Positions 1-64,000 of a stretch of 64,000 nt of DNA are shown in pieces. Position numbers and translations under genes: made by a program. Position 1 is the first letter of the stretch, and each line of letters begins with the position of its first letter. Source of the stretch: Rhodoferax sediminis. Its GTDB lineage: Bacteria > Pseudomonadota > Gammaproteobacteria > Burkholderiales > Burkholderiaceae_C. The notes beneath the pieces are model-generated. The model did not search any database, was not told where the DNA came from, and worked only from the letters and a program-made list of their open reading frames with translations. The stretch covers positions 1,563,001 to 1,627,000 of the forward strand of contig NZ_CP035503.1 of assembly GCF_006970865.1 (NCBI RefSeq), written 5' to 3'.

Positions 1-795
1 GCGGGACTGCCCGGCCAGCATCTGCTGGTGCCGGGCCATGTGGTGATTGACAGCATCGACCAGCGGCACCACTTCGTGCGGCACGCCACGCGCGTCAAGC
101 GGCCTCAAGCCGTCTGGCGGACTGGCCTGCACCGATTGGCGCAGGCGCTCCAACGGCCGCAGCGACCAGCTCACGCCCAGCCACACCAGCAGCAGCACGA
201 CGCCCACCAAGCGGGCGCCCTGCAGCAGTTCCTGGCGCAGCAGGTCGGCCTGCGCCTGCACGCGCGCACTGGTGCCCTCGGCCGCCTGGATCAAAACCTG
301 ATAAGGCCGTGCGTGGCCGTCCAGCACGGTGCGGCGCAGCGCCACCACCCGCACCGGATAACCCCGGTAGTGCGCGTCGTACCAGACGAACGGACTATCG
401 TTGCCCGCACTGGCCGGCGGCGCTGGCAGGTCGGGCACGCCGATCAGCGTGACCTCGGCGGCGGGCGGTGCGCCGCCTGATCCATCGGGCAGCGCGTTCA
501 GCCCGACGTGCAGGAGCTTGTGCTGAGGCCGCGTCACGTCGAACATGGCCTGCACGTCGAAGGGCGCCTGCACGCGGATGGAGCCGTCGGCGGCCAGCGC
601 AATGCCCTGACCCAGGGCGTTCACCGGCTCCAGCATGGCCTGGTCGTAGGCGTCCTGCACGAGGTCGTGCTGGGCGCGGTAGTCGTTCCAGCTATCGAGG
701 GCGAGCAGCGCCAGCAGGCAAGGCAGCAGCAGGGCCAGCAGGCGCGCGCGGATGCCGAAGCGCCGCCGCTCAGGTCCCGGACGCGGCATCGGCAT
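1..795 (-). CDS. Sensor histidine kinase, TctE-like, N-terminal part (runs off the window)
   Basis: Partial gene: 265 codons are visible and the kinase core lies beyond position 1. The start is ATG at 795 (or 789), overlapping the end of the response regulator by about 26 bases, so the two are translationally linked. The protein begins with a basic stretch and a membrane helix (residues about 14-25, LLALLLPCLLALLALD). A periplasmic domain of roughly 150 residues follows, then a second helix (LVGVVLLLVWLGVSWSL) and a HAMP-like segment beginning with LRPLERLR. This layout and the periplasmic domain resemble TctE-type sensors, which often respond to organic acids. The ligand cannot be read from the sequence. 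Confidence 0.82.
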   Translation of the reverse strand, partial: MPMPRPGPERRRFGIRARLLALLLPCLLALLALDSWNDYRAQHDLVQDAYDQAMLEPVNALGQGIALAADGSIRVQAPFDVQAMFDVTRPQHKLLHVGLNALPDGSGGAPPAAEVTLIGVPDLPAPPASAGNDSPFVWYDAHYRGYPVRVVALRRTVLDGHARPYQVLIQAAEGTSARVQAQADLLRQELLQGARLVGVVLLLVWLGVSWSLRPLERLRQSVQASPPDGLRPLDARGVPHEVVPLVDAVNHHMARHQQMLAGQSR

Positions 796-1456
796 CGCCT
801 TCCAGCATGTAGCCCAGGCCGCGGATCGTGACGATGCGCACGTCGCTGCCCGCGAGCTTGCGCCGCAGCCGGTGCAGCACCAGTTCGATCGCGTCGGGGC
901 CGGCGCTGCTGTCGTGCGGGAACACCTTGCCCGCAAGCTGCGATTTGCTCACCGGTGTGCCGCTACGCGCCAGCAACGCCTCCAGCGCTGCATGTTCGCG
1001 CGGCGTGAGCGGCAGCAGCACCCCGGCGAGCATGAAGGCCCGGCTCTCGTGGTCGCATGACAGCGAGCCGCAGTGCAGCGGCACATGCGGGCGGCCGCGG
1101 CTGCGCCGCACCAGGGCGGCCAGGCGCGCCTCCAGCTCCTCCAGGGCGAAGGGCTTGGTCAGGAAATCGTCGGCGCCCAGGTTCAGGCCGCGTACCCGGT
1201 CCTGCAGCGAACCCTGCGCGGTCAGCACCAGCACGGGCGTGCGGTAGCCCGCATCGCGCAGATCGGCCAGCAGGGACAGGCCGTGCCGGTCGGGCAGGCG
1301 CAGGTCCAGCACCACGGCGTCGTACTGCGTGCCGGCCATGAGCGCTTCGGCCGTGCCCGCATCGGGCGCGTGGTCGGGCACGAAGCCGCTTTGCTTGAGC
1401 GCGCGCACCAGCCACGACGCCATCTCGAGCTCGTCTTCCACCAGCAAAATGCGCAT
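770..1456 (-). CDS. OmpR/TctD-family response regulator
   Basis: 228 residues. An N-terminal receiver domain carries the acidic pocket (EDE at 7-9), phospho-acceptor Asp51 in VVLDLRLPD, and the conserved Lys in FLTKPF. A C-terminal winged-helix DNA-binding domain ends with RIVTIRGLGYMLE, typical of the OmpR family. It would activate or repress transcription after phosphorylation by the sensor encoded just downstream. It starts 17 bases after the stop of the gabD-type gene on the same strand, so all three may be one transcript. The target genes are unknown. Confidence 0.92.
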   Translation of the reverse strand: MRILLVEDELEMASWLVRALKQSGFVPDHAPDAGTAEALMAGTQYDAVVLDLRLPDRHGLSLLADLRDAGYRTPVLVLTAQGSLQDRVRGLNLGADDFLTKPFALEELEARLAALVRRSRGRPHVPLHCGSLSCDHESRAFMLAGVLLPLTPREHAALEALLARSGTPVSKSQLAGKVFPHDSSAGPDAIELVLHRLRRKLAGSDVRIVTIRGLGYMLEGDADAASGT

Positions 1457-1472
1457 GATCGGGGCGGCAGGC

Positions 1473-2951
1473 CTACTTGAGGATGTCGCCCAGGCAGAGG
1501 TATTTCATTTCAACGTACTCTTCCATGCCGTGGCTGGAGCCTTCGCGGCCCAGGCCGGACTGCTTGACGCCGCCGAACGGCACGTGCTCGGTGGAAATCA
1601 CGCCCGCGTTGATGCCCACCATGCCGTACTCCAGCGCCTCGGCCACGCGGAAGATGCGGCCCACATCGCGGCTGTAGAAATAGCTGGCCAGGCCAAACTC
1701 GGTGTTGTTGGCCGCGGCTATGGCTTCCTGCTCGGTCTTGAAGCGAAACACCGGGGCCAATGGACCAAAGGTTTCCTCGCGCGCGCACAGCATGTCGGCC
1801 GTGGCGTCCGAGATCACGGTGGGCTCGAAGAACTGTCCCTGCAGCTTGCGGCCGCCGACCTGGAGCTTGCCGCCCTTGGCCACCGCATCGGCCACGTGGC
1901 GCGCCACCTTGTCCACCGCCGCGTCTTCGATCAAAGGACCCTGCACCACGCCGTCCTCGAAGCCGTTGCCCACCTTGAGTTGCTTGACCTTGGCGGAGAA
2001 CTTCTGGACAAATTCGTCGTACACCGCGTCCTGCACATACAGGCGGTTGGAGCAGACGCAGGTCTGGCCCGCATTGCGGTATTTGCTGGCCATGGCCCCT
2101 TCGACCGCGCTGTCGATATCGGCATCGTCGAACACGATGAAGGGTGCGTTGCCGCCCAGCTCCAGCGACAGTTTCTTGACCGTGGGCGCACTCTGTGCCA
2201 TCAGGATGCGGCCCACTTCGGTGGAGCCGGTGAAGCTCAGATGCCGCACCACATCGCTGGCGCACAACACCTTGCCAATCGCGATGCTGTTGGTGCTATC
2301 GGCCGAGAGCATGTTGAGCACGCCGGCCGGGATGCCGGCGCGCACCGCCAGTTCGGCGGCCGCCAGCGCGGTCAAAGGGGTCAGCTCGGCCGGCTTGATC
2401 ACCACCGGGCAGCCGGCCGCGAGCGCGGGCGCCACCTTGCGCGTGATCATCGCCAGGGGGAAATTCCAGGGCGTGATCGCGGCGCACACGCCGATCGGCT
2501 GCTTCAGCACAATCACGCGGCGGTTGTTGTCGTATTGCGCCAGGGTTTCGCCGTTGACGCGCTTGGCCTCTTCGGCAAACCATTCGACAAAGCTGGCGCC
2601 ATAGGCGACTTCGCCCCTGGCTTCGGCCAGCGGTTTGCCCTGCTCGGCCGTCATGAGGCGTCCCAGGTCGTCCTGATTCGCCATCAACAGCTGGAACCAG
2701 TTCATCAAAATGGCGTGGCGCTGCTTGGCGGTCTGGCTGCGCCAGGCCGGCCAGGCGGCGTTGGCGGCGGCGATGGCGGCTTCGGCGTCCTGCGCGCCGA
2801 GATTCGCCACGTCGGCCAGTTTGCGGCCGGTGGCCGGGTCCAGCACGTCAAAGCGCGAGGCGCCCTTGAGCCATTGGCCATTCACCAGGGCGTCGGTTTT
2901 GAAAAGGCTGGGGTCTTTGAGCAGCGAAAGGGGGGATGTTTTCATGTCCAT
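1473..2951 (-). CDS. gabD: NAD(P)-dependent succinate-semialdehyde dehydrogenase family protein
   Basis: 492 residues from the ATG at 2951, which has a GGAG ribosome site 7 bases upstream. Longer in-frame starts lack such a site. It has the aldehyde dehydrogenase landmarks: cofactor-binding PWNFPLAM and VIKPAELTPLTA, the catalytic Glu in LELGGNAPF, and the nucleophile Cys in GQTCVC. The double-Cys GQTCVCSNR block is typical of GabD, which oxidises succinate semialdehyde to succinate in GABA or aromatic catabolism. Glutarate semialdehyde is an alternative substrate. It heads a minus-strand group with a two-component system and is divergent from alaS. Confidence 0.88.
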   Translation of the reverse strand: MDMKTSPLSLLKDPSLFKTDALVNGQWLKGASRFDVLDPATGRKLADVANLGAQDAEAAIAAANAAWPAWRSQTAKQRHAILMNWFQLLMANQDDLGRLMTAEQGKPLAEARGEVAYGASFVEWFAEEAKRVNGETLAQYDNNRRVIVLKQPIGVCAAITPWNFPLAMITRKVAPALAAGCPVVIKPAELTPLTALAAAELAVRAGIPAGVLNMLSADSTNSIAIGKVLCASDVVRHLSFTGSTEVGRILMAQSAPTVKKLSLELGGNAPFIVFDDADIDSAVEGAMASKYRNAGQTCVCSNRLYVQDAVYDEFVQKFSAKVKQLKVGNGFEDGVVQGPLIEDAAVDKVARHVADAVAKGGKLQVGGRKLQGQFFEPTVISDATADMLCAREETFGPLAPVFRFKTEQEAIAAANNTEFGLASYFYSRDVGRIFRVAEALEYGMVGINAGVISTEHVPFGGVKQSGLGREGSSHGMEEYVEMKYLCLGDILK

Positions 2952-3077
2952 AAGGGGTCTCCGGAAGGGGGCGGCAGCAAGGTAGTACCGCTGAAGGGGG
3001 GGTATCGTTGTTCTGACAACCTTCAAGCATAGCGCGGATACCGGTGCAGCGCCGCGCGATGCCTATAGCCTGAAACT

Positions 3078-3083
3078 TATAAT
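3078..3083 (+). promoter_or_regulatory. Candidate -10 box upstream of alaS
   Basis: A consensus TATAAT stands about 77 bases before the alaS start, in the short A+T-rich patch of the gabD/alaS divergent gap. No convincing -35 box lies 16-18 bases upstream, so this is only a candidate. Confidence 0.35.
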
Positions 3084-3159
3084 TAAAGGTTGTTCCCAAC
3101 CACGCATTGACGCGCGATCGGCAGCCCCTGACGGCCGTCGGCATGACAACACTCAAAAA

Positions 3160-5796
3160 ATGAGCACACCCACTTTCACCGTTGCCGACATCCGCAAGAC
3201 CTTCCTCGACTTCTTCGCGTCCAAAGGCCACACCGTGGTGCCTTCGAGCTCCCTGGTGCCAGCGAACGACCCGACGCTGATGTTCACCAACTCGGGCATG
3301 GTGCAGTTCAAGGACGTGTTCCTCGGCACCGACAAGCGCAGCTACGTGCGCGCGGCCTCGGTGCAGGCCTGCCTGCGCGCGGGCGGCAAGCACAACGACC
3401 TGGAGAACGTGGGCTACACCGCGCGGCACCACACTTTCTTCGAGATGCTGGGCAACTGGAGCTTCGGCGACTACTTCAAGCGCGAGTCGATCCAGTGGGG
3501 CTGGGAGCTGCTGACCCAGGTCTACAAGCTGCCCGCCGACAAGCTCTGGGCCACGGTCTACATCGACGACGACGAGGCCTATGACATCTGGACCCAGGAC
3601 ATCGGCCTGCCGCCCGAACGCGTGGTGCGCATCGGCGACAACAAGGGCGCGAAGTACGCGTCCGACAACTTCTGGATGATGGCCGACACCGGCCCGTGCG
3701 GCCCGTGCTCCGAGATCTTCTATGACCACGGCGAAGGCATCCCCGGCGGCCCGCCGGGCAGCCCGGACGCCGACGGCGACCGCTATATCGAGATCTGGAA
3801 CCACGTGTTCATGCAGTTCGACATGCAGCCCGATGGCTCGGTGAAACCGTTGCCCGCGCCGTGCGTGGACACCGGCATGGGCCTGGAGCGGCTGGCCGCC
3901 ATCCTGCAGCACGTGCACAGCAACTACGAGATCGATATTTTCGAGGCGCTCATCAAGGCGGCCGCGCGCGAGACCGGTTGCGACGACCTGGGCAACAAGA
4001 GCCTGCGCGTGATTGCCGACCACATCCGCGCCACCGCCTTCCTCGTGAGCGACGGCGTGAATCCGAGCAACGAAGGGCGCGGCTATGTGCAGCGGCGCAT
4101 CATTCGCCGCGCCATTCGCCACGGCTACCAGCTCGGTAAGAAGACGCCGTTCTTCTATAAGCTGGTGCCCGACCTGGTGGCGCTGATGGGCGAGGCCTAC
4201 CCGAACCTCGCGGCCCAGCAGCAGCGCATCATGGACGTACTCATGACCGAAGAGGAGCGCTTCTTCGAAACGCTGGAGCACGGCATGGCCATCCTCGATG
4301 CCGCGCTGGCCGGCGGCACCCAAGTGCTGCCCGGTGAAGTGGCCTTCAAGCTGCACGACACCTTCGGTTTTCCGCTCGATTTGTCGGCCGACGTGTGCCG
4401 CGAGCGCGGCGTGGCGGTGGACGAGGCCGGTTTTCATGCGGCGATGGATCGACAAAAGGCCCAGGCCCGCGCCGCCGGCAAGTTCAAGATGGACCGCGCG
4501 CTCGAATACGCGGGCCTGGGCAACACCTTCATCGGCTACGACCAGCTTGCGCAGACTACCAAAATCGTAGCGCTGTATCAAGACGGGAAGCCGACTGACG
4601 AGCTAAAAGCAGGTCAAGCCGGGGTGGTGGTATTGGCGTCCACGCCGTTTTATGCGGAGAGCGGCGGCCAGGTCGGCGACGAGGGCACCATTGCCAGCGA
4701 CACGGCCCGGTTCGATGTGGCCGACACGCAAAAAATCAAGGCCGATGTGTTCGGCCATCACGGCACGCTGGCGCAGGGCTCGCTCAAGGTGGGCGATGCG
4801 GTGACGGCGCAGGTCGCCACGGCCGTGCGCGCACAAACCATGCGCAACCACAGCGTGACGCACCTGATGCACAAGGCGCTGCGCGAGGTGCTGGGCCCGC
4901 ACGTGCAGCAAAAGGGCTCACTGGTGAATGCGTCGCGCACGCGCTTTGACTTTGCGCACAATGCGCCGGTGTCGAATGCGGACATCGCGGAAATCGAGCG
5001 CCGTGTCAACGCCGAAATCCTGGCCAACTCGGCCACCAGCGCGACGGTGATGGACATTGAGTCGGCCAAAAATTCGGGCGCGATGATGCTGTTTGGCGAA
5101 AAGTACGGCGATGAAGTTCGCGTGCTGGAGATCGGCACCTCCAAAGAACTGTGCGGGGGCACCCACGTGCAGCGCACGGGCGATATTGGCTTCTTCAAGA
5201 TCGTGGCCGAGAGCGGCGTCGCTGCCGGCGTGCGCCGCGTGGAAGCGGTGACGGGCAGCGTGGCGATGGCCTATGTGCAAGAGCTCGAAGCCGCCATGGC
5301 CAAGGCCTCCGCGGCGCTCAAGACGCAGCCTGCGGAACTGGTGACACGGATTGCGCAGGTGCAGGATCAGGTCAGGACGCTGGAAAAGGAAGTCGCAACG
5401 CTCAAGGGCAAGCTGGCGTCCAGCCAGGGCGACGAGTTGATGGCGCAGGCGGTGGATGTCAAGGGCATCAAGGTGCTCGCAGCCCGGCTCGATGGTGCCG
5501 ACGCGAAAACGCTGCGCGATACGCTGGACAAACTCAAGGACAAGCTCAAGACGGCGGCCATCGTGCTCGCCACGGTGGACGGCGACAAGGTGCAGATCGC
5601 GGCCGGCGTGACGGCCGACAGCCTGGGCCGCGTCAAGGCCGGCGAGCTGGTCAACTTCGTGGCGCAACAGGTCGGCGGCAAGGGCGGCGGCAAGCCGGAC
5701 ATGGCCATGGCTGGCGGCACCCACCCGGCGGGCTTGGCGGGGGCGCTGGCGAGCGTGCCGGCCTGGGTGGCCGGCAAGGTTGGAGGTGCTATTTAA
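3160..5796 (+). CDS. alaS: Alanine-tRNA ligase
   Basis: 878 residues, the normal length. The class II catalytic core is at the N-terminus ([17 protein letters not shown], then [15 protein letters not shown]). The editing domain has the zinc-binding [11 protein letters not shown] and [11 protein letters not shown] motifs, and a C-terminal coiled coil and DHHA1-type domain follow. It charges tRNA-Ala and clears mischarged Ser/Gly. Its TAA stop lies inside a 55-bp repeat that continues into the next gene. A weaker repeat-like patch with unusually A+T-rich codons sits inside the gene near 4555-4609. Confidence 0.98.
4555..4609 (+). repeat. 55-bp repeat family A, weak copy inside alaS
   Basis: The left half fits well: ACTAC, 7 bases, GTAGC. 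The right block only partly matches GGGCTACAG. The encoded protein shows no extra residues relative to the AlaS I remember, so this may be chance or a fully assimilated copy. Confidence 0.35.
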
Positions 5797-5842
5797 TGAA
5801 TAGCTATCTGCGCATATGGAACAAGGGCTACAGCACGATATG
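5788..5842 (+). repeat. 55-bp repeat family A, clear copy at the alaS/thioredoxin junction
   Basis: GCTAT, 7 bases, ATAGC, 20 bases, GGGCTACAG. It begins inside the last codons of alaS, supplies its TAA stop (5794-5796), and ends on the ATG at 5840-5842 proposed as the start of the next gene. The repeat therefore makes up nearly the entire junction. Confidence 0.8.
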
Positions 5843-6373
5843 ACTGATATCACGTCGGAGCGGCGGCAGTTTCTCAAACATCTGGCCGTGCTTACTGCGG
5901 CGGGTGCTGGCGCGGCCTGGGCGAAGGATTTTGAAGTTTCGCGCTGGCCTGCCGGGCAGCGCGCACCGTCGTTGCAAGCCGCCGATCTCGACGGCAAAAC
6001 CTGGCGGTTGGCCGACTTGCGCGGCCGCGCGGTGCTGCTCAATTTCTGGGCCAGCTGGTGCCCGCCATGCCGCGCCGAGATGCCGTCGCTGCAGGACATG
6101 GCCGCGATCTACGGGCCCGACAAAATCGTGGTGCTGGCCATCAACTTCAAGGAATCCAGGGCCACGGCCGCGCGCTTTGCGCAGGCGTCGGCCTTGAGTT
6201 TGCCTGTGCTGCTGGACCCCGCGGGCGACATGGCGCGGCAGTGGGGTGCGCGCATTTTTCCCACCACGGTGCTGATCGATGCCACCGGCCAGCCGCGCCA
6301 GCGCGTGCAGGGCGAGGTGGAGTGGACCGGTCAGGCCGCGGAGCAATTGATCGCACCGCTGCTGATGCGTTAA
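5840..6373 (+). CDS. TlpA-like thioredoxin-family protein with twin-arginine-type leader
   Basis: About 177 residues from the ATG at 5840; an alternative ATG is at 5816. The leader has SERRQFLKHL followed by a hydrophobic stretch and AWA, suggesting Tat-dependent export, although the RR context is not a perfect SRRxFLK. The mature part is a TlpA/ResA-like redoxin with WCPPC in FWASWCPPCRAEMP and a cis-proline region FPTTVLID. It probably reduces or oxidises disulfides in periplasmic proteins, for example during cytochrome c maturation. It directly follows alaS. Confidence 0.85.
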   Translation: MTDITSERRQFLKHLAVLTAAGAGAAWAKDFEVSRWPAGQRAPSLQAADLDGKTWRLADLRGRAVLLNFWASWCPPCRAEMPSLQDMAAIYGPDKIVVLAINFKESRATAARFAQASALSLPVLLDPAGDMARQWGARIFPTTVLIDATGQPRQRVQGEVEWTGQAAEQLIAPLLMR

Positions 6374-6403
6374 CGCAGCGAAGGGTCGCCTGGGGCAAGT
6401 TCA

Positions 6404-6453
6404 GCCCCCTCGAGGGGGCAGTGCAGTACGCGAAGCGACAAAGCATGGGGGCC
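6404..6453 (+). repeat. Repeat family B, copy 1 (GC palindrome plus conserved tail)
   Basis: A perfect 16-bp palindrome (GCCCCCTC/GAGGGGGC, 6404-6419) is followed by a tail reading AGTGCAGTACGCGAAGCGAC and then AAAGCATGGGGGCC. A second copy is at 43503-43550. Both are intergenic. The G+C-rich hairpin could act on mRNA ends, but there is no T tract. Confidence 0.75.
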
Positions 6454-6534
6454 GGGCAACGCGTTACTGCGGCGGTTTACCCCGGCTGCAGGGCAAGGCG
6501 CCGGCATCGGTGGGGAGTGGGGGCCTCTCAAGGT

Positions 6535-6868
6535 ACAGCGCGTCAGCGCGTACGCCACCAGCACGAAATCGGCTATGTTCGCGGCTATTGGCCGCGCGCT
6601 GCCGCCCACGAACAGGCCGGCGATCGCCGTTACCAGCGCGCCGGTGACGAACCGCAGCGTGTGCCCATCAATGTCGAGGCCGTTCCGGCGATTGCGCCGT
6701 GCTTTTCCAGCGCGAGTACGGTGGTGGTCGGCACCACCAGGCCGAGGAAGCCGTAGCCCACGAACAGCATGGTCAGCATGACGTCCAGGCGCTGCACGCC
6801 GGCCAGGAACCGGCCATGGGGCGCCATGCACATCTCTCCATGGCGGCTCAAAGCGGACGCAGTCACCG
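6535..6868 (-). pseudogene. C-terminal remnant of a Bcr/CflA-like MFS drug transporter, frameshifted
   Basis: One frame reads FLAGVQRLDVMLTMLFVGYG through VLALEKHGAIAGTASTLMGT. The next part, LRFVTGALVTAIAGLF through YALTR, is in another frame. A GT/AC dinucleotide duplicated at about 6659-6662 accounts for the shift: removing two bases restores MGTLRFVTG. Only the last two or three helices of a roughly 400-residue transporter remain. The rest is missing and is not found on the far side of the adjacent insertion sequence. Confidence 0.75.
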
Positions 6869-6874
6869 CGGAGC

Positions 6875-8042
6875 TAGTGTAGTGTTGCGATCTTGTGGGA
6901 ACTTAAATCAAGGACGGGTCTCCGATGCTCTACTACGAAGCAGAGTGGAGAACGCAAGTGCGAGTTGCCCCCGAGATTGTGCTGACCGATGAGGAGCGAG
7001 CCGAGTTGACGCGGCTGGCCTGCTCCAAGCTCACCAGCGTGAGGCTGGCGCTGCGCGCACGCATCGTGTTGCTGGCTGCGCAGGGGCTGCAGAACAAGGA
7101 GATTGCCGGGCAGGTGGGCGTGGGCCGGGTGCAGGTGTCGCGCTGGCGTGAGCGCTATCTCGAGTCGCGGCGTGCGGGCATCGAGCGCGATCTGCCGCGC
7201 GGCGCGCCGCCGGTGAAGGTGGACATTGCTCGCCTGGTGGCGTTGACAACCCAGAGCACGCCCGCGGCGGCCACGCACTGGAGCACGCGCAAGATGGGCA
7301 CCGAGTTGGGCGTGAGCGCCAGCACCGTCATGCGCCATTGGCACGCCCACGGCTTGAAGCCGCACGTCGTGCGCGGCTTCAAGGTCTCGCGCGACCCGAA
7401 GTTCGTCGAGAAGCTCGAAGACATCGTGGGCCTGTACATGTCGCCACCCGAGCATGCGCTGGTGCTGTGCTGCGACGAGAAGAGCCAGGTGCAGGCGCTG
7501 GACCGCACGCAGCCCGGACTGCCGATGAAGAAGGGTCGCGCGGCCACCATGACGCACGACTACAAGCGCAACGGCACCACCACCTTGTTCGCCGCACTCA
7601 ACGTGCTGGACGGCCAGGTCATCGGCCAGTGCCAGCAGCACCACACCCACATCGAGTGGCTGAAGTTCCTGCGCCAAATCGATCGGGAAACGCCCAAGGA
7701 CAAGACGCTGCATCTGATTGCCGACAACTACGCCACGCACAAGCACCCGGCCGTGCAGGACTGGCTGGCCAAGCATCCGCGCTTCAACATGCACTTCACA
7801 CCCACCTCGGCGTCGTGGCTGAACATGGTCGAGCGCTTCTTTCGCGACATCACCACCGAGCGGCTGCGCCGGGGCGTGTTCACCAGCGTGCCCGAACTCG
7901 TCACTGCCATCGATGAGTACGTCACGCATCACAACACCAACCCCAAACCGTTCATCTGGACCAAGAGCGCTCGGGACATCCTGCAGAAGGTCATTCGTGC
8001 GAATCACCGCTTAAGTGCCAAACAGAATGGAACACTGCACTA
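6875..8042 (+). mobile_element. IS630-family insertion sequence
   Basis: About 1.17 kb. The left end (after TA at 6875-6876) and the inverted right end (before TA at 8041-8042) match at about 20 of 28 positions: GTGTAGTGTTGCGATCTTGT against GTGCAGTGTTCCATTCTGTT. Flanking TA dinucleotides fit the TA target duplication of this family. It contains one intact transposase gene. It lies between an MFS remnant and a marR gene. Neither neighbouring sequence continues across it, so the target is unclear. Confidence 0.88.
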
Positions 8043-8043
8043 G
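6925..8043 (+). CDS. IS630-family DDE transposase
   Basis: 372 residues. Helix-turn-helix domains lie at the N-terminus (about residues 30-75, NKEIAGQVGVGRVQVSRWR, and again near SASTVMRHWHAHG). A DDE nuclease core follows, with the acidic residues in CCDEKSQ, LIADNYATHKH and SASWLNMVERFF. The frame is intact, so the element may be active. The last sense codon is also the last triplet of the element (8038-8040). The TAG stop is TA from the target duplication plus a flanking G. The true start could be slightly downstream of 6925. Confidence 0.92.
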   Translation: MLYYEAEWRTQVRVAPEIVLTDEERAELTRLACSKLTSVRLALRARIVLLAAQGLQNKEIAGQVGVGRVQVSRWRERYLESRRAGIERDLPRGAPPVKVDIARLVALTTQSTPAAATHWSTRKMGTELGVSASTVMRHWHAHGLKPHVVRGFKVSRDPKFVEKLEDIVGLYMSPPEHALVLCCDEKSQVQALDRTQPGLPMKKGRAATMTHDYKRNGTTTLFAALNVLDGQVIGQCQQHHTHIEWLKFLRQIDRETPKDKTLHLIADNYATHKHPAVQDWLAKHPRFNMHFTPTSASWLNMVERFFRDITTERLRRGVFTSVPELVTAIDEYVTHHNTNPKPFIWTKSARDILQKVIRANHRLSAKQNGTLH

Positions 8044-8082
8044 AAAGATGGCGAAATGTTTACGTTTTGATCGGCACTCGCG

Positions 8083-8673
8083 TCACTTAGTCCGCGACCT
8101 GCTTCTGGACATGCCCGGTGCATCGTTAATGCTCGTTGGCCATAACCCGCCGACGCTTTCGGGTTTGACAAAGCGACGACTGCCGCCATGGCGCCGGTCG
8201 GCCTTTGCCACGACGGGGTGTGAGTTGCTTAGTCGCTCCGCTACTTCCGTCAACCGTGTCAACGCCCTGTCGAACGCCGCAAGCTCCGAGGCTGTCAGCG
8301 CATGCAGCACCATGTTGTTGAATTTCACTGATTGCGGAAATAGCTCGTCATAGAGCTTTCGCCCCTGGTCGGTGAGCTCTACTTGGGCACGGCGCTTGTC
8401 CTCGGGCATGCCGACCCGCGTCATCAGCTTCTTGGCCACCAGCTCGGTGATGTGGCGTGACACCCTGGCGCGCTCGAGGTGCCCCCTCGCCGCAAGTTCC
8501 GATGGCGACATCACCCCGTGAGCGGCCAGTATGGCGATCAGCCGCCACTCCCGACGGGTGATGCCATAGAGGCCCTCACAGAGGCGAACCACCATCACAC
8601 CGCTGCTCGCCAGCAGGCAGTTGAGCCTGTAGTTGAGCAAATCATCGACGGTGGCGGGCTGGTCGAAAGACAT
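8083..8673 (-). CDS. MarR-family transcriptional regulator
   Basis: 196 residues. The winged helix-turn-helix is visible: YGITRREWRLIAILAAHG, then MSPSELAARGHLERARVSRH, and the wing VGMPEDKRRAQVELTDQG. The C-terminal tail of about 45 residues after the usual end (RLTEVAERLSNS) is basic and unusual for the family. It is divergent from ligA, with a candidate operator in the 126-bp gap. It is therefore the likely regulator of the 4-hydroxybenzoate/protocatechuate genes, perhaps sensing an aromatic acid or its CoA ester. Confidence 0.88.
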   Translation of the reverse strand: MSFDQPATVDDLLNYRLNCLLASSGVMVVRLCEGLYGITRREWRLIAILAAHGVMSPSELAARGHLERARVSRHITELVAKKLMTRVGMPEDKRRAQVELTDQGRKLYDELFPQSVKFNNMVLHALTASELAAFDRALTRLTEVAERLSNSHPVVAKADRRHGGSRRFVKPESVGGLWPTSINDAPGMSRSRSRTK

Positions 8674-8703
8674 ATGAGAAGCAGATCCTGCGGGGCCTAA
8701 AGG

Positions 8704-8722
8704 TAGTTGTATAGATGAACTA
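8704..8722. promoter_or_regulatory. Candidate MarR operator between marR and ligA
   Basis: Imperfect inverted repeat TAGTT, 9 bases, AACTA, in an A+T-rich stretch 31 bases before the marR start and 78 bases before ligA. Length and position suit a MarR dimer, but the arms are only 5 bp. Confidence 0.4.
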
Positions 8723-8799
8723 TATCTCCGACTCTTAAGCTCCGCACCTCGGCGGGCGAATCTTGCTTGCCTGTGCCTCCGTAACTAAAGAATCTTTTA

Positions 8800-9162
8800 A
8801 TGACCACTCAACAACTCAGCCCAGGCGCGAAGATCGCGGACTCGGACGTTTTCGACTTGGCTATGTCCTGGCGCGGCTACCGCATCAACAAGATGTGCAA
8901 TGCATTGTCGCAGCCTCATAACCGTGATGAGTACAAGAAGGACGAAGAGGCCTTCATGGCCAAGTACGCGCTGACCGAGGAAGAAAAGCGCCTAGTGCGT
9001 GCACGCGACTTCCCGGGCCTGCTCGCGGCCGGCGGGAACATCTACTTCCTGCTCAAGCTGGGCGTGGTCACCGACAACGGCCTGTACTACATGGGCGCGA
9101 AGATGCGCGGGGAAACCTACGAGCAGTTCCTCGCCACCCGCAACGAAAGGAGTGCCACCTGA
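8800..9162 (+). CDS. ligA: Protocatechuate 4,5-dioxygenase, alpha subunit
   Basis: 120 residues, all of them the LigA-type small subunit (MSWRGYRINKMCNALSQP, then YALTEEEKRLVRARDFPGLL and the GGNIYFLLKLG segment). It covers the active site of the beta subunit. It overlaps ligB by one base (TGATG), with a strong AAAGGAG site before ligB. Its own ribosome site is weak. Pathway: protocatechuate to 4-carboxy-2-hydroxymuconate semialdehyde. Confidence 0.93.
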   Translation: MTTQQLSPGAKIADSDVFDLAMSWRGYRINKMCNALSQPHNRDEYKKDEEAFMAKYALTEEEKRLVRARDFPGLLAAGGNIYFLLKLGVVTDNGLYYMGAKMRGETYEQFLATRNERSAT

Positions 9163-10001
9163 TGGGCAAGATCGTCGCCGGCATCGGCACCTCGCACGTT
9201 CCCTCCATCGGCGGCGCTTACGACCGCGGCAAAACCGAAACCCCCGGCTGGAAGCCGCTGTTCGACGCTTACGTGCCTGTGCGCGAATGGCTCAGGGAAC
9301 TGAAGCCCGATATCGTCATCATGGTCTACAACGACCACGGCGCGGACTTTTTCTTCGATAAGTACCCGACCTTTGCCGTTGGCTGCGCCGACAGCTATGC
9401 CATTGCCGACGAGGGCTTCGGCACCCGTGCGCTGCCGGCCATCCCGGGCGATCTGGCGTTCTCGCAGCATCTATGCCGCTCGCTCGTGTACGACGAGTTC
9501 GACCTCACGGTGTGCCAGGAGATGCGCGTGGAGCATGGTTTTCTGGTGCCGATGCATCTGTGCTTCGAGCACGAGGAAAGCTGGCCCGTGGCCTCAGTTC
9601 CCATCGCCGTGAACGTGCTTCAGCATCCCTTGCCGACGGCGCGCCGCTGCTACAAGCTGGGCCAGGCGATCCGCCGCGCGGTGGAGTCCTACGAGCGAGA
9701 CGTGCGGGTGGCCATCATCGGCACGGGCGGTATGTCGCACCAACTGACGGGGAAAAATTTCGGCCAGATGCACCGCGACAACGACATGGATTTTCTCGAC
9801 CGCATCGAGCGCGACCCGGAGAGCCTGACACAGCTCACCCACCAGACCCTGATGGAGAGGTTTGGCGTCGAAGGGATCGAGCTCATCATGTGGCTGGTGA
9901 TGCGCGGCGCGCTCTCCAGCGGCGCGCGGCGCATACACCGCAATTATTACGCACCCATGACCACCGGAATGGGCCTCGTCACGCTCGAGGAGCAGATCTG
10001 A
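9162..10001 (+). CDS. ligB: Protocatechuate 4,5-dioxygenase, beta (catalytic) subunit
   Basis: 279 residues, extradiol dioxygenase class III. Iron ligands can be assigned by analogy with LigB: His12 in GIGTSHVPS, His59 in YNDHGADFF, and Glu in [12 protein letters not shown] catalytic His lies in [11 protein letters not shown]. The enzyme cleaves the ring of protocatechuate next to the hydroxyls. Gallate or another catechol carboxylate cannot be excluded, but the pobA neighbour favours protocatechuate. It overlaps pobA by one base (TGATG). Confidence 0.93.
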
Positions 10002-11179
10002 TGCGCACCCAAGTAGGTATCGTGGGCGCCGGTCCGGCAGGGTTGATGCTCTCACACATGCTGCACCTCGAAGGCATCGAGTCGGTCATCATCGAGCGCG
10101 CCAGCCGCGAGCACGTGCAAAGCCGGCTGCGGGCGGGTGTGCTGGAGCATGGAACCGTGGATATGCTCAAGGAGCTGGGCTTGGGCGAGCGCATCAGCAC
10201 GCTCGGACTGGAGCAGCATGCGATCGACTTTCGCTTCGGCGGCGAATCGCACCGCCTCGACTTCCATCAGGCCACGAACGGCCGCCGCACCTGGGTCTAC
10301 CCGCAGCACGAGGTGGTGACCGACCTGATGAAGGCGCGGATGCAGGCCGGCGCCCAGATTCTTTTTGAAACATCCGTGACGCGCATAGAGGGTCTTCAGA
10401 CCAGGAAACCGACGATTCACTTCGAACAAGGTGGCGAGCCGCGCGAGCTGCAGTGCGACTTCATTGTCGGTTGCGATGGCTTTCGCGGCGTCTGCCGCGA
10501 TGCCATACCGGACAGCGTGCTGAAAATTTACGACCGTGTGTATCCGTTCGGCTGGCTAGGCATCCTGGCCGAAGCGCCCGCTCCGACCAACGAAATCACC
10601 TGGGGCTGCCATGAAGACGGCTTTGCGATGCTGAGCATCCGTTCGCCCAGCGTGACTCGTCTTTATCTGCAATGCGAGCCCAACGAAGACGCGGACCGCT
10701 GGTCAGACGGCCGCATCTGGGCCGAGCTGCACAAGCGTCTTGACGTGCCCGGCATGCCGCCAGTGAATGAAGGCAAGATCACGCAAAAGGGCGTGACCGC
10801 CATGCGCAGCTTCCTGGCAGAGCCCATGCAATACGGGCGCCTCTTCCTCGCCGGCGACGCCGCCCATATCGTGCCGCCCACAGGTGCCAAGGGCCTTAAC
10901 TCGTCAATGGCCGATGTGAAGGTGCTGGGGCGGGGATTGGTGGAGCAGTACAAACGCGGGGTGGCCGACATTCTCGACCGCTATTCCCAGATTTGTCTCA
11001 AGCGCATGTGGCTGGTGCAGCGCTTCTCGGCCGGGCTGTGCACGATGGTCCACCAGATCCCTGGCGACAACGCCTTCGTGCGCAGGCTGCAACGCGCCGA
11101 CCTTGACTACATGACCGGCACTGTGGCAGGGCGGCTGGCGTTCTCCGAAAACTTTACCGGCCTTCCCATCGAGATCTAA
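10001..11179 (+). CDS. pobA: 4-hydroxybenzoate 3-monooxygenase
   Basis: 392 residues, normal for PobA. FAD/NAD-binding motifs are in order: [13 protein letters not shown] at the N-terminus, [11 protein letters not shown] mid-protein, and [19 protein letters not shown] near residue 285. The substrate-binding Ser-x-Arg region appears as [12 protein letters not shown]. The enzyme hydroxylates 4-hydroxybenzoate to protocatechuate, the substrate of the dioxygenase encoded just upstream. Translation is probably coupled: a GAGGAG site lies within the end of ligB. Confidence 0.95.
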
Positions 11180-11211
11180 ACCAAAAGATGCCATGAGGCG
11201 GTTTTTGGTTT
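11178..11211 (+). terminator. Inverted repeat between pobA and the binding-protein gene
   Basis: AAACCAAAA pairs with TTTTGGTTT across a 16-base loop, just after the pobA stop, followed by CTTTAA. The stem is A+T-rich, so it would be a weak terminator at best. It could also mark an mRNA processing or stability element. Confidence 0.4.
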
Positions 11212-11239
11212 CTTTAACCCTGACTGGAGACACCATAAC

Positions 11240-12412
11240 ATGCACAAGAGAGCTTTTTTCACCGCTGTGGCCTTTGCCGTCACTGCCTTTGGCACCACCC
11301 ATTCCCTGGCACAACAAAATACTTTCAAGATCGGCCTGATCCTTCCAATGACCGGTCCGTTCGCCCAGGTCGGCAAGCAGATCCAGGCAGCAGTCGCGCT
11401 CTATCTGGCCGAGACCGGCGGTGCGGTCTCGGGCAGAAAGATCGAAGTCATCTTGAAGGACGATACAGGCACGCCCGCCAGCAGCAAGCGCATCGCACAG
11501 GAGTTGATCGTCAATGACAAAGTCGATGTACTGGCCGGCTTCGCCCTGACGCCATCGGCCCTGGCCGCGGCTCCGCTCGCTACCGAGTCGAGGACTCCGA
11601 TGGTTGTGATGTCAGCTGCAGCCTCGAGCATTACCGAGGCATCGCCCTTCATCGTCCGCACCAGCTTCACGCTGCCGCAAGTGACCGTAGGCATTGCTGA
11701 CTGGGCGCCGAAAAACGGTATCAAGAAAGTGGTGACCCTGGTGAGCGACTACGCTCCGGGCATCGATGCCGAGCGCTATTTCAAAGATCGCTTTGCATTG
11801 AATGACGGCGAAGTCACGGGGAGCCTGCGAGTGCCGCTGCGCAATCCGGACTTTTCACCGTTCCTGCAGAAAGCGCGTGACCTGAAGCCTGACGCCATTT
11901 TCATTTTCGTACCCGCGCCCGAGGGCCCGTCATTGGTCAAGCAGTTCACCGAGCGAGGTATGGACAAGGCTGGTATCAAGTTGATCGGGACAGGCGACGT
12001 GGTGGACGATGACACCCTGAACGACATGGGTGACGGCGCGCTGGGTATCGTGACTTCGCACCACTACTCGGCGGCGCACAAGTCGGCGGCTAACCAGAAG
12101 TTCGTGGCGGCCTTTGCCAAGGCCAACAAGGGCATGCGTCCCAACTTCATGGCTGTTGGTGGCTATGACGGCATGCGCGTGATTGTCGAGGCCATGAGGA
12201 AAACCGGCGGCAAGGGCGGTGGTGATGCATTGCTGGCGGCCATGAAGGGCCAGACTTTTGAAAGCCCGCGGGGCCCGCTCCTCATCGACGCTCAAACCCG
12301 AGACATAGTCCAAAACGTCTACATACGCAAAGTGGAGAAAGTCAATGGCCAGCTCTACAACGTGGAGATGGAAACCATCAAGGACGTCAAGAACACCGGC
12401 ACAGGCAAGTAA
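11240..12412 (+). CDS. ABC transporter periplasmic binding protein (Leu/Ile/Val-type)
   Basis: 390 residues with a Sec signal peptide (MHKRAFFTAVAFAVTAF, cleavage near SLAQQ). The mature part begins FKIGLILPMTGPFAQVGKQI, characteristic of type I branched-chain amino acid-type binding proteins, which also bind aromatic acids. A GGAG site precedes the ATG. No permease or ATPase gene is nearby, so it must use a transporter encoded elsewhere. The context suggests uptake of 4-hydroxybenzoate or protocatechuate (inference). Confidence 0.88.
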   Translation: MHKRAFFTAVAFAVTAFGTTHSLAQQNTFKIGLILPMTGPFAQVGKQIQAAVALYLAETGGAVSGRKIEVILKDDTGTPASSKRIAQELIVNDKVDVLAGFALTPSALAAAPLATESRTPMVVMSAAASSITEASPFIVRTSFTLPQVTVGIADWAPKNGIKKVVTLVSDYAPGIDAERYFKDRFALNDGEVTGSLRVPLRNPDFSPFLQKARDLKPDAIFIFVPAPEGPSLVKQFTERGMDKAGIKLIGTGDVVDDDTLNDMGDGALGIVTSHHYSAAHKSAANQKFVAAFAKANKGMRPNFMAVGGYDGMRVIVEAMRKTGGKGGGDALLAAMKGQTFESPRGPLLIDAQTRDIVQNVYIRKVEKVNGQLYNVEMETIKDVKNTGTGK

Positions 12413-12478
12413 GCACCTGCTGCAGAAATGCGCCTGAAGGGAAGGCTGCGTACTGTACCGAAGGCCTGCGGCACCACG

Positions 12479-12730
12479 ATGAGAAGTAGCCAGCTGACAG
12501 GAGTGCCTTATTTCGCCGATCGTGACAGCTACGAGCTGACCTTCGAGGAGTCCATCCCGGCGGCACGCGCTACGATTCGCCCATTGCCGTCAAATACTTC
12601 TCGTTCGATCGCTGTATTTCGCTGCACCGCGTGCGCCCGGCTGGTGCTGCGCTACACGCAATTCGGTGGCTAATACGTTGACCCCCGTGGGCGCGTCGTC
12701 GACCCCGCATTGGTACTGGTGGACCAATGA
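12479..12730 (+). pseudogene. Possible decayed small gene with a CxxC motif
   Basis: One frame reads IAVFRCTACARLVLRYTQFGG, then a TAA stop (12671-12673), and continues in the same frame as YVDPRGRVVDPALVLVDQ before TGA. The run-on looks like protein broken by one nonsense change, and the FRCTAC part resembles half a zinc ribbon. I do not recognise the family. The rest of the 494-base gap between the binding-protein gene and the next start shows nothing further. Confidence 0.3.
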
Positions 12731-12906
12731 GCTTTCTATCGAGGAAGACGGCATTTCGTCATTCCCGCGCCGGCATGGCGTCCTTTACCCAGCGGCGATA
12801 ATGCGCTCGCTGCCCTGAAGGTCTTCCTGCACGGCAGCCAACTGGCATCCCGAGGCACCTTGACATGCCCCGGTGGCGTCGTTTTTTCTCATCCGGAGAT
12901 CTTTTC

Positions 12907-14031
12907 ATGACCACCGTGCGCCGTACTTTTCTGAAAAATACCGCTGCAGCCTTTGTGGCTGCTGCACTACCCGCTATTAATTTTGCACAGGGCGGCCCGG
13001 CCGCCGATGCCGCGGCGCGCCGCTTCGCGCCCCGGCCTGGCGACTGGCACACCTTCGATGTGACCACGCGGGTCGATATTCTGCTGCCGCAAGGCGCCAC
13101 CCGCGTCTGGCTGCCCATCCCGTGCATCGACAGCGACTACCAGCGCTCGCTGGAGAGCAGCTTTTTCAGCAACGGCAAAACGCAACGCATGGCCGATGGC
13201 CGCTCCGGCGCGCAAATGCTCTACGCCGAGTTCGCTGCGAGCGAGGTCAACCCCTTCGTGGAGCTGACCAGCCGCGTGCAGACGCAAAGCCGCGCCGTGG
13301 ACTGGTCGGCTCGCCAAAGCGCGCGCGAGGATGCCGATACGCTCCAGCACTGGACGCAGCCCACGGCCCTGATACCCACCGACGGGATTGTGAACAAGAC
13401 CGCGCTTGAGGCGACCCGGGGCGCCCACACCGACGTGGAGAAAGTCCGCAAGATCTATGACTGGATCGTGGCCAACACCTACCGCGAGCCCAAGGTGCGC
13501 GGCTGCGGCGAGGGCGACATCAAGACCATGCTCGAGACCGGCAACCTGGGCGGCAAGTGCGCCGACCTGAACGCGCTGTTCGTCGGCCTGAGCCGCGCGG
13601 TGGGCGTGCCGGCGCGTGACCTGTACGGCGTGCGGCTGGCGCCCTCCAGCTTCGGCTACAAGGCGCTTGGGGCCAACCCGGCCGGCCTGCAGCGCGCGCA
13701 GCACTGCCGCTCCGAGGTGTTCCTGAAGGGCCATGGCTGGGTCGCGATGGACCCGGCCGATGTCGCCAAGGTCATGCGCGAGGAGACGCCGCAGTGGATC
13801 AAGAGCACCCGGGGCGGCGTGGTGGCGCCCGTCAACCGGGCACTGTTCGGCGGTTGGGAAGGCAACTGGATGGCCTACAACAGCGCGGCGGACGTGGTGC
13901 TGCCCCACTCGAGCGGCGACAAGCTCGGCTTCTTCATGTACCCCGCAGCCGAAAACGCCGGCGGACGACTGGACCCGTATTCACCCGACGATTTCAGGTA
14001 CCAGATCACGGCCAAAGAGGTCCAGGCCTGA
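12907..14031 (+). CDS. Exported transglutaminase-like domain protein
   Basis: About 374 residues from the ATG at 12907, with GGAG 10 bases upstream. The leader VRRTFLKNTAAAFVAAALPA looks Tat-type. The transglutaminase/cysteine protease-like core has the presumed nucleophile Cys in NLGGKCADLNALFVG. The His is in LKGHGWVAMDPADV, where the following Asp completes a plausible triad. A preceding domain (residues about 50-130) is beta-rich. Function in the periplasm is unknown; such proteins may be peptidases or cross-linking enzymes. It stands alone between the decayed gene and the metal transporter. Confidence 0.82.
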   Translation: MTTVRRTFLKNTAAAFVAAALPAINFAQGGPAADAAARRFAPRPGDWHTFDVTTRVDILLPQGATRVWLPIPCIDSDYQRSLESSFFSNGKTQRMADGRSGAQMLYAEFAASEVNPFVELTSRVQTQSRAVDWSARQSAREDADTLQHWTQPTALIPTDGIVNKTALEATRGAHTDVEKVRKIYDWIVANTYREPKVRGCGEGDIKTMLETGNLGGKCADLNALFVGLSRAVGVPARDLYGVRLAPSSFGYKALGANPAGLQRAQHCRSEVFLKGHGWVAMDPADVAKVMREETPQWIKSTRGGVVAPVNRALFGGWEGNWMAYNSAADVVLPHSSGDKLGFFMYPAAENAGGRLDPYSPDDFRYQITAKEVQA

Positions 14032-14084
14032 GGTTGCGGCAACGCATCGTCTGACGCATCCGGGGCGCGGCGCCACCGGCACGC

Positions 14085-15353
14085 CTAGCCGATCAGCCCC
14101 GACACCGCCGCAAAGACGCCAAAGACGCTGGTGACTACGATCAATGCACCGGCAACCCATGCGTACCAGCCGTTCAGTCGATGTGGGCCTGTCAACGCCC
14201 TGCGCGCCAGCAGGAACAGGAAGCCGAGGACGACGGGCAGCAACAGCGCATTCATGACCTGAACGGCCACCGAGAGCTTGACGAGATCCGCGCCGGATGT
14301 CACCAGCACGCCGCCGGCGACGAGGACCAGGCTGAAGACGCCGTAGAACCAGGGCGCCTCGCGGGGGTTGTGCTCAAGGGAGCGTTTGTAGCCGGCGACC
14401 TCTCCCAGGCCCCAGGCGGCCGTCAGGCACACCACCACGGTGGCGACCAGCGCCGCACCGGCAAGGCCCATGGCGAAGACGATCCGGCCGACCGAGTAGC
14501 CGAGCGTCGGCGTCAGGGCATCGGCGATTTGCGAAACGTTATCCAGTTTCACGGTAGTCCCGCTGCCGCCACTGAGCACGGCGCCGGTGGTGATCAGCAC
14601 GGCCGCCATGATGAGCTGGGTGATCAGCGCACCGATCGCCGTGTCGATGCGTGCGGCCTTCAGGTCGCCCAGGCCCAGACCCTTGTCGACGACGGCCGAT
14701 TGTTGATAAAAAACCATCCACGGCATGATCACCGCGCCGATGTTGGCGGCGGCGAGATAGAGGTACTGGGGGTCGGCGAGCGGGACCGCGAAAAACTGCG
14801 CCGCCACTTCATGAATGTCCGGCGCAGAGCGCCATGCCACGAATACGAACGCGAGCTCGAACAGCCCGAACGCGATCGCCACCCGCTCCACCGAGTGGTA
14901 GGAGCCCGTCCACACCATGAAAATGATCCCGGCGATCGTGACGACAATGGCCGGGACCACCGGAACGCCGAAGAGTTGCGCCAGCCCGGCGATGCCGCTG
15001 AGCTGGGTCAGCAGCGCGCCCACGCAGGCCACGCACAGGGTTCCGACCGACAGCCAGGCCCAGCCGCGGCCGAATGTTTCGCGGATCAGCTCACCGTGCC
15101 CTCGCTGGGTCGCCAGACCCAGGCGAACGGTCAGTTCCTGCACCACAAACAGGATCGGGATCAGCACCAGCTGCAGGATCAACAGCTTGTAGCCCCATTG
15201 CGCGCCGCTCTGGGCTGCGGTGATGATGCTGCCGGCGTCCGTGTCGGCCAGCATGACCACCAGGCCAGGGCCGAGTACCGCCAGGAACTTGCCGCGGGAG
15301 ATCGCGGGCCGGGCTCGCTGGGTGGGAGACGGGATGGGGAGCGGCGTGGACAT
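14085..15353 (-). CDS. Nramp-family divalent metal transporter, atypical motifs
   Basis: 422 residues with about 11 hydrophobic helices. The first helix aligns with Nramp proteins but has ADTDAGS where MntH/Nramp has the metal-binding DPGN. The sixth has VIMPWMVFYQQS in place of the MPH motif. The Met ligand is kept, while Pro, Asn and His are changed. GAQWGYKLLILQL and GHGELIRETFG are other family landmarks. It probably imports Fe2+ or Mn2+; a Fur box lies 14-32 bases before the start. Substrate range may differ from classical MntH. Confidence 0.85.
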   Translation of the reverse strand: MSTPLPIPSPTQRARPAISRGKFLAVLGPGLVVMLADTDAGSIITAAQSGAQWGYKLLILQLVLIPILFVVQELTVRLGLATQRGHGELIRETFGRGWAWLSVGTLCVACVGALLTQLSGIAGLAQLFGVPVVPAIVVTIAGIIFMVWTGSYHSVERVAIAFGLFELAFVFVAWRSAPDIHEVAAQFFAVPLADPQYLYLAAANIGAVIMPWMVFYQQSAVVDKGLGLGDLKAARIDTAIGALITQLIMAAVLITTGAVLSGGSGTTVKLDNVSQIADALTPTLGYSVGRIVFAMGLAGAALVATVVVCLTAAWGLGEVAGYKRSLEHNPREAPWFYGVFSLVLVAGGVLVTSGADLVKLSVAVQVMNALLLPVVLGFLFLLARRALTGPHRLNGWYAWVAGALIVVTSVFGVFAAVSGLIG

Positions 15354-15366
15354 GGGTGACTTCGCA

Positions 15367-15385
15367 AATGAGAATCAATCTCATT
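15367..15385. promoter_or_regulatory. Fur box upstream of the Nramp-like gene
   Basis: AATGAGAATCAATCTCATT is a 7-5-7 inverted repeat very close to the classical Fur operator (AATGATAATNATTATCATT type). Placed just before the transporter start, it predicts repression by iron-loaded Fur. Confidence 0.8.
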
Positions 15386-15430
15386 GTAACGCTCCCTTCG
15401 ATGGGGGCTTCAATGCGGCTTCGATGCAGC

Positions 15431-16354
15431 CTATTCCGTCGTACCGGGATGGCCCAGGCTCAAGCGGTACGCACTCTTGAAGCGCCTGGCCTGCCCCGTG
15501 ACGGGGTCAAGGAAGGCGATGGAGCGGGCCAGCAGTTGCAGCGGCCGGCTGAAGTCGTCGTCGGCCACATCGACGAGGCTGGGGTAGAAGCGGTCGTTGA
15601 CAATGGGAATTCCCAGCGCCGCCATGTGCACGCGCAACTGGTGCTTGCGCCCGGTCGTGGGCTCCAGCCGGTAACGCGACAGCGCGCCATTGATTTCGAG
15701 CACGTCGATCCGGGTTTCGGCGTTGGGGGCGCCCGCCGCTTCGCACAGCCGGAAAAAAGGCGCGCCCGCGACGATCCGGCTGTGGCGCACACACGGAAAC
15801 GTCAAACCGGCACGCCAGGGCGCGATCGCTTCGTATTGCTTGGCGACCTCGTGCCGCCGGAACAGGGCGTGGTAGGCGTCGCGCGTGGCGCTCTGGATCG
15901 AGAACACCACCACGCCGGCCGTGTCCAGGTCGATCCGGTGGATCGGCTGCAGCGTGTCGATGCCGAGTTTGCGTTTCAGGCGCACCAGCAGGGTCTCCTG
16001 CAGGTAGCGGCCGGACGGCGTCACCGGCAAAAAGTGCGGCTTGTCGACCACGACCAGGTGCTCGTCCTGGTACAGCACGACCTCATCGAACGGGATGCGC
16101 GGCTCCTGGACCAGGTCGCGGTAGTAATACACCCGCAGGTGGCCCTGATAGGCGCGAGCGGGCGTGACCGGCACGCCATGCTCGTCCACCACATGGCCTT
16201 CGTGCATGCGCTGCAGCCACACGGCTCGGTCGATCGCCGGGAAGCGCTGCACCAGAAAATCCGTGATGGTGGGCCAGTCGCCCGCGGGCAGGCCGACGCA
16301 GCTCGGGCCGACGCCGTTGCGGGTCGGCGGCAGGGCGTGCCTGGGCGTGCTCAC
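15431..16354 (-). CDS. RluA-family pseudouridine synthase
   Basis: 307 residues from a GTG start at 16354 (AAGG site 7 bases upstream). Catalytic Asp is in PIHRIDLDTAGVVVF, the RluA-type motif. Other conserved parts are HLVVVDKPHFLPVTPSG and TGRKHQLRVHMAALGIP. It should isomerise uridine in rRNA or tRNA; the exact target is not readable. The start codon and ribosome site are adjacent to repeat family C, which links it to trmB upstream. Confidence 0.88.
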   Translation of the reverse strand: MSTPRHALPPTRNGVGPSCVGLPAGDWPTITDFLVQRFPAIDRAVWLQRMHEGHVVDEHGVPVTPARAYQGHLRVYYYRDLVQEPRIPFDEVVLYQDEHLVVVDKPHFLPVTPSGRYLQETLLVRLKRKLGIDTLQPIHRIDLDTAGVVVFSIQSATRDAYHALFRRHEVAKQYEAIAPWRAGLTFPCVRHSRIVAGAPFFRLCEAAGAPNAETRIDVLEINGALSRYRLEPTTGRKHQLRVHMAALGIPIVNDRFYPSLVDVADDDFSRPLQLLARSIAFLDPVTGQARRFKSAYRLSLGHPGTTE

Positions 16355-16419
16355 TGGAGTACCTTCGTGCTGCGCACTGCGGTGCGAGCTTGCTTGGGAG
16401 CGGCCCGGCGCGGCGCTCA
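16355..16419 (-). repeat. Repeat family C, copy 1: linker between trmB and the pseudouridine synthase gene
   Basis: Read on the minus strand it starts with the TGA stop of trmB, continues CGGGCCGCTCCCAAG and ACCGCAG, and ends with the ribosome site just before the GTG start of the next gene. The same arrangement recurs at 29760-29817. The longest common block is CGCCGGGCCGCTCCCAAG. Confidence 0.7.
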
Positions 16420-17148
16420 CACCCGCTCGAACACCACGTCCCACACGCCGTGGCCCAGCTTGAGGCCGCGGTTCTCGAACTTGGTCAGCGGGCGGTAGTC
16501 GGGCTTGGGCGCAAAGCCGTCGCCCGCTGCATCGGCGGTGTTGCGCAGCAGTGGCTCAGTGCTCAGCACCTGCAGGATTTGCTCGGCATAGGGCTGCCAG
16601 TCGGTGGCGCAATGCAGGTAGCCGCCGGGTTTCAGGCGCGCGGCGAGCCTGGCCACCAGCGGCGCCTGGATCAGGCGCCGCTTGTTGTGCTTCTTCTTGT
16701 GCCACGGGTCAGGAAAGAAGATGTGGATGCCAGCCAGGCCGTGCAGCGGCAGCATGTGGTCGATGACTTCGACCGCGTCATGCGCGAGGATGCGGATGTT
16801 GGCGAGGTTCTGCTCATCGATGCGCTTGAGCAGGGCGCCGACGCCGGGCGGGTGCACTTCGCAGCACAGGAAGTTGTTCTCAGGCATCAGCGCCGCGATG
16901 TGCGCGGTGGCCTCGCCCATGCCGAAGCCGATCTCGAGGATGGTCGGTGCGCTGCGGCCAAAGGTTGCTGCCAAATCGATCGCATGCCCGGAATACGGCA
17001 GCACAAACTTCGGCCCCAGATCTTCGAGAGCCTTGGCCTGGCCGGTGGTGGTGCGGCCGGCGCGGCGCACAAAGCTGCGAATGCTTTTGGGGTGGGCCAC
17101 GCCAGGCGGTGCGGCGGGAGCGGAGGAGGGGGCAGGGGCGGCGGTCAT
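16417..17148 (-). CDS. trmB: tRNA (guanine-N7-)-methyltransferase
   Basis: 243 residues from the ATG at 17148, overlapping the end of gluQ by 4 bases (ATGA). The SAM-binding motif is [19 protein letters not shown]. The TrmB signature [19 protein letters not shown] binds the tRNA and catalyses transfer. It methylates G46 in the variable loop. The N-terminal about 20 residues are Ala/Pro-rich and probably disordered. Its stop codon is supplied by repeat family C. Confidence 0.95.
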
Positions 17149-18101
17149 GAGGAGTCTGGATTGTAGAGATGCCGCCAGGCGCCTGCCCACACGGCCAGTG
17201 CCTCGGCCACCGTGCCTGTGTACTGCGGCAAGCCCAGCACGGCCGCGGCCGCCGCCAGCGCGTTGAAGGCGCCTGCTGCGCTGGCGGTATCGAATGCCTG
17301 CGCACCGTTTTGCTTGGAGAGCTTTTCACCATTCGCCGCGCAGACCAGCGGCGTGTGCAGGTAGGCCGGTGGGGGCAGTTGCAGGGCGCGCTGCAGCAGG
17401 ATCTGGCGCGGCGTGTTGTCCGCCAGGTCCACGCCGCGCACTACGTGGGTGATGCCCTGCGCGGCATCGTCCACCACCACGGCCAGTTGGTAGGCCCAGA
17501 GTCCGTCGGCGCGTTTGAGCACGAAGTCGCCGACCTCGGCGGCCACGTTTTGCTGCTGCGCGCCGAGCCGGCGATCAATCCAGGTAACGATGGGGCCTGC
17601 TATCGAAGGTGTAGCTGATTGCGTAGGTCCAGTAAGGGCTACAGGCACTTTTTCTTCAAACTTCTCCGTGAGGAAGCGCCACGCGCGTGCGCGCCGGCCC
17701 TGCAAGCCGTGGCGGCAGGTGCCGGGGTAGACCAGCTCGGCGTGGCGCGGGCGTTCGACCCCCAGGGCGGCCAGCGCGTCCTCGATGTCCTTGCGCGAGC
17801 AGGCACAGGGGTAGGCGCGGCCCTCGGCGACCAGCGTATCCAGCGCGCGCTGGTACAAGGCTCCGCGCCGCGACTGGACCAGCGGCGGCGCATCGGGCAG
17901 CAAACCGCAAGCCGCGAGTTGCGCCAGGATGATGTGCTCCGCGCCGGCGACGCAGCGCGGCGTGTCCACGTCCTCGATGCGCACCAGCCACTGGCCGCCG
18001 TGCGCGCGCGCATCGAGCCAGCTGGCCAGTGCGGCGACCAGAGAGCCCGCGTGCAGCGGCCCGGTTGGCGACGGCGCGAACCTGCCGATGTAGGCCGTCA
18101 T
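17145..18101 (-). CDS. gluQ: Glutamyl-Q tRNA(Asp) synthetase
   Basis: 318 residues from the ATG at 18101. Class I synthetase motifs are present: HIGH-like [18 protein letters not shown] at the N-terminus and KLSKQNGAQ in place of KMSKS. Zinc cysteines are in [10 protein letters not shown] with CRHG further on. It attaches glutamate to queuosine in tRNA-Asp and lacks the anticodon-binding domain of GluRS, as expected. About residues 150-168 ([20 protein letters not shown]) are encoded by a 55-bp repeat and appear as an extra loop relative to the family as I remember it. Confidence 0.93.
17599..17653 (+). repeat. 55-bp repeat family A, clear copy inside gluQ
   Basis: GCTAT, 7 bases, GTAGC, 20 bases, GGGCTACAG, then GCACTTTTT. 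It shares an uninterrupted run TAAGGGCTACAGGCACTTTT-like with the copy at 27053, apart from one base at its left edge. It is translated in the gluQ frame from the opposite strand. Confidence 0.85.
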
Positions 18102-18115
18102 GCCAGCGCCCCGCT

Positions 18116-19216
18116 TCACGCCATGGCGAGCGCCAGCTCCAGCCCCGAGACAAACGCGTCTTCCACGCGGTGGCCGATCAGGTAGTCGCCGCACAGCCCC
18201 AGGCGCGCCTTGGCGTCCCACACGTGGGTCTTGCCCAGCGGCTTGAGGGTCTGGGCATCGCGCCAGCGGTGCACCTCGGCATGGGCCGGTTCGGTGCGGA
18301 TGCCGGTGACCTCGGCAAACGCCTTGAGCAGCTTGGCCTGCACGCGCGGGGCGTCGTCTTCCAGGTGTTCGTGCGACCAGGCGTCGCTGGCCTGCACGGT
18401 CCAGCGCTCGATGGCGCCGCGTCCCGGCTTGGACGACTCGCGCGCCAGCCAGGCGATGCGGTGGTGCGTGCTGCGCGCCGCGTTCCACTGCGGGCCCAGA
18501 TGCGTCAGCGTGGGCTGCACCGCCTGCGGAAACGCCAGCATCAGCGTCCAGCAGGGAGCGACCCGCACCGCGCTGATCTGCTTCGCCAATTGCGCGCCCT
18601 GCCTTGAATTTTGCAGCAGCTCCTGCGCCTGCGCCGAGGGGGTGGCCAATACCACGGCGTCAAAACCCGAAAACACGTGCTGCGAATCCTCGGCGCCGCT
18701 GGTGCGCAACTGCCAGTGCTGCGCGCTGATCGGGTCGGGCTCGATGCGCGTGACCCGAGTCTGCAGCTCCACGCCGCCAGCCTCGTGCAGCGGCTGCGCC
18801 CACTGGGTCGGCAGCGTGTTCATGGCGGGTGCCGGCACCCAGTGCGGCTCGCGCGCGGGCAAGCCGGCGGCGGTCACGCGGCCGTAGGTGTCGAGCACGC
18901 GCACGGTGTTTGCGCTCCATGGCTTGCAGGCGCCGGGCGTGGTGGCCAGCGCCTGGGCAAAGCGCGCATCGCGCACGGTGAAGTACTGCGTGCCGTGATC
19001 GAAGGTGCCGAACGGCGTGTTGTGCGTGGCCATGCGCCCGCCCACGTCCTGGTTCTTGTCGAACACCGTCACGCGATGCCCGGCTTGCACCAGCGTGCGG
19101 GCACAGGCGATGCCGGCCATGCCGGCGCCGATCACGGCGATGTGGCGGGGAAGCGCCGGTTGAGCAGACGGGGCACGGGGAGGTTTTGTCATCTTTGCAC
19201 TTTGTGGGGTTGGCAT
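18116..19216 (-). CDS. FAD-dependent oxidoreductase (renalase/amine oxidase-like)
   Basis: 366 residues; the start could also be the Met at 19192. The Rossmann motif [18 protein letters not shown] is followed by [17 protein letters not shown], the FAD-binding pattern of flavin amine oxidases and renalase-like proteins. The C-terminus has [20 protein letters not shown], the second FAD contact. The substrate is unknown. It ends 15 bases before gluQ on the same strand, so they are probably co-transcribed. Confidence 0.82.
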
Positions 19217-19252
19217 GAGCGCACTCTACACGCAGTGGCAAGCGTGGAGTTT

Positions 19253-20194
19253 CTAAAACCCATGTTGTCGCTCCAGCAGGGCGGTGCGGGTGGCCGGGCT
19301 CTCGAGTTGCGCCAGCCACCATTGCAGCGCCCGCCCCTGGGGGGTGCGGGTGGCCGTGCGCCAGGCATAGCTGAAGCGCACCAGCCGGGCCGGTCGCTCG
19401 ACCTGCCGCGCCACCAGGCGGCCAGTCTCGAGGTAGGGGCGCGCCAGCGGCGCGGGCAGAAAGCCGCAGCCGAGGCCGCGCACCTGGGCCTCCAGCTTGG
19501 CCGGCATGCCGGGCACGGTCAAGACTTCCTGTCCGCCGAGCAGCCCGAAGGTCAGGCCGCCGCCGCGCTGCACCGAGTCGGCTACGGCCACGGCGCGGTG
19601 CCGGCGGATCAACTCGTCGCTCAAGGGCTCGGGAGCGCTGGCCAGCGCATGGTGCGGCGCCACGGCAAAGACAAAGTGAAGCTGGCCCAGCGGTTTGCTG
19701 TGCACGCCCATGCTGGTGGCGGGCTCCATGGCCACGCCGATGGCCAGGTCGGCCTGACCCGAGGTCAGCGCCTGCAGCGTGCCCGACAGCGCCTCCTCGC
19801 GCAGCTTGACCGCGGTCGGCGGGCCCAGTGCAAAAAAGGCCTCGCACAACTCCATCATGGTGGTGTGCGAGATCACGCTGTCCACCGCCAGCGTGAGCTG
19901 CGGCTCCCAGCCGGTGGCCACGCGCTTGACGCGGTTCGCCACCGCGTCGATCTCGCCCAAGAGGCGCGCGCCCTCCACCAGCAGCTCGCGGCCGGCTGCG
20001 GTCAGCCTGGCCTGGCGCGAGCTGCGGTCGAACAGCAGCACGTCGAGCGCATCCTCGATCTGGCGCACGCGGTAGGTCAGCGCGCTCGGCACCAGGCCGA
20101 GCGCACGCGCCGCCGCGGCAAAGCTGCCGGCAGCGGCAATCGCCTGCAGCATGGCGAGCGCATCGGGTGTCAGCGCGTCACGGGGAGTTTGCAT
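19253..20194 (-). CDS. LysR-family transcriptional regulator
   Basis: 313 residues from the Met at 20194 (an upstream Met at 20215 is possible). The N-terminal helix-turn-helix is AIAAAGSFAAAARALGLVPSALTYRVRQIE, followed by LFDRSSRQARLTAAG. The effector domain contains VDSVISHTTMMELCEAFFAL. It is divergent from the pirin/DoxX/quinone reductase/OsmC set, with a palindrome in the shared promoter, so it is the probable regulator of that set and of itself. Confidence 0.92.
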   Translation of the reverse strand: MQTPRDALTPDALAMLQAIAAAGSFAAAARALGLVPSALTYRVRQIEDALDVLLFDRSSRQARLTAAGRELLVEGARLLGEIDAVANRVKRVATGWEPQLTLAVDSVISHTTMMELCEAFFALGPPTAVKLREEALSGTLQALTSGQADLAIGVAMEPATSMGVHSKPLGQLHFVFAVAPHHALASAPEPLSDELIRRHRAVAVADSVQRGGGLTFGLLGGQEVLTVPGMPAKLEAQVRGLGCGFLPAPLARPYLETGRLVARQVERPARLVRFSYAWRTATRTPQGRALQWWLAQLESPATRTALLERQHGF

Positions 20195-20209
20195 GGAATG
20201 CGGCTTTAG

Positions 20210-20226
20210 ATTCAAATAATTTGAAT
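20210..20226. promoter_or_regulatory. Candidate LysR operator between lysR and the pirin operon
   Basis: A perfect palindrome, ATTCAAAT A ATTTGAAT, 17 bases, centred in the divergent gap. It contains the T-N11-A core expected of LysR-type sites (TCAAATAATTTGA). Confidence 0.7.
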
Positions 20227-20300
20227 GATGCCATCAAACGCCATGCATGGTATTCGCGGTCGCAGCGACTACAGTTCAATGCATTCCAGGAGAACGCATC

Positions 20301-21002
20301 ATGCTGACACTTCGCAAATCACAGGACCGGGGCTATGCCGACCACGGCTGGCTCAAGTCGTTTCACAGCTTCTCGTTTGCCGGCTATTACGACGCCCAGC
20401 ACATGGGCTGGGGCAACCTGCGCGTGATCAACGAGGACCGCGTCGCCCCGGGCATGGGTTTCGGCACGCACGGGCACCGCGACATGGAAATCATCAGCTA
20501 TGTGCTGTCGGGCAACCTCGCGCACAAGGACACCATGGGCAACGTGAAGGGCATTCCGCCGGGCGACGTGCAGCGCATGAGTGCCGGCACCGGTGTGCAG
20601 CACAGCGAGTTCAACCACGCGAAGGATCAGACCACGCATTTCCTGCAGATCTGGATCGAGCCCAACGCGCTCGGCATTGCGCCCAGCTACGAGCAAAAGA
20701 CCTTTCCCGAGCTTGAGAAGCGCGGCACGCTGCGCCTGGTGGCTTCGCCCGACGGTGCGCAGGGCTCGGTCACGGTCCACGCGGATGCCTCGGTTTACGC
20801 GGGGCTGTTTGACGGACTTGAGGGCGCCACGCTGACTCTGAATCCTGCACGCAAGGGCTATGTGCACCTGGTGCGCGGCGAGTTGCAGGTCAACGGCAAC
20901 AAGCTCGTGGCAGGAGACGCCGCGCTGATCGAGGGCGAAAGCGCCCTGAGCCTGTCCCACGGCAAGGACGCCGAGGTGCTGGTGTTCGACCTGAGTGCGT
21001 GA
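20301..21002 (+). CDS. Pirin family protein (YhhW-like)
   Basis: 233 residues from the ATG at 20301, with CAGGAGAA upstream. A cupin fold is seen with metal ligands in GFGTHGHRDMEIISYVLSG and, further on, GTGVQHSEFNH. YhhW-type pirins can show quercetinase activity in vitro; the natural role is thought to be redox or electrophile response. First gene of a plus-strand set of five, divergent from a LysR regulator. Confidence 0.93.
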   Translation: MLTLRKSQDRGYADHGWLKSFHSFSFAGYYDAQHMGWGNLRVINEDRVAPGMGFGTHGHRDMEIISYVLSGNLAHKDTMGNVKGIPPGDVQRMSAGTGVQHSEFNHAKDQTTHFLQIWIEPNALGIAPSYEQKTFPELEKRGTLRLVASPDGAQGSVTVHADASVYAGLFDGLEGATLTLNPARKGYVHLVRGELQVNGNKLVAGDAALIEGESALSLSHGKDAEVLVFDLSA

Positions 21003-21046
21003 GCGTGCCTGCTGACTCCTCATACCCTCATACTTGCCGTTTATCC

Positions 21047-21071
21047 ATTTCACCTTTTCACCTTTTCACCT
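21047..21071 (+). repeat. Short tandem repeat before doxX
   Basis: Three consecutive copies of TTTCACCT-like units (TTTCACCTTTTCACCTTTTC and on) just upstream of the doxX start. This pyrimidine-rich leader may influence translation; its copy number could vary by slippage. Confidence 0.6.
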
Positions 21072-21084
21072 TACAGAAATCAAC

Positions 21085-21495
21085 ATGCCAAACGCACTTC
21101 AAAACCCATTGACCCTTCTCGGCCGCCTGCTGATCGCCATCCTGTTCGTACCATCCGGCTTCGGCAAGATTGCCGGCTTTGCCGGCACCGTGGGCTACAT
21201 CACGTCGCACGGCCTGCCGCTGCCGCAGCTCGGCGCCGTGGTCGCCATCGTCGTCGAACTCGGCCTGGGGCTGATGCTGCTGACCGGCTTCAAGACACGC
21301 TGGACCGCGCTGATCATGGCCATCTACACCGTGGCGGCCGGCATCTTCTTCCACAGCTACTGGGATGCGCCGGCCGCGCAGCTCATGATGCAGCAGATCA
21401 ACTTCTACAAGAACCTTGCCATTGCCGGCGGCCTGCTGTCCTTTGCCGTGTGGGGTGCGGGTGGCTGGAGCGTGGACGCCAGGCTGAAGTCCTGA
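21085..21495 (+). CDS. DoxX family membrane protein
   Basis: 136 residues, four predicted membrane helices (LLGRLLIAILFVPSGFGKI, LGAVVAIVVELGLGLMLL, WTALIMAIYTVAAGIFF, NLAIAGGLLSFAVWG). DoxX-like proteins often accompany thiol or quinone stress genes, which fits this set (pirin, quinone reductase, OsmC). The precise role is unknown. Confidence 0.88.
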   Translation: MPNALQNPLTLLGRLLIAILFVPSGFGKIAGFAGTVGYITSHGLPLPQLGAVVAIVVELGLGLMLLTGFKTRWTALIMAIYTVAAGIFFHSYWDAPAAQLMMQQINFYKNLAIAGGLLSFAVWGAGGWSVDARLKS

Positions 21496-21512
21496 CTCGC
21501 GCAGCGCAGGCA

Positions 21513-22079
21513 ATGGCAACCGTCGCCGTGGTCTATCACTCCGGGTACGGCCATACCCAGCGCATGGCGCAGGCCGTTGCCGAAGGCGCGGGCGCCTCGG
21601 GCGCGGTGAGCCTGGTGGCTATCGATGCCGACGGCAACGTACCGGCCGATGGCTGGGACACCCTGGCCGCGGCCGACGCCATCATCTTCGGCTCTCCCAC
21701 CTACATGGGCAATGTGAGCTGGCAGTTCAAGAAGTTTGCCGACGCCTCCAGCCGGGTCTGGTATGCGCAGGGCTGGCGTGACAAGATCGCGGGCGGCTTT
21801 ACCAACAGCGCCGGCATGAACGGCGACAAGGGCGCGACGCTGACCACTCTTTTTAATTTGGGCATGCAGCACGCCATGATCTGGGTCAGCCAGGGCCTGA
21901 TGCCCAGCAACACCAAGGCCGCCACGCGCAACGACGTCAACTACCTGGTGTCGTACGGCGGTGCGATCGCGTCGTCGCCGGCCGATGCGAGCCCGATGGA
22001 GATGGCGCCCGGCGACCTGGAGACTGCTCGGCTGTTCGGGCAACGCGTGGCTGGCATTGCAGCAAAGGTGCACGGCTGA
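21513..22079 (+). CDS. Flavodoxin-family NAD(P)H:quinone oxidoreductase (WrbA-like)
   Basis: 188 residues from the ATG at 21513. FMN-binding phosphate loop VYHSGYGHTQRMAQAVAEG at the N-terminus, and FGSPTYMGNVSWQFKKF with FTNSAGMNGDKGATL as in WrbA-type flavodoxins. It should reduce quinones by two electrons and limit semiquinone stress. Third gene of the LysR-linked redox set. Confidence 0.9.
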   Translation: MATVAVVYHSGYGHTQRMAQAVAEGAGASGAVSLVAIDADGNVPADGWDTLAAADAIIFGSPTYMGNVSWQFKKFADASSRVWYAQGWRDKIAGGFTNSAGMNGDKGATLTTLFNLGMQHAMIWVSQGLMPSNTKAATRNDVNYLVSYGGAIASSPADASPMEMAPGDLETARLFGQRVAGIAAKVHG

Positions 22080-22108
22080 TAGATTGCTCCTTTTACGAGG
22101 AGTCTTTC

Positions 22109-22528
22109 ATGGCCATTGAACTCAGGCGCCAAAGCACGCCAGCCGGACCCGCGCCGATGGCGCAAACGCTGCGCATCCGCAGCCACGAGCTGCTGGCCGA
22201 TGGCAGCGTGGCCGAGGGCGGCACCGATGCCGGCCCCAGCCCGCACGATTTGTACGATGCGGCACTTGGCGCCTGCAAGGCCCTGACGGTGCTCTGGTAC
22301 GCGCGCAAGAAGGGCATTGCGGTGGCCGACATCCACACGGTGATCGAGCGCGATGATTCGCTCGAGCGCGCCGGCACGTACCGGCTCGCGGCCACGCTGC
22401 AGATCAGCGGCGACCTGACCGACGCGCAGTTGCAGGAACTCGGCACCGTGGCCGGCAAGTGTCCGGTGCACAAGCTCATGACGCAGGTCACGACCGAGAT
22501 CAGCACGCACGTGGAGCGCTTGCCATGA
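22109..22528 (+). CDS. OsmC family peroxiredoxin-like protein
   Basis: 139 residues. The two redox cysteines of the OsmC/Ohr superfamily are in LGACKALTVLWYARKK and VAGKCPVHKLM. The protein should reduce organic or other hydroperoxides. A GAGGAG site precedes the ATG, and its stop overlaps the next start (ATGA), indicating translational coupling. Confidence 0.92.
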   Translation: MAIELRRQSTPAGPAPMAQTLRIRSHELLADGSVAEGGTDAGPSPHDLYDAALGACKALTVLWYARKKGIAVADIHTVIERDDSLERAGTYRLAATLQISGDLTDAQLQELGTVAGKCPVHKLMTQVTTEISTHVERLP

Positions 22529-23406
22529 GCGCGCTGCTGCAACTCACGGGGCATGACCATGACCTCGGCGGCGGTTTCCTGGTGCGCCGCCTGCTGCCGG
22601 CCGCGCAGCGCCAGTCCATCGGCCCGTTCCTGTTTTTCGATCACTTCGGCCCGGTGCTGGAGCAGCCCGGTGTGAACCATGATGTACGCCCGCACCCGCA
22701 CATCGGGCTGTCCACCGTGACCTACCTGTTCGAGGGCGCCATGGTGCACCGCGACAGCCTGGGCTACGAGCAAAAAATTGAACCCGGCGCCATCAACTGG
22801 ATGACGTCGGGCCGCGGCATCGTGCACTCCGAGCGGCGCCCGCAGGAACTGCGCGATCAGGCCTATGTGAACCACGGCATCCAGCTGTGGGCCGCGCTGC
22901 CGCGCGAGCACGAAGAGGTTGCGCCCAGCTTCGCGCACACGCCGGCCGCCGCCATGCCGACGCTCAAGGCGGGGAATGCCGATGTGCGCGTGCTGGTCGG
23001 CGAAGCCTTTGGCGCGACCTCGCCCGTGGTGACCTGCTCCAAAACCATTTACCTCGACGTCTCGCTGCCGGCAAGCGGCCGCCTCACGCTGCCGCCGCTG
23101 GCGCCCGAGCTGGCGGTCTATGCGGTCGATGCCGACGTGCGGATCGACGGCACGCCGGTCGCCGCGCACACGCTGGCCGTGCTGCCACCGGGGGCGAGCG
23201 TGGAGCTTCACGCACCAAAGGCCGCGCGATTGATGGTGCTGGGCGGCGATGCGCTGCCTGAACGGCGCTTCATCTGGTGGAACTTTGTCTCCAGCCGCAA
23301 GGAGCGCATCGCGCAGGCCGCGCAGGACTGGGAGGCGCAGTCCATCGGCCAGGTGCCGGGCGAGACCGAGTTCATTCCGCTGCCGGAAAAGCGCTTTATC
23401 GTGTGA
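22525..23406 (+). CDS. Pirin family protein (second copy, longer type)
   Basis: 293 residues from the ATG at 22525. Cupin ligands are in HDVRPHPHIGLSTVTYLFEG and further along in SGRGIVHSERRP. A C-terminal pirin domain ends in ETEFIPLPEKRFIV. It differs clearly from the first pirin of the same operon, so it is not a recent duplicate. Last gene of the redox set. Confidence 0.92.
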   Translation: MSALLQLTGHDHDLGGGFLVRRLLPAAQRQSIGPFLFFDHFGPVLEQPGVNHDVRPHPHIGLSTVTYLFEGAMVHRDSLGYEQKIEPGAINWMTSGRGIVHSERRPQELRDQAYVNHGIQLWAALPREHEEVAPSFAHTPAAAMPTLKAGNADVRVLVGEAFGATSPVVTCSKTIYLDVSLPASGRLTLPPLAPELAVYAVDADVRIDGTPVAAHTLAVLPPGASVELHAPKAARLMVLGGDALPERRFIWWNFVSSRKERIAQAAQDWEAQSIGQVPGETEFIPLPEKRFIV

Positions 23407-23432
23407 TCCCGTCAGCCAGCCCGATTCACGAT

Positions 23433-23487
23433 GAATTCGGGCTATAGCCCATACCACATCTGCGCATGGCGCTCCTTGTTTTGTAGT
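23433..23487 (-). repeat. 55-bp repeat family A, copy between the pirin operon and dnaE
   Basis: On the minus strand: ACTAC, 7 bases, GGAGC, 20 bases, GGGCTATAG, followed by CCCGAATTC. It is entirely intergenic, 27 bases after the pirin stop. Confidence 0.6.
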
Positions 23488-23560
23488 AAATCAGCGGCTG
23501 ATCCCAAAATGGATGCGTCCAGCCCACGCTGCGAAATGGCGGCTTCCTACAATGCAGTCT

Positions 23561-27043
<3,483 letters not shown>

Positions 27044-27052
27044 GTTTCAAGA

Positions 27053-27107
27053 GAAAAGTGCCTGTAGCCCTTGAAGGGTCTGAACAGGCAGCTATCAGAA
27101 CAATAGC
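27053..27107 (-). repeat. 55-bp repeat family A, clear copy between dnaE and tolA
   Basis: On the minus strand: GCTAT, 7 bases, ATAGC, 20 bases, GGGCTACAG, then GCACTTTTC. It fills almost the whole 65-base gap between two convergent genes, so it could help separate their transcripts. Confidence 0.85.
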
Positions 27108-27108
27108 G

Positions 27109-28158
27109 TCAGCGCTTCGGCCTGAGATCGACAATCAGGGCCGGGGGCACCCGTCCGTCGGTGTCGCGTGGCAGCTTCTCGGTTTTCTGCAGGGCGCGCA
27201 GCGCGGCGTCGTCCCAGGCCGGCAGGCCGCTCGATCTGACCAGTTTGGGGGTGCCGACGATGGTGCCGTCCGGCGCCAGTTGCACGTTGAACTCGGCCGC
27301 CGGGTTGCCGCTCACGAGGTCGGCATCGGGGAATACCACATTCGGCCGCACCGCGGCGGCGACGCGGGCGCCATAGCTGCCCGACGGGCCGGATGAGCGC
27401 AGCGCATTGCCGGTGGCGTTGGCGCCGCCCGCGGCGTTGGCCATCGCCAGCATGTTCTTGACGGTTTCCTTATGCAGCTTGTCGGCCTGCGCCTTGGCTT
27501 GCGCCTGGGCCTTCGCTTCGGCCTTCGCTTGCGCCTGTGCCTGTGCTTTTGCCTCAGCCTGCGCTTTCGCCTGTGCCTGCGCTTTTGCCTCTGCCTGTGC
27601 CTTCGCCTCGGCTTGGGCCTCGGCTTTAGCCTGTGCCTTCTCGGCCGCTTTCCTTTGGACTTCCTGCTGCTGCTCTTGTTTCTTCTTGTCCAGCGCCGCC
27701 TGCTTTTCCTGCGCGCGTTTCTCGGCGTCCAGCTTTTTTTGTCGCTCGCGCTTGTCCTGCTCCAGTTGTTGCTGCTGCTCGAGCTTCTCTTTCTCCAGCT
27801 CCTTCTTCTGGCGCGCGATTGCGATGTCGGCGTCGCGCACCGATGGCGCTACCTGCACAGGCGGCGGGGGTGGTGGTGCGGGGGCGGGCGCTGGCTGGGG
27901 TATTGGCGCCGGCGCAGGAGGCGGTGGCACCGGTTGCGGCGGCGGCTCGACCGCCCTGGGCGCGGCCTGCTGCGGCACCGATGACCACAGCTCGGCCTCG
28001 ACCGCCACATTCTCCGCGTCGCGCTTCCAGTGCACGCCCCAGGTCAGGGCCGCGATCAGCAGCAGGTGCGCCAGCACCGCCAGCGCGTACGCGCGCAGCA
28101 TGCCGGGTTGCGGCGGCGGCGCAAACTCAATGCGGCGATCGGTGGCGGCGGCGTTCAT
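27109..28158 (-). CDS. tolA: TolA, periplasm-spanning protein of the Tol system
   Basis: 349 residues. One N-terminal helix (LRAYALAVLAHLLLIAALTW), a Pro-rich stretch (residues about 70-100), then a long Lys/Glu/Gln/Ala-rich helix (residues about 115-235). The C-terminal TolA/TonB-like domain includes AEFNVQLAPDGTIVGTPKLV. It links TolQR in the inner membrane to the outer membrane. It follows tolQ and tolR, but tolB and pal are absent here: the next gene is convergent dnaE. Confidence 0.93.
   Translation of the reverse strand: MNAAATDRRIEFAPPPQPGMLRAYALAVLAHLLLIAALTWGVHWKRDAENVAVEAELWSSVPQQAAPRAVEPPPQPVPPPPAPAPIPQPAPAPAPPPPPPVQVAPSVRDADIAIARQKKELEKEKLEQQQQLEQDKRERQKKLDAEKRAQEKQAALDKKKQEQQQEVQRKAAEKAQAKAEAQAEAKAQAEAKAQAQAKAQAEAKAQAQAQAKAEAKAQAQAKAQADKLHKETVKNMLAMANAAGGANATGNALRSSGPSGSYGARVAAAVRPNVVFPDADLVSGNPAAEFNVQLAPDGTIVGTPKLVRSSGLPAWDDAALRALQKTEKLPRDTDGRVPPALIVDLRPKR
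27480..27650 (-). repeat. Degenerate Ala/Lys/Gln/Glu coding repeats in tolA
   Basis: Imperfect six-base units (AAGGCNCAGGCN-like) encode KAQAEAKAQAQA runs in the TolA helical domain. This low-complexity coding sequence is ordinary for TolA. Confidence 0.8.
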
Positions 28159-28177
28159 GGTGTTGTCGGGGCGACCC

Positions 28178-28612
28178 TCAGCGCGGCGCCAGTTGCACGG
28201 ACAGGCCCACGCGCTTGACGCCCGCGCGCTGCAGCGTGTCCATGACCCTGACCACGGTTTCGTATTTCACCGTGCGGTCGGCGCTGATGACCACGGCCGA
28301 GTCGGTGTCGGCGTCTGCCTGTCCGCCCTGCGCCTGCCGCACCGCATTGGCGATCTCCTTCATGGAGACCGGCACCGATTTATTCTGGGACTTGAGTTCC
28401 AGCGTTTCATCCTTGGTGATCACGATCTGGATCACCTGGTCGGGCTGCTTGGCCGCCTTGCCCACGCTGGGCAGGTTGATCATGCTCGGCGTGATCAGCG
28501 GCGCCGTCACCATGAAGATGATCAGCAGGACCAGCATCACGTCGATGAACGGCACCATGTTGATCTCGCTGATGGTGCGCCGGCCGCGGCCTCTGGGAAT
28601 GAGAGCAGGCAT
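28178..28612 (-). CDS. tolR: TolR, inner-membrane Tol component
   Basis: 144 residues of the ExbD/TolR family: one helix with the proton-relevant Asp in INMVPFIDVMLVLLIIFMV, then a periplasmic domain. It works with TolQ as a proton-driven motor for outer membrane constriction and lipid balance. It lies 14 bases downstream of tolQ. Confidence 0.94.
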   Translation of the reverse strand: MPALIPRGRGRRTISEINMVPFIDVMLVLLIIFMVTAPLITPSMINLPSVGKAAKQPDQVIQIVITKDETLELKSQNKSVPVSMKEIANAVRQAQGGQADADTDSAVVISADRTVKYETVVRVMDTLQRAGVKRVGLSVQLAPR

Positions 28613-28626
28613 CGCTTGCGTCCCTC

Positions 28627-29319
28627 CTAGTGGCCCGAGGCCGATTGGGCGCCCAGGTTGCGCTGCAGGATGTTGGTGAACTCTTCGATGAAGGTCTCCA
28701 GCTTGATGGCCACGCGGTCGATGTCGTGCGCAAACCGGTTGTACGCGATCACCGCCGGAATCGCGGCGAACAGGCCGATCGCGGTGGCCACCAGCGCCTC
28801 GGCAATGCCCGGGGCCACGGTGGCCAGCGTGACCTGCTGCAGGCCCGCCAGCCCGATGAAGGCGTGCATGATGCCCCAGACCGTGCCGAACAGGCCCAGA
28901 TACGGCGAGACGGAGCCGACCGAGGCGAGGAAGGAGAGGTTGACTTCCACCGCATCGAGCTCGCGCTGGAAGCTCGCGCGCATGGCGCGGCGCGCGCCGT
29001 CCATCAGCGCGCCGGCGTCGGTGATGCGGCGCTCGCGCAGCTTCTGGTACTCGCGCATGCCGCTGGCAAAAATACGCTCCAGCGGGCCCGAGTGCTTGGC
29101 ATTCTGGGCCGCCGAGGCAAACAGGTCGTTCAGGCTGGTGCCTGACCAGAAGTCACGCTCGAACTCGTCGTTGAGCGCGTTCACGCGCTTGAGTGCAAAG
29201 ATCTTGCGAAAGATGGCGGCCCAGCTCGCCACCGAGACGCACACCAGCAGCAGCATGACGAGCTGGACCACCCAGCTCGCGTTGATCACCATGGTCAGAA
29301 TCGACAGATCTTGATTCAT
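28627..29319 (-). CDS. tolQ: TolQ, inner-membrane Tol motor protein
   Basis: 230 residues, MotA/TolQ/ExbB family, with three helices: VVQLVMLLLVCVSVASWAAI near the N-terminus, LSFLASVGSVSPYLGLFGTV, and IAEALVATAIGLFAAIPAV. It overlaps ybgC by 4 bases (ATGA). Standard ybgC-tolQ-tolR-tolA order. Confidence 0.95.
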   Translation of the reverse strand: MNQDLSILTMVINASWVVQLVMLLLVCVSVASWAAIFRKIFALKRVNALNDEFERDFWSGTSLNDLFASAAQNAKHSGPLERIFASGMREYQKLRERRITDAGALMDGARRAMRASFQRELDAVEVNLSFLASVGSVSPYLGLFGTVWGIMHAFIGLAGLQQVTLATVAPGIAEALVATAIGLFAAIPAVIAYNRFAHDIDRVAIKLETFIEEFTNILQRNLGAQSASGH

Positions 29320-29759
29320 TGTTTAAGGGTTTCCAGGATGTTGTTCGGAATTTTGGCGGGCTTGAGGGTGGCCGCATTAACCCACCCGATTCGGATGCTG
29401 CCCGTACATAGAAGTTCCACGGGACTGGCGGGTGTCTGCTCGTTTTTTGATAGCACCTGCTGCAGGATGGTCATGGACGCCTGGCCCAATTCGCTTAAAT
29501 TTGCAGTCACCAGCAGTTCGTCGTCGAGGCGTGCCGGCCGGTGGTATTTGACATGCGTTTCCACCACCACGAAGATGCCGCCGCACTCTTCGCGCAGCCG
29601 GTGCTGCCCAATGCCCAGCGAGCGCAGCCACTCGGTGCGCGCGCGCTCGAAAAACTTGAGGTAGTTGGCGTAGAAGACGATGCCGCCCGCGTCGGTATCT
29701 TCCCAGTACACGCGCACGGGCCAGCGGAACACCCGTTCAATCTGAGCGGACCGGCTCAT
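29316..29759 (-). CDS. ybgC: YbgC-type acyl-CoA thioesterase
   Basis: 147 residues, hotdog fold with the 4-hydroxybenzoyl-CoA thioesterase-like active site VYWEDTDAGGIVFYANYLKF. It hydrolyses short acyl-CoA or acyl-ACP and is associated with Tol and phospholipid enzymes. Start at 29759 with GGAGG upstream, right after repeat family C. A weak family A-like patch (29438-29492) lies inside the C-terminal half. Confidence 0.93.
   Translation of the reverse strand: MSRSAQIERVFRWPVRVYWEDTDAGGIVFYANYLKFFERARTEWLRSLGIGQHRLREECGGIFVVVETHVKYHRPARLDDELLVTANLSELGQASMTILQQVLSKNEQTPASPVELLCTGSIRIGWVNAATLKPAKIPNNILETLKQ
29438..29492 (+). repeat. 55-bp repeat family A, weak copy inside ybgC
   Basis: GCTCG, 7 bases, ATAGC at the right spacing, but the third block reads GGACGCCTG rather than GGGCTACAG. 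The corresponding codons are A-rich on the coding strand (CTATCAAAAAACGAG), unlike their surroundings. Confidence 0.35.
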
Positions 29760-29817
29760 CAGGCAACCTCCGCGCGACGCGCTGCGGTATGCGCCTTGGG
29801 AGCGGCCCGGCGGCTCA
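29760..29817 (-). repeat. Repeat family C, copy 2: linker between the aminotransferase gene and ybgC
   Basis: On the minus strand it runs from the aminotransferase TGA stop through CCGCCGGGCCGCTCCCAAGG and ACCGCAG to GGAGGT before the ybgC ATG. Same organisation as at 16355-16419. Confidence 0.7.
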
Positions 29818-31014
29818 TGCCAGCATGGCCCGCAGCCGTGCCACTGCGTCCTGCAAGTGCTGCATGGAACTGGCCGTAGAAAAGCGCACGAAGTGGTGCG
29901 TGTCGGCGTTGCCGAAGTCGCGTCCCGGCGTCACCGCCACATGGGCCTGCTTCATGACTTCGAAGGCGAAGTCCCAGCTGTCACGGATACCCAGTTTGCT
30001 GCAGATTTGAGAGCAGTCAGCCCAGGCGTAGAAAGCGCCATCGGGCATGACGGGCACATTCAATCCCATGGCATTGAGGGCCGGGATGAAAAAGTCGCGG
30101 CGCGCCTTGAACTCGGCACGACGGCGTTCGTACTCGGCAATGCTGAGCGCGTCGAAGCAGGCCAGCGCCGCATGCTGCGACACGGTGCTGGCACAGATGA
30201 ACAGGTTTTGCGCGAGCCGCTCGATCACCGGCACCAGCGCCTCGGGCACGACCAGCCAGCCAAGGCGCCAGCCCGTCATGTTGAAGTACTTGGAGAAGCT
30301 GTTGATGCTGATGATGTCGTCATTCAGCGCCAGCGCCGTGTGCCCGAAGGTGTCGTCAAAACTCAGGCCCAGGTAGATCTCGTCGATCAGCGTGATGCCG
30401 CCGCGTGCGCTCACGACCTCGTGGATGCGGCGCAGCTCGTCGGGGTGAATCGAGGTGCCGGTGGGGTTGGATGGCGAGGCCAGCAAAACGCCCCGCGTCT
30501 TGTCGTTCCAGGCGGCCTGTACCTTGTCGGCACTGAGCTGGAAGCGCTCGTTGGCGGAGGTGGGAATCAGCACCGCCGTGCCTTCGGCGGCGCTGACAAA
30601 ATGCCGGTTGCAGGGGTAGCTCGGGTCGGGCATCAGGATCTCGTCGCCCGCCTCGATCAGCGCCAGGCAGGCCAGTTGCAGCGCCGCCGAGGCACCGGCG
30701 GTGACGACGATGCGGCGCGCCGGCACCGCGACGCCAAAGCGCTGCGTGTACCAGTCGCTGATGCGCTCGCGCAGCGGCTCCAGCCCGGTCGCCTGGGTGT
30801 ACTGCGTGGTGCCGTTGCGAATGGCCCGGGCGGCAGCTTCCTGCACCAGCGGTGGCGCGGTGAAGTCCGGCTCGCCAATGTTCAGAAAGATCATGGGCCG
30901 CTCGGTGTGGGCCACTTCGCGGGCCATGGTGGAGGCGGCCTTGGCCACTTCCATCACGTAGAACGGTTCGATGCGCTGGGCGCGTGTGGAGATCTTCAGG
31001 GCGGGTTGTGTCAT
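29815..31014 (-). CDS. Class I/II pyridoxal-phosphate aminotransferase
   Basis: 399 residues. The PLP lysine is in SINSFSKYFNMTGWRLGW; the substrate-pocket ILMPDPSYPCNRHF and SPSNPTGTSIH motifs are those of AspC/AlaA-type enzymes. Transaminates an amino acid with a keto acid; the substrate is not clear. It begins 7 bases after nusB on the same strand. Confidence 0.9.
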   Translation of the reverse strand: MTQPALKISTRAQRIEPFYVMEVAKAASTMAREVAHTERPMIFLNIGEPDFTAPPLVQEAAARAIRNGTTQYTQATGLEPLRERISDWYTQRFGVAVPARRIVVTAGASAALQLACLALIEAGDEILMPDPSYPCNRHFVSAAEGTAVLIPTSANERFQLSADKVQAAWNDKTRGVLLASPSNPTGTSIHPDELRRIHEVVSARGGITLIDEIYLGLSFDDTFGHTALALNDDIISINSFSKYFNMTGWRLGWLVVPEALVPVIERLAQNLFICASTVSQHAALACFDALSIAEYERRRAEFKARRDFFIPALNAMGLNVPVMPDGAFYAWADCSQICSKLGIRDSWDFAFEVMKQAHVAVTPGRDFGNADTHHFVRFSTASSMQHLQDAVARLRAMLA

Positions 31015-31021
31015 CGTGCGT

Positions 31022-31570
31022 TCAACGGGCCTTGCCCGTGACTTTGTCGGCGGCCACCTCGGCCGCGCGCAGGGTGGGCGCCAGGCCGTTGAGCACCGCG
31101 TTCACGTACTTGTGGCCGTCGGTGCCGCCAAACTCCTTGGCCAGCTCGATGCACTCGTTGAGCACTACGCGCCACGGCACGTCCAGGCAGTGCTTGAACT
31201 CGTAGGCGCCAATCCACATCACGCCGTGCTCGATCGGCGAGATCTCGATCATCTTGCGGTCCAGCAGCGGCAGGATCACGGCGTCGAGCGCGGCGGACTC
31301 TTCGATGCAGCCGTGAAGGAGCGCGTCGTAGTGCGCGGCGTCGGCCTTGTGGAAGCCGGCCAGGTCGCGCGTGAAGCTGTCGATGGACGCGGCGTCGTTG
31401 CGCCCGACCTGGTGCTGGTACAGCGCCTGCAGCGCAAATTCGCGCGCACGACTGCGGTTGGACTTGGCCGCCGCCTTGCGCACACCGGTGCTGGTCAGTC
31501 CGGTGCGGGACTGGCGCGCCGGACGCTCGGCCGGGCGCTCCGTCGGGGTATCGGGTTTGTCCAGGCTCAT
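31022..31570 (-). CDS. nusB: Transcription antitermination factor NusB
   Basis: 182 residues from the ATG at 31570, overlapping ribH by 4 bases. It has the all-helical NusB fold ([18 protein letters not shown], then [17 protein letters not shown]). Residues 1-35 form a basic, Pro/Arg-rich extension not needed for the fold. It binds boxA of rRNA leaders with NusE. Confidence 0.95.
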
Positions 31571-32034
31571 GCGAGTTCGTCCAGCAGGTTCGCCATTTCC
31601 ACCGCGACGCGGGCCGCGTCCCGGCCCTTGTCGGTTTGCCGGGCGATGGCCTGGTCCAGGTTTTCGGTGGTGATGATGGCGTTGGCCACCGGCAACTGGT
31701 AGTCCAGTGCGACCCGGCTCACGCCGGCGCCCGACTCGTTGGCCACCAGTTCGAAGTGGTAGGTCTCGCCGCGGATGATGCAGCCCAGCGCGATCAGGGC
31801 ATCGAACTTGTCTTGCTCGGCCAGCGCCTGCAGGGCCAGCGGCACTTCCAGCGCGCCGGGCACCAGCACGTGCACGATGCCGTTGTCCGGCACGCCCAGC
31901 GCCGCGAGTTCCGCCTTGCAGGCGCTTGCGAGGCTGTTGGTGATGCTCTCGTTGAAGCGCGCCTGCACGATGCCGATATGCAGCCGGCTGCCGTCCAGTG
32001 GCCGCGCGGCCGTTCCTTTTTCTGCGCCAAACAT
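31567..32034 (-). CDS. ribH: 6,7-dimethyl-8-ribityllumazine synthase
   Basis: 155 residues. Family motifs are present: [31 protein letters not shown], and [14 protein letters not shown]. It condenses the ribityl pyrimidine with 3,4-dihydroxybutanone phosphate. It lies 3 bases after ribBA and overlaps nusB, as is common in proteobacterial rib-nusB operons. Confidence 0.96.
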
Positions 32035-32037
32035 GTT

Positions 32038-33156
32038 TTATTCCTTTGGTGTGTAGCCGGCAATCTCCAGCCCGTAGCCCACCATGCTGGGCAGGCGGCG
32101 CGGAGTGCCCATGAGGTTCATCTTGTGGACACCGCACTCGCGCAGGATTTGCGCGCCGATGCCATAGGTGCGCAGGTCCATGCGGCCGCGCTCCGGGCCG
32201 TGGCTGGCGCGCGCCGTGCCCTCGAACTGGGCCAGCAGCTGGGCCGCGCTCTCGCCGCAGTTCAGCAGCACGACCACGCCCTGGCCCAGCTGCGCGATGT
32301 GCTTGAGGCTGGTGTCCAGCCCCCAGGTGTGCATGGAGCGATTGACCTCCAGTGCGTCGAGCACCGACAGGGGCTCGTGCACGCGCACGGCCACGGTGTC
32401 GTCGGGCCGCCACTGCCCCTTGACGAGCGCCAGGTGCAGGCCGCGGCTGGGTTTGTCCAGGTATGCGTGCGCGGTGAATTCGCCGCAGGCCGTGTTGATG
32501 CTGCGCGTGCCGACTTTCTCGATCAGGGATTCGACGCGGCTGCGGTGTTCGATCAAGTCGGCAATCGTGCCGATCTTCAGGCCGTGCTCGGCGGCGAACA
32601 GCTGCAGGTCGGGCAAGCGGGCCATCGTGCCGTCGTCCTTCATGACTTCGCAGATAACTGACGCGGGCGAGCAACCCGCCATGGCTGCCAGGTCGCAACC
32701 CGCCTCGGTGTGGCCGGCGCGCATCAGCACGCCGCCATCGACGGCCTGCAGCGGGAAGATGTGGCCGGGCTGCACCAGGTCTTCCGCCCTGGCGCCCCTG
32801 GCCACCGCCACCTGCACGGTATGGGAGCGGTCGGCGGCCGAGATGCCGGTGGTCACGCCCTCGGCGGCCTCGATCGACACGGTGAACGCGGTCGAGTGCT
32901 TGGCGTTGTTGCGCGCCACCATGGGCGGCAGATGCAGGCGCTCGCACATGTCGCGCGACAGCGTCAGGCAGATCAGGCCGCGCGCGTGGCGTGCCATGAA
33001 GTTGATCGCCTCGGGCGTCACATGGTCGGCCGCCAGGATCAGGTCGCCTTCGTTTTCGCGGTCTTCTTCATCGACCAGGATCACCATGCGTCCGGCGCGC
33101 ATGTCGGCCACGATGTCTTCGACCGGGGAGATGGGGACGGGGGAGGGCGTTGTCAT
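32038..33156 (-). CDS. ribBA: 3,4-dihydroxy-2-butanone 4-phosphate synthase with degenerate GTP cyclohydrolase II domain
   Basis: 372 residues. The N-terminal half is intact RibB ([20 protein letters not shown], and [13 protein letters not shown]). The C-terminal half follows the RibA fold ([20 protein letters not shown]) but lacks the zinc cysteines (C-x10-C-x-C): it reads [20 protein letters not shown] there. GTP cyclohydrolase II activity is therefore unlikely. Such RibBX-type fusions are known. A separate ribA should exist elsewhere. It sits between ribE and ribH. Confidence 0.93.
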
Positions 33157-33168
33157 GAAGGGTTTCTG

Positions 33169-33807
33169 TCAGTTTTTGTCAGGTTGCTGCGGATCGGCGC
33201 GGAGCATGCGCTCCACATAGCGCGCGATCAGGTCGATTTCGAGGTTCACCCGCGAGCCTGTGCGCAGGTGGCCCAGGGCGGTGTTCTCGACGGTATGGGG
33301 AATCAGGTTGATGCTGACCTCGCAGGCCGCATCCATGTCGATCACACGGTTCACGGTCAGGCTCACGCCATTGACCGTGATGGAGCCCTTGTAGGCCAGG
33401 TATTTGGCCAGCTCGCGCGGCGCGTTGATGCGCAGCTCCCAGCTCTCGCCGACCTGGGCAAAGTGGGTGACCGTGCCAATGCCGTCGACATGGCCGGCCA
33501 CGATGTGCCCGCCCAGGCGGTCATTCGCACGCAGGGCCTTTTCAAGATTGATCGGGCCGGGTTCGGTGAGGCCGGTGGTCTTGTCTAGTGATTCGGCCGA
33601 GATGTCGATGCTGAACTGCTGCTTGGCGGGGACCAGCGTGGTGACCGTCATGCAGGCGCCGTTGAGCGCGATGCTGTCGCCCAGGGCGACGTCGTCAAGG
33701 TAGCCGGCGGGCGTCTCGATGGTGAGACGTTTGCCAAACTGTAAAGAGCTCCCCAGGTCGTGGACTGCGGCGATGCGCCCCACGCCGGTGATGATTCCGG
33801 TGAACAT
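33169..33807 (-). CDS. ribE: Riboflavin synthase, alpha chain
   Basis: 212 residues, two lumazine-binding repeats: MFTGIITGVGRIAAV at the start and GHIVAGHVDGIGTVTHF for the second. It dismutates two lumazines into riboflavin and the pyrimidine precursor. The gene is 25 bases downstream of ribD and 12 bases before ribBA. Confidence 0.96.
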   Translation of the reverse strand: MFTGIITGVGRIAAVHDLGSSLQFGKRLTIETPAGYLDDVALGDSIALNGACMTVTTLVPAKQQFSIDISAESLDKTTGLTEPGPINLEKALRANDRLGGHIVAGHVDGIGTVTHFAQVGESWELRINAPRELAKYLAYKGSITVNGVSLTVNRVIDMDAACEVSINLIPHTVENTALGHLRTGSRVNLEIDLIARYVERMLRADPQQPDKN

Positions 33808-33832
33808 CCTGCTATTTTCGCAGGGATTGAGG

Positions 33833-34945
33833 CTAAAACTGGTCGCGCCCCGGAATTCTGGCCAGAATGCGCAGATCCGGCCCCAGCATCCCGGTTGATT
33901 TAAACGTTAGCGGCACCGCCTGCGCCAGTTCCGTGAGCGGCCCGAAGCTCGCCATGCCGCGCCCCTGGCCGATCAATTTGGGCGCCAGGTACACCACAAA
34001 CTCGTCGACCAGGCTCTCGCGGATCAGCGAGCCGTTGAGCTTGAAGCCCGCCTCGACATGCAGTTCGTTGATTTCGCGCCGGGCCAGGTCGTGCAGCATG
34101 GCCGCCAGATCCACCTTGCCCGACGATTCCGGCGTCCGGCCTGGCAGGTAAATGACGGTGGCGCCGCGCGCCTCCAATGCTGCTTTTTTGGCATCATTTG
34201 GCACCGCAGCGTAGATGTACAGGTCGCGCCCAGCTATGAAAAGATGAGCGTCGAGCGGGGTATCGAGCCGGCTGTCCACCACCACCAGATGCGGCTGGCG
34301 CGGGGTCTCGACCAGCCGCACGTCGAGCCGCGGGTTGTCTTCCAGCACCGTGCCGATGCCGGTGAGCACGGCGCAGGCGCGCGCGCGCCAGGCGTGACCG
34401 TCGGCCCGCGCTGCCTCGGACGTGATCCACTGGCTGGCCCCGTTGTCGAGCGCCGTCTTGCCGTCCAGCGAGGCCGCCACCTTCAGGCGCACCCAGGGCG
34501 TCCGGCGGATCATGCGGCTGAAAAACCCGATGTTCAGTTCGCGCGACTCGGCGGCACCGGGTCCGACCTGCACCTCAACGCCGGCCGAGCGCAGGCGCGC
34601 AAAGCCCTGGCCTGACACCAGCGGGTTGGGGTCGGCAATTGAGGAGACCACCTTTTTGATGCCGGCCGCGATCAGCGCATCGCAGCAGGGACCGGTGCGG
34701 CCGTGGTGGGAGCAGGGCTCCAGGGTGACGTAGGCGGTGGCGCCGTGCAGATCGTGGCCGTGCGCCCGCGCATCCTCCATTGCTACCACTTCCGCATGCG
34801 GCCCGCCCGGCTGCTGCGTGAAACCGCGGCCGATCACTTCGCCTTGAGCAGTCGTGATGAGGCAGCCAACCCGGGGGTTGGGGCTGGACAGTCCGACAGA
34901 TTGCCGGGCCAATGCCAACGCATCGCCCCAAAGTGCCAAGGTCAT
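33833..34945 (-). CDS. ribD: Bifunctional diaminohydroxyphosphoribosylaminopyrimidine deaminase / reductase
   Basis: 370 residues from the Met at 34945 (34966 also possible). The N-terminal deaminase domain has zinc ligands in GGPHAEVVAM and PCSHHGRTGPCC. The C-terminal reductase domain starts at about RTPWVRLKVAASLDGKTAL and has the HVEAGFKLNGSLI segment. It performs the second and third steps of riboflavin synthesis. First gene of the rib-nusB run. The gap upstream, to the preceding pilin gene, is only about 50 bases, so no FMN riboswitch fits. Confidence 0.95.
   Translation of the reverse strand: MTLALWGDALALARQSVGLSSPNPRVGCLITTAQGEVIGRGFTQQPGGPHAEVVAMEDARAHGHDLHGATAYVTLEPCSHHGRTGPCCDALIAAGIKKVVSSIADPNPLVSGQGFARLRSAGVEVQVGPGAAESRELNIGFFSRMIRRTPWVRLKVAASLDGKTALDNGASQWITSEAARADGHAWRARACAVLTGIGTVLEDNPRLDVRLVETPRQPHLVVVDSRLDTPLDAHLFIAGRDLYIYAAVPNDAKKAALEARGATVIYLPGRTPESSGKVDLAAMLHDLARREINELHVEAGFKLNGSLIRESLVDEFVVYLAPKLIGQGRGMASFGPLTELAQAVPLTFKSTGMLGPDLRILARIPGRDQF
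34195..34249 (-). repeat. 55-bp repeat family A, weak copy inside ribD
   Basis: On the minus strand: GCTCA, 7 bases, ATAGC; the third block is ACGCTGCGG against GGGCTACAG. Nearby codons are A-rich (GCCAAAAAAGCAGCATTG), unlike the rest of ribD. Confidence 0.35.
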
Positions 34946-34995
34946 GGTTTGTGCCCAAGGAATCAATTGGGTTACTTAGTCGGACAATTATGAGC

Positions 34996-35568
34996 TCAAA
35001 GCTGTGAGGCCGATGCGCTGCACCGTGTGTCCGTCGGGGTCTTGGGCGTACAGACGCGCACGCGTCCGGTAGAGGCGATCTTAATGCGGCGCGTCTGGGC
35101 CAGTGATCCGGTGCCTGCCACGTCGTTGCGTGCGATTTCAAATGTCCATGCGCCAAAACTCCCGGTCGTAGTTTTGGAATATCCCGAGGCGTCATACATG
35201 ATGTAAAGACTAGACGCCGGTGTGGGCGTGACAGTCAGATAGCTTGGTGGTGGCTCTTGGGTCAATATAGTCAAGTCGTTGGCCGTATAGCTGCCTGTCC
35301 GGTCCACATCCACAAACACAACCCAGCCGCTATTCCAGTTTGCTCCATCCGTCGGCACCACCATGGCATATCGGCCGCGCTTCATGGCTTCGCCTCGCGC
35401 CGCATTCAGGGCGGCGATCAAAGAGTTGGTGGCCGACGTCAATTCAGCATTGCGCTGGAATGTCGTGAAACTGGGGACTCCCAGAGCAAGCGCAATGGCG
35501 ACCAAGGTCACAGTCACCATCAACTCGATGAGGGTAAAGCCTTTGTCCGCAGTAAGGCGTCTGTTCAT
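34996..35568 (-). CDS. GspH/FimT-family minor pseudopilin
   Basis: 190 residues from the Met at 35568, overlapping pilE by 4 bases (ATGA). The prepilin leader is MNRRLTADKG with cleavage before FTLIELMVTVTLVAI (Glu5 conserved). The C-terminal domain fits FimT/FimU. It would be processed by PilD and join the type IV pilus tip complex. Last gene of the pil operon. Confidence 0.9.
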   Translation of the reverse strand: MNRRLTADKGFTLIELMVTVTLVAIALALGVPSFTTFQRNAELTSATNSLIAALNAARGEAMKRGRYAMVVPTDGANWNSGWVVFVDVDRTGSYTANDLTILTQEPPPSYLTVTPTPASSLYIMYDASGYSKTTTGSFGAWTFEIARNDVAGTGSLAQTRRIKIASTGRVRVCTPKTPTDTRCSASASQL

Positions 35569-36023
35569 TTCCAGCACACTGAACTCTTGGCTCCTGTGCA
35601 AGTTTTTGTGCCGGTGCTGAGTATTTGCAAGGTGCCCGCATCGGGGTCGGCCATGACGGGCTCAGCGGCCACCATCACGCATTCGGCGATGGTGGACGAT
35701 GGGCAGGCCGATGCGCTCAGATAGTAGGCAGTTTTCGCCAGCGTGTCCCCCGAAAAAGTCTTGAAGGGCACGGTCGTTGGCGGCGTGACGACCGGTGTAG
35801 CAATGCCACCGACGTTGGTAAACGCAAAATAGCTGTTGTTTTGGGTCATGTACCGCTCCTGTTGCTGCATCAGCTCCGACAGTGCTGTCCGCGCCTCGGC
35901 CCTCCTGCCTTTCAGTACAGAGTCCTTGTAGGAAGGGTAAGCAATGCCGGCCAGGACGGCGACGATCGCAACCACGATCATCAGTTCGATCAGGGTAAAG
36001 CCGTGATTAAGACTCTTTTTCAT
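35565..36023 (-). CDS. pilE: Type IV minor pilin PilE
   Basis: 152 residues. Prepilin leader MKKSLNHG, cleavage before FTLIELMIVVAIVAVLAG, and the globular part starting YPSYKDSVLKGRRAEARTAL, typical of PilE minor pilins. Two cysteines near the C-terminus (KTCTGAKSSVCWK) could form the D-loop disulfide. The start overlaps the pilY1 stop. Confidence 0.9.
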   Translation of the reverse strand: MKKSLNHGFTLIELMIVVAIVAVLAGIAYPSYKDSVLKGRRAEARTALSELMQQQERYMTQNNSYFAFTNVGGIATPVVTPPTTVPFKTFSGDTLAKTAYYLSASACPSSTIAECVMVAAEPVMADPDAGTLQILSTGTKTCTGAKSSVCWK

Positions 36024-39000
36024 GGCGCATTCTTCAAGTCTTGGTAATTGTTGATTTGCCGCCAGCTGAGTCGGCCAGCGACCACCTGGGTGGTGGCAGT
36101 TCCCCCTAGCGACAGACCGATGGATCCCTGCTGGATGACCTGGTTGGTGACGGTCTTGATCCGTCGTCCGGTGCTGTCACTGGTGCTGTAGGCTGTGGCA
36201 CCGCTGACCTCGGCCACAAGCGGTTCCCCCATGATGCCCACGCTCGAACTGACGGCCGTGCCGCTGCCGCTCGCGATATTTACGGTGTACTGATTTCCGC
36301 CGCCCGCAGCCGAACAGCTGCCGACAGAGGCGATCGGGATCAAGCTGCCAAAAACGATGGAATTTCCCACCACGGTGGAACTGCTGATCTGACGTTCACC
36401 CGAAGTCGGAAAGTCAAAATACCATCCAGAGCGCTGGGTGGTATCGGTGTTGCTGGCTGCGCGGCCCAAGGTAAACGCCGGAACTGTGACCACGCCGGTT
36501 GCGACATTGGCCGTGCCAGCCTGCAGCCGCCCGCGACCATTGATGGCGCTGAGCCCTGCGGGGCTTGTGTCGTTCTTGGCGCTGCCATTGTCATACACCA
36601 TGTAGACCGTTTGCAGTGCCGGCGAAGTCCTGTCGGATACCTCGAGGTACTTGCCGGTTCCGAACGTGACGTAGCTGGTGATGGCACCGCTATCTTGAAC
36701 CGGGCCATAAACAATGCTTGGTGCCATGGTGATGGGCTGAATATTTCCGGACGCATCCCTCGCAACAAACAGAGGAGAAGCAACCGGCACCGATCCTCGG
36801 CTAAAGGGCGACAGCTTGTTGATGCTCCAGTCGGCAACTCCGGCCATCGAGAAATCAAGTTTCCAGAGGTTGCCGTGCAGATCACCCATGAAAATTTGCG
36901 TGACCTCCCTGGCTGAGCCCAATGCAGCCCTGAAGTTGATCAGTCCTGTTGCTCTACCCGGATAAGTCCCGGCGGCCAGGCTCAGCGTGCTGTGAACGGG
37001 CAAGGATATCTTGTAGTAATTCGTGCCAAGCGTCCAGGCCGTGCCGGCCGGCTTGCCCAGGTCCAGTAAAAATAGCGCAGGGTTTCCGGTGGCGCTGAAC
37101 ACGCCCGCGCTGTCGGCTACATAGTTGTTCACGCCGCTGCCCACGACGGCAAACCACTTGTAGGTGGCCGGCGTCACGTTGGCGGCGCTGGTGCGCAGCT
37201 TCAATATTTGCGGCCGCCCCGTCACATTGCCCATATCGGGATCGTCGGCATGGGTGAATTCCCACATCACGTTCGATGCGGTGAATGCGGCCGGGTTGGT
37301 CACGTCGAGCGCGAAGACGCCCTGGCCGCCGCCTCCGGTGCCTGAGACCAGCACGGTTTTCCAGTCGGCAGCGGTGCCGGCAGATCCCACCTGGGCTTCG
37401 GCCACGACAGGCGGCCCATCCACGTAACTCTGGTGATTATTGACGTAGGCGGGATTGGTCAATGCCGACAGCTTCGGGCCCAGCCAGCTGGGAATATAGG
37501 CGAACAGCTCGTCGCCGGTCTTGGCATGGAATGCGTGGAACATGCCGTCATTGGCGCCCACGAACACGGCTGGCGTGCGGCCCGCATTGGCGGCGTAAAA
37601 GCTTGCATAAGTGCTGGAGACGATGTTGGTTGCCGGCACGCCGGAGTACACCACGCCTGAATTGATGACGTCGCCCAACAACTTGTTGCGCTTGCGGAAA
37701 ACCGTGCTTTCTTTGGAACGGTCGCCGCGCAGGTAGTTCAGCCGGTCCTGTCCCAGACCATCGCTGGCGGACGCGGGGGCCGGTTTGTTCAGCGCGGCCT
37801 GCAGGCTGCTTTCGATAGTGCCCCAACTGAACGACGTGGCGACCGGATACGCGGTTGCCCCCTCATTGCCCACCACGATATTGCGTGAGGTGGCTGGCGA
37901 AGTCAGTGCTGCGAGTTGGGCCGATGCGGTCCAGGTCGTGGAGTTCGAGATGGTCACCACGTTGCTTGTGCTCACGCTCACCGGAATGGCCAGAAGGTCA
38001 CCGCTCCAATCGGACGTATCGAACGTTCCCTGGTAAATCGTGTCGCCCGCCTGCGTCAGGTTCTTGGATTGAATCGCACCGCCGGCAATGCTTCGTGCTG
38101 CGGTCGAGGCCCGGCTGAAAATGCTGTCAAACGCATTCAGTACACCGCGCGCGTTGCTTTGCAAATAGTAGGTGCTGGCCTCGCCAGGCCGGGCCGGGTC
38201 TTGCCAGACGTTGTTATCGTTGGTGCCATCCTGCTTCTTGAAGGGGTTGCCAAACGTGTTGTAGGGGGCTTTGCCCAGGTTGGAGGGATCCGTTTCAAAG
38301 CCGCCGTACTTGGCTGCCATGAAGAGCTGGTTGCTGATCTGACGGTTGGCCGCCTTGGATGAACCGCCATATTCGTTGACGTCGAAGGTGAAGGTCTTGA
38401 CGCGCAAGCCGGGCCGCTGCCTGGCGAGGCCGCCCGTGTCTGTCCAATTGGTGCCGCGAATATCGTGCGTGTGCGCCCAATAGGCGGACCCCATGATCTG
38501 GCTGGTTTGGCTATTGCCCGGAACGCTGCCATTCCCACCGTTTGGATTTCCCGTTGTGCGCGACGTGCCTTGACCGTCGGTGTAGGTGGTGGACGAATTC
38601 TTCTCGAAACTCTGTACGATCCCCCGCCAGTAATTGATATCGGGGATGTTGTTGGCGGTATTTGCGGCAGGCAATCGGTTGCCGTCATGGGTGTTGATGT
38701 CGCCAATCACCACGATGTTGCTTTTCAGGCAAGAGTAGTCACTGGTATTGGAGCGGCCGTCTCCGTAGGGGTCGGTCCAGGTCGTCGTCACGGGGAAGCC
38801 GTCATACATCGCTGGCTGGATATTGCTGACGGCGTCGGGGCTTGGCTGCAAGCCCTGCAGGTAGCGCAGCGCTTCGTAGTGCAGTTCGCCGACCGGGTCG
38901 TATATCTTGTACCGCCCGGCGATCGGGCCGGTGCGGCCGAACTGGTTGAGATAGGTAATCACGCCGCTCTTGCCGTGCGTTGCATCGCCTGCGGGGTTGA

Positions 39001-40486
39001 CGATGAAAACGCCAGTCGTCTCATTCCATTCCTTCACAGGATTGCCCGCGGTTGGCGTGTTGTCGATGCCATTGACGTCGAACGTCTTGGCGCCCACATA
39101 TTTCATTGGCGCACGCAATACGCCACCGTAGCGCCCCCCAGCGTTGTAGCTTGCGGTCTGGTCCATCAAGTAACCGAACGCCGCGAGCCTTAATTGGTCG
39201 CTGTATTTTTGAATGGCGCCCGAGGGCTTGTAGTTGCCATTTGGGTATTTCTTGCACAAACCATAGTCGCGCGAGTCTTGCAATACCCCGGAACTGTCCA
39301 CGTTGCATACCTGGACGCGCGAGTAGAAAAAGCCGTCAGTGTTCAATGTGCCTGAAGTCACGGTCGGCGACCATGCGCCCGAGTAGGGGCGTATATAGCA
39401 AGCCTTTACTATTCCGCTATAGGGATCGCCAAGAATGGAGTTATCGCAAAGCACACCGTTGGAAGCAGGAAAGACTCTCCATCGATTTGTACCCGAATTA
39501 TTTACACCATACCAAACCTCTTTCACACCTGAAAAACTACATTGAACCCCCTCTCCTGTGGTGCAAGCAGCGGCGTCACTTGGAAGAGCAGCGGTGCTGT
39601 CAGTGATGGTTCCAATTTGAGGGTTTGTGGCCGCGCCTCCCAATGTGTAGCCGCTTTGATCGCCACAATTGCCCACGTACGACGTGCCTGAACGGAAGTA
39701 AATCCGGTTGAGCGTATTGGCCACCCAGATGTCGTTACCTGCCGCGGCCGTCATCATTGCCGTGGGTACCGCGCCCCAGTATTTCCCGGCACCGCCACCG
39801 TTTTTTTGCAGCTGTTTGGCAGGAAAGTTGCTGCTGTTCCACATGCAGATGGGATCGCCATTCGGAAGTACCGCGCGCTGCAAAACGGTCAATGAGGGAG
39901 TATCAATGTAGCGATCACCACCGGTCAGCGCCAGCCGCAACATGTCGATGGCTGAGTTGGAGGCCCAGTTCAAAAAGTTGCCGCTAAAGGCGTTGTTGCA
40001 CATCCGGCTGGTCCTGGTGGGCTGCGTCGCATCGGGCACGCTCAGCGGATTGGCCGGCCCGCTGCGGTCGAAACGTTTGAAATCTGCCGTGGTCTGCGGT
40101 GCTACCGGTGTTTCGGTCGGCGCATTGTTGTATGTGTAGCAGCTTTCAGCGTCGTAGTAGCCAAGATACTCCTTGGTGTTGGAGTAGGTAGGGTCTATCG
40201 ATGTACTTGCGTTATTGTTGTCGGGGTCGACATACTGTGCCCCCACCGTCGGGTACTCCACCGACAGCGCCAGCGCCAGCGCAGGCTTGTCGCCGGTGGT
40301 GGTGGCATACAGCGGGTCGGCGGACAGGATGACGGGGGGTATGTTGGGCGGGGAGCCCTGACTGATCGCCACGAATGACACCGCTGCAATCACCGGAACC
40401 ATCAGCCACGGTACCCAGCGCCGACGCAGCCAGCGTGGTGGGGGGCGACTGATGAATCGCGAAATAGCGTGTGTACTCGTGTGCAT
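36020..40486 (-). CDS. pilY1: Type IV pilus tip adhesin / assembly protein PilY1
   Basis: About 1488 residues from the ATG at 40486 (GGGA site upstream). A signal-anchor (VPWLMVPVIAAVSFVAI) is followed by a long variable N-terminal part. The conserved PilY1 beta-propeller lies in the C-terminal half (TPAVFVGANDGMFHAFHAKT, and TVLVSGTGGGGQGVFALDVT). It primes pilus assembly and acts in adhesion and surface sensing. The gene follows pilX and overlaps pilE. Its N-terminal half uses more A+T-rich codons, for example 39400-39600. Confidence 0.93.
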   Translation of the reverse strand: MHTSTHAISRFISRPPPRWLRRRWVPWLMVPVIAAVSFVAISQGSPPNIPPVILSADPLYATTTGDKPALALALSVEYPTVGAQYVDPDNNNASTSIDPTYSNTKEYLGYYDAESCYTYNNAPTETPVAPQTTADFKRFDRSGPANPLSVPDATQPTRTSRMCNNAFSGNFLNWASNSAIDMLRLALTGGDRYIDTPSLTVLQRAVLPNGDPICMWNSSNFPAKQLQKNGGGAGKYWGAVPTAMMTAAAGNDIWVANTLNRIYFRSGTSYVGNCGDQSGYTLGGAATNPQIGTITDSTAALPSDAAACTTGEGVQCSFSGVKEVWYGVNNSGTNRWRVFPASNGVLCDNSILGDPYSGIVKACYIRPYSGAWSPTVTSGTLNTDGFFYSRVQVCNVDSSGVLQDSRDYGLCKKYPNGNYKPSGAIQKYSDQLRLAAFGYLMDQTASYNAGGRYGGVLRAPMKYVGAKTFDVNGIDNTPTAGNPVKEWNETTGVFIVNPAGDATHGKSGVITYLNQFGRTGPIAGRYKIYDPVGELHYEALRYLQGLQPSPDAVSNIQPAMYDGFPVTTTWTDPYGDGRSNTSDYSCLKSNIVVIGDINTHDGNRLPAANTANNIPDINYWRGIVQSFEKNSSTTYTDGQGTSRTTGNPNGGNGSVPGNSQTSQIMGSAYWAHTHDIRGTNWTDTGGLARQRPGLRVKTFTFDVNEYGGSSKAANRQISNQLFMAAKYGGFETDPSNLGKAPYNTFGNPFKKQDGTNDNNVWQDPARPGEASTYYLQSNARGVLNAFDSIFSRASTAARSIAGGAIQSKNLTQAGDTIYQGTFDTSDWSGDLLAIPVSVSTSNVVTISNSTTWTASAQLAALTSPATSRNIVVGNEGATAYPVATSFSWGTIESSLQAALNKPAPASASDGLGQDRLNYLRGDRSKESTVFRKRNKLLGDVINSGVVYSGVPATNIVSSTYASFYAANAGRTPAVFVGANDGMFHAFHAKTGDELFAYIPSWLGPKLSALTNPAYVNNHQSYVDGPPVVAEAQVGSAGTAADWKTVLVSGTGGGGQGVFALDVTNPAAFTASNVMWEFTHADDPDMGNVTGRPQILKLRTSAANVTPATYKWFAVVGSGVNNYVADSAGVFSATGNPALFLLDLGKPAGTAWTLGTNYYKISLPVHSTLSLAAGTYPGRATGLINFRAALGSAREVTQIFMGDLHGNLWKLDFSMAGVADWSINKLSPFSRGSVPVASPLFVARDASGNIQPITMAPSIVYGPVQDSGAITSYVTFGTGKYLEVSDRTSPALQTVYMVYDNGSAKNDTSPAGLSAINGRGRLQAGTANVATGVVTVPAFTLGRAASNTDTTQRSGWYFDFPTSGERQISSSTVVGNSIVFGSLIPIASVGSCSAAGGGNQYTVNIASGSGTAVSSSVGIMGEPLVAEVSGATAYSTSDSTGRRIKTVTNQVIQQGSIGLSLGGTATTQVVAGRLSWRQINNYQDLKNAP

Positions 40487-40502
40487 GGCGTCGTTCCCGT
40501 CA

Positions 40503-41126
40503 CTAGTTTCGATAAAGCGTTTGCAGCACGGCCTGAATGTCGGCGCGCGGTCCAAATCCCATGGCGGTTACCCGGTATAAAAAAGTGGGATTGGATCTGT
40601 CACCGACAAGATCGGGCACCAGCTCGATGATGTAGCGGGGCGCCATGGCAGGCTGAATGCCCGGTGCGCCTGCGGCGAAGGCGCGGCCGGTGAATGTGCC
40701 GAACTGCGTCGTTGCGGCACCGGAGCCGGTGGCCGTGAAGTCTGCTGTGAGCCACGCCGGCTTGCCTGCCGTTCCCGAATTGCACAGACCGACTGAATTG
40801 CCCGATGTGCCGCATCCGTCGATAAACGGGGTTGAATTTTTCCCGTCGAACAGGCTTTGGCGTACGGTGGGGGTGGCGGGCCGCGGCGACGGGTGGATAT
40901 CGAATTCCGCATCCATCAATGCCGCTTCAGCGGCCTGCCAGGCCACCTGCAGATCACGGTCATTGCGGGCGCCACGTTCGCTCATCAGGGCAATTTGGGC
41001 ACTGCCGATGCCCAGCACGGATACCACAATCAGGATCAGCATGACGATGATCAGCGAAGCACCGCGTTGTGCGCGGTGGCGCAGCGTGGGCAAAGAGGGG
41101 GTAGGCATCATCAAGTTTCCTGACAT
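40503..41126 (-). CDS. pilX: Type IV pilus assembly protein PilX
   Basis: About 207 residues from the Met at 41126. Prepilin-like region RHRAQRGASLIIVMLILIVV, where the usual Phe-Thr is replaced by Ala-Ser as is common in PilX. It then has the conserved AWQAAEAALMDAE pattern. Minor pilin working with PilV, PilW and PilY1. Confidence 0.88.
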   Translation of the reverse strand: MSGNLMMPTPSLPTLRHRAQRGASLIIVMLILIVVSVLGIGSAQIALMSERGARNDRDLQVAWQAAEAALMDAEFDIHPSPRPATPTVRQSLFDGKNSTPFIDGCGTSGNSVGLCNSGTAGKPAWLTADFTATGSGAATTQFGTFTGRAFAAGAPGIQPAMAPRYIIELVPDLVGDRSNPTFLYRVTAMGFGPRADIQAVLQTLYRN

Positions 41127-41127
41127 G

Positions 41128-42153
41128 TCAGAGACCCTGGTCATTGCGCAGATGCACCGTGAAAGTAATCACCTGACGCAGGCGACCATCCACGGCCGGT
41201 GTGAAGACGGTGCCCGGGTCGCTGGCAGACGACATGGCGGAGCCGGCAAGCCCGGTCGTTGAAGACTTTGCCGCACCGAAGGGGTAGAAGGTTTGCGCGG
41301 TCTTTTCCTGCGCCGAGTTTGGCGGGCCGCGCAGGACCATGCCAATACGCAGACTGCGAACGCGGCGCCAGTTGGCGTTGGTTCCAACCGGGTCGCCGGC
41401 CACCGTCAACTGGTCGGCGCGAAGGTAGCGGTCGGGTACGCCATCGGCTGCGGCGGCAGGCGGGACGCCAGCGGTCACGCCATCCACGCCGTAGAGCACC
41501 TGGAAGTTCTCCACGCCTTGAACAATGGGTTGAGTTGAGAACTCTCCTTTGGCTGGGTTCAAGGAACTGCACATCAACGAAGGCTCGCCCTGACTCAGCG
41601 CGACGTGGATGATACTGACCATGCGGTCGTACTTGCCATAAGTGACGGGATCCCGTGAATATCCGGAACAGTCGATCATGGATTTGTCAGATTTTCCGGA
41701 ACCCGGGAAAGTCTCGCCAGTCCGATAGCGCAGGATCAGGATGTCACTCCCGTAACCATCTGCCCCGGCTACGCGTGAGGTGGGCGGGGAATTCAATGGG
41801 TCCGTACCCGTGGCGAGCAATGCGTTGTTGAATCCGTTGATGTTCGGATCCGGGTTGGTTGGCATGCCTGCCGTTGCTGGAGCCGGCGTGGCCGTGTACG
41901 GCAGATAGGGCAGGTCCAGGTAACCGGTTTGCACCGCAACGCGTTGAATCAGGTCAGCGGCGAAACGCCCGTTGTCCCGCAATTGCGAGGCGGCGTCGAC
42001 TGTGTTGAACCCCTGCCGGGTGACGATCAGGGCAGCGACCGCCGCCAGCGCGATCAGGATGCTGATGGTCAATGCCACCAGCAATTCGATCATCGTCAAG
42101 CCGCGCTGCCGGAACATGGAGGAGGTCAAACGTCTGACAGGGATTGGAGTCAT
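41128..42153 (-). CDS. pilW: Type IV pilus assembly protein PilW
   Basis: 341 residues. Prepilin segment RQRGLTMIELLVALTISILI, followed by the large PilW globular domain (DNGRFAADLIQRVAVQTGY). It bridges minor pilins at the pilus tip. The start overlaps pilV by 4 bases. Confidence 0.9.
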   Translation of the reverse strand: MTPIPVRRLTSSMFRQRGLTMIELLVALTISILIALAAVAALIVTRQGFNTVDAASQLRDNGRFAADLIQRVAVQTGYLDLPYLPYTATPAPATAGMPTNPDPNINGFNNALLATGTDPLNSPPTSRVAGADGYGSDILILRYRTGETFPGSGKSDKSMIDCSGYSRDPVTYGKYDRMVSIIHVALSQGEPSLMCSSLNPAKGEFSTQPIVQGVENFQVLYGVDGVTAGVPPAAAADGVPDRYLRADQLTVAGDPVGTNANWRRVRSLRIGMVLRGPPNSAQEKTAQTFYPFGAAKSSTTGLAGSAMSSASDPGTVFTPAVDGRLRQVITFTVHLRNDQGL

Positions 42154-42773
42154 GTGTCACTCCCACTTCCAGCCGTGACAGGAAACACGATCGACGGGGC
42201 CTTCGCCCGCTCCAGAGCGGCATTGCCTGACTGTGATCGGTCTGTGGAGCCGCGGGTCCAGCCTATCTTGACCATAACAATGCCGCCCGCGCCAGCGCCC
42301 GCGTTGTTGCATCCCCATTGCGGCACGCCGCCGCCATCAAAGGGGGCCGAGTCGAAACAGACGCTGACACGCGCGCCGGGGAGTTGCGCGTCAACGCGGG
42401 CGAGCCATTCCGTCATTTGTGCGTTGGCAATGGCGGTCTGGTCCGCGCAAGGTGTCGTACTGGTTGCGACATTGAGGCAATACGATGGGGTGGTCGCCAC
42501 TAACGGGCTGGTGGCAAAGGATCCCAAATAGGGGTTCGTCGCACCGATCCCAACTTCCTTGTTGCCCCGGATCATCTCGGCCAGTTCGCGCGCCAGAATC
42601 GCCGCAGATGACTGAAGGCGGGCCTCCCGGTTCGCCTGCAATGCCGCAGACTGCATGCCGACCATTCCCAGCAGACCAAATGACAGAACGATGATGGAAA
42701 TCAACACCTCGATGAGCGAAAAACCAAGTTGATTTCTCCAGCGCCGAGGGTTTTGGGTACGGCTGCATGGCAT
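42150..42773 (-). CDS. pilV: Type IV pilus modification protein PilV
   Basis: 207 residues. Leader MPCSRTQNPRRWRNQLG with cleavage before FSLIEVLISIIVLSFGLLG; LGMVGMQSAALQANREA is characteristic of PilV. First gene of the minor pilin operon; the 228-base gap upstream is A+T-richer than its surroundings and presumably holds the promoter, but no clear boxes could be assigned. Confidence 0.9.
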   Translation of the reverse strand: MPCSRTQNPRRWRNQLGFSLIEVLISIIVLSFGLLGMVGMQSAALQANREARLQSSAAILARELAEMIRGNKEVGIGATNPYLGSFATSPLVATTPSYCLNVATSTTPCADQTAIANAQMTEWLARVDAQLPGARVSVCFDSAPFDGGGVPQWGCNNAGAGAGGIVMVKIGWTRGSTDRSQSGNAALERAKAPSIVFPVTAGSGSDT

Positions 42774-43001
42774 CTCTTTTCTCCCATTTCTTGCAGGGCA
42801 ACCAGTGGTTTTTGCCCATGGTTAAATTTTTCAAAGCCACGCTGATGGGCTTTTGTTTGCGTATGGTTACATATATTTACGCATTTTTCTTGGATCTATC
42901 TATTGGTCAGATAAGCGGCATTAATAGACCGACAAGCGGTAGCCCGCAGGGATTTTTATGGGAAGCGAAGGGAATTTGGCGAGGCGATGGCAGCGGTAAA
43001 C

Positions 43002-43451
43002 CTACCGCCGCACCTCGTCAACGAGTGTCTTGAACTCGTCGATATCTTCAAAGCTGCGGTACACGCTGGCGAACCGTACGTACGCCACCTTGTCGAGCTT
43101 TTTGAGTTCGCGCATCACCAGCTCGCCGATGCGGTGGGACGGGATCTCGCGCAGGCCCAGACCGAGCAGCTTTTCCTCGATGCGTTCGATGGCGCCGTCG
43201 ATCTGCTCGGTGCTGACCGGGCGCTTACGCAGCGCCAGGTTCATGGAGGCGCGCAGCTTGGCGCGCTCGAACTCGATGCGGCGCCCGTCTTTCTTGACGA
43301 CGGCTGGAAAGCTCACGTCGGGCCGCTCATAGGTGGTGAAGCGCTTTTCGCAGGCGGCGCACTGGCGCCGTCGGCGGATGAAGTCCGCGTCCTCCGAGAT
43401 CCGGGTTTCAACAACCTGGGTGTCGGTGTGACCGCAGAAGGGGCATTTCAT
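43002..43451 (-). CDS. nrdR: Transcriptional repressor NrdR
   Basis: 149 residues from the Met at 43451. The zinc ribbon is [17 protein letters not shown] with [13 protein letters not shown]. The ATP-cone begins near [17 protein letters not shown]. It represses ribonucleotide reductase genes according to ATP/dATP. It follows glyA at a distance of about 100 bases with a family B repeat between. Confidence 0.96.
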
Positions 43452-43502
43452 ACCGAGAACAGGTGGCGGTAATTTTCCGCCGGGCCGCCCCAAGGAAAAT
43501 TG

Positions 43503-43550
43503 GCCCCCCCGGGGGGCAGCGCATTACACGAAGTGAAAAGCGTGGGGGCC
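43503..43550 (+). repeat. Repeat family B, copy 2
   Basis: GCCCCCC/CGGGGGGC stem followed by AGCGCATTACACGAAGTGAA and AAGCGTGGGGGCC, matching copy 1 at 6404-6453 at most positions. It lies between the nrdR start and the glyA stop. Confidence 0.75.
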
Positions 43551-43558
43551 GACATTCT

Positions 43559-44803
43559 TTAGCCGTAGACAGGAAAGCGGCGGGTCAGCACATTGACCTT
43601 GGCGCGCACGGCCTCGATGTTGGCGGCGTCGCGCGGGTTGTCCAGCACGTCGGCAATCAGGTGCGCGGTGGCGCGAGCTTCTTCATCCTTGAAGCCGCGC
43701 GTGGTCATGGCCGGGGTGCCGATGCGCACGCCGCTGGTCACCATGGGTTTTTCGGGGTCGTTCGGGATGGCGTTCTTGTTGATGGTCATGTGGGCGCTGC
43801 CCAGCACGGCCTCGGCTTCCTTGCCGGTGATACCCTTGGCGCGCAGGTCGACCAGCATCAGGTGGCTCTCGGTGCGGCCGCTGACGATGCGCAGGCCGCG
43901 CGATACCAGCGTTTCGGCGACGATGCTGGCATTTGTCAGTACTTGCTGCTGATAAGTCTTGAATTCCGGCATCAAGGCCTCCTTGAAGGCCACTGCCTTG
44001 GCCGCGATCACGTGCATCAGCGGGCCGCCCTGCAGGCCCGGGAAGATGGCGCTGTTGATGGCCTTTTCGTGCTGGGCGCGCATCAAAATGACGCCGCCGC
44101 GCGGGCCGCGCAGGCTCTTGTGGGTGGTGGAGGTCACCACGTCGGCGTGCGGCACCGGATTCGGATAGATGCCGGCGGCAATCAGGCCGGCGTAGTGCGC
44201 CATGTCGACCATGAAGATTGCTCCCACGTCTTTCGCCACCTTGGCAAAGCGTGCAAAATCAATAGCAAGAGAATAAGCACTGGCACCGGCTATGATCAGC
44301 TTTGGTTTGGATTCGTGGGCCTTGCGTTCCATCGCGTCGTAGTCGATTTCTTCGCGCTCGTTGAGGCCGTAGCTCACCACGTTGAACCACTTGCCGCTCA
44401 TGTTGAGCGCCATGCCGTGCGTCAGGTGGCCTCCTTCGGCCAGGCTCATGCCCATGATGGTGTCGCCAGGCTTCAAGAAGGCCAGAAACACCGCTTCGTT
44501 GGCCTGCGCGCCAGAATGCGCCTGCACGTTGGCCGCCTCGGCGCCGAAGATCTGCTTGATGCGGTCGATGGCCAGCCGCTCGGCCACATCCACGTATTCG
44601 CAGCCGCCGTAATAGCGCTTGCCCGGATAGCCTTCGGCGTATTTGTTGGTGAGCTGCGTGCCCTGTGCGGCCATGACGGCGGGCGAGGCGTAGTTCTCGG
44701 AGGCGATCAGCTCGATGTGCTGTTCCTGGCGCGCGTTCTCGGCCAGGATGGCGGCCCACAACTCGGGGTCGGTTTGTTCAACGAGGATATTGCGGTGGTA
44801 CAT
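43559..44803 (-). CDS. glyA: Serine hydroxymethyltransferase
   Basis: 414 residues. The PLP-binding lysine is in [18 protein letters not shown]; other landmarks are [14 protein letters not shown] and [14 protein letters not shown]. It converts serine and tetrahydrofolate to glycine and methylene-THF. A patch with rare A+T-rich codons (ATA, TCT, CTT) at 44250-44304 coincides with a weak family A copy. Confidence 0.97.
44250..44304 (+). repeat. 55-bp repeat family A, weak copy inside glyA
   Basis: ATAGC at positions 13-17 and GGCTA at 39-43 of the 55-base frame, with the first block missing. The protein there ([15 protein letters not shown]) is conserved GlyA sequence with no visible extra residues. 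Confidence 0.3.
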
Positions 44804-45009
44804 GGCAGTCCTTAAAGACGAGGTTCCCTGTCATTGCGTGAATGAAACAAGGGCTGCCCAGGCGAACGGCTGAACGCCGTTGTCAAAAGACGCGGGCGGT
44901 ACGCTTCCCGGTGGTGTCCCACGTCAGCGCCAGCGGCCCTGTTTGGGCGCCGCGCCTATCGCCAGTCGCGTACAGCGTGAGTGTAGCTGACTGGCATGGT
45001 GTCCGCGCG

Positions 45010-45834
45010 TCAGTTGCCCGGGGCGCCGGTTGAATGGGATGGCGACAGCATCGCGACTTTTTCGTCCCCGCCCGCTACCAGCTTGGGCGTTGCCGCCGGG
45101 GCGCGCTCAACGGGAATGGAGTGGCCCGTCGCCACCTTGTACAACCTGGCCCGTTCGGCCATCACTTTGCCGGCGTAGCCGCCATCGTCCTGGATGTTGG
45201 CGGCGCCCACATAGTATTTCAGCCCGGCCTGCACCGAGCCCGCGCGCGCGATGCAATCCTGCAGGACCTTCACGCCGACGCGCAGGTTGGTCACCGGGTC
45301 GAAGGCGGCCAGCATGCCGCCAAAGCCCTCGTATTTGTCGGAGTGCACCTTGGTCATGACCTGCATCAGCCCCTGCGCGCCCACCGCACTCTGGGCAAAC
45401 GGGTTGAAGCCCGACTCAATCGCCATCACGGCCAGAATCAGCGTCGGGTCGAGCTTGGTACGGGCGCCGATTTGATACGCCTCCGCCACCAGCGCGCTCA
45501 CGGGTTCGGGCGCGACATGGTATTTTTTGCTCAGCCAATAGGCCACCGCAGCCTGCTGCTTGGGCAGGTCTTTCGGGTCGGTGGCGGTAGCCCGATCCAC
45601 CGCGTCGGGTTCGACCTCGATGTCGGCCGAGACGATCTGACGTGATTGCAGCCAGCCGGTGAGTTTCTCTTCGCCGACCTGGCGCAGGTCGGGTCGTGCC
45701 GCCAGGGTGATCACGAAGAACACCAGGGCCACGCCCAGGAGGGCCAGGCCGTTGTGGGTGATTTCAAAAAAACCGTCAGCCACATCGGATGCGAAGACTC
45801 GCAGGCCTTTGGCTGACTGTGTTAGCGCTGTCAT
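45010..45834 (-). CDS. Lytic transglycosylase (SLT domain), membrane-anchored
   Basis: 274 residues. An N-terminal helix (GLALLGVALVFFVITLAA) anchors it to the inner membrane. The SLT domain has the catalytic Glu in LAVMAIESGFNPFAQSAVGA and the GLMQVM motif. It cleaves peptidoglycan between MurNAc and GlcNAc. It stands alone between glyA and a long non-coding gap. Confidence 0.9.
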   Translation of the reverse strand: MTALTQSAKGLRVFASDVADGFFEITHNGLALLGVALVFFVITLAARPDLRQVGEEKLTGWLQSRQIVSADIEVEPDAVDRATATDPKDLPKQQAAVAYWLSKKYHVAPEPVSALVAEAYQIGARTKLDPTLILAVMAIESGFNPFAQSAVGAQGLMQVMTKVHSDKYEGFGGMLAAFDPVTNLRVGVKVLQDCIARAGSVQAGLKYYVGAANIQDDGGYAGKVMAERARLYKVATGHSIPVERAPAATPKLVAGGDEKVAMLSPSHSTGAPGN

Positions 45835-46008
45835 AGCTCTTCCTTTCTACGCGGGGGCTGCGGCGCCATGCTGGAGTGCAGCACGACAAGCAGGGCTCCT
45901 CGTTTGGATTGGTACGCCATCGGATTCACGCGGAGTCATCGAGACTATGGCGGTGGATCGACTTAGCCGGGGTCGGCAGCGATTACGGGTTATCCCTAGA
46001 TATTCCCA

Positions 46009-46023
46009 AGAATTCCGAATTCT
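46009..46023. promoter_or_regulatory. Palindrome in the lytic transglycosylase upstream gap
   Basis: AGAATTC C GAATTCT, a perfect 15-base palindrome inside the A+T-rich patch, flanked by CCTAGA and CTAGG. It could be a regulator site; no protein can be named. Confidence 0.35.
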
Positions 46024-46188
46024 AGGTTCACCTTAAATACTTGGTCAAGCATAAAAGCTAGGGTGATTGCTCAAATTTAGATCTATAGAGCATGTATATA
46101 CGTACAGTTTTGATGCAAAACAAGGCTGAATCGGGGGCCTGGGTGGCCCGGCAGATCCGCCTCGCGCTCGCCCGCCCGGTTGGCGCAT

Positions 46189-46243
46189 GCTCCTCAAACG
46201 ATAGCTGTCCATCCGCTTTTCAGGCCCGCTGGCGGGCGCGCTG
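46189..46243 (+). repeat. 55-bp repeat family A, weak intergenic copy
   Basis: GCTCC, 7 bases, ATAGC, with CCGCTGGCG in the third block. Only the left half is convincing. Confidence 0.35.
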
Positions 46244-46386
46244 GCTGAATGCTTCTTGACGCGGCCGGGTCAGGCGGGGGAGGTACGGGCCGCGGCGGGG
46301 CGGCCTTTGGTTGCGGCCCATCATGGCGGGCCACAATTTTTTGAAAATCTTCCAATCGCGCGCTCCCCGCTCATTGAAAATCCGAT

Positions 46387-46415
46387 TTGCAATTTCGCCA
46401 GGCGATGACTAAGGT
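46387..46415 (+). promoter_or_regulatory. Promoter of the structured RNA
   Basis: TTGCAA (46387-46392), a 17-base spacer, and TAAGGT (46410-46415). The predicted start, 6-7 bases on, falls on the first G of the closing stem at 46421. Confidence 0.6.
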
Positions 46416-46420
46416 AACAA

Positions 46421-46591
46421 GGCCTGAGCAATTGGGCAATCGCCGGTAGGAGCCAGTCCCCGCTGAAAGGTGGGCTGACGAAGCAGCCCCGGCTTATTAT
46501 GGAAGCAATCCATTGCTTCCTACGCAGTGCGGGACTTCAATCTCCCACCTGCGAACCGAGACGGCACTGGCCTTTTGGCTGCCGTCAGGCC
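46421..46591 (+). ncRNA. ssrS: Candidate 6S RNA
   Basis: About 171 bases folding as a long rod. GGCCTGA (46421) pairs with TCAGGCC (46585) and GCCAGT (46452) with ACTGGC (46566). An open region of about 10-15 bases on each side follows, then AGGTGGG (46468) pairs with CCCACCT (46544) and a 9-bp apical hairpin closes the end (46501-46520). A closing stem, large central bubble and terminal stem-loop are the 6S layout. GCCAGTCCCC at 46452-46461 matches the conserved GCCAGUCCCC of E. coli 6S RNA. A promoter precedes it and a terminator follows. An unknown riboswitch or leader is the alternative. Confidence 0.58.
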
Positions 46592-46636
46592 CGGTTGGAT
46601 CTGCTGCAGGCAGATCCTCCGGGCTTTCTCATTTTT
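46589..46636 (+). terminator. Intrinsic terminator after the structured RNA
   Basis: GCCCGG..GGATCTGC, loop TGCAG, GCAGATCC.CCGGGC, followed by CTTTCTCATTTTT. The stem is 14 bp with one interruption. It ends 34 bases before the DUF748 start, so it either ends an independent RNA or attenuates that gene. Confidence 0.8.
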
Positions 46637-46669
46637 GCCTCGGCCTAATGCGTTGAATAAACTCGGGGC

Positions 46670-49600
46670 ATGAACCTGCAATCCATCAACAGCAACAAGT
46701 GGGCGCGGCGTGTGGCTTGGACGGCCGCAGGCGTGGTGCTGCTGTGGGGCATCTGCTGGCTGGCGGTGCCGCCCATCCTCAAGAGCCAGGCCCAGAAAAT
46801 AGCCAGCGAGCAGTTGGGGCGCAAGGTCACCATCGGCGCGGTCGATTTCAAGCCCTGGACGCTGGAACTTACGGTCACCGACCTGGCTGTGGCCACCGCC
46901 GATGGGGCCGGGCAGCAGCTGCACGTCCAGCGTCTCTATATAGATGGTGAGTTGCAGTCGATCCTGCGGCTGGCGCCGGTGGTCGATGCCGTCACAGTCG
47001 ATGCGCCGAGCCTCAAACTGACCCGCCTCTCGGAGGGGCACTACGACATTGACGACATCCTGGCCCGGCTGAGCCAGCCGTCCGGTAAGCCGCCCGGCAA
47101 ACCGCTGCACTTCGCGCTGTACAACCTGGCGCTCGATGGCGGCTCCGTGGACTTCACCGACAAGTCGGTCGGCAAAACCCATCAGTTGCGCGATTTGACG
47201 CTGAGCGTGCCGTTCTTGAGCAACCTGGATTCCAAGCGCGGTGTGGTGGTCCAGCCAAGGCTGGCCTTCACGCTCAACGGCAGCCGTTTCGATTCGGCCG
47301 CCGAGGGTACGCCGTTCGCCCAGACCCACAAGCTTGATGCCACCATCAAGCTTGCCGGGTTCGACCTCGCGCCCTATCTGGGCTATATCCCGGCCAGTCT
47401 GCCGGTGCGGCTGCAGACGGGCGTGATCGACACCGACCTGCGCGTGGCATTCGAGCAGACGTCCACCACGTCGGTCAAGCTTAGAGGCACGGTCCAAGCC
47501 AGCCATGTGAAGCTGACCGACGCCAAAACGCGTGACCTGCTGTCGTTCGACGCGCTCAAGCTCACGCTCGCGGACGTGCAGCCGCTGGCACAGCGCGCCA
47601 ACATCTCGTCGATTGAACTGACCGGCCCGAATGTGGCGGTGCGGCGCGATGCGGCAGGGCGGTTCAATGTGGACCTCGCAGCCACGCCGGCGGCCGCCTC
47701 CACCGCACCGGTTGCTACGGAAAGAGGAGCTAAAGGCGAAGATACCACAGGGGCTGCAGCCACAAAAGAAGCCCAAACCAATGCGTGGAAAATCCAAGTT
47801 GACAAGGTTGCCGTGCGCGGCGGGACGGTGGCATGGACCGACGAGACCACCGCTCCCCATGCGCAGCTGGCCCTGCGCGAGCTGGTGTTCGACGCGGCTG
47901 CCATCGCGCTGCCGTTTGCGAAGCCGCTGCAGTTCAGTGGTTCGGCGGTGCTGGCTTCGGTGACTGGCTCCCCCACTGCATCGGCTGCGGCGGCGCCGGC
48001 GAGCCCGTCGCCGCAGGCTGCCAGCCTGAGCTTTGGCGGCGCGGCCACGGACCGCATGGTCAGCGTGGCGGCCAACCTGAAGGCCCTGCCGCTGAGCCTG
48101 GCCGCGCCGTACCTCGCGTCCTTCATCGAACCCGGGCTGAACGGCCAGTTGACGGCCCAGCTGAACGCGGACTGGAAGGCGCCCGCGGCGGGCGCACAGG
48201 CGACCGGTTTGCTGCTCGGCGTGAAACAGCTCACGCTGGAGAATCTGGCGCTCACCGATGGCAAGGCCGTGAGCCAGCCCAGGGCCCCGAATCCGCGCAA
48301 CGCGGCGCTGCCCAGCATCAAGCAGATCGAGGTGGCCGACGCACGGATCGATCTGGACAAACAGACGGTGAGCGTGGGCAAGCTGGCGCTCACCGATCCC
48401 CACGCCAGCGTGGAGCGCGGCGCCGACAAACGCTGGATGTTCGAGCGCTGGCTGAAAAAGCCGGCCGCCTCGGGGGCTCCCCGGGGATCTGCATCAAAAC
48501 GACCTGTAGCCCCCGCCAGGACTTGGCAGATTGCTATCAATGATGTAGCGATCGAGGGTGGCGCCGTATCGTACCGGGACGCCGCCATGCCGCGGCCGGT
48601 GGCCTTCGAAGTATCAAAGCTCACGATCCAGCTGAAGGACTTTGCGCTGGACAGCCAAAAACCCTCACCCCTCACAGCCTCGGCGCGCATCGGGGCGGGA
48701 CGCACGGAGCCCGGCCGGCTGGATTACCACGGCGATCTGGGCTTGAACCCCTTGTCGGCGCAAGGCCAGGTGCAGGCGGTGCGCCTGCCGCTGCACGCGC
48801 TCGAGCCTTACTTTGGCGATGCGCTGAACATCCGACTGTTGCGCGCCGACACCAGCTTCAAGGGGCAGGTGCACTACCTCGAGAGCAAGGCCGGCCCGGT
48901 GGTCAAAGTCACGGGCGACTCTGCGCTGGAGGACTTTCGCGCCAACAGCGTGTTGCCGCCGGGCGTGGCGGCTGTCGCCGCGACGTCGCCCGCCACCGCA
49001 GGGGCTGTGCCCAAAGCCACCACTATGGCGGCGGCCGGCAGCCTGCAACCCGTCAGCGAGCCGCTGCTGCAGTGGAAGGCCCTGAGTGTGCGCGGCCTCG
49101 ACCTGACCATGAAGCCGGGTACTGCCACCCGGGTCAATGTGCGCCAGACCGCGCTCAGCGACTTCTATGCGCGCGTGATCATCAACCCGAACGGGCGCAT
49201 CAACCTGCAGGACCTGGTGAAGTCGTCGGCGCAGCCGGTCGCGGCCGCCGCACCGGCTTCTGGTGCAGCCCCGATCAAGCCCGCGCCCGCTGTGTCGCCT
49301 GCGCCCGCTGCGGGTGGTGCGCTGGCGCCCATTGTCAATATCGGCCCGATCAGCCTGGTCAATGGCAAGGTGCTGTTCTCCGACCACTTCATCAAACCCA
49401 ACTACTCGGCCGACCTGACCGAGCTCACCGGCAAGCTCAGCGCGTTCTCCAGCGTCGCGCCGGCCAGCGCGCCCACCATGGCGGATCTGGAACTGCGCGG
49501 CAAGGCCGAGGGCACGGCCTCGCTGGAGATCACCGGCAAACTCAATCCGCTGGCCAAGCCGCTGGCGCTGGACATCACCGGCAAGGTGCGCGACCTCGAA

Positions 49601-50590
49601 CTGCCGCCGCTGTCGCCGTACGCCATCAAGTACGCGGGCCACGGCATCGAGCGCGGCAAGATGAGCCTGGACGTGAACTACGTGGTGCTGCCCAACGGCC
49701 AGCTCACCGCCAAGAACAACCTGGTGCTGAACCAGCTGAGCTTTGGCGACGAGGTCAAGGGCGCACCCACCAGCCTGCCGGTCAAGCTCGCGGTGGCGCT
49801 GCTGGCCGACCGCAATGGCGTGATCAATCTGGACCTGCCGATCAGCGGCTCGCTCAACGACCCGCAGTTCAGCCTCGGGCCCATCATCTTCAAGGCCATC
49901 ATCAACATCATCGTCAAGGCCGTGACCGCGCCGTTCAGCCTGCTCGCGAATGCGTTTGGCGGCGGCGGTGACGAACTCAGCACGGTGGCCTTCGCGCCCG
50001 GCAGCGCGGTGCTGACGCCGGACGCCCGGCAAAGCCTGGACAAGGTGGCCAAGGCGCTGGCCGAGCGCCCCGCACTCAAGATGACCGTGGTCGGCACCGC
50101 CAGCCTGGATGCCGAGATGGAGGGCTACCGGCGCGAACGCCTGAACGCCATGGTGCGCGCCGAAAAGCGCCGCGAGACGACGATTGGAGCTAGCGCAGTC
50201 CCGGCGCCGGCTGCCGCTGCATCCGCTGCTGCGGGGGCCGCTGCCCCGGCCACCACGGTCGGTGATGCGGAATACCCGGCCCTGCTGAAGCAGGTCTACA
50301 AGCACGCCGACCTGCCCAAGCCGCGCAACCTGATCGGCATGGCCAAGGATCTTCCGCAGGCCGAGATGGAGTCGCTGCTGATGGCCAATATCCCCGTGAC
50401 CGAAGACGCGATGCGCCAACTGGCGCTGGCGCGGGGCGAGGCGGTGAAGGAGTATCTGGCTTTGAGGCAGGTGCCGGCGCAGCAGCTGTTCCTGGGCGCG
50501 CCCAAGGCGGCGGCCGACCAGCCCGCGACCGAGAGTAAGCCGGGCGCCAAGTGGAGCCCGCACGCCGATCTGAACCTGGCGACCCGATAG
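46670..50590 (+). CDS. DUF748 / AsmA-like large envelope protein
   Basis: 1306 residues. N-terminal signal-anchor (ARRVAWTAAGVVLLWGICWL) followed by QKIASEQLGRKVTIGAVDFK, as in AsmA-like proteins. Repeated beta-rich segments (INDVAIEGGAVSYRD; LRELVFDAAAI; ISLVNGKVLFSDHF) suggest a long periplasmic groove like lipid-transfer AsmA/YhdP proteins. The C-terminal part has an OmpA-like stretch (FAPGSAVLTPDARQSLDKVA). Residues about 349-366 and 609-626 are encoded by 55-bp repeats. Exact role unknown; outer membrane lipid transport is an inference. Confidence 0.85.
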   Translation: MNLQSINSNKWARRVAWTAAGVVLLWGICWLAVPPILKSQAQKIASEQLGRKVTIGAVDFKPWTLELTVTDLAVATADGAGQQLHVQRLYIDGELQSILRLAPVVDAVTVDAPSLKLTRLSEGHYDIDDILARLSQPSGKPPGKPLHFALYNLALDGGSVDFTDKSVGKTHQLRDLTLSVPFLSNLDSKRGVVVQPRLAFTLNGSRFDSAAEGTPFAQTHKLDATIKLAGFDLAPYLGYIPASLPVRLQTGVIDTDLRVAFEQTSTTSVKLRGTVQASHVKLTDAKTRDLLSFDALKLTLADVQPLAQRANISSIELTGPNVAVRRDAAGRFNVDLAATPAAASTAPVATERGAKGEDTTGAAATKEAQTNAWKIQVDKVAVRGGTVAWTDETTAPHAQLALRELVFDAAAIALPFAKPLQFSGSAVLASVTGSPTASAAAAPASPSPQAASLSFGGAATDRMVSVAANLKALPLSLAAPYLASFIEPGLNGQLTAQLNADWKAPAAGAQATGLLLGVKQLTLENLALTDGKAVSQPRAPNPRNAALPSIKQIEVADARIDLDKQTVSVGKLALTDPHASVERGADKRWMFERWLKKPAASGAPRGSASKRPVAPARTWQIAINDVAIEGGAVSYRDAAMPRPVAFEVSKLTIQLKDFALDSQKPSPLTASARIGAGRTEPGRLDYHGDLGLNPLSAQGQVQAVRLPLHALEPYFGDALNIRLLRADTSFKGQVHYLESKAGPVVKVTGDSALEDFRANSVLPPGVAAVAATSPATAGAVPKATTMAAAGSLQPVSEPLLQWKALSVRGLDLTMKPGTATRVNVRQTALSDFYARVIINPNGRINLQDLVKSSAQPVAAAAPASGAAPIKPAPAVSPAPAAGGALAPIVNIGPISLVNGKVLFSDHFIKPNYSADLTELTGKLSAFSSVAPASAPTMADLELRGKAEGTASLEITGKLNPLAKPLALDITGKVRDLELPPLSPYAIKYAGHGIERGKMSLDVNYVVLPNGQLTAKNNLVLNQLSFGDEVKGAPTSLPVKLAVALLADRNGVINLDLPISGSLNDPQFSLGPIIFKAIINIIVKAVTAPFSLLANAFGGGGDELSTVAFAPGSAVLTPDARQSLDKVAKALAERPALKMTVVGTASLDAEMEGYRRERLNAMVRAEKRRETTIGASAVPAPAAAASAAAGAAAPATTVGDAEYPALLKQVYKHADLPKPRNLIGMAKDLPQAEMESLLMANIPVTEDAMRQLALARGEAVKEYLALRQVPAQQLFLGAPKAAADQPATESKPGAKWSPHADLNLATR
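47714..47768 (+). repeat. 55-bp repeat family A, copy 1 inside the DUF748 gene
   Basis: GCTAC, 7 bases, GGAGC, 20 bases, GGGCTGCAG, then CCACAAAAG. It is translated as ATERGAKGEDTTGAAATKEA, a polar linker between two beta-rich blocks. Confidence 0.65.
48495..48549 (-). repeat. 55-bp repeat family A, copy 2 inside the DUF748 gene
   Basis: On the minus strand: GCTAC, 7 bases, ATAGC, 20 bases, GGGCTACAG, then GTCGTTTTG. The coding strand reads SKRPVAPARTWQIAINDVAI, so the insert enters the start of a conserved-looking strand. Confidence 0.8.
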
Positions 50591-50752
50591 GCGCCGCGGG
50601 GCCGCACCGCATTCAACGCCGTGCAGGGGGCGGTCGGCATGTATCGGCGTGTATCAGCGCGGATGGAGCAGGCCCGGCTTGCACCTCTCGCGCGGCAGGC
50701 TCACAATCAAAAAAGCGCGCAGGGCATCACCTGGCGTCGTTGGAGAGCAAGC

Positions 50753-51298
50753 TTGCCGCGACCTCGCTACACCCGCACTGCCATCGTCCTGCATGGCGTC
50801 ATGGCGCTGCTCATCGTGACCGGTTTTTGTCTGGGACTGTCGATGGCCGACTTGCCGCTGAGCCCGCTCAAGTTGCGGCTCTTCTCGTATCACAAGTGGA
50901 TCGGTGTCAGCGTCTGGGGGCTGCTTCTGCTGCGCATCCTGTGGCGCATCAAGCATGCACCGCCGCCGTTGCCCGCGGGCATGGCCGCGTGGGAGCAGAC
51001 CGCGGCGCACGCCGGCCATCTGCTGCTGTATGTGCTGATGGCCGTCATTCCCATTTCGGGCTGGCTCATGAGTTCGGCCCAAGGGGTGACAACGGTCTAC
51101 CTGGGCCTGTGGCCGCTGCCCGATCTGCTGGCCAAAAATGAAGCGCTGGGCCGGCTGCTGCTGGCGCTGCACCGCATCCTTAACTACGCGCTGCTCGGAG
51201 CCGTCATCCTGCATGTGGCGGCCGCGCTCAAGCACCATTTCATCGACCGGGATGGCGTGCTGGTCCGCATGTTCCGGCTCACGGGGGCTGCCGAATGA
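50753..51298 (+). CDS. Cytochrome b561 family protein
   Basis: About 181 residues from a TTG start at 50753, chosen because GGAG stands 7 bases upstream and the protein then begins LPRPRYTRTAIVLHGVMAL as b561 proteins do. Four helices; haem histidines can be seen in IVLHGVMALLI, FSYHKWIGV, AHAGHLLLYVL and ALHRILNYALLGAVILHVA. It would pass electrons from quinol in the inner membrane. It overlaps the first yceI by 4 bases. Confidence 0.88.
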   Translation: MPRPRYTRTAIVLHGVMALLIVTGFCLGLSMADLPLSPLKLRLFSYHKWIGVSVWGLLLLRILWRIKHAPPPLPAGMAAWEQTAAHAGHLLLYVLMAVIPISGWLMSSAQGVTTVYLGLWPLPDLLAKNEALGRLLLALHRILNYALLGAVILHVAAALKHHFIDRDGVLVRMFRLTGAAE

Positions 51299-51843
51299 AA
51301 GTCTTCCTCCTCGCGTTGCTACTGGTGGGCGTCGGTGCACAGGCCGCCGAGTACCGGCGCGTGGACGTCGCGCACAGTCAGATCCGCTTTACCTCGAAGC
51401 AGATGGGCGTGCCGGTTGACGGTGTGTTCCACACCTTCGATGCGGACATGGCCTTCGACCCGCAGGCGCCGGCCACGGCCCGCGGCCAGTTGCGTATCGC
51501 CCTGTCCAGCATCGACACGGGCAACCGCGAAGCCAACGAGGAGGTCCCGGGCGCGCAGTGGTTCGATGTCAAGCGCCACCCCGAAGCGCAGTTCGAAATG
51601 CGCCAGATCCAGCCGCTGGGCGCCGGCCGGTTCCAGGTCAGCGGCATCTTGAGTCTCAAGGGCGTCAGCCGGCCGCTGGCGGTCGACGCCACGCTCAAGC
51701 CCAGCGGGGCCGGGCAAGCCGTGCTGGACGGCGCCTTCGTGCTCAAGCGGTTGGACTTCGGCGTGGGCGGGGGCGTCTGGGGCGACGTGGGCGTGGTCGC
51801 CAACGAGGTGACGGTGCAATTTCACCTGGTGCTGGAGCCGTAA
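51295..51843 (+). CDS. YceI family periplasmic protein, copy 1
   Basis: 182 residues with a signal peptide (MKVFLLALLLVGVGAQAAE). The lipocalin-like YceI barrel starts YRRVDVAHSQIRFTSKQMGV and continues with GQLRIALSSIDTGNREANEE. YceI proteins bind isoprenoid lipids. Coupled to the cytochrome b561 gene and 3 bases before the second yceI. Confidence 0.92.
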   Translation: MKVFLLALLLVGVGAQAAEYRRVDVAHSQIRFTSKQMGVPVDGVFHTFDADMAFDPQAPATARGQLRIALSSIDTGNREANEEVPGAQWFDVKRHPEAQFEMRQIQPLGAGRFQVSGILSLKGVSRPLAVDATLKPSGAGQAVLDGAFVLKRLDFGVGGGVWGDVGVVANEVTVQFHLVLEP

Positions 51844-51846
51844 GCC

Positions 51847-52413
51847 ATGAAAAAGCTGCTCTTTGCTTTGCTGTGCAGTCTGTGCGTCGCCACCGCGCTG
51901 GCCGCCGATGTCTACGAGTCCGACCCGAATCACACCTTTGCGTGGTTCGAGTTCGACCACCTGGGCTACAGCATCCAGCGCGACCGCTTCGACAAGGTCG
52001 ATGCCACGGTCAGCCTGAACCTGCAGGACCAGACCGGCAGCGTGCAGGCGCGCATCGATGTCAATTCGATCAGCACGGGCTCGCACTTTTTCAACCGGAT
52101 ACTGCTCAGCGATGCGTTTTTCGACGCCGGCAAATATCCGCTCATCACTTTCCAGTCGACACATTTCACGTTCGGCAAGCTCGACAATGTGACGGCCGTC
52201 GAGGGCGATCTGACCATCAAGGGCATCACGCGCCCCGTGACCCTGAGCGTGACCCATTACAAATGCATGATGCATCCCGAATACCACCGGATGGCCTGCG
52301 GCCTCAATGCCAGCGCCAACATCAGGCGCAGCGACTTCAACCTGGGCAAATATGTGCCGCTGATCACCAACAACATCACCCTTTATGTGTCGATCGAGGC
52401 GATCCAGCATTGA
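51847..52413 (+). CDS. YceI family periplasmic protein, copy 2
   Basis: 188 residues with a signal peptide (MKKLLFALLCSLCVATALAA). YceI barrel: YESDPNHTFAWFEFDHLGYS, then ARIDVNSISTGSHFFNRIL. It differs considerably from copy 1, so the pair is old. The three genes form a b561-YceI-YceI module. Confidence 0.93.
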   Translation: MKKLLFALLCSLCVATALAADVYESDPNHTFAWFEFDHLGYSIQRDRFDKVDATVSLNLQDQTGSVQARIDVNSISTGSHFFNRILLSDAFFDAGKYPLITFQSTHFTFGKLDNVTAVEGDLTIKGITRPVTLSVTHYKCMMHPEYHRMACGLNASANIRRSDFNLGKYVPLITNNITLYVSIEAIQH

Positions 52414-52560
52414 CAGGATTTGCGCCCGTTGGGCCAGCCGGCTCGCCGCAATGCAAATCCCGGTGAAAATAGGGGGTTGACCGCCGCCGGCGCAACCGCG
52501 CCGAACGGGGAGTCGGAGCGGTTGTCCGCCGCCACTTGCACAATCACCGACAGATCATTT

Positions 52561-55437
52561 ATGTTCAGCTTTTCCAATCGCAACCCATCCTCCGAAGCGC
52601 CCGCCGTGACCCCTACTTCCACCAAATCCCACGACCCGCACCCGCTGGATGCCCTCACCGGCGGTGCGTTCTCCGCCGCCACTTCGGGCGAGCGCGCGGC
52701 GCGCATCCGTGAATGGCTGACGCGCAACCCGAGCCCCGAGCAGATGCAGGAAGTGTTCAAGGAACTGGGCACGCGCGACAAGGGCGCCGCCAAGCCGCTC
52801 AAGGAAAAGCTCGACGAGCTCAAGCGTGCCAAGGGCCAGGAAATCCTGGCGGCCGAGTGGGCCGGCAAGGGCCAGGCCCTGCTGGCGCTGTCCAAGCTGA
52901 ATATTGCCGACGCCATGGCCTGGCAGCGCGACGCCGCCAAGGCCGGCGCGCCGCTGTCCAAAGAGCCGCTGGCGTCGGTCAAGGTACAACTGGCCGAGCG
53001 CGTCAAGGTGATCGAGGACCTGCAGCACCGCGTGCAGGTGCAGCGCGAAGCCGCCGTGCTGCTGGCGCAGCGCATCGAGGTGCTGTCGACCAAGCCGTGG
53101 CGCGACGCGCAGGCTGTGCTGGAGGTGCTGCATGCTGACGTGCAGCACTGGCAGGCGCAGGCGCAGGAGCTTGCCGCCGATGCCAACTGGTCCAGCGTGG
53201 ACGCCAGGTTCCCGCCGCAACTCGACGCCTCCAAGGCCCAGCTGCTGGTGGTCTGGGATGCCTTTGCGGCCGCGCTGGCGCAGGCCGTGGCCGCGGCCGA
53301 CGATGCCGGCGCAGCGCTGCCGCCCGTGCTGGTGTGGGCCAACGAACTGCGCGCCGAACGCGGCGTGCCGGTGGAAGCGCCCGTGCAAGCGCAGAAACCC
53401 GCGCTGGATCCGGCAGTTCACAACGAAATGCGTGCCAGGGCAGCGCAGGCCGTGCGTGAGGCGCTATCGAAATTGGAGCAAGAGGTGGGCGAAGGCCACG
53501 GCAAGGCCAGTGCTGGCGCGGCCAGCGCGCTGCGCAATGCGCTCAAGGAACACGGCAAGCTGATCGACGCCGCGCTCGAGAACCAGGCCCACGCCGCACT
53601 GGCCGCGGCCGGCGAAATGGAGGGCTGGCAGCGCTGGCGCGCCGACCAGCTGCGCGAGGAACTGGTGATCAAGGCCGAGGGCCTGCTCAAGCGCCCCGCC
53701 GAGCATGCGCTGGGCGGGCGCAAGATGCAGGACCTGCTTCGCCAGATGCGCGAGCAATGGAAGCAGACCGACCAGGGCGGTGCGCCCAACCACGCGCTGT
53801 GGAAGCGCTTCGACGAGGCCTGCAACGAAGCCCACAAGGTAGTGGAAGCCTGGCTCGACAAGGTCAAGGCCGAGGCCGCCGAGCACCGGTTGCAGCGCCT
53901 GGCACTGATCGAAGAGGTCAAGGCCTGGGGCGTGGCCAACGCGGGCCTCACCGACTGGAAGGCCTTCAGCCGCTCGCTGCACCAGTTTGGCGACCGCTGG
54001 CGCGAGGCCGGGCATCTGGGCGAAAAGACCTTCGCCGAGCTGCAGCCGCAGTGGAAAGAAGCCATTCACGGCGCTGCCGCACCGTTCGAGGCCGCGCAAA
54101 AGAGCAGCGTGGAACGCCGCCACGCCCTGATCGAAGAGGCCGTGGTGCTGGGAGCCGCGCCGGTGCTGCGCATCGACGCCGTCAAGGCTCTGCAGCAGCG
54201 CTGGCAGTTGGAGGCCCAAAGCGTGCCACTGGAGCGCAAGTTCGAGCAAAAGCTGTGGGATGCCTTCCGCAAACCGATCGATGACGCCTTCAACCGCAAG
54301 ACCGAGGAGCGCGAAAAGGCGGCGGCATCGTTGAGCGAGCGCGATCGCATCGTGCTGGATGCGGCCAAGGCGCTGGAGGCCGCCAACGCCACTGGCGACG
54401 CCGGCAAAATCCGTGCCGCCATGAGCGCGCTGGACGCCGCGCTGCGCGGCCAGGCGCAGGCCGCCGCCGTGGTGGCCGCTGCCACCGATCGGGAACAAAA
54501 TAGGCCTGTGGCCAAGACAGAGCCTGCACCAGACGCTACGGAAACAGTAGCGGAGCCGGTAAACCCTGCCGCTGTTGAGGCCGTTGCACCTGCAACACCA
54601 GACGCACCCGATGCGCCCGGCGCAGCGGCCGACGAATCCAGGGCCGCAGATACTGCCGGTGACACGGCCGCGCCCGCGGAGCCCTTGGATGCCGTACCCG
54701 CCGCGCCAGCAGTACCTGCCAAACCCGCGCCCAAGCCCGTTGTTGCGATGCGTGGCGACGACCGCCCGGGCATGAAAAAGTCCGAACCTGCGCAGGCGGG
54801 CCGGGGTGGCAAGTTTGGTGATCGCCGCGATGCGCCGCGCGGCGCTGCGCGCCCGGGGGACAACAAGTTCGAGCCGCGCCGCGACGATCGCGGCCCGCGC
54901 CCCGACGCACGCGGTGATGGGCGCGGCGACCCACGCGGTGGCCGCTTTGGCGATCGCCCGGCCTATGAAGAGCGTGGCCCGAGGTTGGGCGACGCGGCCT
55001 TCCGGGCCCAGCGCGAAGCGCTGGAGCGCGCCGAGTTCACCCTCAAGAAGCTCGCCGCGCAGGCCCACGGTGAGGCGCTGACCCAACTGCTCACCGCCTG
55101 GGAAAAGCGCGATGCAAGTCAGGTGCCCAGCGTGCAGGAACTGGGCTCACGCGTCACGGCCGCAGGGCGTGGCCACTGGGCACAGGCGATAGCCGGTGCG
55201 CCCGACGGCGATGCGTCCGAGGCCTTGCTGCGGTTGGAGATAGCTGCCGAAGTGCCGACGCCCGCCGAACACATCAGCGCGCGGCGCATGTTGCAGCTGC
55301 AATTGCTGACCCGGCGCAACGACCCGCCCCCCGCGCAAACCTGGGGTCAGGACACGGCACGCGTACTGGCCAGTGCATTCGACGCCGGCCATGCGCGCCG
55401 CGTGCAAAACGTCCTCAAGGTGCTGCTCAAGCGCTAA
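52561..55437 (+). CDS. DUF349 domain protein with Arg/Gly-rich tail segment
   Basis: About 958 residues from the ATG at 52561 (a longer frame has no good start). Charged helical DUF349 repeats occupy roughly residues 300-640 (NHALWKRFDEACNEAHKVVE; RWREAGHLGEKTFAELQPQW; WDAFRKPIDDAFNRKTEERE). An Ala/Pro-rich linker follows, partly encoded by a 55-bp repeat, then an Arg/Gly/Asp-rich stretch (about 735-815). A helical domain ends in AGHARRVQNVLKVLLKR. DUF349 proteins are poorly characterised; the RG-rich region hints at nucleic acid contact (inference). Confidence 0.85.
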   Translation: MFSFSNRNPSSEAPAVTPTSTKSHDPHPLDALTGGAFSAATSGERAARIREWLTRNPSPEQMQEVFKELGTRDKGAAKPLKEKLDELKRAKGQEILAAEWAGKGQALLALSKLNIADAMAWQRDAAKAGAPLSKEPLASVKVQLAERVKVIEDLQHRVQVQREAAVLLAQRIEVLSTKPWRDAQAVLEVLHADVQHWQAQAQELAADANWSSVDARFPPQLDASKAQLLVVWDAFAAALAQAVAAADDAGAALPPVLVWANELRAERGVPVEAPVQAQKPALDPAVHNEMRARAAQAVREALSKLEQEVGEGHGKASAGAASALRNALKEHGKLIDAALENQAHAALAAAGEMEGWQRWRADQLREELVIKAEGLLKRPAEHALGGRKMQDLLRQMREQWKQTDQGGAPNHALWKRFDEACNEAHKVVEAWLDKVKAEAAEHRLQRLALIEEVKAWGVANAGLTDWKAFSRSLHQFGDRWREAGHLGEKTFAELQPQWKEAIHGAAAPFEAAQKSSVERRHALIEEAVVLGAAPVLRIDAVKALQQRWQLEAQSVPLERKFEQKLWDAFRKPIDDAFNRKTEEREKAAASLSERDRIVLDAAKALEAANATGDAGKIRAAMSALDAALRGQAQAAAVVAAATDREQNRPVAKTEPAPDATETVAEPVNPAAVEAVAPATPDAPDAPGAAADESRAADTAGDTAAPAEPLDAVPAAPAVPAKPAPKPVVAMRGDDRPGMKKSEPAQAGRGGKFGDRRDAPRGAARPGDNKFEPRRDDRGPRPDARGDGRGDPRGGRFGDRPAYEERGPRLGDAAFRAQREALERAEFTLKKLAAQAHGEALTQLLTAWEKRDASQVPSVQELGSRVTAAGRGHWAQAIAGAPDGDASEALLRLEIAAEVPTPAEHISARRMLQLQLLTRRNDPPPAQTWGQDTARVLASAFDAGHARRVQNVLKVLLKR
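54497..54551 (-). repeat. 55-bp repeat family A, copy inside the DUF349 gene
   Basis: On the minus strand: GCTAC, 7 bases, GTAGC, 20 bases, TGGCCACAG, then GCCTATTTT. It is translated as part of EQNRPVAKTEPAPDATETVA in the flexible linker. Confidence 0.65.
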
Positions 55438-55477
55438 GCCGACCTGTTCGCCACAGGCGGCCAAGCCGACAAATACG

Positions 55478-55684
55478 TTAGTTGGTCAACAGCGACTTGC
55501 GGCTGTCTTCGAGGACCTTGATGGCGAGAGTGTGTGTGACGGAAGGGTACTGTTCCAGATACTCGTCCAGGGTCTCGCCGGCCTCCAGGTAATCAAACAT
55601 CGACTTGACGGGGACTTGCGTGCCGGCGAAGCAGGGCACGACACCGAACGGAACGGGTTGCACGCGAATGGCTGAACTCATCAT
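55478..55684 (-). CDS. DUF433 domain protein, copy 1
   Basis: 68 residues: VPCFAGTQVPVKSMFDYLEA, then GETLDEYLEQYPSVTHTLAI, the DUF433 helix-turn-helix-like fold. Such proteins are often antitoxins paired with DUF5615 toxins, but no partner gene follows. AAGGAATCC stands before the start. A close paralogue is at 56058-56264. Confidence 0.85.
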   Translation of the reverse strand: MMSSAIRVQPVPFGVVPCFAGTQVPVKSMFDYLEAGETLDEYLEQYPSVTHTLAIKVLEDSRKSLLTN

Positions 55685-56057
55685 GAAGGAATCCTCCAGG
55701 ATTCTGGTGAAAGGGCTTGCATACTAGGTCGGCACCCGGTGCAATTCAACTCGTTCGGCAATGAGATTGTCGCGAGTAGTTTTTATCTCTTCGGCATCCA
55801 GAATTGGCGCCGCGCCAACCGTGTCGCCAGACGAACCTGCCCGGCCTGCGCGATCGCGCGGATGCTATTTGTTTGATAGCATGATACACTGATTTTTCAT
55901 GGGCTTGCGCCTGGTTTTGTCTGAAACAGCAGCGCAGCATCTGCCCATGAAAATCGAGTTATGGCGGCAATGGAATATGCACATGACCAGAAGTCATGCA
56001 AACAAACTATTACCCCTTTAACGGGCTGCATCCGGGCGAGCCGCTCCAGTCGGTTCC
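55685..56057. other. Gap between the two DUF433 genes
   Basis: No supported gene. A family A repeat copy lies at 55864-55918. The rest is partly A+T-rich and has no DUF5615-like toxin frame on either strand. Confidence 0.5.
55864..55918 (+). repeat. 55-bp repeat family A, intergenic copy between the DUF433 genes
   Basis: GCTAT, TTGTTTG, ATAGC (a 5-bp hairpin, 7 bp with flanking AT), 20 bases, GGGCTTGCG, then CCTGGTTTT. All spacings match the family. Confidence 0.7.
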
Positions 56058-56264
56058 CTATTGGGTCAGCAGCCACTTGCGGCTGTCTTCGAGCACCTTG
56101 GCGGCGAGCGTGGGGGGAACAGACGGATACTGTTCCAGATACTCTTCCAGCGTCTCGCCCTTGACGATGTAATCAAACAGCGTCTTGATGGGAATTTGAG
56201 TGCCCACAAAGCACGGTACCGCCGTGAATAGCACGGAGTGAAGGTGAACGGCTGAACTGATCAT
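56058..56264 (-). CDS. DUF433 domain protein, copy 2
   Basis: 68 residues from the Met at 56264, aligned end to end with copy 1: VPCFVGTQIPIKTLFDYIVK and GETLEEYLEQYPSVPPTLAA. The upstream DNA is also similar (GCTGAACT.ATCATGAAG), so the duplication included the ribosome site. No toxin partner visible. Confidence 0.85.
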   Translation of the reverse strand: MISSAVHLHSVLFTAVPCFVGTQIPIKTLFDYIVKGETLEEYLEQYPSVPPTLAAKVLEDSRKWLLTQ

Positions 56265-56603
56265 GAAGCAACCCTCCCGGACTGATGAACGGAACGTGAT
56301 CCTAGGGGGGCACCGGTTTTCACGCAACTCCGGCGCGCGACGGTCGGTACAGCTTGCAGCGCACCATTTCGGGTGACTTTCTTGATCGGTTGAACACTTT
56401 CGGGCGCATTCCTGTCGGCGGGCGTGGCGGTCCAACTGGCAGGGTGACTATGGATTTGATAGCCACTCGCGCCCGGCCTGATTGGGCCAAGGCTTGATTT
56501 GGACTGGAATATCTGGGACCGTCTGCCAGTGCCGAATGGCGGCGGCTGGCCACTGAAAAGTCCCCGGAGAAAAACGAATTGTTACTCTTTTATTGATCTG
56601 GAT
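56265..56603. other. Gap between DUF433 copy 2 and mtfA
   Basis: 339 bases without a supported gene. It contains a weaker family A repeat (56447-56501). The stretch just before the mtfA stop is A+T-rich (GTTACTCTTTTATTGATCTG) but has no hairpin typical of a terminator. Confidence 0.5.
56447..56501 (+). repeat. 55-bp repeat family A, intergenic copy near mtfA
   Basis: ACTAT, 7 bases, ATAGC, 20 bases, GGGCCAAGG, then CTTGATTTG. The first two blocks are exact, the third partial. Confidence 0.55.
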
Positions 56604-57407
56604 TCAGGAGGGCAGCGGCCCGTTACGGTTGAAAAAAGCGTCGTACAGTGGCACCAGCGCGGGCAACTCCAGCTCGAACCGGGCGCGGTTGACAAAGTAG
56701 GCTTCGCAGGTGACCGCGAAGAATTCGACGAGAGAGGTGGCGCCATAGGCGTTGAGCCAAGGCGGCTCGCCGCCAAAGCGTTCGGCCATGATGACCTGCT
56801 CGCGAAAGGCCTGGTACGCCGGCTGCAATGTGGCCAGCCACAGGCGCTGCGCGGTGCCGGCGCTGCGCGTGCCCATGAAACCCGCGGGCAGCGGCGGGCA
56901 GCCGTCCGCCCGGCCGCTTTGCATGTCCATCTTGTGGATAAACTCATGGATCACCACGTTGTAGCCGTGCGCGGCCGAGGCACCGGCGTGGGCCACGTCG
57001 CGCCAGTTCAGCATCACCGGGCCCTTGTGCATGGCCTCGCCGGCCAGCACCTCGCTGTAGCGGTGCACCACGCCGTCGTGGTCCATGGTCTCGCGCTGCG
57101 CGAGCACCTCGCGCCGGTGAACCACGATGCCGACAAAGTCGCTGTACCAGGCCAGGGCCCGGCCGCGCTGGTCCAGGTGCAGCACCGGCAGGCAGGCCTG
57201 CGCCGCGATGGCGAGCGCGATCTCGTCGCTGATGTGCAGGCGCTCGGTGCCGTGAAATTCCTTCTGGGCCAGGAAGCGGCTGCTCAGGCGGCGCAGGTGG
57301 GCGCGCTCGGGCTCGGTGAGGCTGGCCAGAAATGGATAGCGGTCCAGGGTGCGCTGCCACAGCGCCTCGGGAATGGTGCGCGCGCGTCTGCGCAGCCAGG
57401 CCCACAT
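56604..57407 (-). CDS. mtfA: MtfA-type zinc-dependent peptidase (M90 family)
   Basis: 267 residues from the ATG at 57407. The zinc site is in YNVVIHEFIHKMDMQSG (HEFIH), with a downstream Glu in EFFAVTCEAYFVN. In E. coli MtfA binds the repressor Mlc and tunes glucose uptake; here the partner is unknown. It starts 7 bases after lpxH. Confidence 0.93.
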   Translation of the reverse strand: MWAWLRRRARTIPEALWQRTLDRYPFLASLTEPERAHLRRLSSRFLAQKEFHGTERLHISDEIALAIAAQACLPVLHLDQRGRALAWYSDFVGIVVHRREVLAQRETMDHDGVVHRYSEVLAGEAMHKGPVMLNWRDVAHAGASAAHGYNVVIHEFIHKMDMQSGRADGCPPLPAGFMGTRSAGTAQRLWLATLQPAYQAFREQVIMAERFGGEPPWLNAYGATSLVEFFAVTCEAYFVNRARFELELPALVPLYDAFFNRNGPLPS

Positions 57408-57414
57408 GTGGCGC

Positions 57415-58224
57415 TCAGGCCAGCGCCACGCGCTGCAGCCGGCCGGCAAAGGGGCCTGTTGCCGTCAGACGCAGCACTTCGGCGCGCGGTGGTGTCGCTA
57501 CCAGGTCCCAGTCGCTCAGCACCACGCGCGCCAGGCCCGCGCCCAGGTCGTGGTCAGCCGGCTTGTGGGTGTGGCCGTGGATCAGGGCGGCGGCCTGCGC
57601 GGCCTGCAGCCACTGGCGCGCGGCGGGCGTATCGACGTCGCCATAACTCACGCCGGAGCGTTTGCGCGCCTCACTTTGGTCGCGTATCGCGCGTGCGATG
57701 GCGCGGCGCTCAAGCAGCGGTTTCGCCAAAAAGTCGCGCTGCCAATCGGTACCGCGCACTTGCCGGCGAAACGCCATGTAGTCGAGGTCGTCCAGGCACA
57801 GCGCGTCGCCGTGTGTGAGCAGCCAGCGCTGCCCTGCAAACGCCAGCACGGTGGGGTCGGCGAGCAGGGTGACATGGCAGGCGTCGAGGAACTGCGTGCC
57901 GACCAGAAAGTCCCGGTTGCCGTGCATGAAGAACACGCGCAGGCGCTGCGTGGCCTCGCGCAGCACATCGGCGCAGAGCGCTTCAAAACCGGGTGCCTCG
58001 CCGGGATTGGCCGGAGCATTCAGAGCCGCATCGTCGCCGACCCACACTTCGAACAGATCGCCCAGGATGAACACCGCGCTGGCGGCGGTGCTTTGCATGT
58101 ACTGCTGCCACGCCGCGGAGGTCGCGGAGTCCGCCGCCTGCAAATGCAGGTCGGAGATGAAATCGACCGTGCGCCAATCAAAGGGAGAGGCAAGCTCCAC
58201 AAACGCGGGCACGGTCGGGGCCAT
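57415..58224 (-). CDS. lpxH: UDP-2,3-diacylglucosamine pyrophosphatase
   Basis: 269 residues, calcineurin-like fold with metal ligands in DFISDLHLQA, FILGDLFEVWVGDD, FMHGNRDFLVG, LLTHGDALC and LIHGHTHKPADH. It makes lipid X in lipid A synthesis. It lies 4 bases after ppiB on the same strand. Confidence 0.95.
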   Translation of the reverse strand: MAPTVPAFVELASPFDWRTVDFISDLHLQAADSATSAAWQQYMQSTAASAVFILGDLFEVWVGDDAALNAPANPGEAPGFEALCADVLREATQRLRVFFMHGNRDFLVGTQFLDACHVTLLADPTVLAFAGQRWLLTHGDALCLDDLDYMAFRRQVRGTDWQRDFLAKPLLERRAIARAIRDQSEARKRSGVSYGDVDTPAARQWLQAAQAAALIHGHTHKPADHDLGAGLARVVLSDWDLVATPPRAEVLRLTATGPFAGRLQRVALA

Positions 58225-58228
58225 TCGA

Positions 58229-58735
58229 TTACAGCGCGACGGCCTTCTCGATCACCACGTCGTCGTTGGGCACGTCGTCGTGGAAACCCTTGCGGCCGGT
58301 CTGCACGGCCTTGATTCTGTCCACCACCTCGGTGCCCGCCACGACCTTGCCGAACACGGCATAGCCCCAACCCTGCGCGCTGGGCGCGGTGTGGTTCAGG
58401 AAGGCGTTGTCGGCCACGTTGATGAAGAACTGGGCCGTGGCCGAGTGCGGCGCATTGGTGCGTGCCATGGCCACGGTGTACTTGTCGTTCTTCAGACCGT
58501 TGTTGGCCTCGTTGTCGATCGGCGTGCCACTCTTCTTTTCCTTCATGCCGGGCTCGAAACCGCCGCCTTGCACCATGAAGCCGGGAATCACGCGGTGAAA
58601 CACCGTGTTGTTGTAGTGGCCCTTGTTCACATAGTCGAGGAAATTCGCGACCGTGTTGGGCGCTTTGTCCTGATCGAGTTCAAGGGTGATGACGCCGTAG
58701 TTGGCGATGTGCAGTTCGACTTGGGGGTTGCTCAT
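58229..58735 (-). CDS. ppiB: Cytosolic cyclophilin-type peptidyl-prolyl isomerase
   Basis: 168 residues without a signal peptide. Cyclophilin core: [19 protein letters not shown], and [20 protein letters not shown]. Accelerates proline isomerisation. Adjacent to an exported paralogue, as often in Burkholderiales. Confidence 0.95.
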
Positions 58736-58738
58736 GAT

Positions 58739-59350
58739 TTATTTCACCAGGGTTGCAGAGTTGATAAGAACGGGGGTCCTGGGCACGTCACTGGGGAACG
58801 GGCCGCCGGGGCCGGTCGGCGTGGCCTTGATCTTGTCGATCACGTCCATGCCGCTCACGACCTTGCCGAACACGGTATAGCCATACGACTGTGCGGAGGG
58901 GTCCAGAAACGCATTGTCCCGCACGTTGATGAAGAACTGCGCGGTTGCGGAATTGGGGTCGTTGGTGCGCGCCATGGCCAGCGTGCCGATCACGTTGCGC
59001 GGGCCGCCCCTGGCCAGTGCTTCACGCCCTTCGTGTACGACCGGCGCGCGCGTCGGCTTTTCCGCGTACTTGGCGTCGTAGCCACCGCCCTGGATCATGA
59101 AGTTGTTGATCACGCGGTGAAAGATCGTGCCGTCGTAGTGCTTGTCTTTGACGTACTGCAAAAAGTTGGCGACCGTCTTGGGCGCCTTGTCGGGATAGAC
59201 CTCGACCACGAAGTCGCCCGCGCTGGTGGCGAATTTGACCCTGGGCGCGTCCCCGGCCCGTGCCGGGACCAAGGCCTGGCTTGCCAGCAGACCGACAACC
59301 GCTGCCGCCATCAGGGCGCGCCGCGCCACCGGAAATCCGGAAAATTTCAT
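58739..59350 (-). CDS. ppiA: Periplasmic cyclophilin-type peptidyl-prolyl isomerase
   Basis: 203 residues. A signal peptide (VARRALMAAAVVGLLASQAL, cleavage near ARAGDA) is followed by the same fold as ppi[38 protein letters not shown]. Acts on periplasmic proteins. 3 bases before ppiB. Confidence 0.94.
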   Translation of the reverse strand: MKFSGFPVARRALMAAAVVGLLASQALVPARAGDAPRVKFATSAGDFVVEVYPDKAPKTVANFLQYVKDKHYDGTIFHRVINNFMIQGGGYDAKYAEKPTRAPVVHEGREALARGGPRNVIGTLAMARTNDPNSATAQFFINVRDNAFLDPSAQSYGYTVFGKVVSGMDVIDKIKATPTGPGGPFPSDVPRTPVLINSATLVK

Positions 59351-59362
59351 TCAATCACTCCT

Positions 59363-59998
59363 TCAGGGTTTTTTGCTGGGGCTGGTTTTTGCCGCCGCTG
59401 GTGCGGAGGCCGCGGCGACTGGTGCCGAGGCCGCTGCCGCCGGGGTTGCCGCTGCCGATTTCTGCCCCTTGGCGGCGCTTGAAAACATGCTGCGGATCAG
59501 CGTCAGCTTGGGGGTGACGCTGGCGCTGGTGCTGGCATCGAGCTGCACTGCCTTGGCGTAGGACTGGGCCGCCAGCCGCGCGTACACGTCGCCCAGATTT
59601 TCATACGCGACGGCATAGCTGGGGTTGGTGCGCACGGCCATCTCCAGCGCGGCCCGCGCCTTGTCGAACTGGCTCTGGGCGGCATACAGCACCGCGAGGT
59701 TGTTGTAGGGCTCGGGCAGCTCAGGGTAGTCCTGCGTGAGCTTGGTGAAGGTGGCGACGGCGTCGTCCGTCTTGCCCGCATCGGTCAGGATCACGCCCTT
59801 GATGAAACGCATCTGCGGATCGCGCGGGTTGGTGGCCAGGTACGCATCGGCCTTGGCCAGCGCTTCGGTCTGTTTGCCCGAGCGCGCCAACTGGTTCACG
59901 TCGGCATAGTCGTCGGCGTGGGCGCTTGGTGCGCCCAGGATTGTCGCCAGGACGACAAGGCGCAAAACCTGTGACAACGCGCGGGGGATATGCTTCAT
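59363..59998 (-). CDS. Exported TPR-repeat protein
   Basis: 211 residues with a signal peptide (LSQVLRLVVLATILGAPSAHA). About three TPR units: DPQMRFIKGVILTDAGKTDD, ELPEPYNNLAVLYAAQSQFD, SYAVAYENLGDVYARLAAQ. The tail is Ala/Ser/Lys-rich. Likely a periplasmic scaffold; partner unknown. First gene of a TPR-ppiA-ppiB-lpxH-mtfA run, divergent from cysS. Confidence 0.85.
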   Translation of the reverse strand: MKHIPRALSQVLRLVVLATILGAPSAHADDYADVNQLARSGKQTEALAKADAYLATNPRDPQMRFIKGVILTDAGKTDDAVATFTKLTQDYPELPEPYNNLAVLYAAQSQFDKARAALEMAVRTNPSYAVAYENLGDVYARLAAQSYAKAVQLDASTSASVTPKLTLIRSMFSSAAKGQKSAAATPAAAASAPVAAASAPAAAKTSPSKKP

Positions 59999-60172
59999 GA
60001 AGCCTCTGTGGCAGTGTGCAGTGACGAGCCCAAACCGGGGCTATATACTGCGCAGGATTGTATCTGAGGGGTTCGCTCTCACGCCCTCAGGACCTTGCCG
60101 AACAAAACCACCACCCGGCCCGAAACACCAGAGCGAAATTCTGTTGCTGTTTCCTGACCCGTCCGAGATCTC

Positions 60173-61561
60173 ATGAGTCTGCGCATTTACAACACGCTAT
60201 CGCGTGCCTTGGAGGAATTTGTACCGCTGGAGCCCGGCCATGTGCGCATGTATGTGTGCGGCATGACCGTGTACGACCTGTGCCACCTGGGCCACGCGCG
60301 CTCCATGGTGGCGTTCGACGTGGTGCAGCGCTGGCTGAAGGCCAGCGGCCTGGCCGTCACCTACGTGCGCAACGTGACCGACATCGACGACAAGATCATC
60401 CGGCGCGCGCTGGAGAACGGCGAGACCATCCGCTCGCTGACCGACCGCATGGTGGACGCACTGCACCAGGACGCCGATGCACTCGGCATCGAGCGCCCGA
60501 CGCACGAGCCGCGCGCGACCAACTATGTGCCGCAGATGCTTGCGATGATCGCCACGCTGGAGCAAAAAGCCCTGGCCTATCGCTCGCCCAATGGCGATGT
60601 CAATTACGCGGTGCGCAAGTTCGCCGGCTACGGCAAGCTCTCGGGCAAGTCGCTCGACGAGCTGCGCGCCGGCGAGCGCGTGACCGTGCTCGATGGCAAG
60701 GAAGATCCGCTGGATTTTGTGCTGTGGAAAAGCGCCAAGGCATCCGAACCGGACGACGCCAAATGGCCCAGCGCCTACGGCGTGGGCCGCCCGGGCTGGC
60801 ACATCGAATGCTCGGCCATGGGCTGTGCGCTGCTGGGGGCGAGTTTCGACATCCATGGCGGCGGCGCCGACCTGCAGTTTCCGCACCACGAAAACGAAAT
60901 CGCCCAGAGCGAAGGCGCGACCGGCCAGCCGCTGGCCAGCGTGTGGATGCACAACGGCTTCGTGACCCGCGACAACGAGAAGATGTCCAAGAGCCTGGGC
61001 AACTTTTTCACGATCCGCGAAATCCTCGCGAAGTACGACGCCGAGACGGTGCGCTTTTTCATCCTGCGCGCGCATTACCGCAGTGCGCTCAATTACAGCG
61101 ATGCGCACCTGGACGATGCACGCGGCGCGCTCAAGCGCCTGTACACGGCGCTCGATCTGGTGCGCCCGGCGGCGGGGGCCGTGAACTGGGCGAGTCCGTT
61201 CGCGGCGCGCTTCAAGGCCGCGATGGACGAGGACTTCGGCACGCCCGAGGCCGTGGCCGTGCTGTTCGAGCTGGCCACCGAGGTCAACAAAACCAAATCG
61301 GCCGAATTGGCCAGCTTGCTCAAGGCGCTGGGCGGCTGCATCGGTTTGCTGCAGGGCGAGCCGAGCCTGTTTTTGCAGGCTGGCGCTGGGGCCGGGGCAG
61401 GGCTGGACGGCACCGCCATCCAGGCGTTGATCGAGGCGCGCGCTGCCGCCAAGGTCGCAAGAAACTTTGCCGAGGCCGACCGCATCCGCAGCGATTTGCT
61501 GGCGCAGGGCATCGTGCTCAAGGATTCCCCCACCGGCACCACGTGGGAGGCCGCTCAGTGA
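60173..61561 (+). CDS. cysS: Cysteine-tRNA ligase
   Basis: 462 residues, normal length. HIGH-type motif in [19 protein letters not shown] with a zinc Cys; further zinc ligands in HIECSAMG and [15 protein letters not shown] motif in [13 protein letters not shown]. Charges tRNA-Cys. No T-box or other leader is visible. Confidence 0.97.
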
Positions 61562-61574
61562 TGCGATTGAACAT

Positions 61575-61629
61575 GTTTTGGCCCTGTAGCCCAGGAAGGT
61601 GCTGCGATGCCTGCTTCTAAAAAGATAGC
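61575..61629 (-). repeat. 55-bp repeat family A, copy at the cysS/glycosylase junction
   Basis: On the minus strand: GCTAT, 7 bases, GAAGC, 20 bases, GGGCTACAG, then GGCCAAAAC. On the plus strand it contains AGGAAGG and the ATG at 61607, giving the next gene its ribosome site and start. Confidence 0.7.
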
Positions 61630-62269
61630 AACCGTGGCGTCCGCGGAACTACTCATGCCCGAATACTGGGAAGACGCCTGCAAGCACCTCACCAAAAAAG
61701 ACCGGGTCATGAAGCGGCTGATCCCGCAATTTGGCGACGCCCGCCTGCAGTCGCGCGGTGAGGCCTTCATCACGCTGGCGCGCTCCATCGTGGGCCAGCA
61801 GATTTCGGTGAAAGCCGCGCAAACCGTGTGGGAGCGCTTCGCCAAACTGCCGCGCAAGATGACGCCGGGCAACGTGCTCAAGCTCAAGGTGGACGACATG
61901 CGCGCGGCGGGCCTGAGCGCGCGCAAGGTGGAGTACCTGGTGGACCTGGCGCTGCACTTCGATTCGGGCACCGTGCATGCCGGCGCCTGGGAAGACTGGG
62001 AGGACGAAGCCGTCATTGCCGAGCTGGTCGCCATCCGCGGCATTGGCCGCTGGACCGCCGAGATGTTCCTGATCTTCCACTTGATGCGCCCGAACATCCT
62101 GCCGCTGGACGATATAGGCCTGATCAATGGCATCAGCAAGAATTATTTCTCGGGTGAATCGGTCAGCCGCAGCGACGTGCGCGAGGTGGCCGCCGCCTGG
62201 GCGCCATACTGCAGCGTGGCGACTTGGTATATTTGGCGCTCGCTCGACCCGCTGCCCATTGAATATTAG
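61607..62269 (+). CDS. alkA: DNA-3-methyladenine glycosylase II family (HhH-GPD)
   Basis: 220 residues if started at 61607, where AGGAAGG lies 7 bases upstream; the Met at 61655 is an alternative. The helix-hairpin-helix is LVAIRGIGRWTAEMFLIF and the catalytic Asp is in ILPLDDIGLING. It removes alkylated bases. The start region lies in a family A repeat, so the first seven or eight residues (MPASKKIA) are repeat-encoded. Confidence 0.88.
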   Translation: MPASKKIATVASAELLMPEYWEDACKHLTKKDRVMKRLIPQFGDARLQSRGEAFITLARSIVGQQISVKAAQTVWERFAKLPRKMTPGNVLKLKVDDMRAAGLSARKVEYLVDLALHFDSGTVHAGAWEDWEDEAVIAELVAIRGIGRWTAEMFLIFHLMRPNILPLDDIGLINGISKNYFSGESVSRSDVREVAAAWAPYCSVATWYIWRSLDPLPIEY

Positions 62270-62320
62270 GCGGCCGAATAGTAAAACTCCACGTTGAGCG
62301 GAAAACAAGGAGAACCATCG

Positions 62321-63298
62321 TTGGGCAAAAAAACATTCCTCGACTTCGAGCACCCGATTGCCGAGTTGGAGACCAAAATTGAAGAGCTGCGCTACGTGCA
62401 GACCGAGTCGGCCGTCGATATCTCGGAAGAGATCGACCAGCTGAGCAAAAAGAGCCAGCAACTCACGAAAGACATCTACTCGGACCTGACGCCCTGGCAG
62501 ATTACGAAAATCGCGCGTCACCCCGAGCGGCCCTACACGCTGGACTATGTGCGCGAGATCTTCACGGATTTCATCGAGCTGCATGGCGACCGGCACTTCT
62601 CGGATGACCTGTCCATCGTCGGCGGCCTGGCGCGTTTCAACGGCACGGCCTGCATGGTGCTGGGCCAGCAAAAGGGGCGCGACACGAAGGAGCGCGGGCT
62701 GCGCAACTTCGGCATGAGCAAGCCCGAGGGGTACCGCAAGGCGCTGCGCCTGATGAAGACGGCCGAGAAGTTCAAGCTGCCGGTGTTCACCTTTGTCGAC
62801 ACGCCCGGCGCCTTTCCCGGCATCGACGCCGAAGAGCGCGGCCAGTCGGAGGCCATCGGCCGCAACATCTTCGAGATGGCCCAACTCGAGGTGCCGATCA
62901 TCACCACTATCATCGGCGAGGGCGGCTCCGGCGGCGCGCTGGCGATCTCGGTGGGCGACCAGGTGGTGATGCTGCAGTACTCGATTTATTCGGTGATCAG
63001 CCCCGAGGGCTGCGCCTCCATCCTCTGGAAAAACTCCAGCCAGGCGCAGGTGGCGGCCGATGCGCTGGGCATCACGGCACACCGGCTCAAGGCGCTGGGG
63101 CTGATCGACAAAATCGTCAACGAGCCCGTGGGCGGGGCGCACCGCGACCCCAAGCAGATGGCCGCGTTTCTGAGGCGCGCCCTGGGCGATGCCTTCCGCC
63201 AGGTGAGCGACCTCAAGGTCAAGGAATTGCTGGACCGGCGCTACGACCGGCTGCAAAGCTATGGCCGCTACACCGACACCAAAGCCGACAGCAAATAG
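62321..63298 (+). CDS. accA: Acetyl-CoA carboxylase carboxyltransferase subunit alpha
   Basis: 325 residues from a TTG start at 62321: AAGGAG stands 8 bases upstream and the protein then begins with [16 protein letters not shown], the usual AccA N-terminus. The crotonase-fold core has [19 protein letters not shown] and [13 protein letters not shown]. With AccD it transfers CO2 from biotin to acetyl-CoA, the first step of fatty acid synthesis. tilS follows closely. Confidence 0.96.
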
Positions 63299-63321
63299 CC
63301 ACTGCCGTTCATGAGCAAGTC

Positions 63322-64000
63322 ATGAACACCCGGCTGCTGGACGCCATGCGGGCCTTCTCGCCCGGCCTGCCGCTGGGTGTGGCCTACAGCGGCGGGGCCG
63401 ACTCCACCGCGTTGCTGCTGGCCTGCGCCGAGAAGTGGCCGGGGCAGGTGAGGGCGCTGCATATTCACCATGGTCTGCAGGCGGCGGCGGATGAATTCGA
63501 GCAGCACTGCATCGCGTTTTGCGCACGACTCGGGGTGCCGCTGGTGGTGCGGCGCGTGCACGCGCGTCATGCGCCAGGGCAAAGTCCGGAAGACGCCGCG
63601 CGCACTGCACGTTATGAGGCTTTCAGGGCTGTAGCCCTTGAGGAGTGGGCGCAGTATGCTATTACTAACATAGCAATTGCGCAGCACGCCGACGACCAGG
63701 TCGAGACGCTGCTGCTGGCGCTCACGCGCGGCGCGGGCCTGCCGGGCCTGAGTGCGATGCCCGCGCGCTGGGACCGCGACGGCATCACCTACCACCGCCC
63801 GCTGCTGGGCGTGCCTGCCCCGGAGATTCGCGCCTGGCTGCGCGAGCGTGGCGTCGCCTTCATTGATGACCCGAGCAACGCCAACGAGCAATTCACGCGC
63901 AACCGCATCCGCGCGCGGTTGCTGCCCGCGCTCGACGCGGCCTTCCCGCAGTTCCGCGAGACCTTTGCGCGCAGCGCGGCGCATGCGGCGCAGGCGCAGG
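63322..64000 (+). CDS. tilS: tRNA(Ile)-lysidine synthetase, N-terminal part (runs off the window)
   Basis: 226 codons visible from the ATG at 63322; an ATG at 63311 is closed after four codons. The PP-loop is VAYSGGADSTALLLAC. The conserved IAQHADDQVETLLLALTRGA and FIDDPSNANEQFTRNRIR follow. Modifies C34 of tRNA-Ile(CAU) so that it reads AUA. Residues about 100-118 (AFRAVALEEWAQYAITNIAI) are encoded by a 55-bp repeat. Confidence 0.95.
   Translation, partial: MNTRLLDAMRAFSPGLPLGVAYSGGADSTALLLACAEKWPGQVRALHIHHGLQAAADEFEQHCIAFCARLGVPLVVRRVHARHAPGQSPEDAARTARYEAFRAVALEEWAQYAITNIAIAQHADDQVETLLLALTRGAGLPGLSAMPARWDRDGITYHRPLLGVPAPEIRAWLRERGVAFIDDPSNANEQFTRNRIRARLLPALDAAFPQFRETFARSAAHAAQAQ
63620..63674 (-). 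repeat. 55-bp repeat family A, clear copy inside tilS
   Basis: On the minus strand: GCTAT, 7 bases, ATAGC, 20 bases, GGGCTACAG, then CCCTGAAAG. It is translated in frame just before the conserved IAQHADDQ motif of TilS. Confidence 0.85.

What the first reader, a model, noticed from the sequence alone, without database searches (positions are those of the whole stretch)
4555..63674. A dispersed 55-bp repeat with fixed internal spacing, about ten clear and six weak copies in 64 kb
Copies at 5788, 17599, 23433, 27053, 47714, 48495, 54497, 55864, 61575 and 63620 (both orientations) align without gaps to RCTAY-N7-RTAGC-N20-GGGCTACAG-N4-TTTT. Weaker copies are at 4555, 29438, 34195, 44250, 46189 and 56447. 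The first two blocks form a small hairpin. Fixed length with strongly diverged spacers suggests an old, still spreading or structurally constrained element. I have a general impression that similar repeats occur in Comamonadaceae but cannot cite a description.
Basis: seen in the sequence. Interest (0 to 1): 0.75.

Follow-up and report, generated by a model that had tools for sequence, protein, structure and literature searches.

The report
Genome-wide 62-bp signature motif in Comamonadaceae
About eight hundred copies of a rigidly spaced but loosely spelled 62-letter DNA signal are scattered over genes and gaps in this bacterium and many relatives; many copies look grown in place rather than pasted in, much like the tags by which some bacteria recognise their own DNA.

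Summary
The repeat is real. A 72-column profile finds 17 copies in the window (score >14) and 75 in 400 kb spread over the rest of the chromosome (about 820 per 4.39 Mb); shuffled and reversed controls give none. Spacing is rigid (78 of 83 half-pairs at one offset). No hairpin: no covariation. No two copies in 7 genomes share recent ancestry. In the own genome 58 of 97 copies lie inside predicted genes (purK, argC, tilS, rsmA), with many rare codons. At 13 of 20 genic sites, relatives without the motif have the same protein length; 2 of 20 differ by about the whole unit. The motif is scarce in an 88-kb island and on a plasmid. The host is a Rhodoferax-like Comamonadaceae; in that family genomes mostly carry many copies or none, in genus dialects, and a non-carrier clade is nested among carriers. 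Best explanation: a genomic signature read by a trans-acting factor, most likely an uptake-signal-like sequence kept by biased transformation. That step is inferred: no receptor was found and the competence genes tested do not track it. Sites of a chromosome-organising protein are the main rival. A 2017 motif scan glimpsed parts of it.

The parts
5788..5849 (+). copy, score 61.7; supplies the stop codon of the alanyl-tRNA synthetase ORF 3160-5796; ORF 5816-6373 starts inside it
17599..17660 (+). copy, score 51.5, in a predicted coding sequence
23426..23487 (-). copy, score 53.1, between the pirin-like ORF (to 23406) and dnaE (from 23513)
27046..27107 (-). copy, score 58.3, between dnaE (to 27043) and tolA (27109-28158, - strand)
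29438..29499 (+). copy, score 39.5, in a predicted coding sequence
29998..30059 (+). copy, score 27.8, in a predicted coding sequence; lacking in sister G001 with no gap
34188..34249 (-). weak copy, score 24.4, in a predicted coding sequence
44250..44311 (+). weak copy, score 24.7, antisense in the serine hydroxymethyltransferase gene (43559-44803, - strand)
47714..47775 (+). copy, score 45.8, in a linker of a DUF748 protein (46670-50590)
48488..48549 (-). copy, score 54.1, overlapping the segment WQIAINDVAIEGG of the DUF748 protein
53418..53479 (-). copy, score 26.3, in the DUF349 protein gene (52420-55437)
54490..54551 (-). copy, score 42.6, in a linker of the DUF349 protein
55864..55925 (+). 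copy, score 49.8, 0.4 kb after the DUF349 ORF; no ORF of 100 aa or more over it
56447..56508 (+). copy, score 39.6, overlaps the start of ORF 56499-57818 as listed
61568..61629 (-). copy, score 42.4, just after cysS (60173-61561)
63613..63674 (-). copy, score 53.5, antisense inside tilS (L079:6323-7273, which runs out of the window)
4555..4616 (+). borderline copy, score 12.5 (below the threshold of 14)

Best explanation
It is a genome-wide DNA signature: a double-stranded recognition motif of about 62 bp made of rigidly spaced boxes (GCTAY, an A/T tract, RTAGC, a GC-rich middle, GGGCT or GCGCT, an A/T tract), kept at roughly 800 places by a trans-acting factor. Many copies arise by point substitution, others with the help of short insertions, on top of whatever sequence is there, in either orientation, even at the cost of rare codons. 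Shown here: rigidity, copy number, in-place presence and absence at many sites, codon cost, dialects, carriage that is mostly all or none, scarcity in acquired DNA. Inferred: that there is a trans-acting reader, and that it acts in DNA uptake.
For: Copy number and rigidity. DNA rather than RNA level: 72+/78- of the 150 listed matches, 22 same-strand and 36 antisense of 58 genic copies, no covariation. In place: of 20 distinct genic sites with motif-less orthologs, 13 show a median length difference of at most 2 aa against the nearest carrier, 2 show -17 and -21. At rsmA, Rhodoferax, Acidovorax Leaf160 (weak, 14.2), Paracidovorax wautersii (20.9) and a Xylophilus MAG (26.2) carry it in the same 26-residue segment that Variovorax L132/L136 and Hydrogenophaga L153/L163/L166/L171 have without it. 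At L127:14971 carrier and non-carrier both read VLSAIGLRA. At L123:15908 eight gapless sequences score from -22 to 42. Cost: rare codons 37.0% inside, 7.4% in flanks, higher inside at 56 of 58 sites, p=5e-11. Carriage: 49 of 160 family genomes with at least 19 of 31 scored matches, 4 with 4-13, 16 with 1-3, 91 with none; non-carrier clade L158/L176/L183 nested among carriers, no score above 7.5 in 55 kb. Dialects. Scarcity: 2 copies in an 88-kb tRNA-Ser island against 75 in 400 kb of sampled chromosome, binomial p=4e-5; 3 in 150 kb of an Acidovorax plasmid against 32 in 203 kb of Acidovorax chromosomal loci, p=1e-5. Verminephrobacter eiseniae of this family is naturally transformable by type IV pili and its authors suspected sequence preference (PMC4212676, passages).
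Against: No uptake assay, no receptor. ComEC is in 14 of 14 carriers and 11 of 13 non-carriers, a ComP_DUS-family pilin in 27 of 27 genomes, so neither tracks the motif. It is far longer than known uptake sequences and sparser (about 0.19 per kb) than I recall for them. Scarcity in acquired DNA is expected of any slowly gained vertical motif. Strong motif columns differ less than weak columns in four sister comparisons (4.8-21% against 10-39%) but not clearly less than flanking DNA (p=0.07, 0.92, 0.03, 0.31). Seven of 20 genic sites come with length differences (-2.5 to -21 aa); 602 of 947 single alignments differ by more than 2 aa; the own rsmA copy lies in a linker 8 residues longer than usual; at L126:5991 a 27-nt insertion carries the right part. 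Rare codons would follow from any A/T-rich stretch read in frame.
Confidence: 0.42

Rival explanations
1. Binding sites of a chromosome-organising or other nucleoid protein that needs many dispersed sites, kept by selection rather than by uptake bias.
For: Rigid multi-box layout with A/T tracts, either orientation, chromosome-wide spread, scarcity on an island and a plasmid.
Against: No clear polarity along the chromosome in the 150 listed matches, though one 0.4-Mb bin is poor (3 of 150). Many genera and a nested clade do without it. Sister G001 carries it at only 7 of 16 orthologous places, more turnover than a needed site would suggest.
Confidence: 0.27
2. An old mobile palindromic element (MITE, REP or Rickettsia-palindrome-like) whose copies have decayed or are kept as binding sites.
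For: Dispersed in both orientations; intergenic 26 and 3'-end 10 of 97 (expected 10.6 and 4.2), inside genes 58 (expected 78.5). Two of 20 genic sites differ by about the whole unit (L180:15945 of these lies between genes) and some intergenic losses come with 31-72 gap letters. A Y1 (RAYT-like) transposase domain is in 18 of 19 carriers and 7 of 11 non-carriers, p=0.047.
Against: No recent duplicates in 7 genomes. Information is very uneven over the columns, unlike plain decay. 13 of 20 genic sites without length change. One strong carrier, G149, lacks the Y1 domain. Scarce on the island and plasmid, where mobile elements usually collect.
Confidence: 0.15
3. A self-marker read by a defence or DNA-processing system (Chi-like or exclusion signal) rather than by uptake.
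For: Chromosomal rather than island or plasmid DNA; no phage record hit at the search's sensitivity.
Against: Chi-like signals are short and strand-biased (recalled); orientation is balanced here; no system identified.
Confidence: 0.09
4. A transcription terminator or cis-acting RNA element.
For: Over-represented at gene 3' ends; dialect 2 has an inverted repeat AGCGCTTG-N5-CAAGCGCT followed by an A/T tract.
Against: 58 of 97 own-genome copies lie inside genes, 36 of them antisense; no covariation in arm 1 (in dialect 2 one middle pair, 31-43, and pair 58-66 reach 9-10 of 1000 permutations); no Rfam family over it in the window at the gathering threshold.
Confidence: 0.04

Closest known systems
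DNA uptake sequences (DUS) of Neisseriaceae
   Same: Many copies inside genes and between them, tied to the core genome, dialects that follow phylogeny, links with terminators (Frye et al. 2013, PMC3630211, passages; Treangen et al. 2008 as summarised in PMC4212676, passages).
   Different: DUS are 10-12 bp with a 3-bp core; this spans about 62 bp in several boxes, is more degenerate and lies in another family; no uptake shown; ComP-like pilins do not track carriage.
Uptake signal sequences (USS) of Pasteurellaceae
   Same: Core plus A/T tracts at fixed spacing, spread by substitution through coding DNA (recalled, no call).
   Different: About 30 bp and about one per kb (recalled); different boxes.
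Spaced motif pairs of Tong, Schliekelman and Mrazek 2017 (PMC5217627)
   Same: Rhodoferax ferrireducens T118 had the highest number of significant pairs (140) in a scan of 569 genomes; ATAGCT(N)22CAAAAG, 125 copies in Polaromonas naphthalenivorans CJ2, falls in register on columns 18-23 and 46-51 of this motif.
   Different: Pairs of 5-mers only; no 62-bp unit, evolution in place, spread or function described. The R. ferrireducens pairs are in a supplement I did not see, and the CJ2 pair has 0 exact hits in our Polaromonas loci (167 kb), so the identity is an inference from register.
BRE, betaproteobacterial repeat element (Hot et al. 2011, PMC3110155)
   Same: Dispersed repeat listed for Rhodoferax, Polaromonas, Acidovorax and others, some copies inside genes (passages).
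   Different: About 90 bp, 69% GC in Bordetella, often tandem, found at >70% identity; a GC-rich repeat of that look is a separate thing in this genome.
REP/RAYT, MITE and Rickettsia palindromic elements
   Same: Dispersed short elements; some (Rickettsia) lie in frame in proteins (recalled).
   Different: Those are inserted copies with shared recent ancestry; here no recent pairs; transposase link weak and not clean.

Membership tests
DNA uptake sequence / uptake signal sequence | Many dispersed copies beyond chance, either orientation | tested here: met
DNA uptake sequence / uptake signal sequence | Arises and decays in place rather than as inserted copies | tested here: met
   13 of 20 genic sites; 7 of 20 with length differences; intergenic sites mixed
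DNA uptake sequence / uptake signal sequence | Tied to core genome, scarce in acquired DNA | tested here: met
   one island, parts of two plasmids, one accessory and one core stretch:
DNA uptake sequence / uptake signal sequence | Lineage dialects | tested here: met
DNA uptake sequence / uptake signal sequence | Short motif (about 9-30 bp, recalled) | tested here: not met
   information spread over about 62 bp
DNA uptake sequence / uptake signal sequence | Preferential uptake of DNA that carries it | not testable with these tools
   needs competence assays
DNA uptake sequence / uptake signal sequence | Dedicated receptor in carriers | tested here: inconclusive
   ComP_DUS 27 of 27; ComEC 14 of 14 carriers, 11 of 13 others
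REP/RAYT or MITE | Copies share recent ancestry | tested here: not met
REP/RAYT or MITE | Empty sites that lack the whole unit | tested here: inconclusive
   2 of 20 genic-frame sites (one of them between genes) and some intergenic sites; 13 of 20 without length change
REP/RAYT or MITE | Associated transposase | tested here: inconclusive
   Y1_Tnp in 18 of 19 carriers, 7 of 11 non-carriers, p=0.047; strong carrier G149 lacks it
Structured RNA element | Compensatory base-pair changes | tested here: not met
BRE | GC-rich ~90-bp unit, >70% identical copies, tandem | tested here: not met

The most novel reading that the evidence does not exclude
A third, independent lineage of sequence-specific DNA self-recognition: Comamonadaceae (Rhodoferax, Acidovorax, Polaromonas and others) take up or recombine DNA that carries a 62-bp multi-box signal, with a new receptor, and biased transformation has written that signal over hundreds of genes, in genus dialects, with recent losses as natural experiments.
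Probability: 0.36. Interest if true: 0.95.

Novelty: new variant of a known kind. Interest (0 to 1): 0.8.

Why it matters
If it is an uptake signal, sequence-specific transformation would extend to a large family of freshwater and soil bacteria, and its dialects, gains and nested losses would make the old question of how such signals arise (selection or molecular drive) testable by comparison. Whatever reads it, an unrecognised DNA-level pattern shapes codon choice at hundreds of places, which matters for annotation, tests of selection and strain engineering in these genera. It also shows that rigidly spaced motifs of low pairwise identity escape repeat finders that look for similar copies.

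Tried and rejected
Hairpin or RNA element: rejected on covariation. BRE: passages read; the GC-rich repeat here is separate. GTAG/CGTC REPs (PMC3733652): none of the six genus and class terms I looked for occurs in it. ComEC and ComP_DUS as the trans-acting factor: not discriminating. Y1 transposase: weak tendency only. A first grouping of genic sites merged different sites of one locus; it was redone and only that is used. The early 90-column profile was overfitted; its hit at 46189 did not survive. The gapless 62-copy alignment is no evidence for rigidity, because the copies were picked with an ungapped profile; searches are. The copy in uup (L025) is weak (20.5) and is not used as an example. 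Literature searches; no held paper has both 'DNA uptake sequence' and 'Comamonadaceae'. PMC2755013 (R. ferrireducens genome): outline and passages, only CRISPR repeats.

Caveats. Matches per genome are capped by the tool (150, 124, 31 or 24 scored), so searches give lower bounds. In one search the ortholog had to score above 12, which favours conserved motif columns; one 'lost' site (G004, 63608) is at a contig end. The tree rests on one gene, includes the segment that carries the motif, leaves out five loci under 10 kb, and calls a locus a carrier if it has one copy in 10-21 kb. Genus names are those of record titles, many of them MAGs; 55 of the 80 loci had a genus label that I used. The gene caller is home-made. 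The window was chosen for its copies, so it is left out of the copy estimate and of the island comparison; set against only the 32 kb next to the island outside the window (3 copies) the depletion is not significant (p=0.12).
Full report
CHECK OF THE OBSERVATION. The ten 'clear' copies are present, in register, at the stated coordinates. In the window the arms RCTAY and RTAGC face each other at distance 7 only: 9 forward hits, none at 3-6 or 8-12. In the own genome (one contig, 4,387,497 bases) GCTAY-N7-RTAGC has 274 sites, the reversed control 60. A 72-column ungapped profile, refined on the window plus twenty 20-kb stretches spread over the chromosome, gives 91 copies above 14 in 464 kb and none in Markov-3 or reversed DNA; only 2 real scores lie between 10 and 20. 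Without the window there are 75 copies in 400 kb, about 820 in the genome. Rigidity: 78 of 83 pairs of independently found halves lie at one offset; the A/T box alone is blurred (57 of 150 at the offset, 43 one base off); a model that allows indels gives 148 of 150 listed matches a span of exactly 72 bases. Of the six 'weak' copies four hold, one is borderline, one is not recovered; three more were missed.

WHAT IT LOOKS LIKE. Own-genus consensus, strong positions in capitals: cggtTGCTAC.aAtTTgATAGCtgcctGCGCAggc.cggCAaGGGCTacaGcCcgATTTggctc.aAA. Other genera of the family keep the frame with other middle letters, e.g. GCTAY..AATt.ATAGCTGCtaGCGCTTG..GgaCAAGCGCTaGaGGCC.ATTTgattcaaAA; Polaromonas has GCGCCCGT....ATGGGCTAgAGGCC. 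The strongest dependences between columns, by information, are between neighbours, in the A/T tracts and in AA/GG choices. The supposed hairpin is not one: at the fifth arm position C-A is the commonest combination (38 of 97) and pairing is no better than after permutation; RNAalifold finds no structure. Copies lie in both orientations along the chromosome (72+/78- of 150 listed) and relative to genes (22 same, 36 antisense of 58).

INSERTED OR GROWN IN PLACE? Within each of seven genomes the copies are about equally unlike each other: mean identity 0.45-0.52, maximum 0.65-0.81; the one identical pair is the site G002:C2:19722 fetched twice. A GC-rich repeat in the same genome shows what a copied repeat looks like (79-96% identity). 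Copies sit inside conserved enzymes: PurK (59.9), TilS (53.5), RsmA (38.6), ArgC (37.7), weakly serine hydroxymethyltransferase (24.7). Net length against the best-scoring family model: PurK 0, TilS 0 (-3 against the second model), ArgC +4, RsmA +2, SHMT -2 (other PurK models give up to +9). Over relatives, 27 distinct genic-frame sites were followed and 20 have motif-less orthologs: the median length difference to the nearest carrier is 0 at 11, at most 2 aa at 13, and about the whole unit (-17, -21) at 2; five lie between. By single alignments, 345 of 947 are within 2 aa, 13 at -15 or beyond. Examples: at rsmA, Rhodoferax, Acidovorax Leaf160, Paracidovorax wautersii and a Xylophilus MAG carry the motif in the same 26-residue segment that Variovorax and Hydrogenophaga have without it, although the own rsmA copy lies in a linker 8 residues longer; at L127:14971 carrier and non-carrier read VLSAIGLRA, spelled differently; at L123:15908 eight gapless sequences score from -22 to 42. 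At L126:5991 the left arm was made from native RYFRI codons and a 27-nt insertion carries the right part. Intergenic sites are mixed: some losses are gapless, others come with 31-72 gap letters. So substitution is common, short insertions help, and insertion of the whole unit is the exception in genes.

CONSTRAINT. In 58 genic copies of the own genome the rare-codon fraction is 0.370 inside and 0.074 in the flanks (higher inside at 56 of 58, p=5e-11; G021 18 of 19; G002 15 of 16). Any A/T-rich stretch would do this; it shows the cost, not the cause. Between the own genome and sisters G002, G001, G004, G005 strong motif columns differ at 4.8, 21, 7.5 and 15% of positions, weak columns of the same copies at 10, 39, 21 and 28% (p 0.022, 0.001, 0.001, 0.006), flanks at 7.9, 22, 14 and 19%; strong columns are clearly below the flanks only for G004 (p=0.03). 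The orthologous place carries the motif in 13 of 13, 7 of 16, 7 of 8 and 7 of 8 cases: turnover is real.

WHO CARRIES IT. The best-named relative by RsmA is a Rhodoferax MAG (93%). With model R2, 69 of 160 family genomes have a match: 49 with at least 19 of the 31 scored, 4 with 4-13, 16 with 1-3; 91 have none. In an order-wide draw of 200, 9 match; the four at the cap and two poorer ones are of the same family, three of other families have one match each; with R1, 0 of 16 genomes from 16 other families. By name (80 loci around rsmA, 1.42 Mb, 144 copies against 0 in reversed DNA; 55 with a usable genus label): Rhodoferax 36 in 216 kb, Acidovorax 32 in 203 kb, Polaromonas 25 in 188 kb, Paracidovorax 6 in 41 kb, Xylophilus 3 in 21 kb, Ramlibacter 2 in 47 kb; none in Hydrogenophaga (104 kb), Variovorax (62 kb), Caenimonas (42 kb), Pseudacidovorax (41 kb), Limnohabitans (35 kb), Xenophilus (19 kb). 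On the RsmA tree carriage changes 8 times (shuffled mean 23.3, 0 of 500 as low); a supported non-carrier clade (L158, L176, L183; titles Polaromonas and Rhodoferax) lies among carriers. It has no score above 7.5 in 55 kb, where about 9 copies would be expected at the Rhodoferax density, and its rsmA site has the same length with the letters eroded. Carriage seems to depend on something that can be lost.

WHERE IT IS SCARCE. An 88-kb island (G000:C1:1628691-1716629), absent from G001 and G002, starts next to a tRNA-Ser gene with a tyrosine integrase. It has 2 copies, against 16.5 expected from the 400-kb sample (binomial p=4e-5); against its 184-kb surroundings, which include the chosen window, p=1.3e-4; against the 32 kb beside it without the window, p=0.12. 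A stretch with no copy (L073) has only scattered matches (at most 1.1 kb, 65-75%) in four sister genomes, one with seven copies (L070) is largely syntenic at 90-96% in G002. An Acidovorax plasmid has 3 copies in 150 kb sampled, Acidovorax chromosomal loci 32 in 203 kb (p=1e-5); a Diaphorobacter plasmid has 2 in 100 kb. The consensus finds 3 of 72,556 plasmid and 0 of 50,697 phage records, an exact core pattern 4 viral contigs (weak probes for so degenerate a motif). Placement in the own genome: inside genes 58 (expected 78.5), intergenic 26 (10.6), over 3' ends 10 (4.2), over 5' ends 3 (3.6).

MECHANISM. A rigid DNA-level motif that overrides codon preference, turns over in place at many sites, is spelled in dialects, is mostly present in plenty or not at all, and was apparently lost in a nested clade points to a trans-acting reader. 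Among the things I know, uptake signals fit this set best; dialects and core-genome ties are described for Neisseriaceae (PMC3630211, passages). Verminephrobacter eiseniae of this family is transformable through type IV pili and its authors suspected sequence preference (PMC4212676, passages). I favour uptake bias at 0.42. Against it: length, lower density, no receptor, ComEC (14 of 14 carriers, 11 of 13 others) and ComP_DUS (27 of 27) that do not track carriage. Sites of a chromosome-organising protein are the main rival (0.27). A mobile origin keeps 0.15: a Y1 domain is in 18 of 19 carriers and 7 of 11 non-carriers (p=0.047), but a strong carrier, G149, lacks it.

PRIOR KNOWLEDGE. Tong et al. 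2017 (PMC5217627; outline, passages and sections 13 and 14) found the highest number of significant spaced 5-mer pairs (140) in Rhodoferax ferrireducens and listed ATAGCT(N)22CAAAAG (125 copies, 81% intergenic) in Polaromonas naphthalenivorans without a function. That pair falls in register on columns 18-23 and 46-51 of this motif, but has no exact hit in our Polaromonas loci and that genome was not tested. I found no description of the whole unit (searches: in an open-access library only). Hence 'new variant of a known kind' if uptake is right; length and multi-box build would be unusual even then.

Noticed in passing
L070:12525-12620; window 6372-6452 (-) and 43482-43549 (-); L076:12935-13096 in tandem: A separate GC-rich repeat of about 80 bp with 79-96% identical copies, also in G002 and G004; look and tandem copies fit the description of BRE (Hot et al. 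2011), not checked by sequence.
   Followed up: partly
window 44849-44979 (-): ZMP/ZTP riboswitch (RF01750, 54.4 bits) upstream of the serine hydroxymethyltransferase gene.
   Followed up: no
G000:C1:1628691-1716629 (L086-L090): 88-kb genomic island at a tRNA-Ser gene with tyrosine integrase, a DUF3987 protein and an N6/N4 DNA methylase, absent from two sister species.
   Followed up: partly
window 35679-35936 (-): ComP_DUS-family pilin next to a 1511-aa ORF (36020-40555); possibly a minor-pilin cluster.
   Followed up: no
window 6925-8043: IS630-family transposase in a stretch poor in the motif.
   Followed up: no
G009:C1:1836740-1837544: ComEC domain in three reading-frame pieces, in the carrier whose motif has the lowest information content of the seven genomes; assembly error not excluded.
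   Followed up: no
G060, G064, G161, G276, G346 and others: One or two strong matches in genomes otherwise without the motif, possibly DNA acquired from carriers.
   Followed up: no
G021: 20 Y1 transposase domain matches, several identical in score: a multi-copy IS200-like family in one carrier.
   Followed up: no
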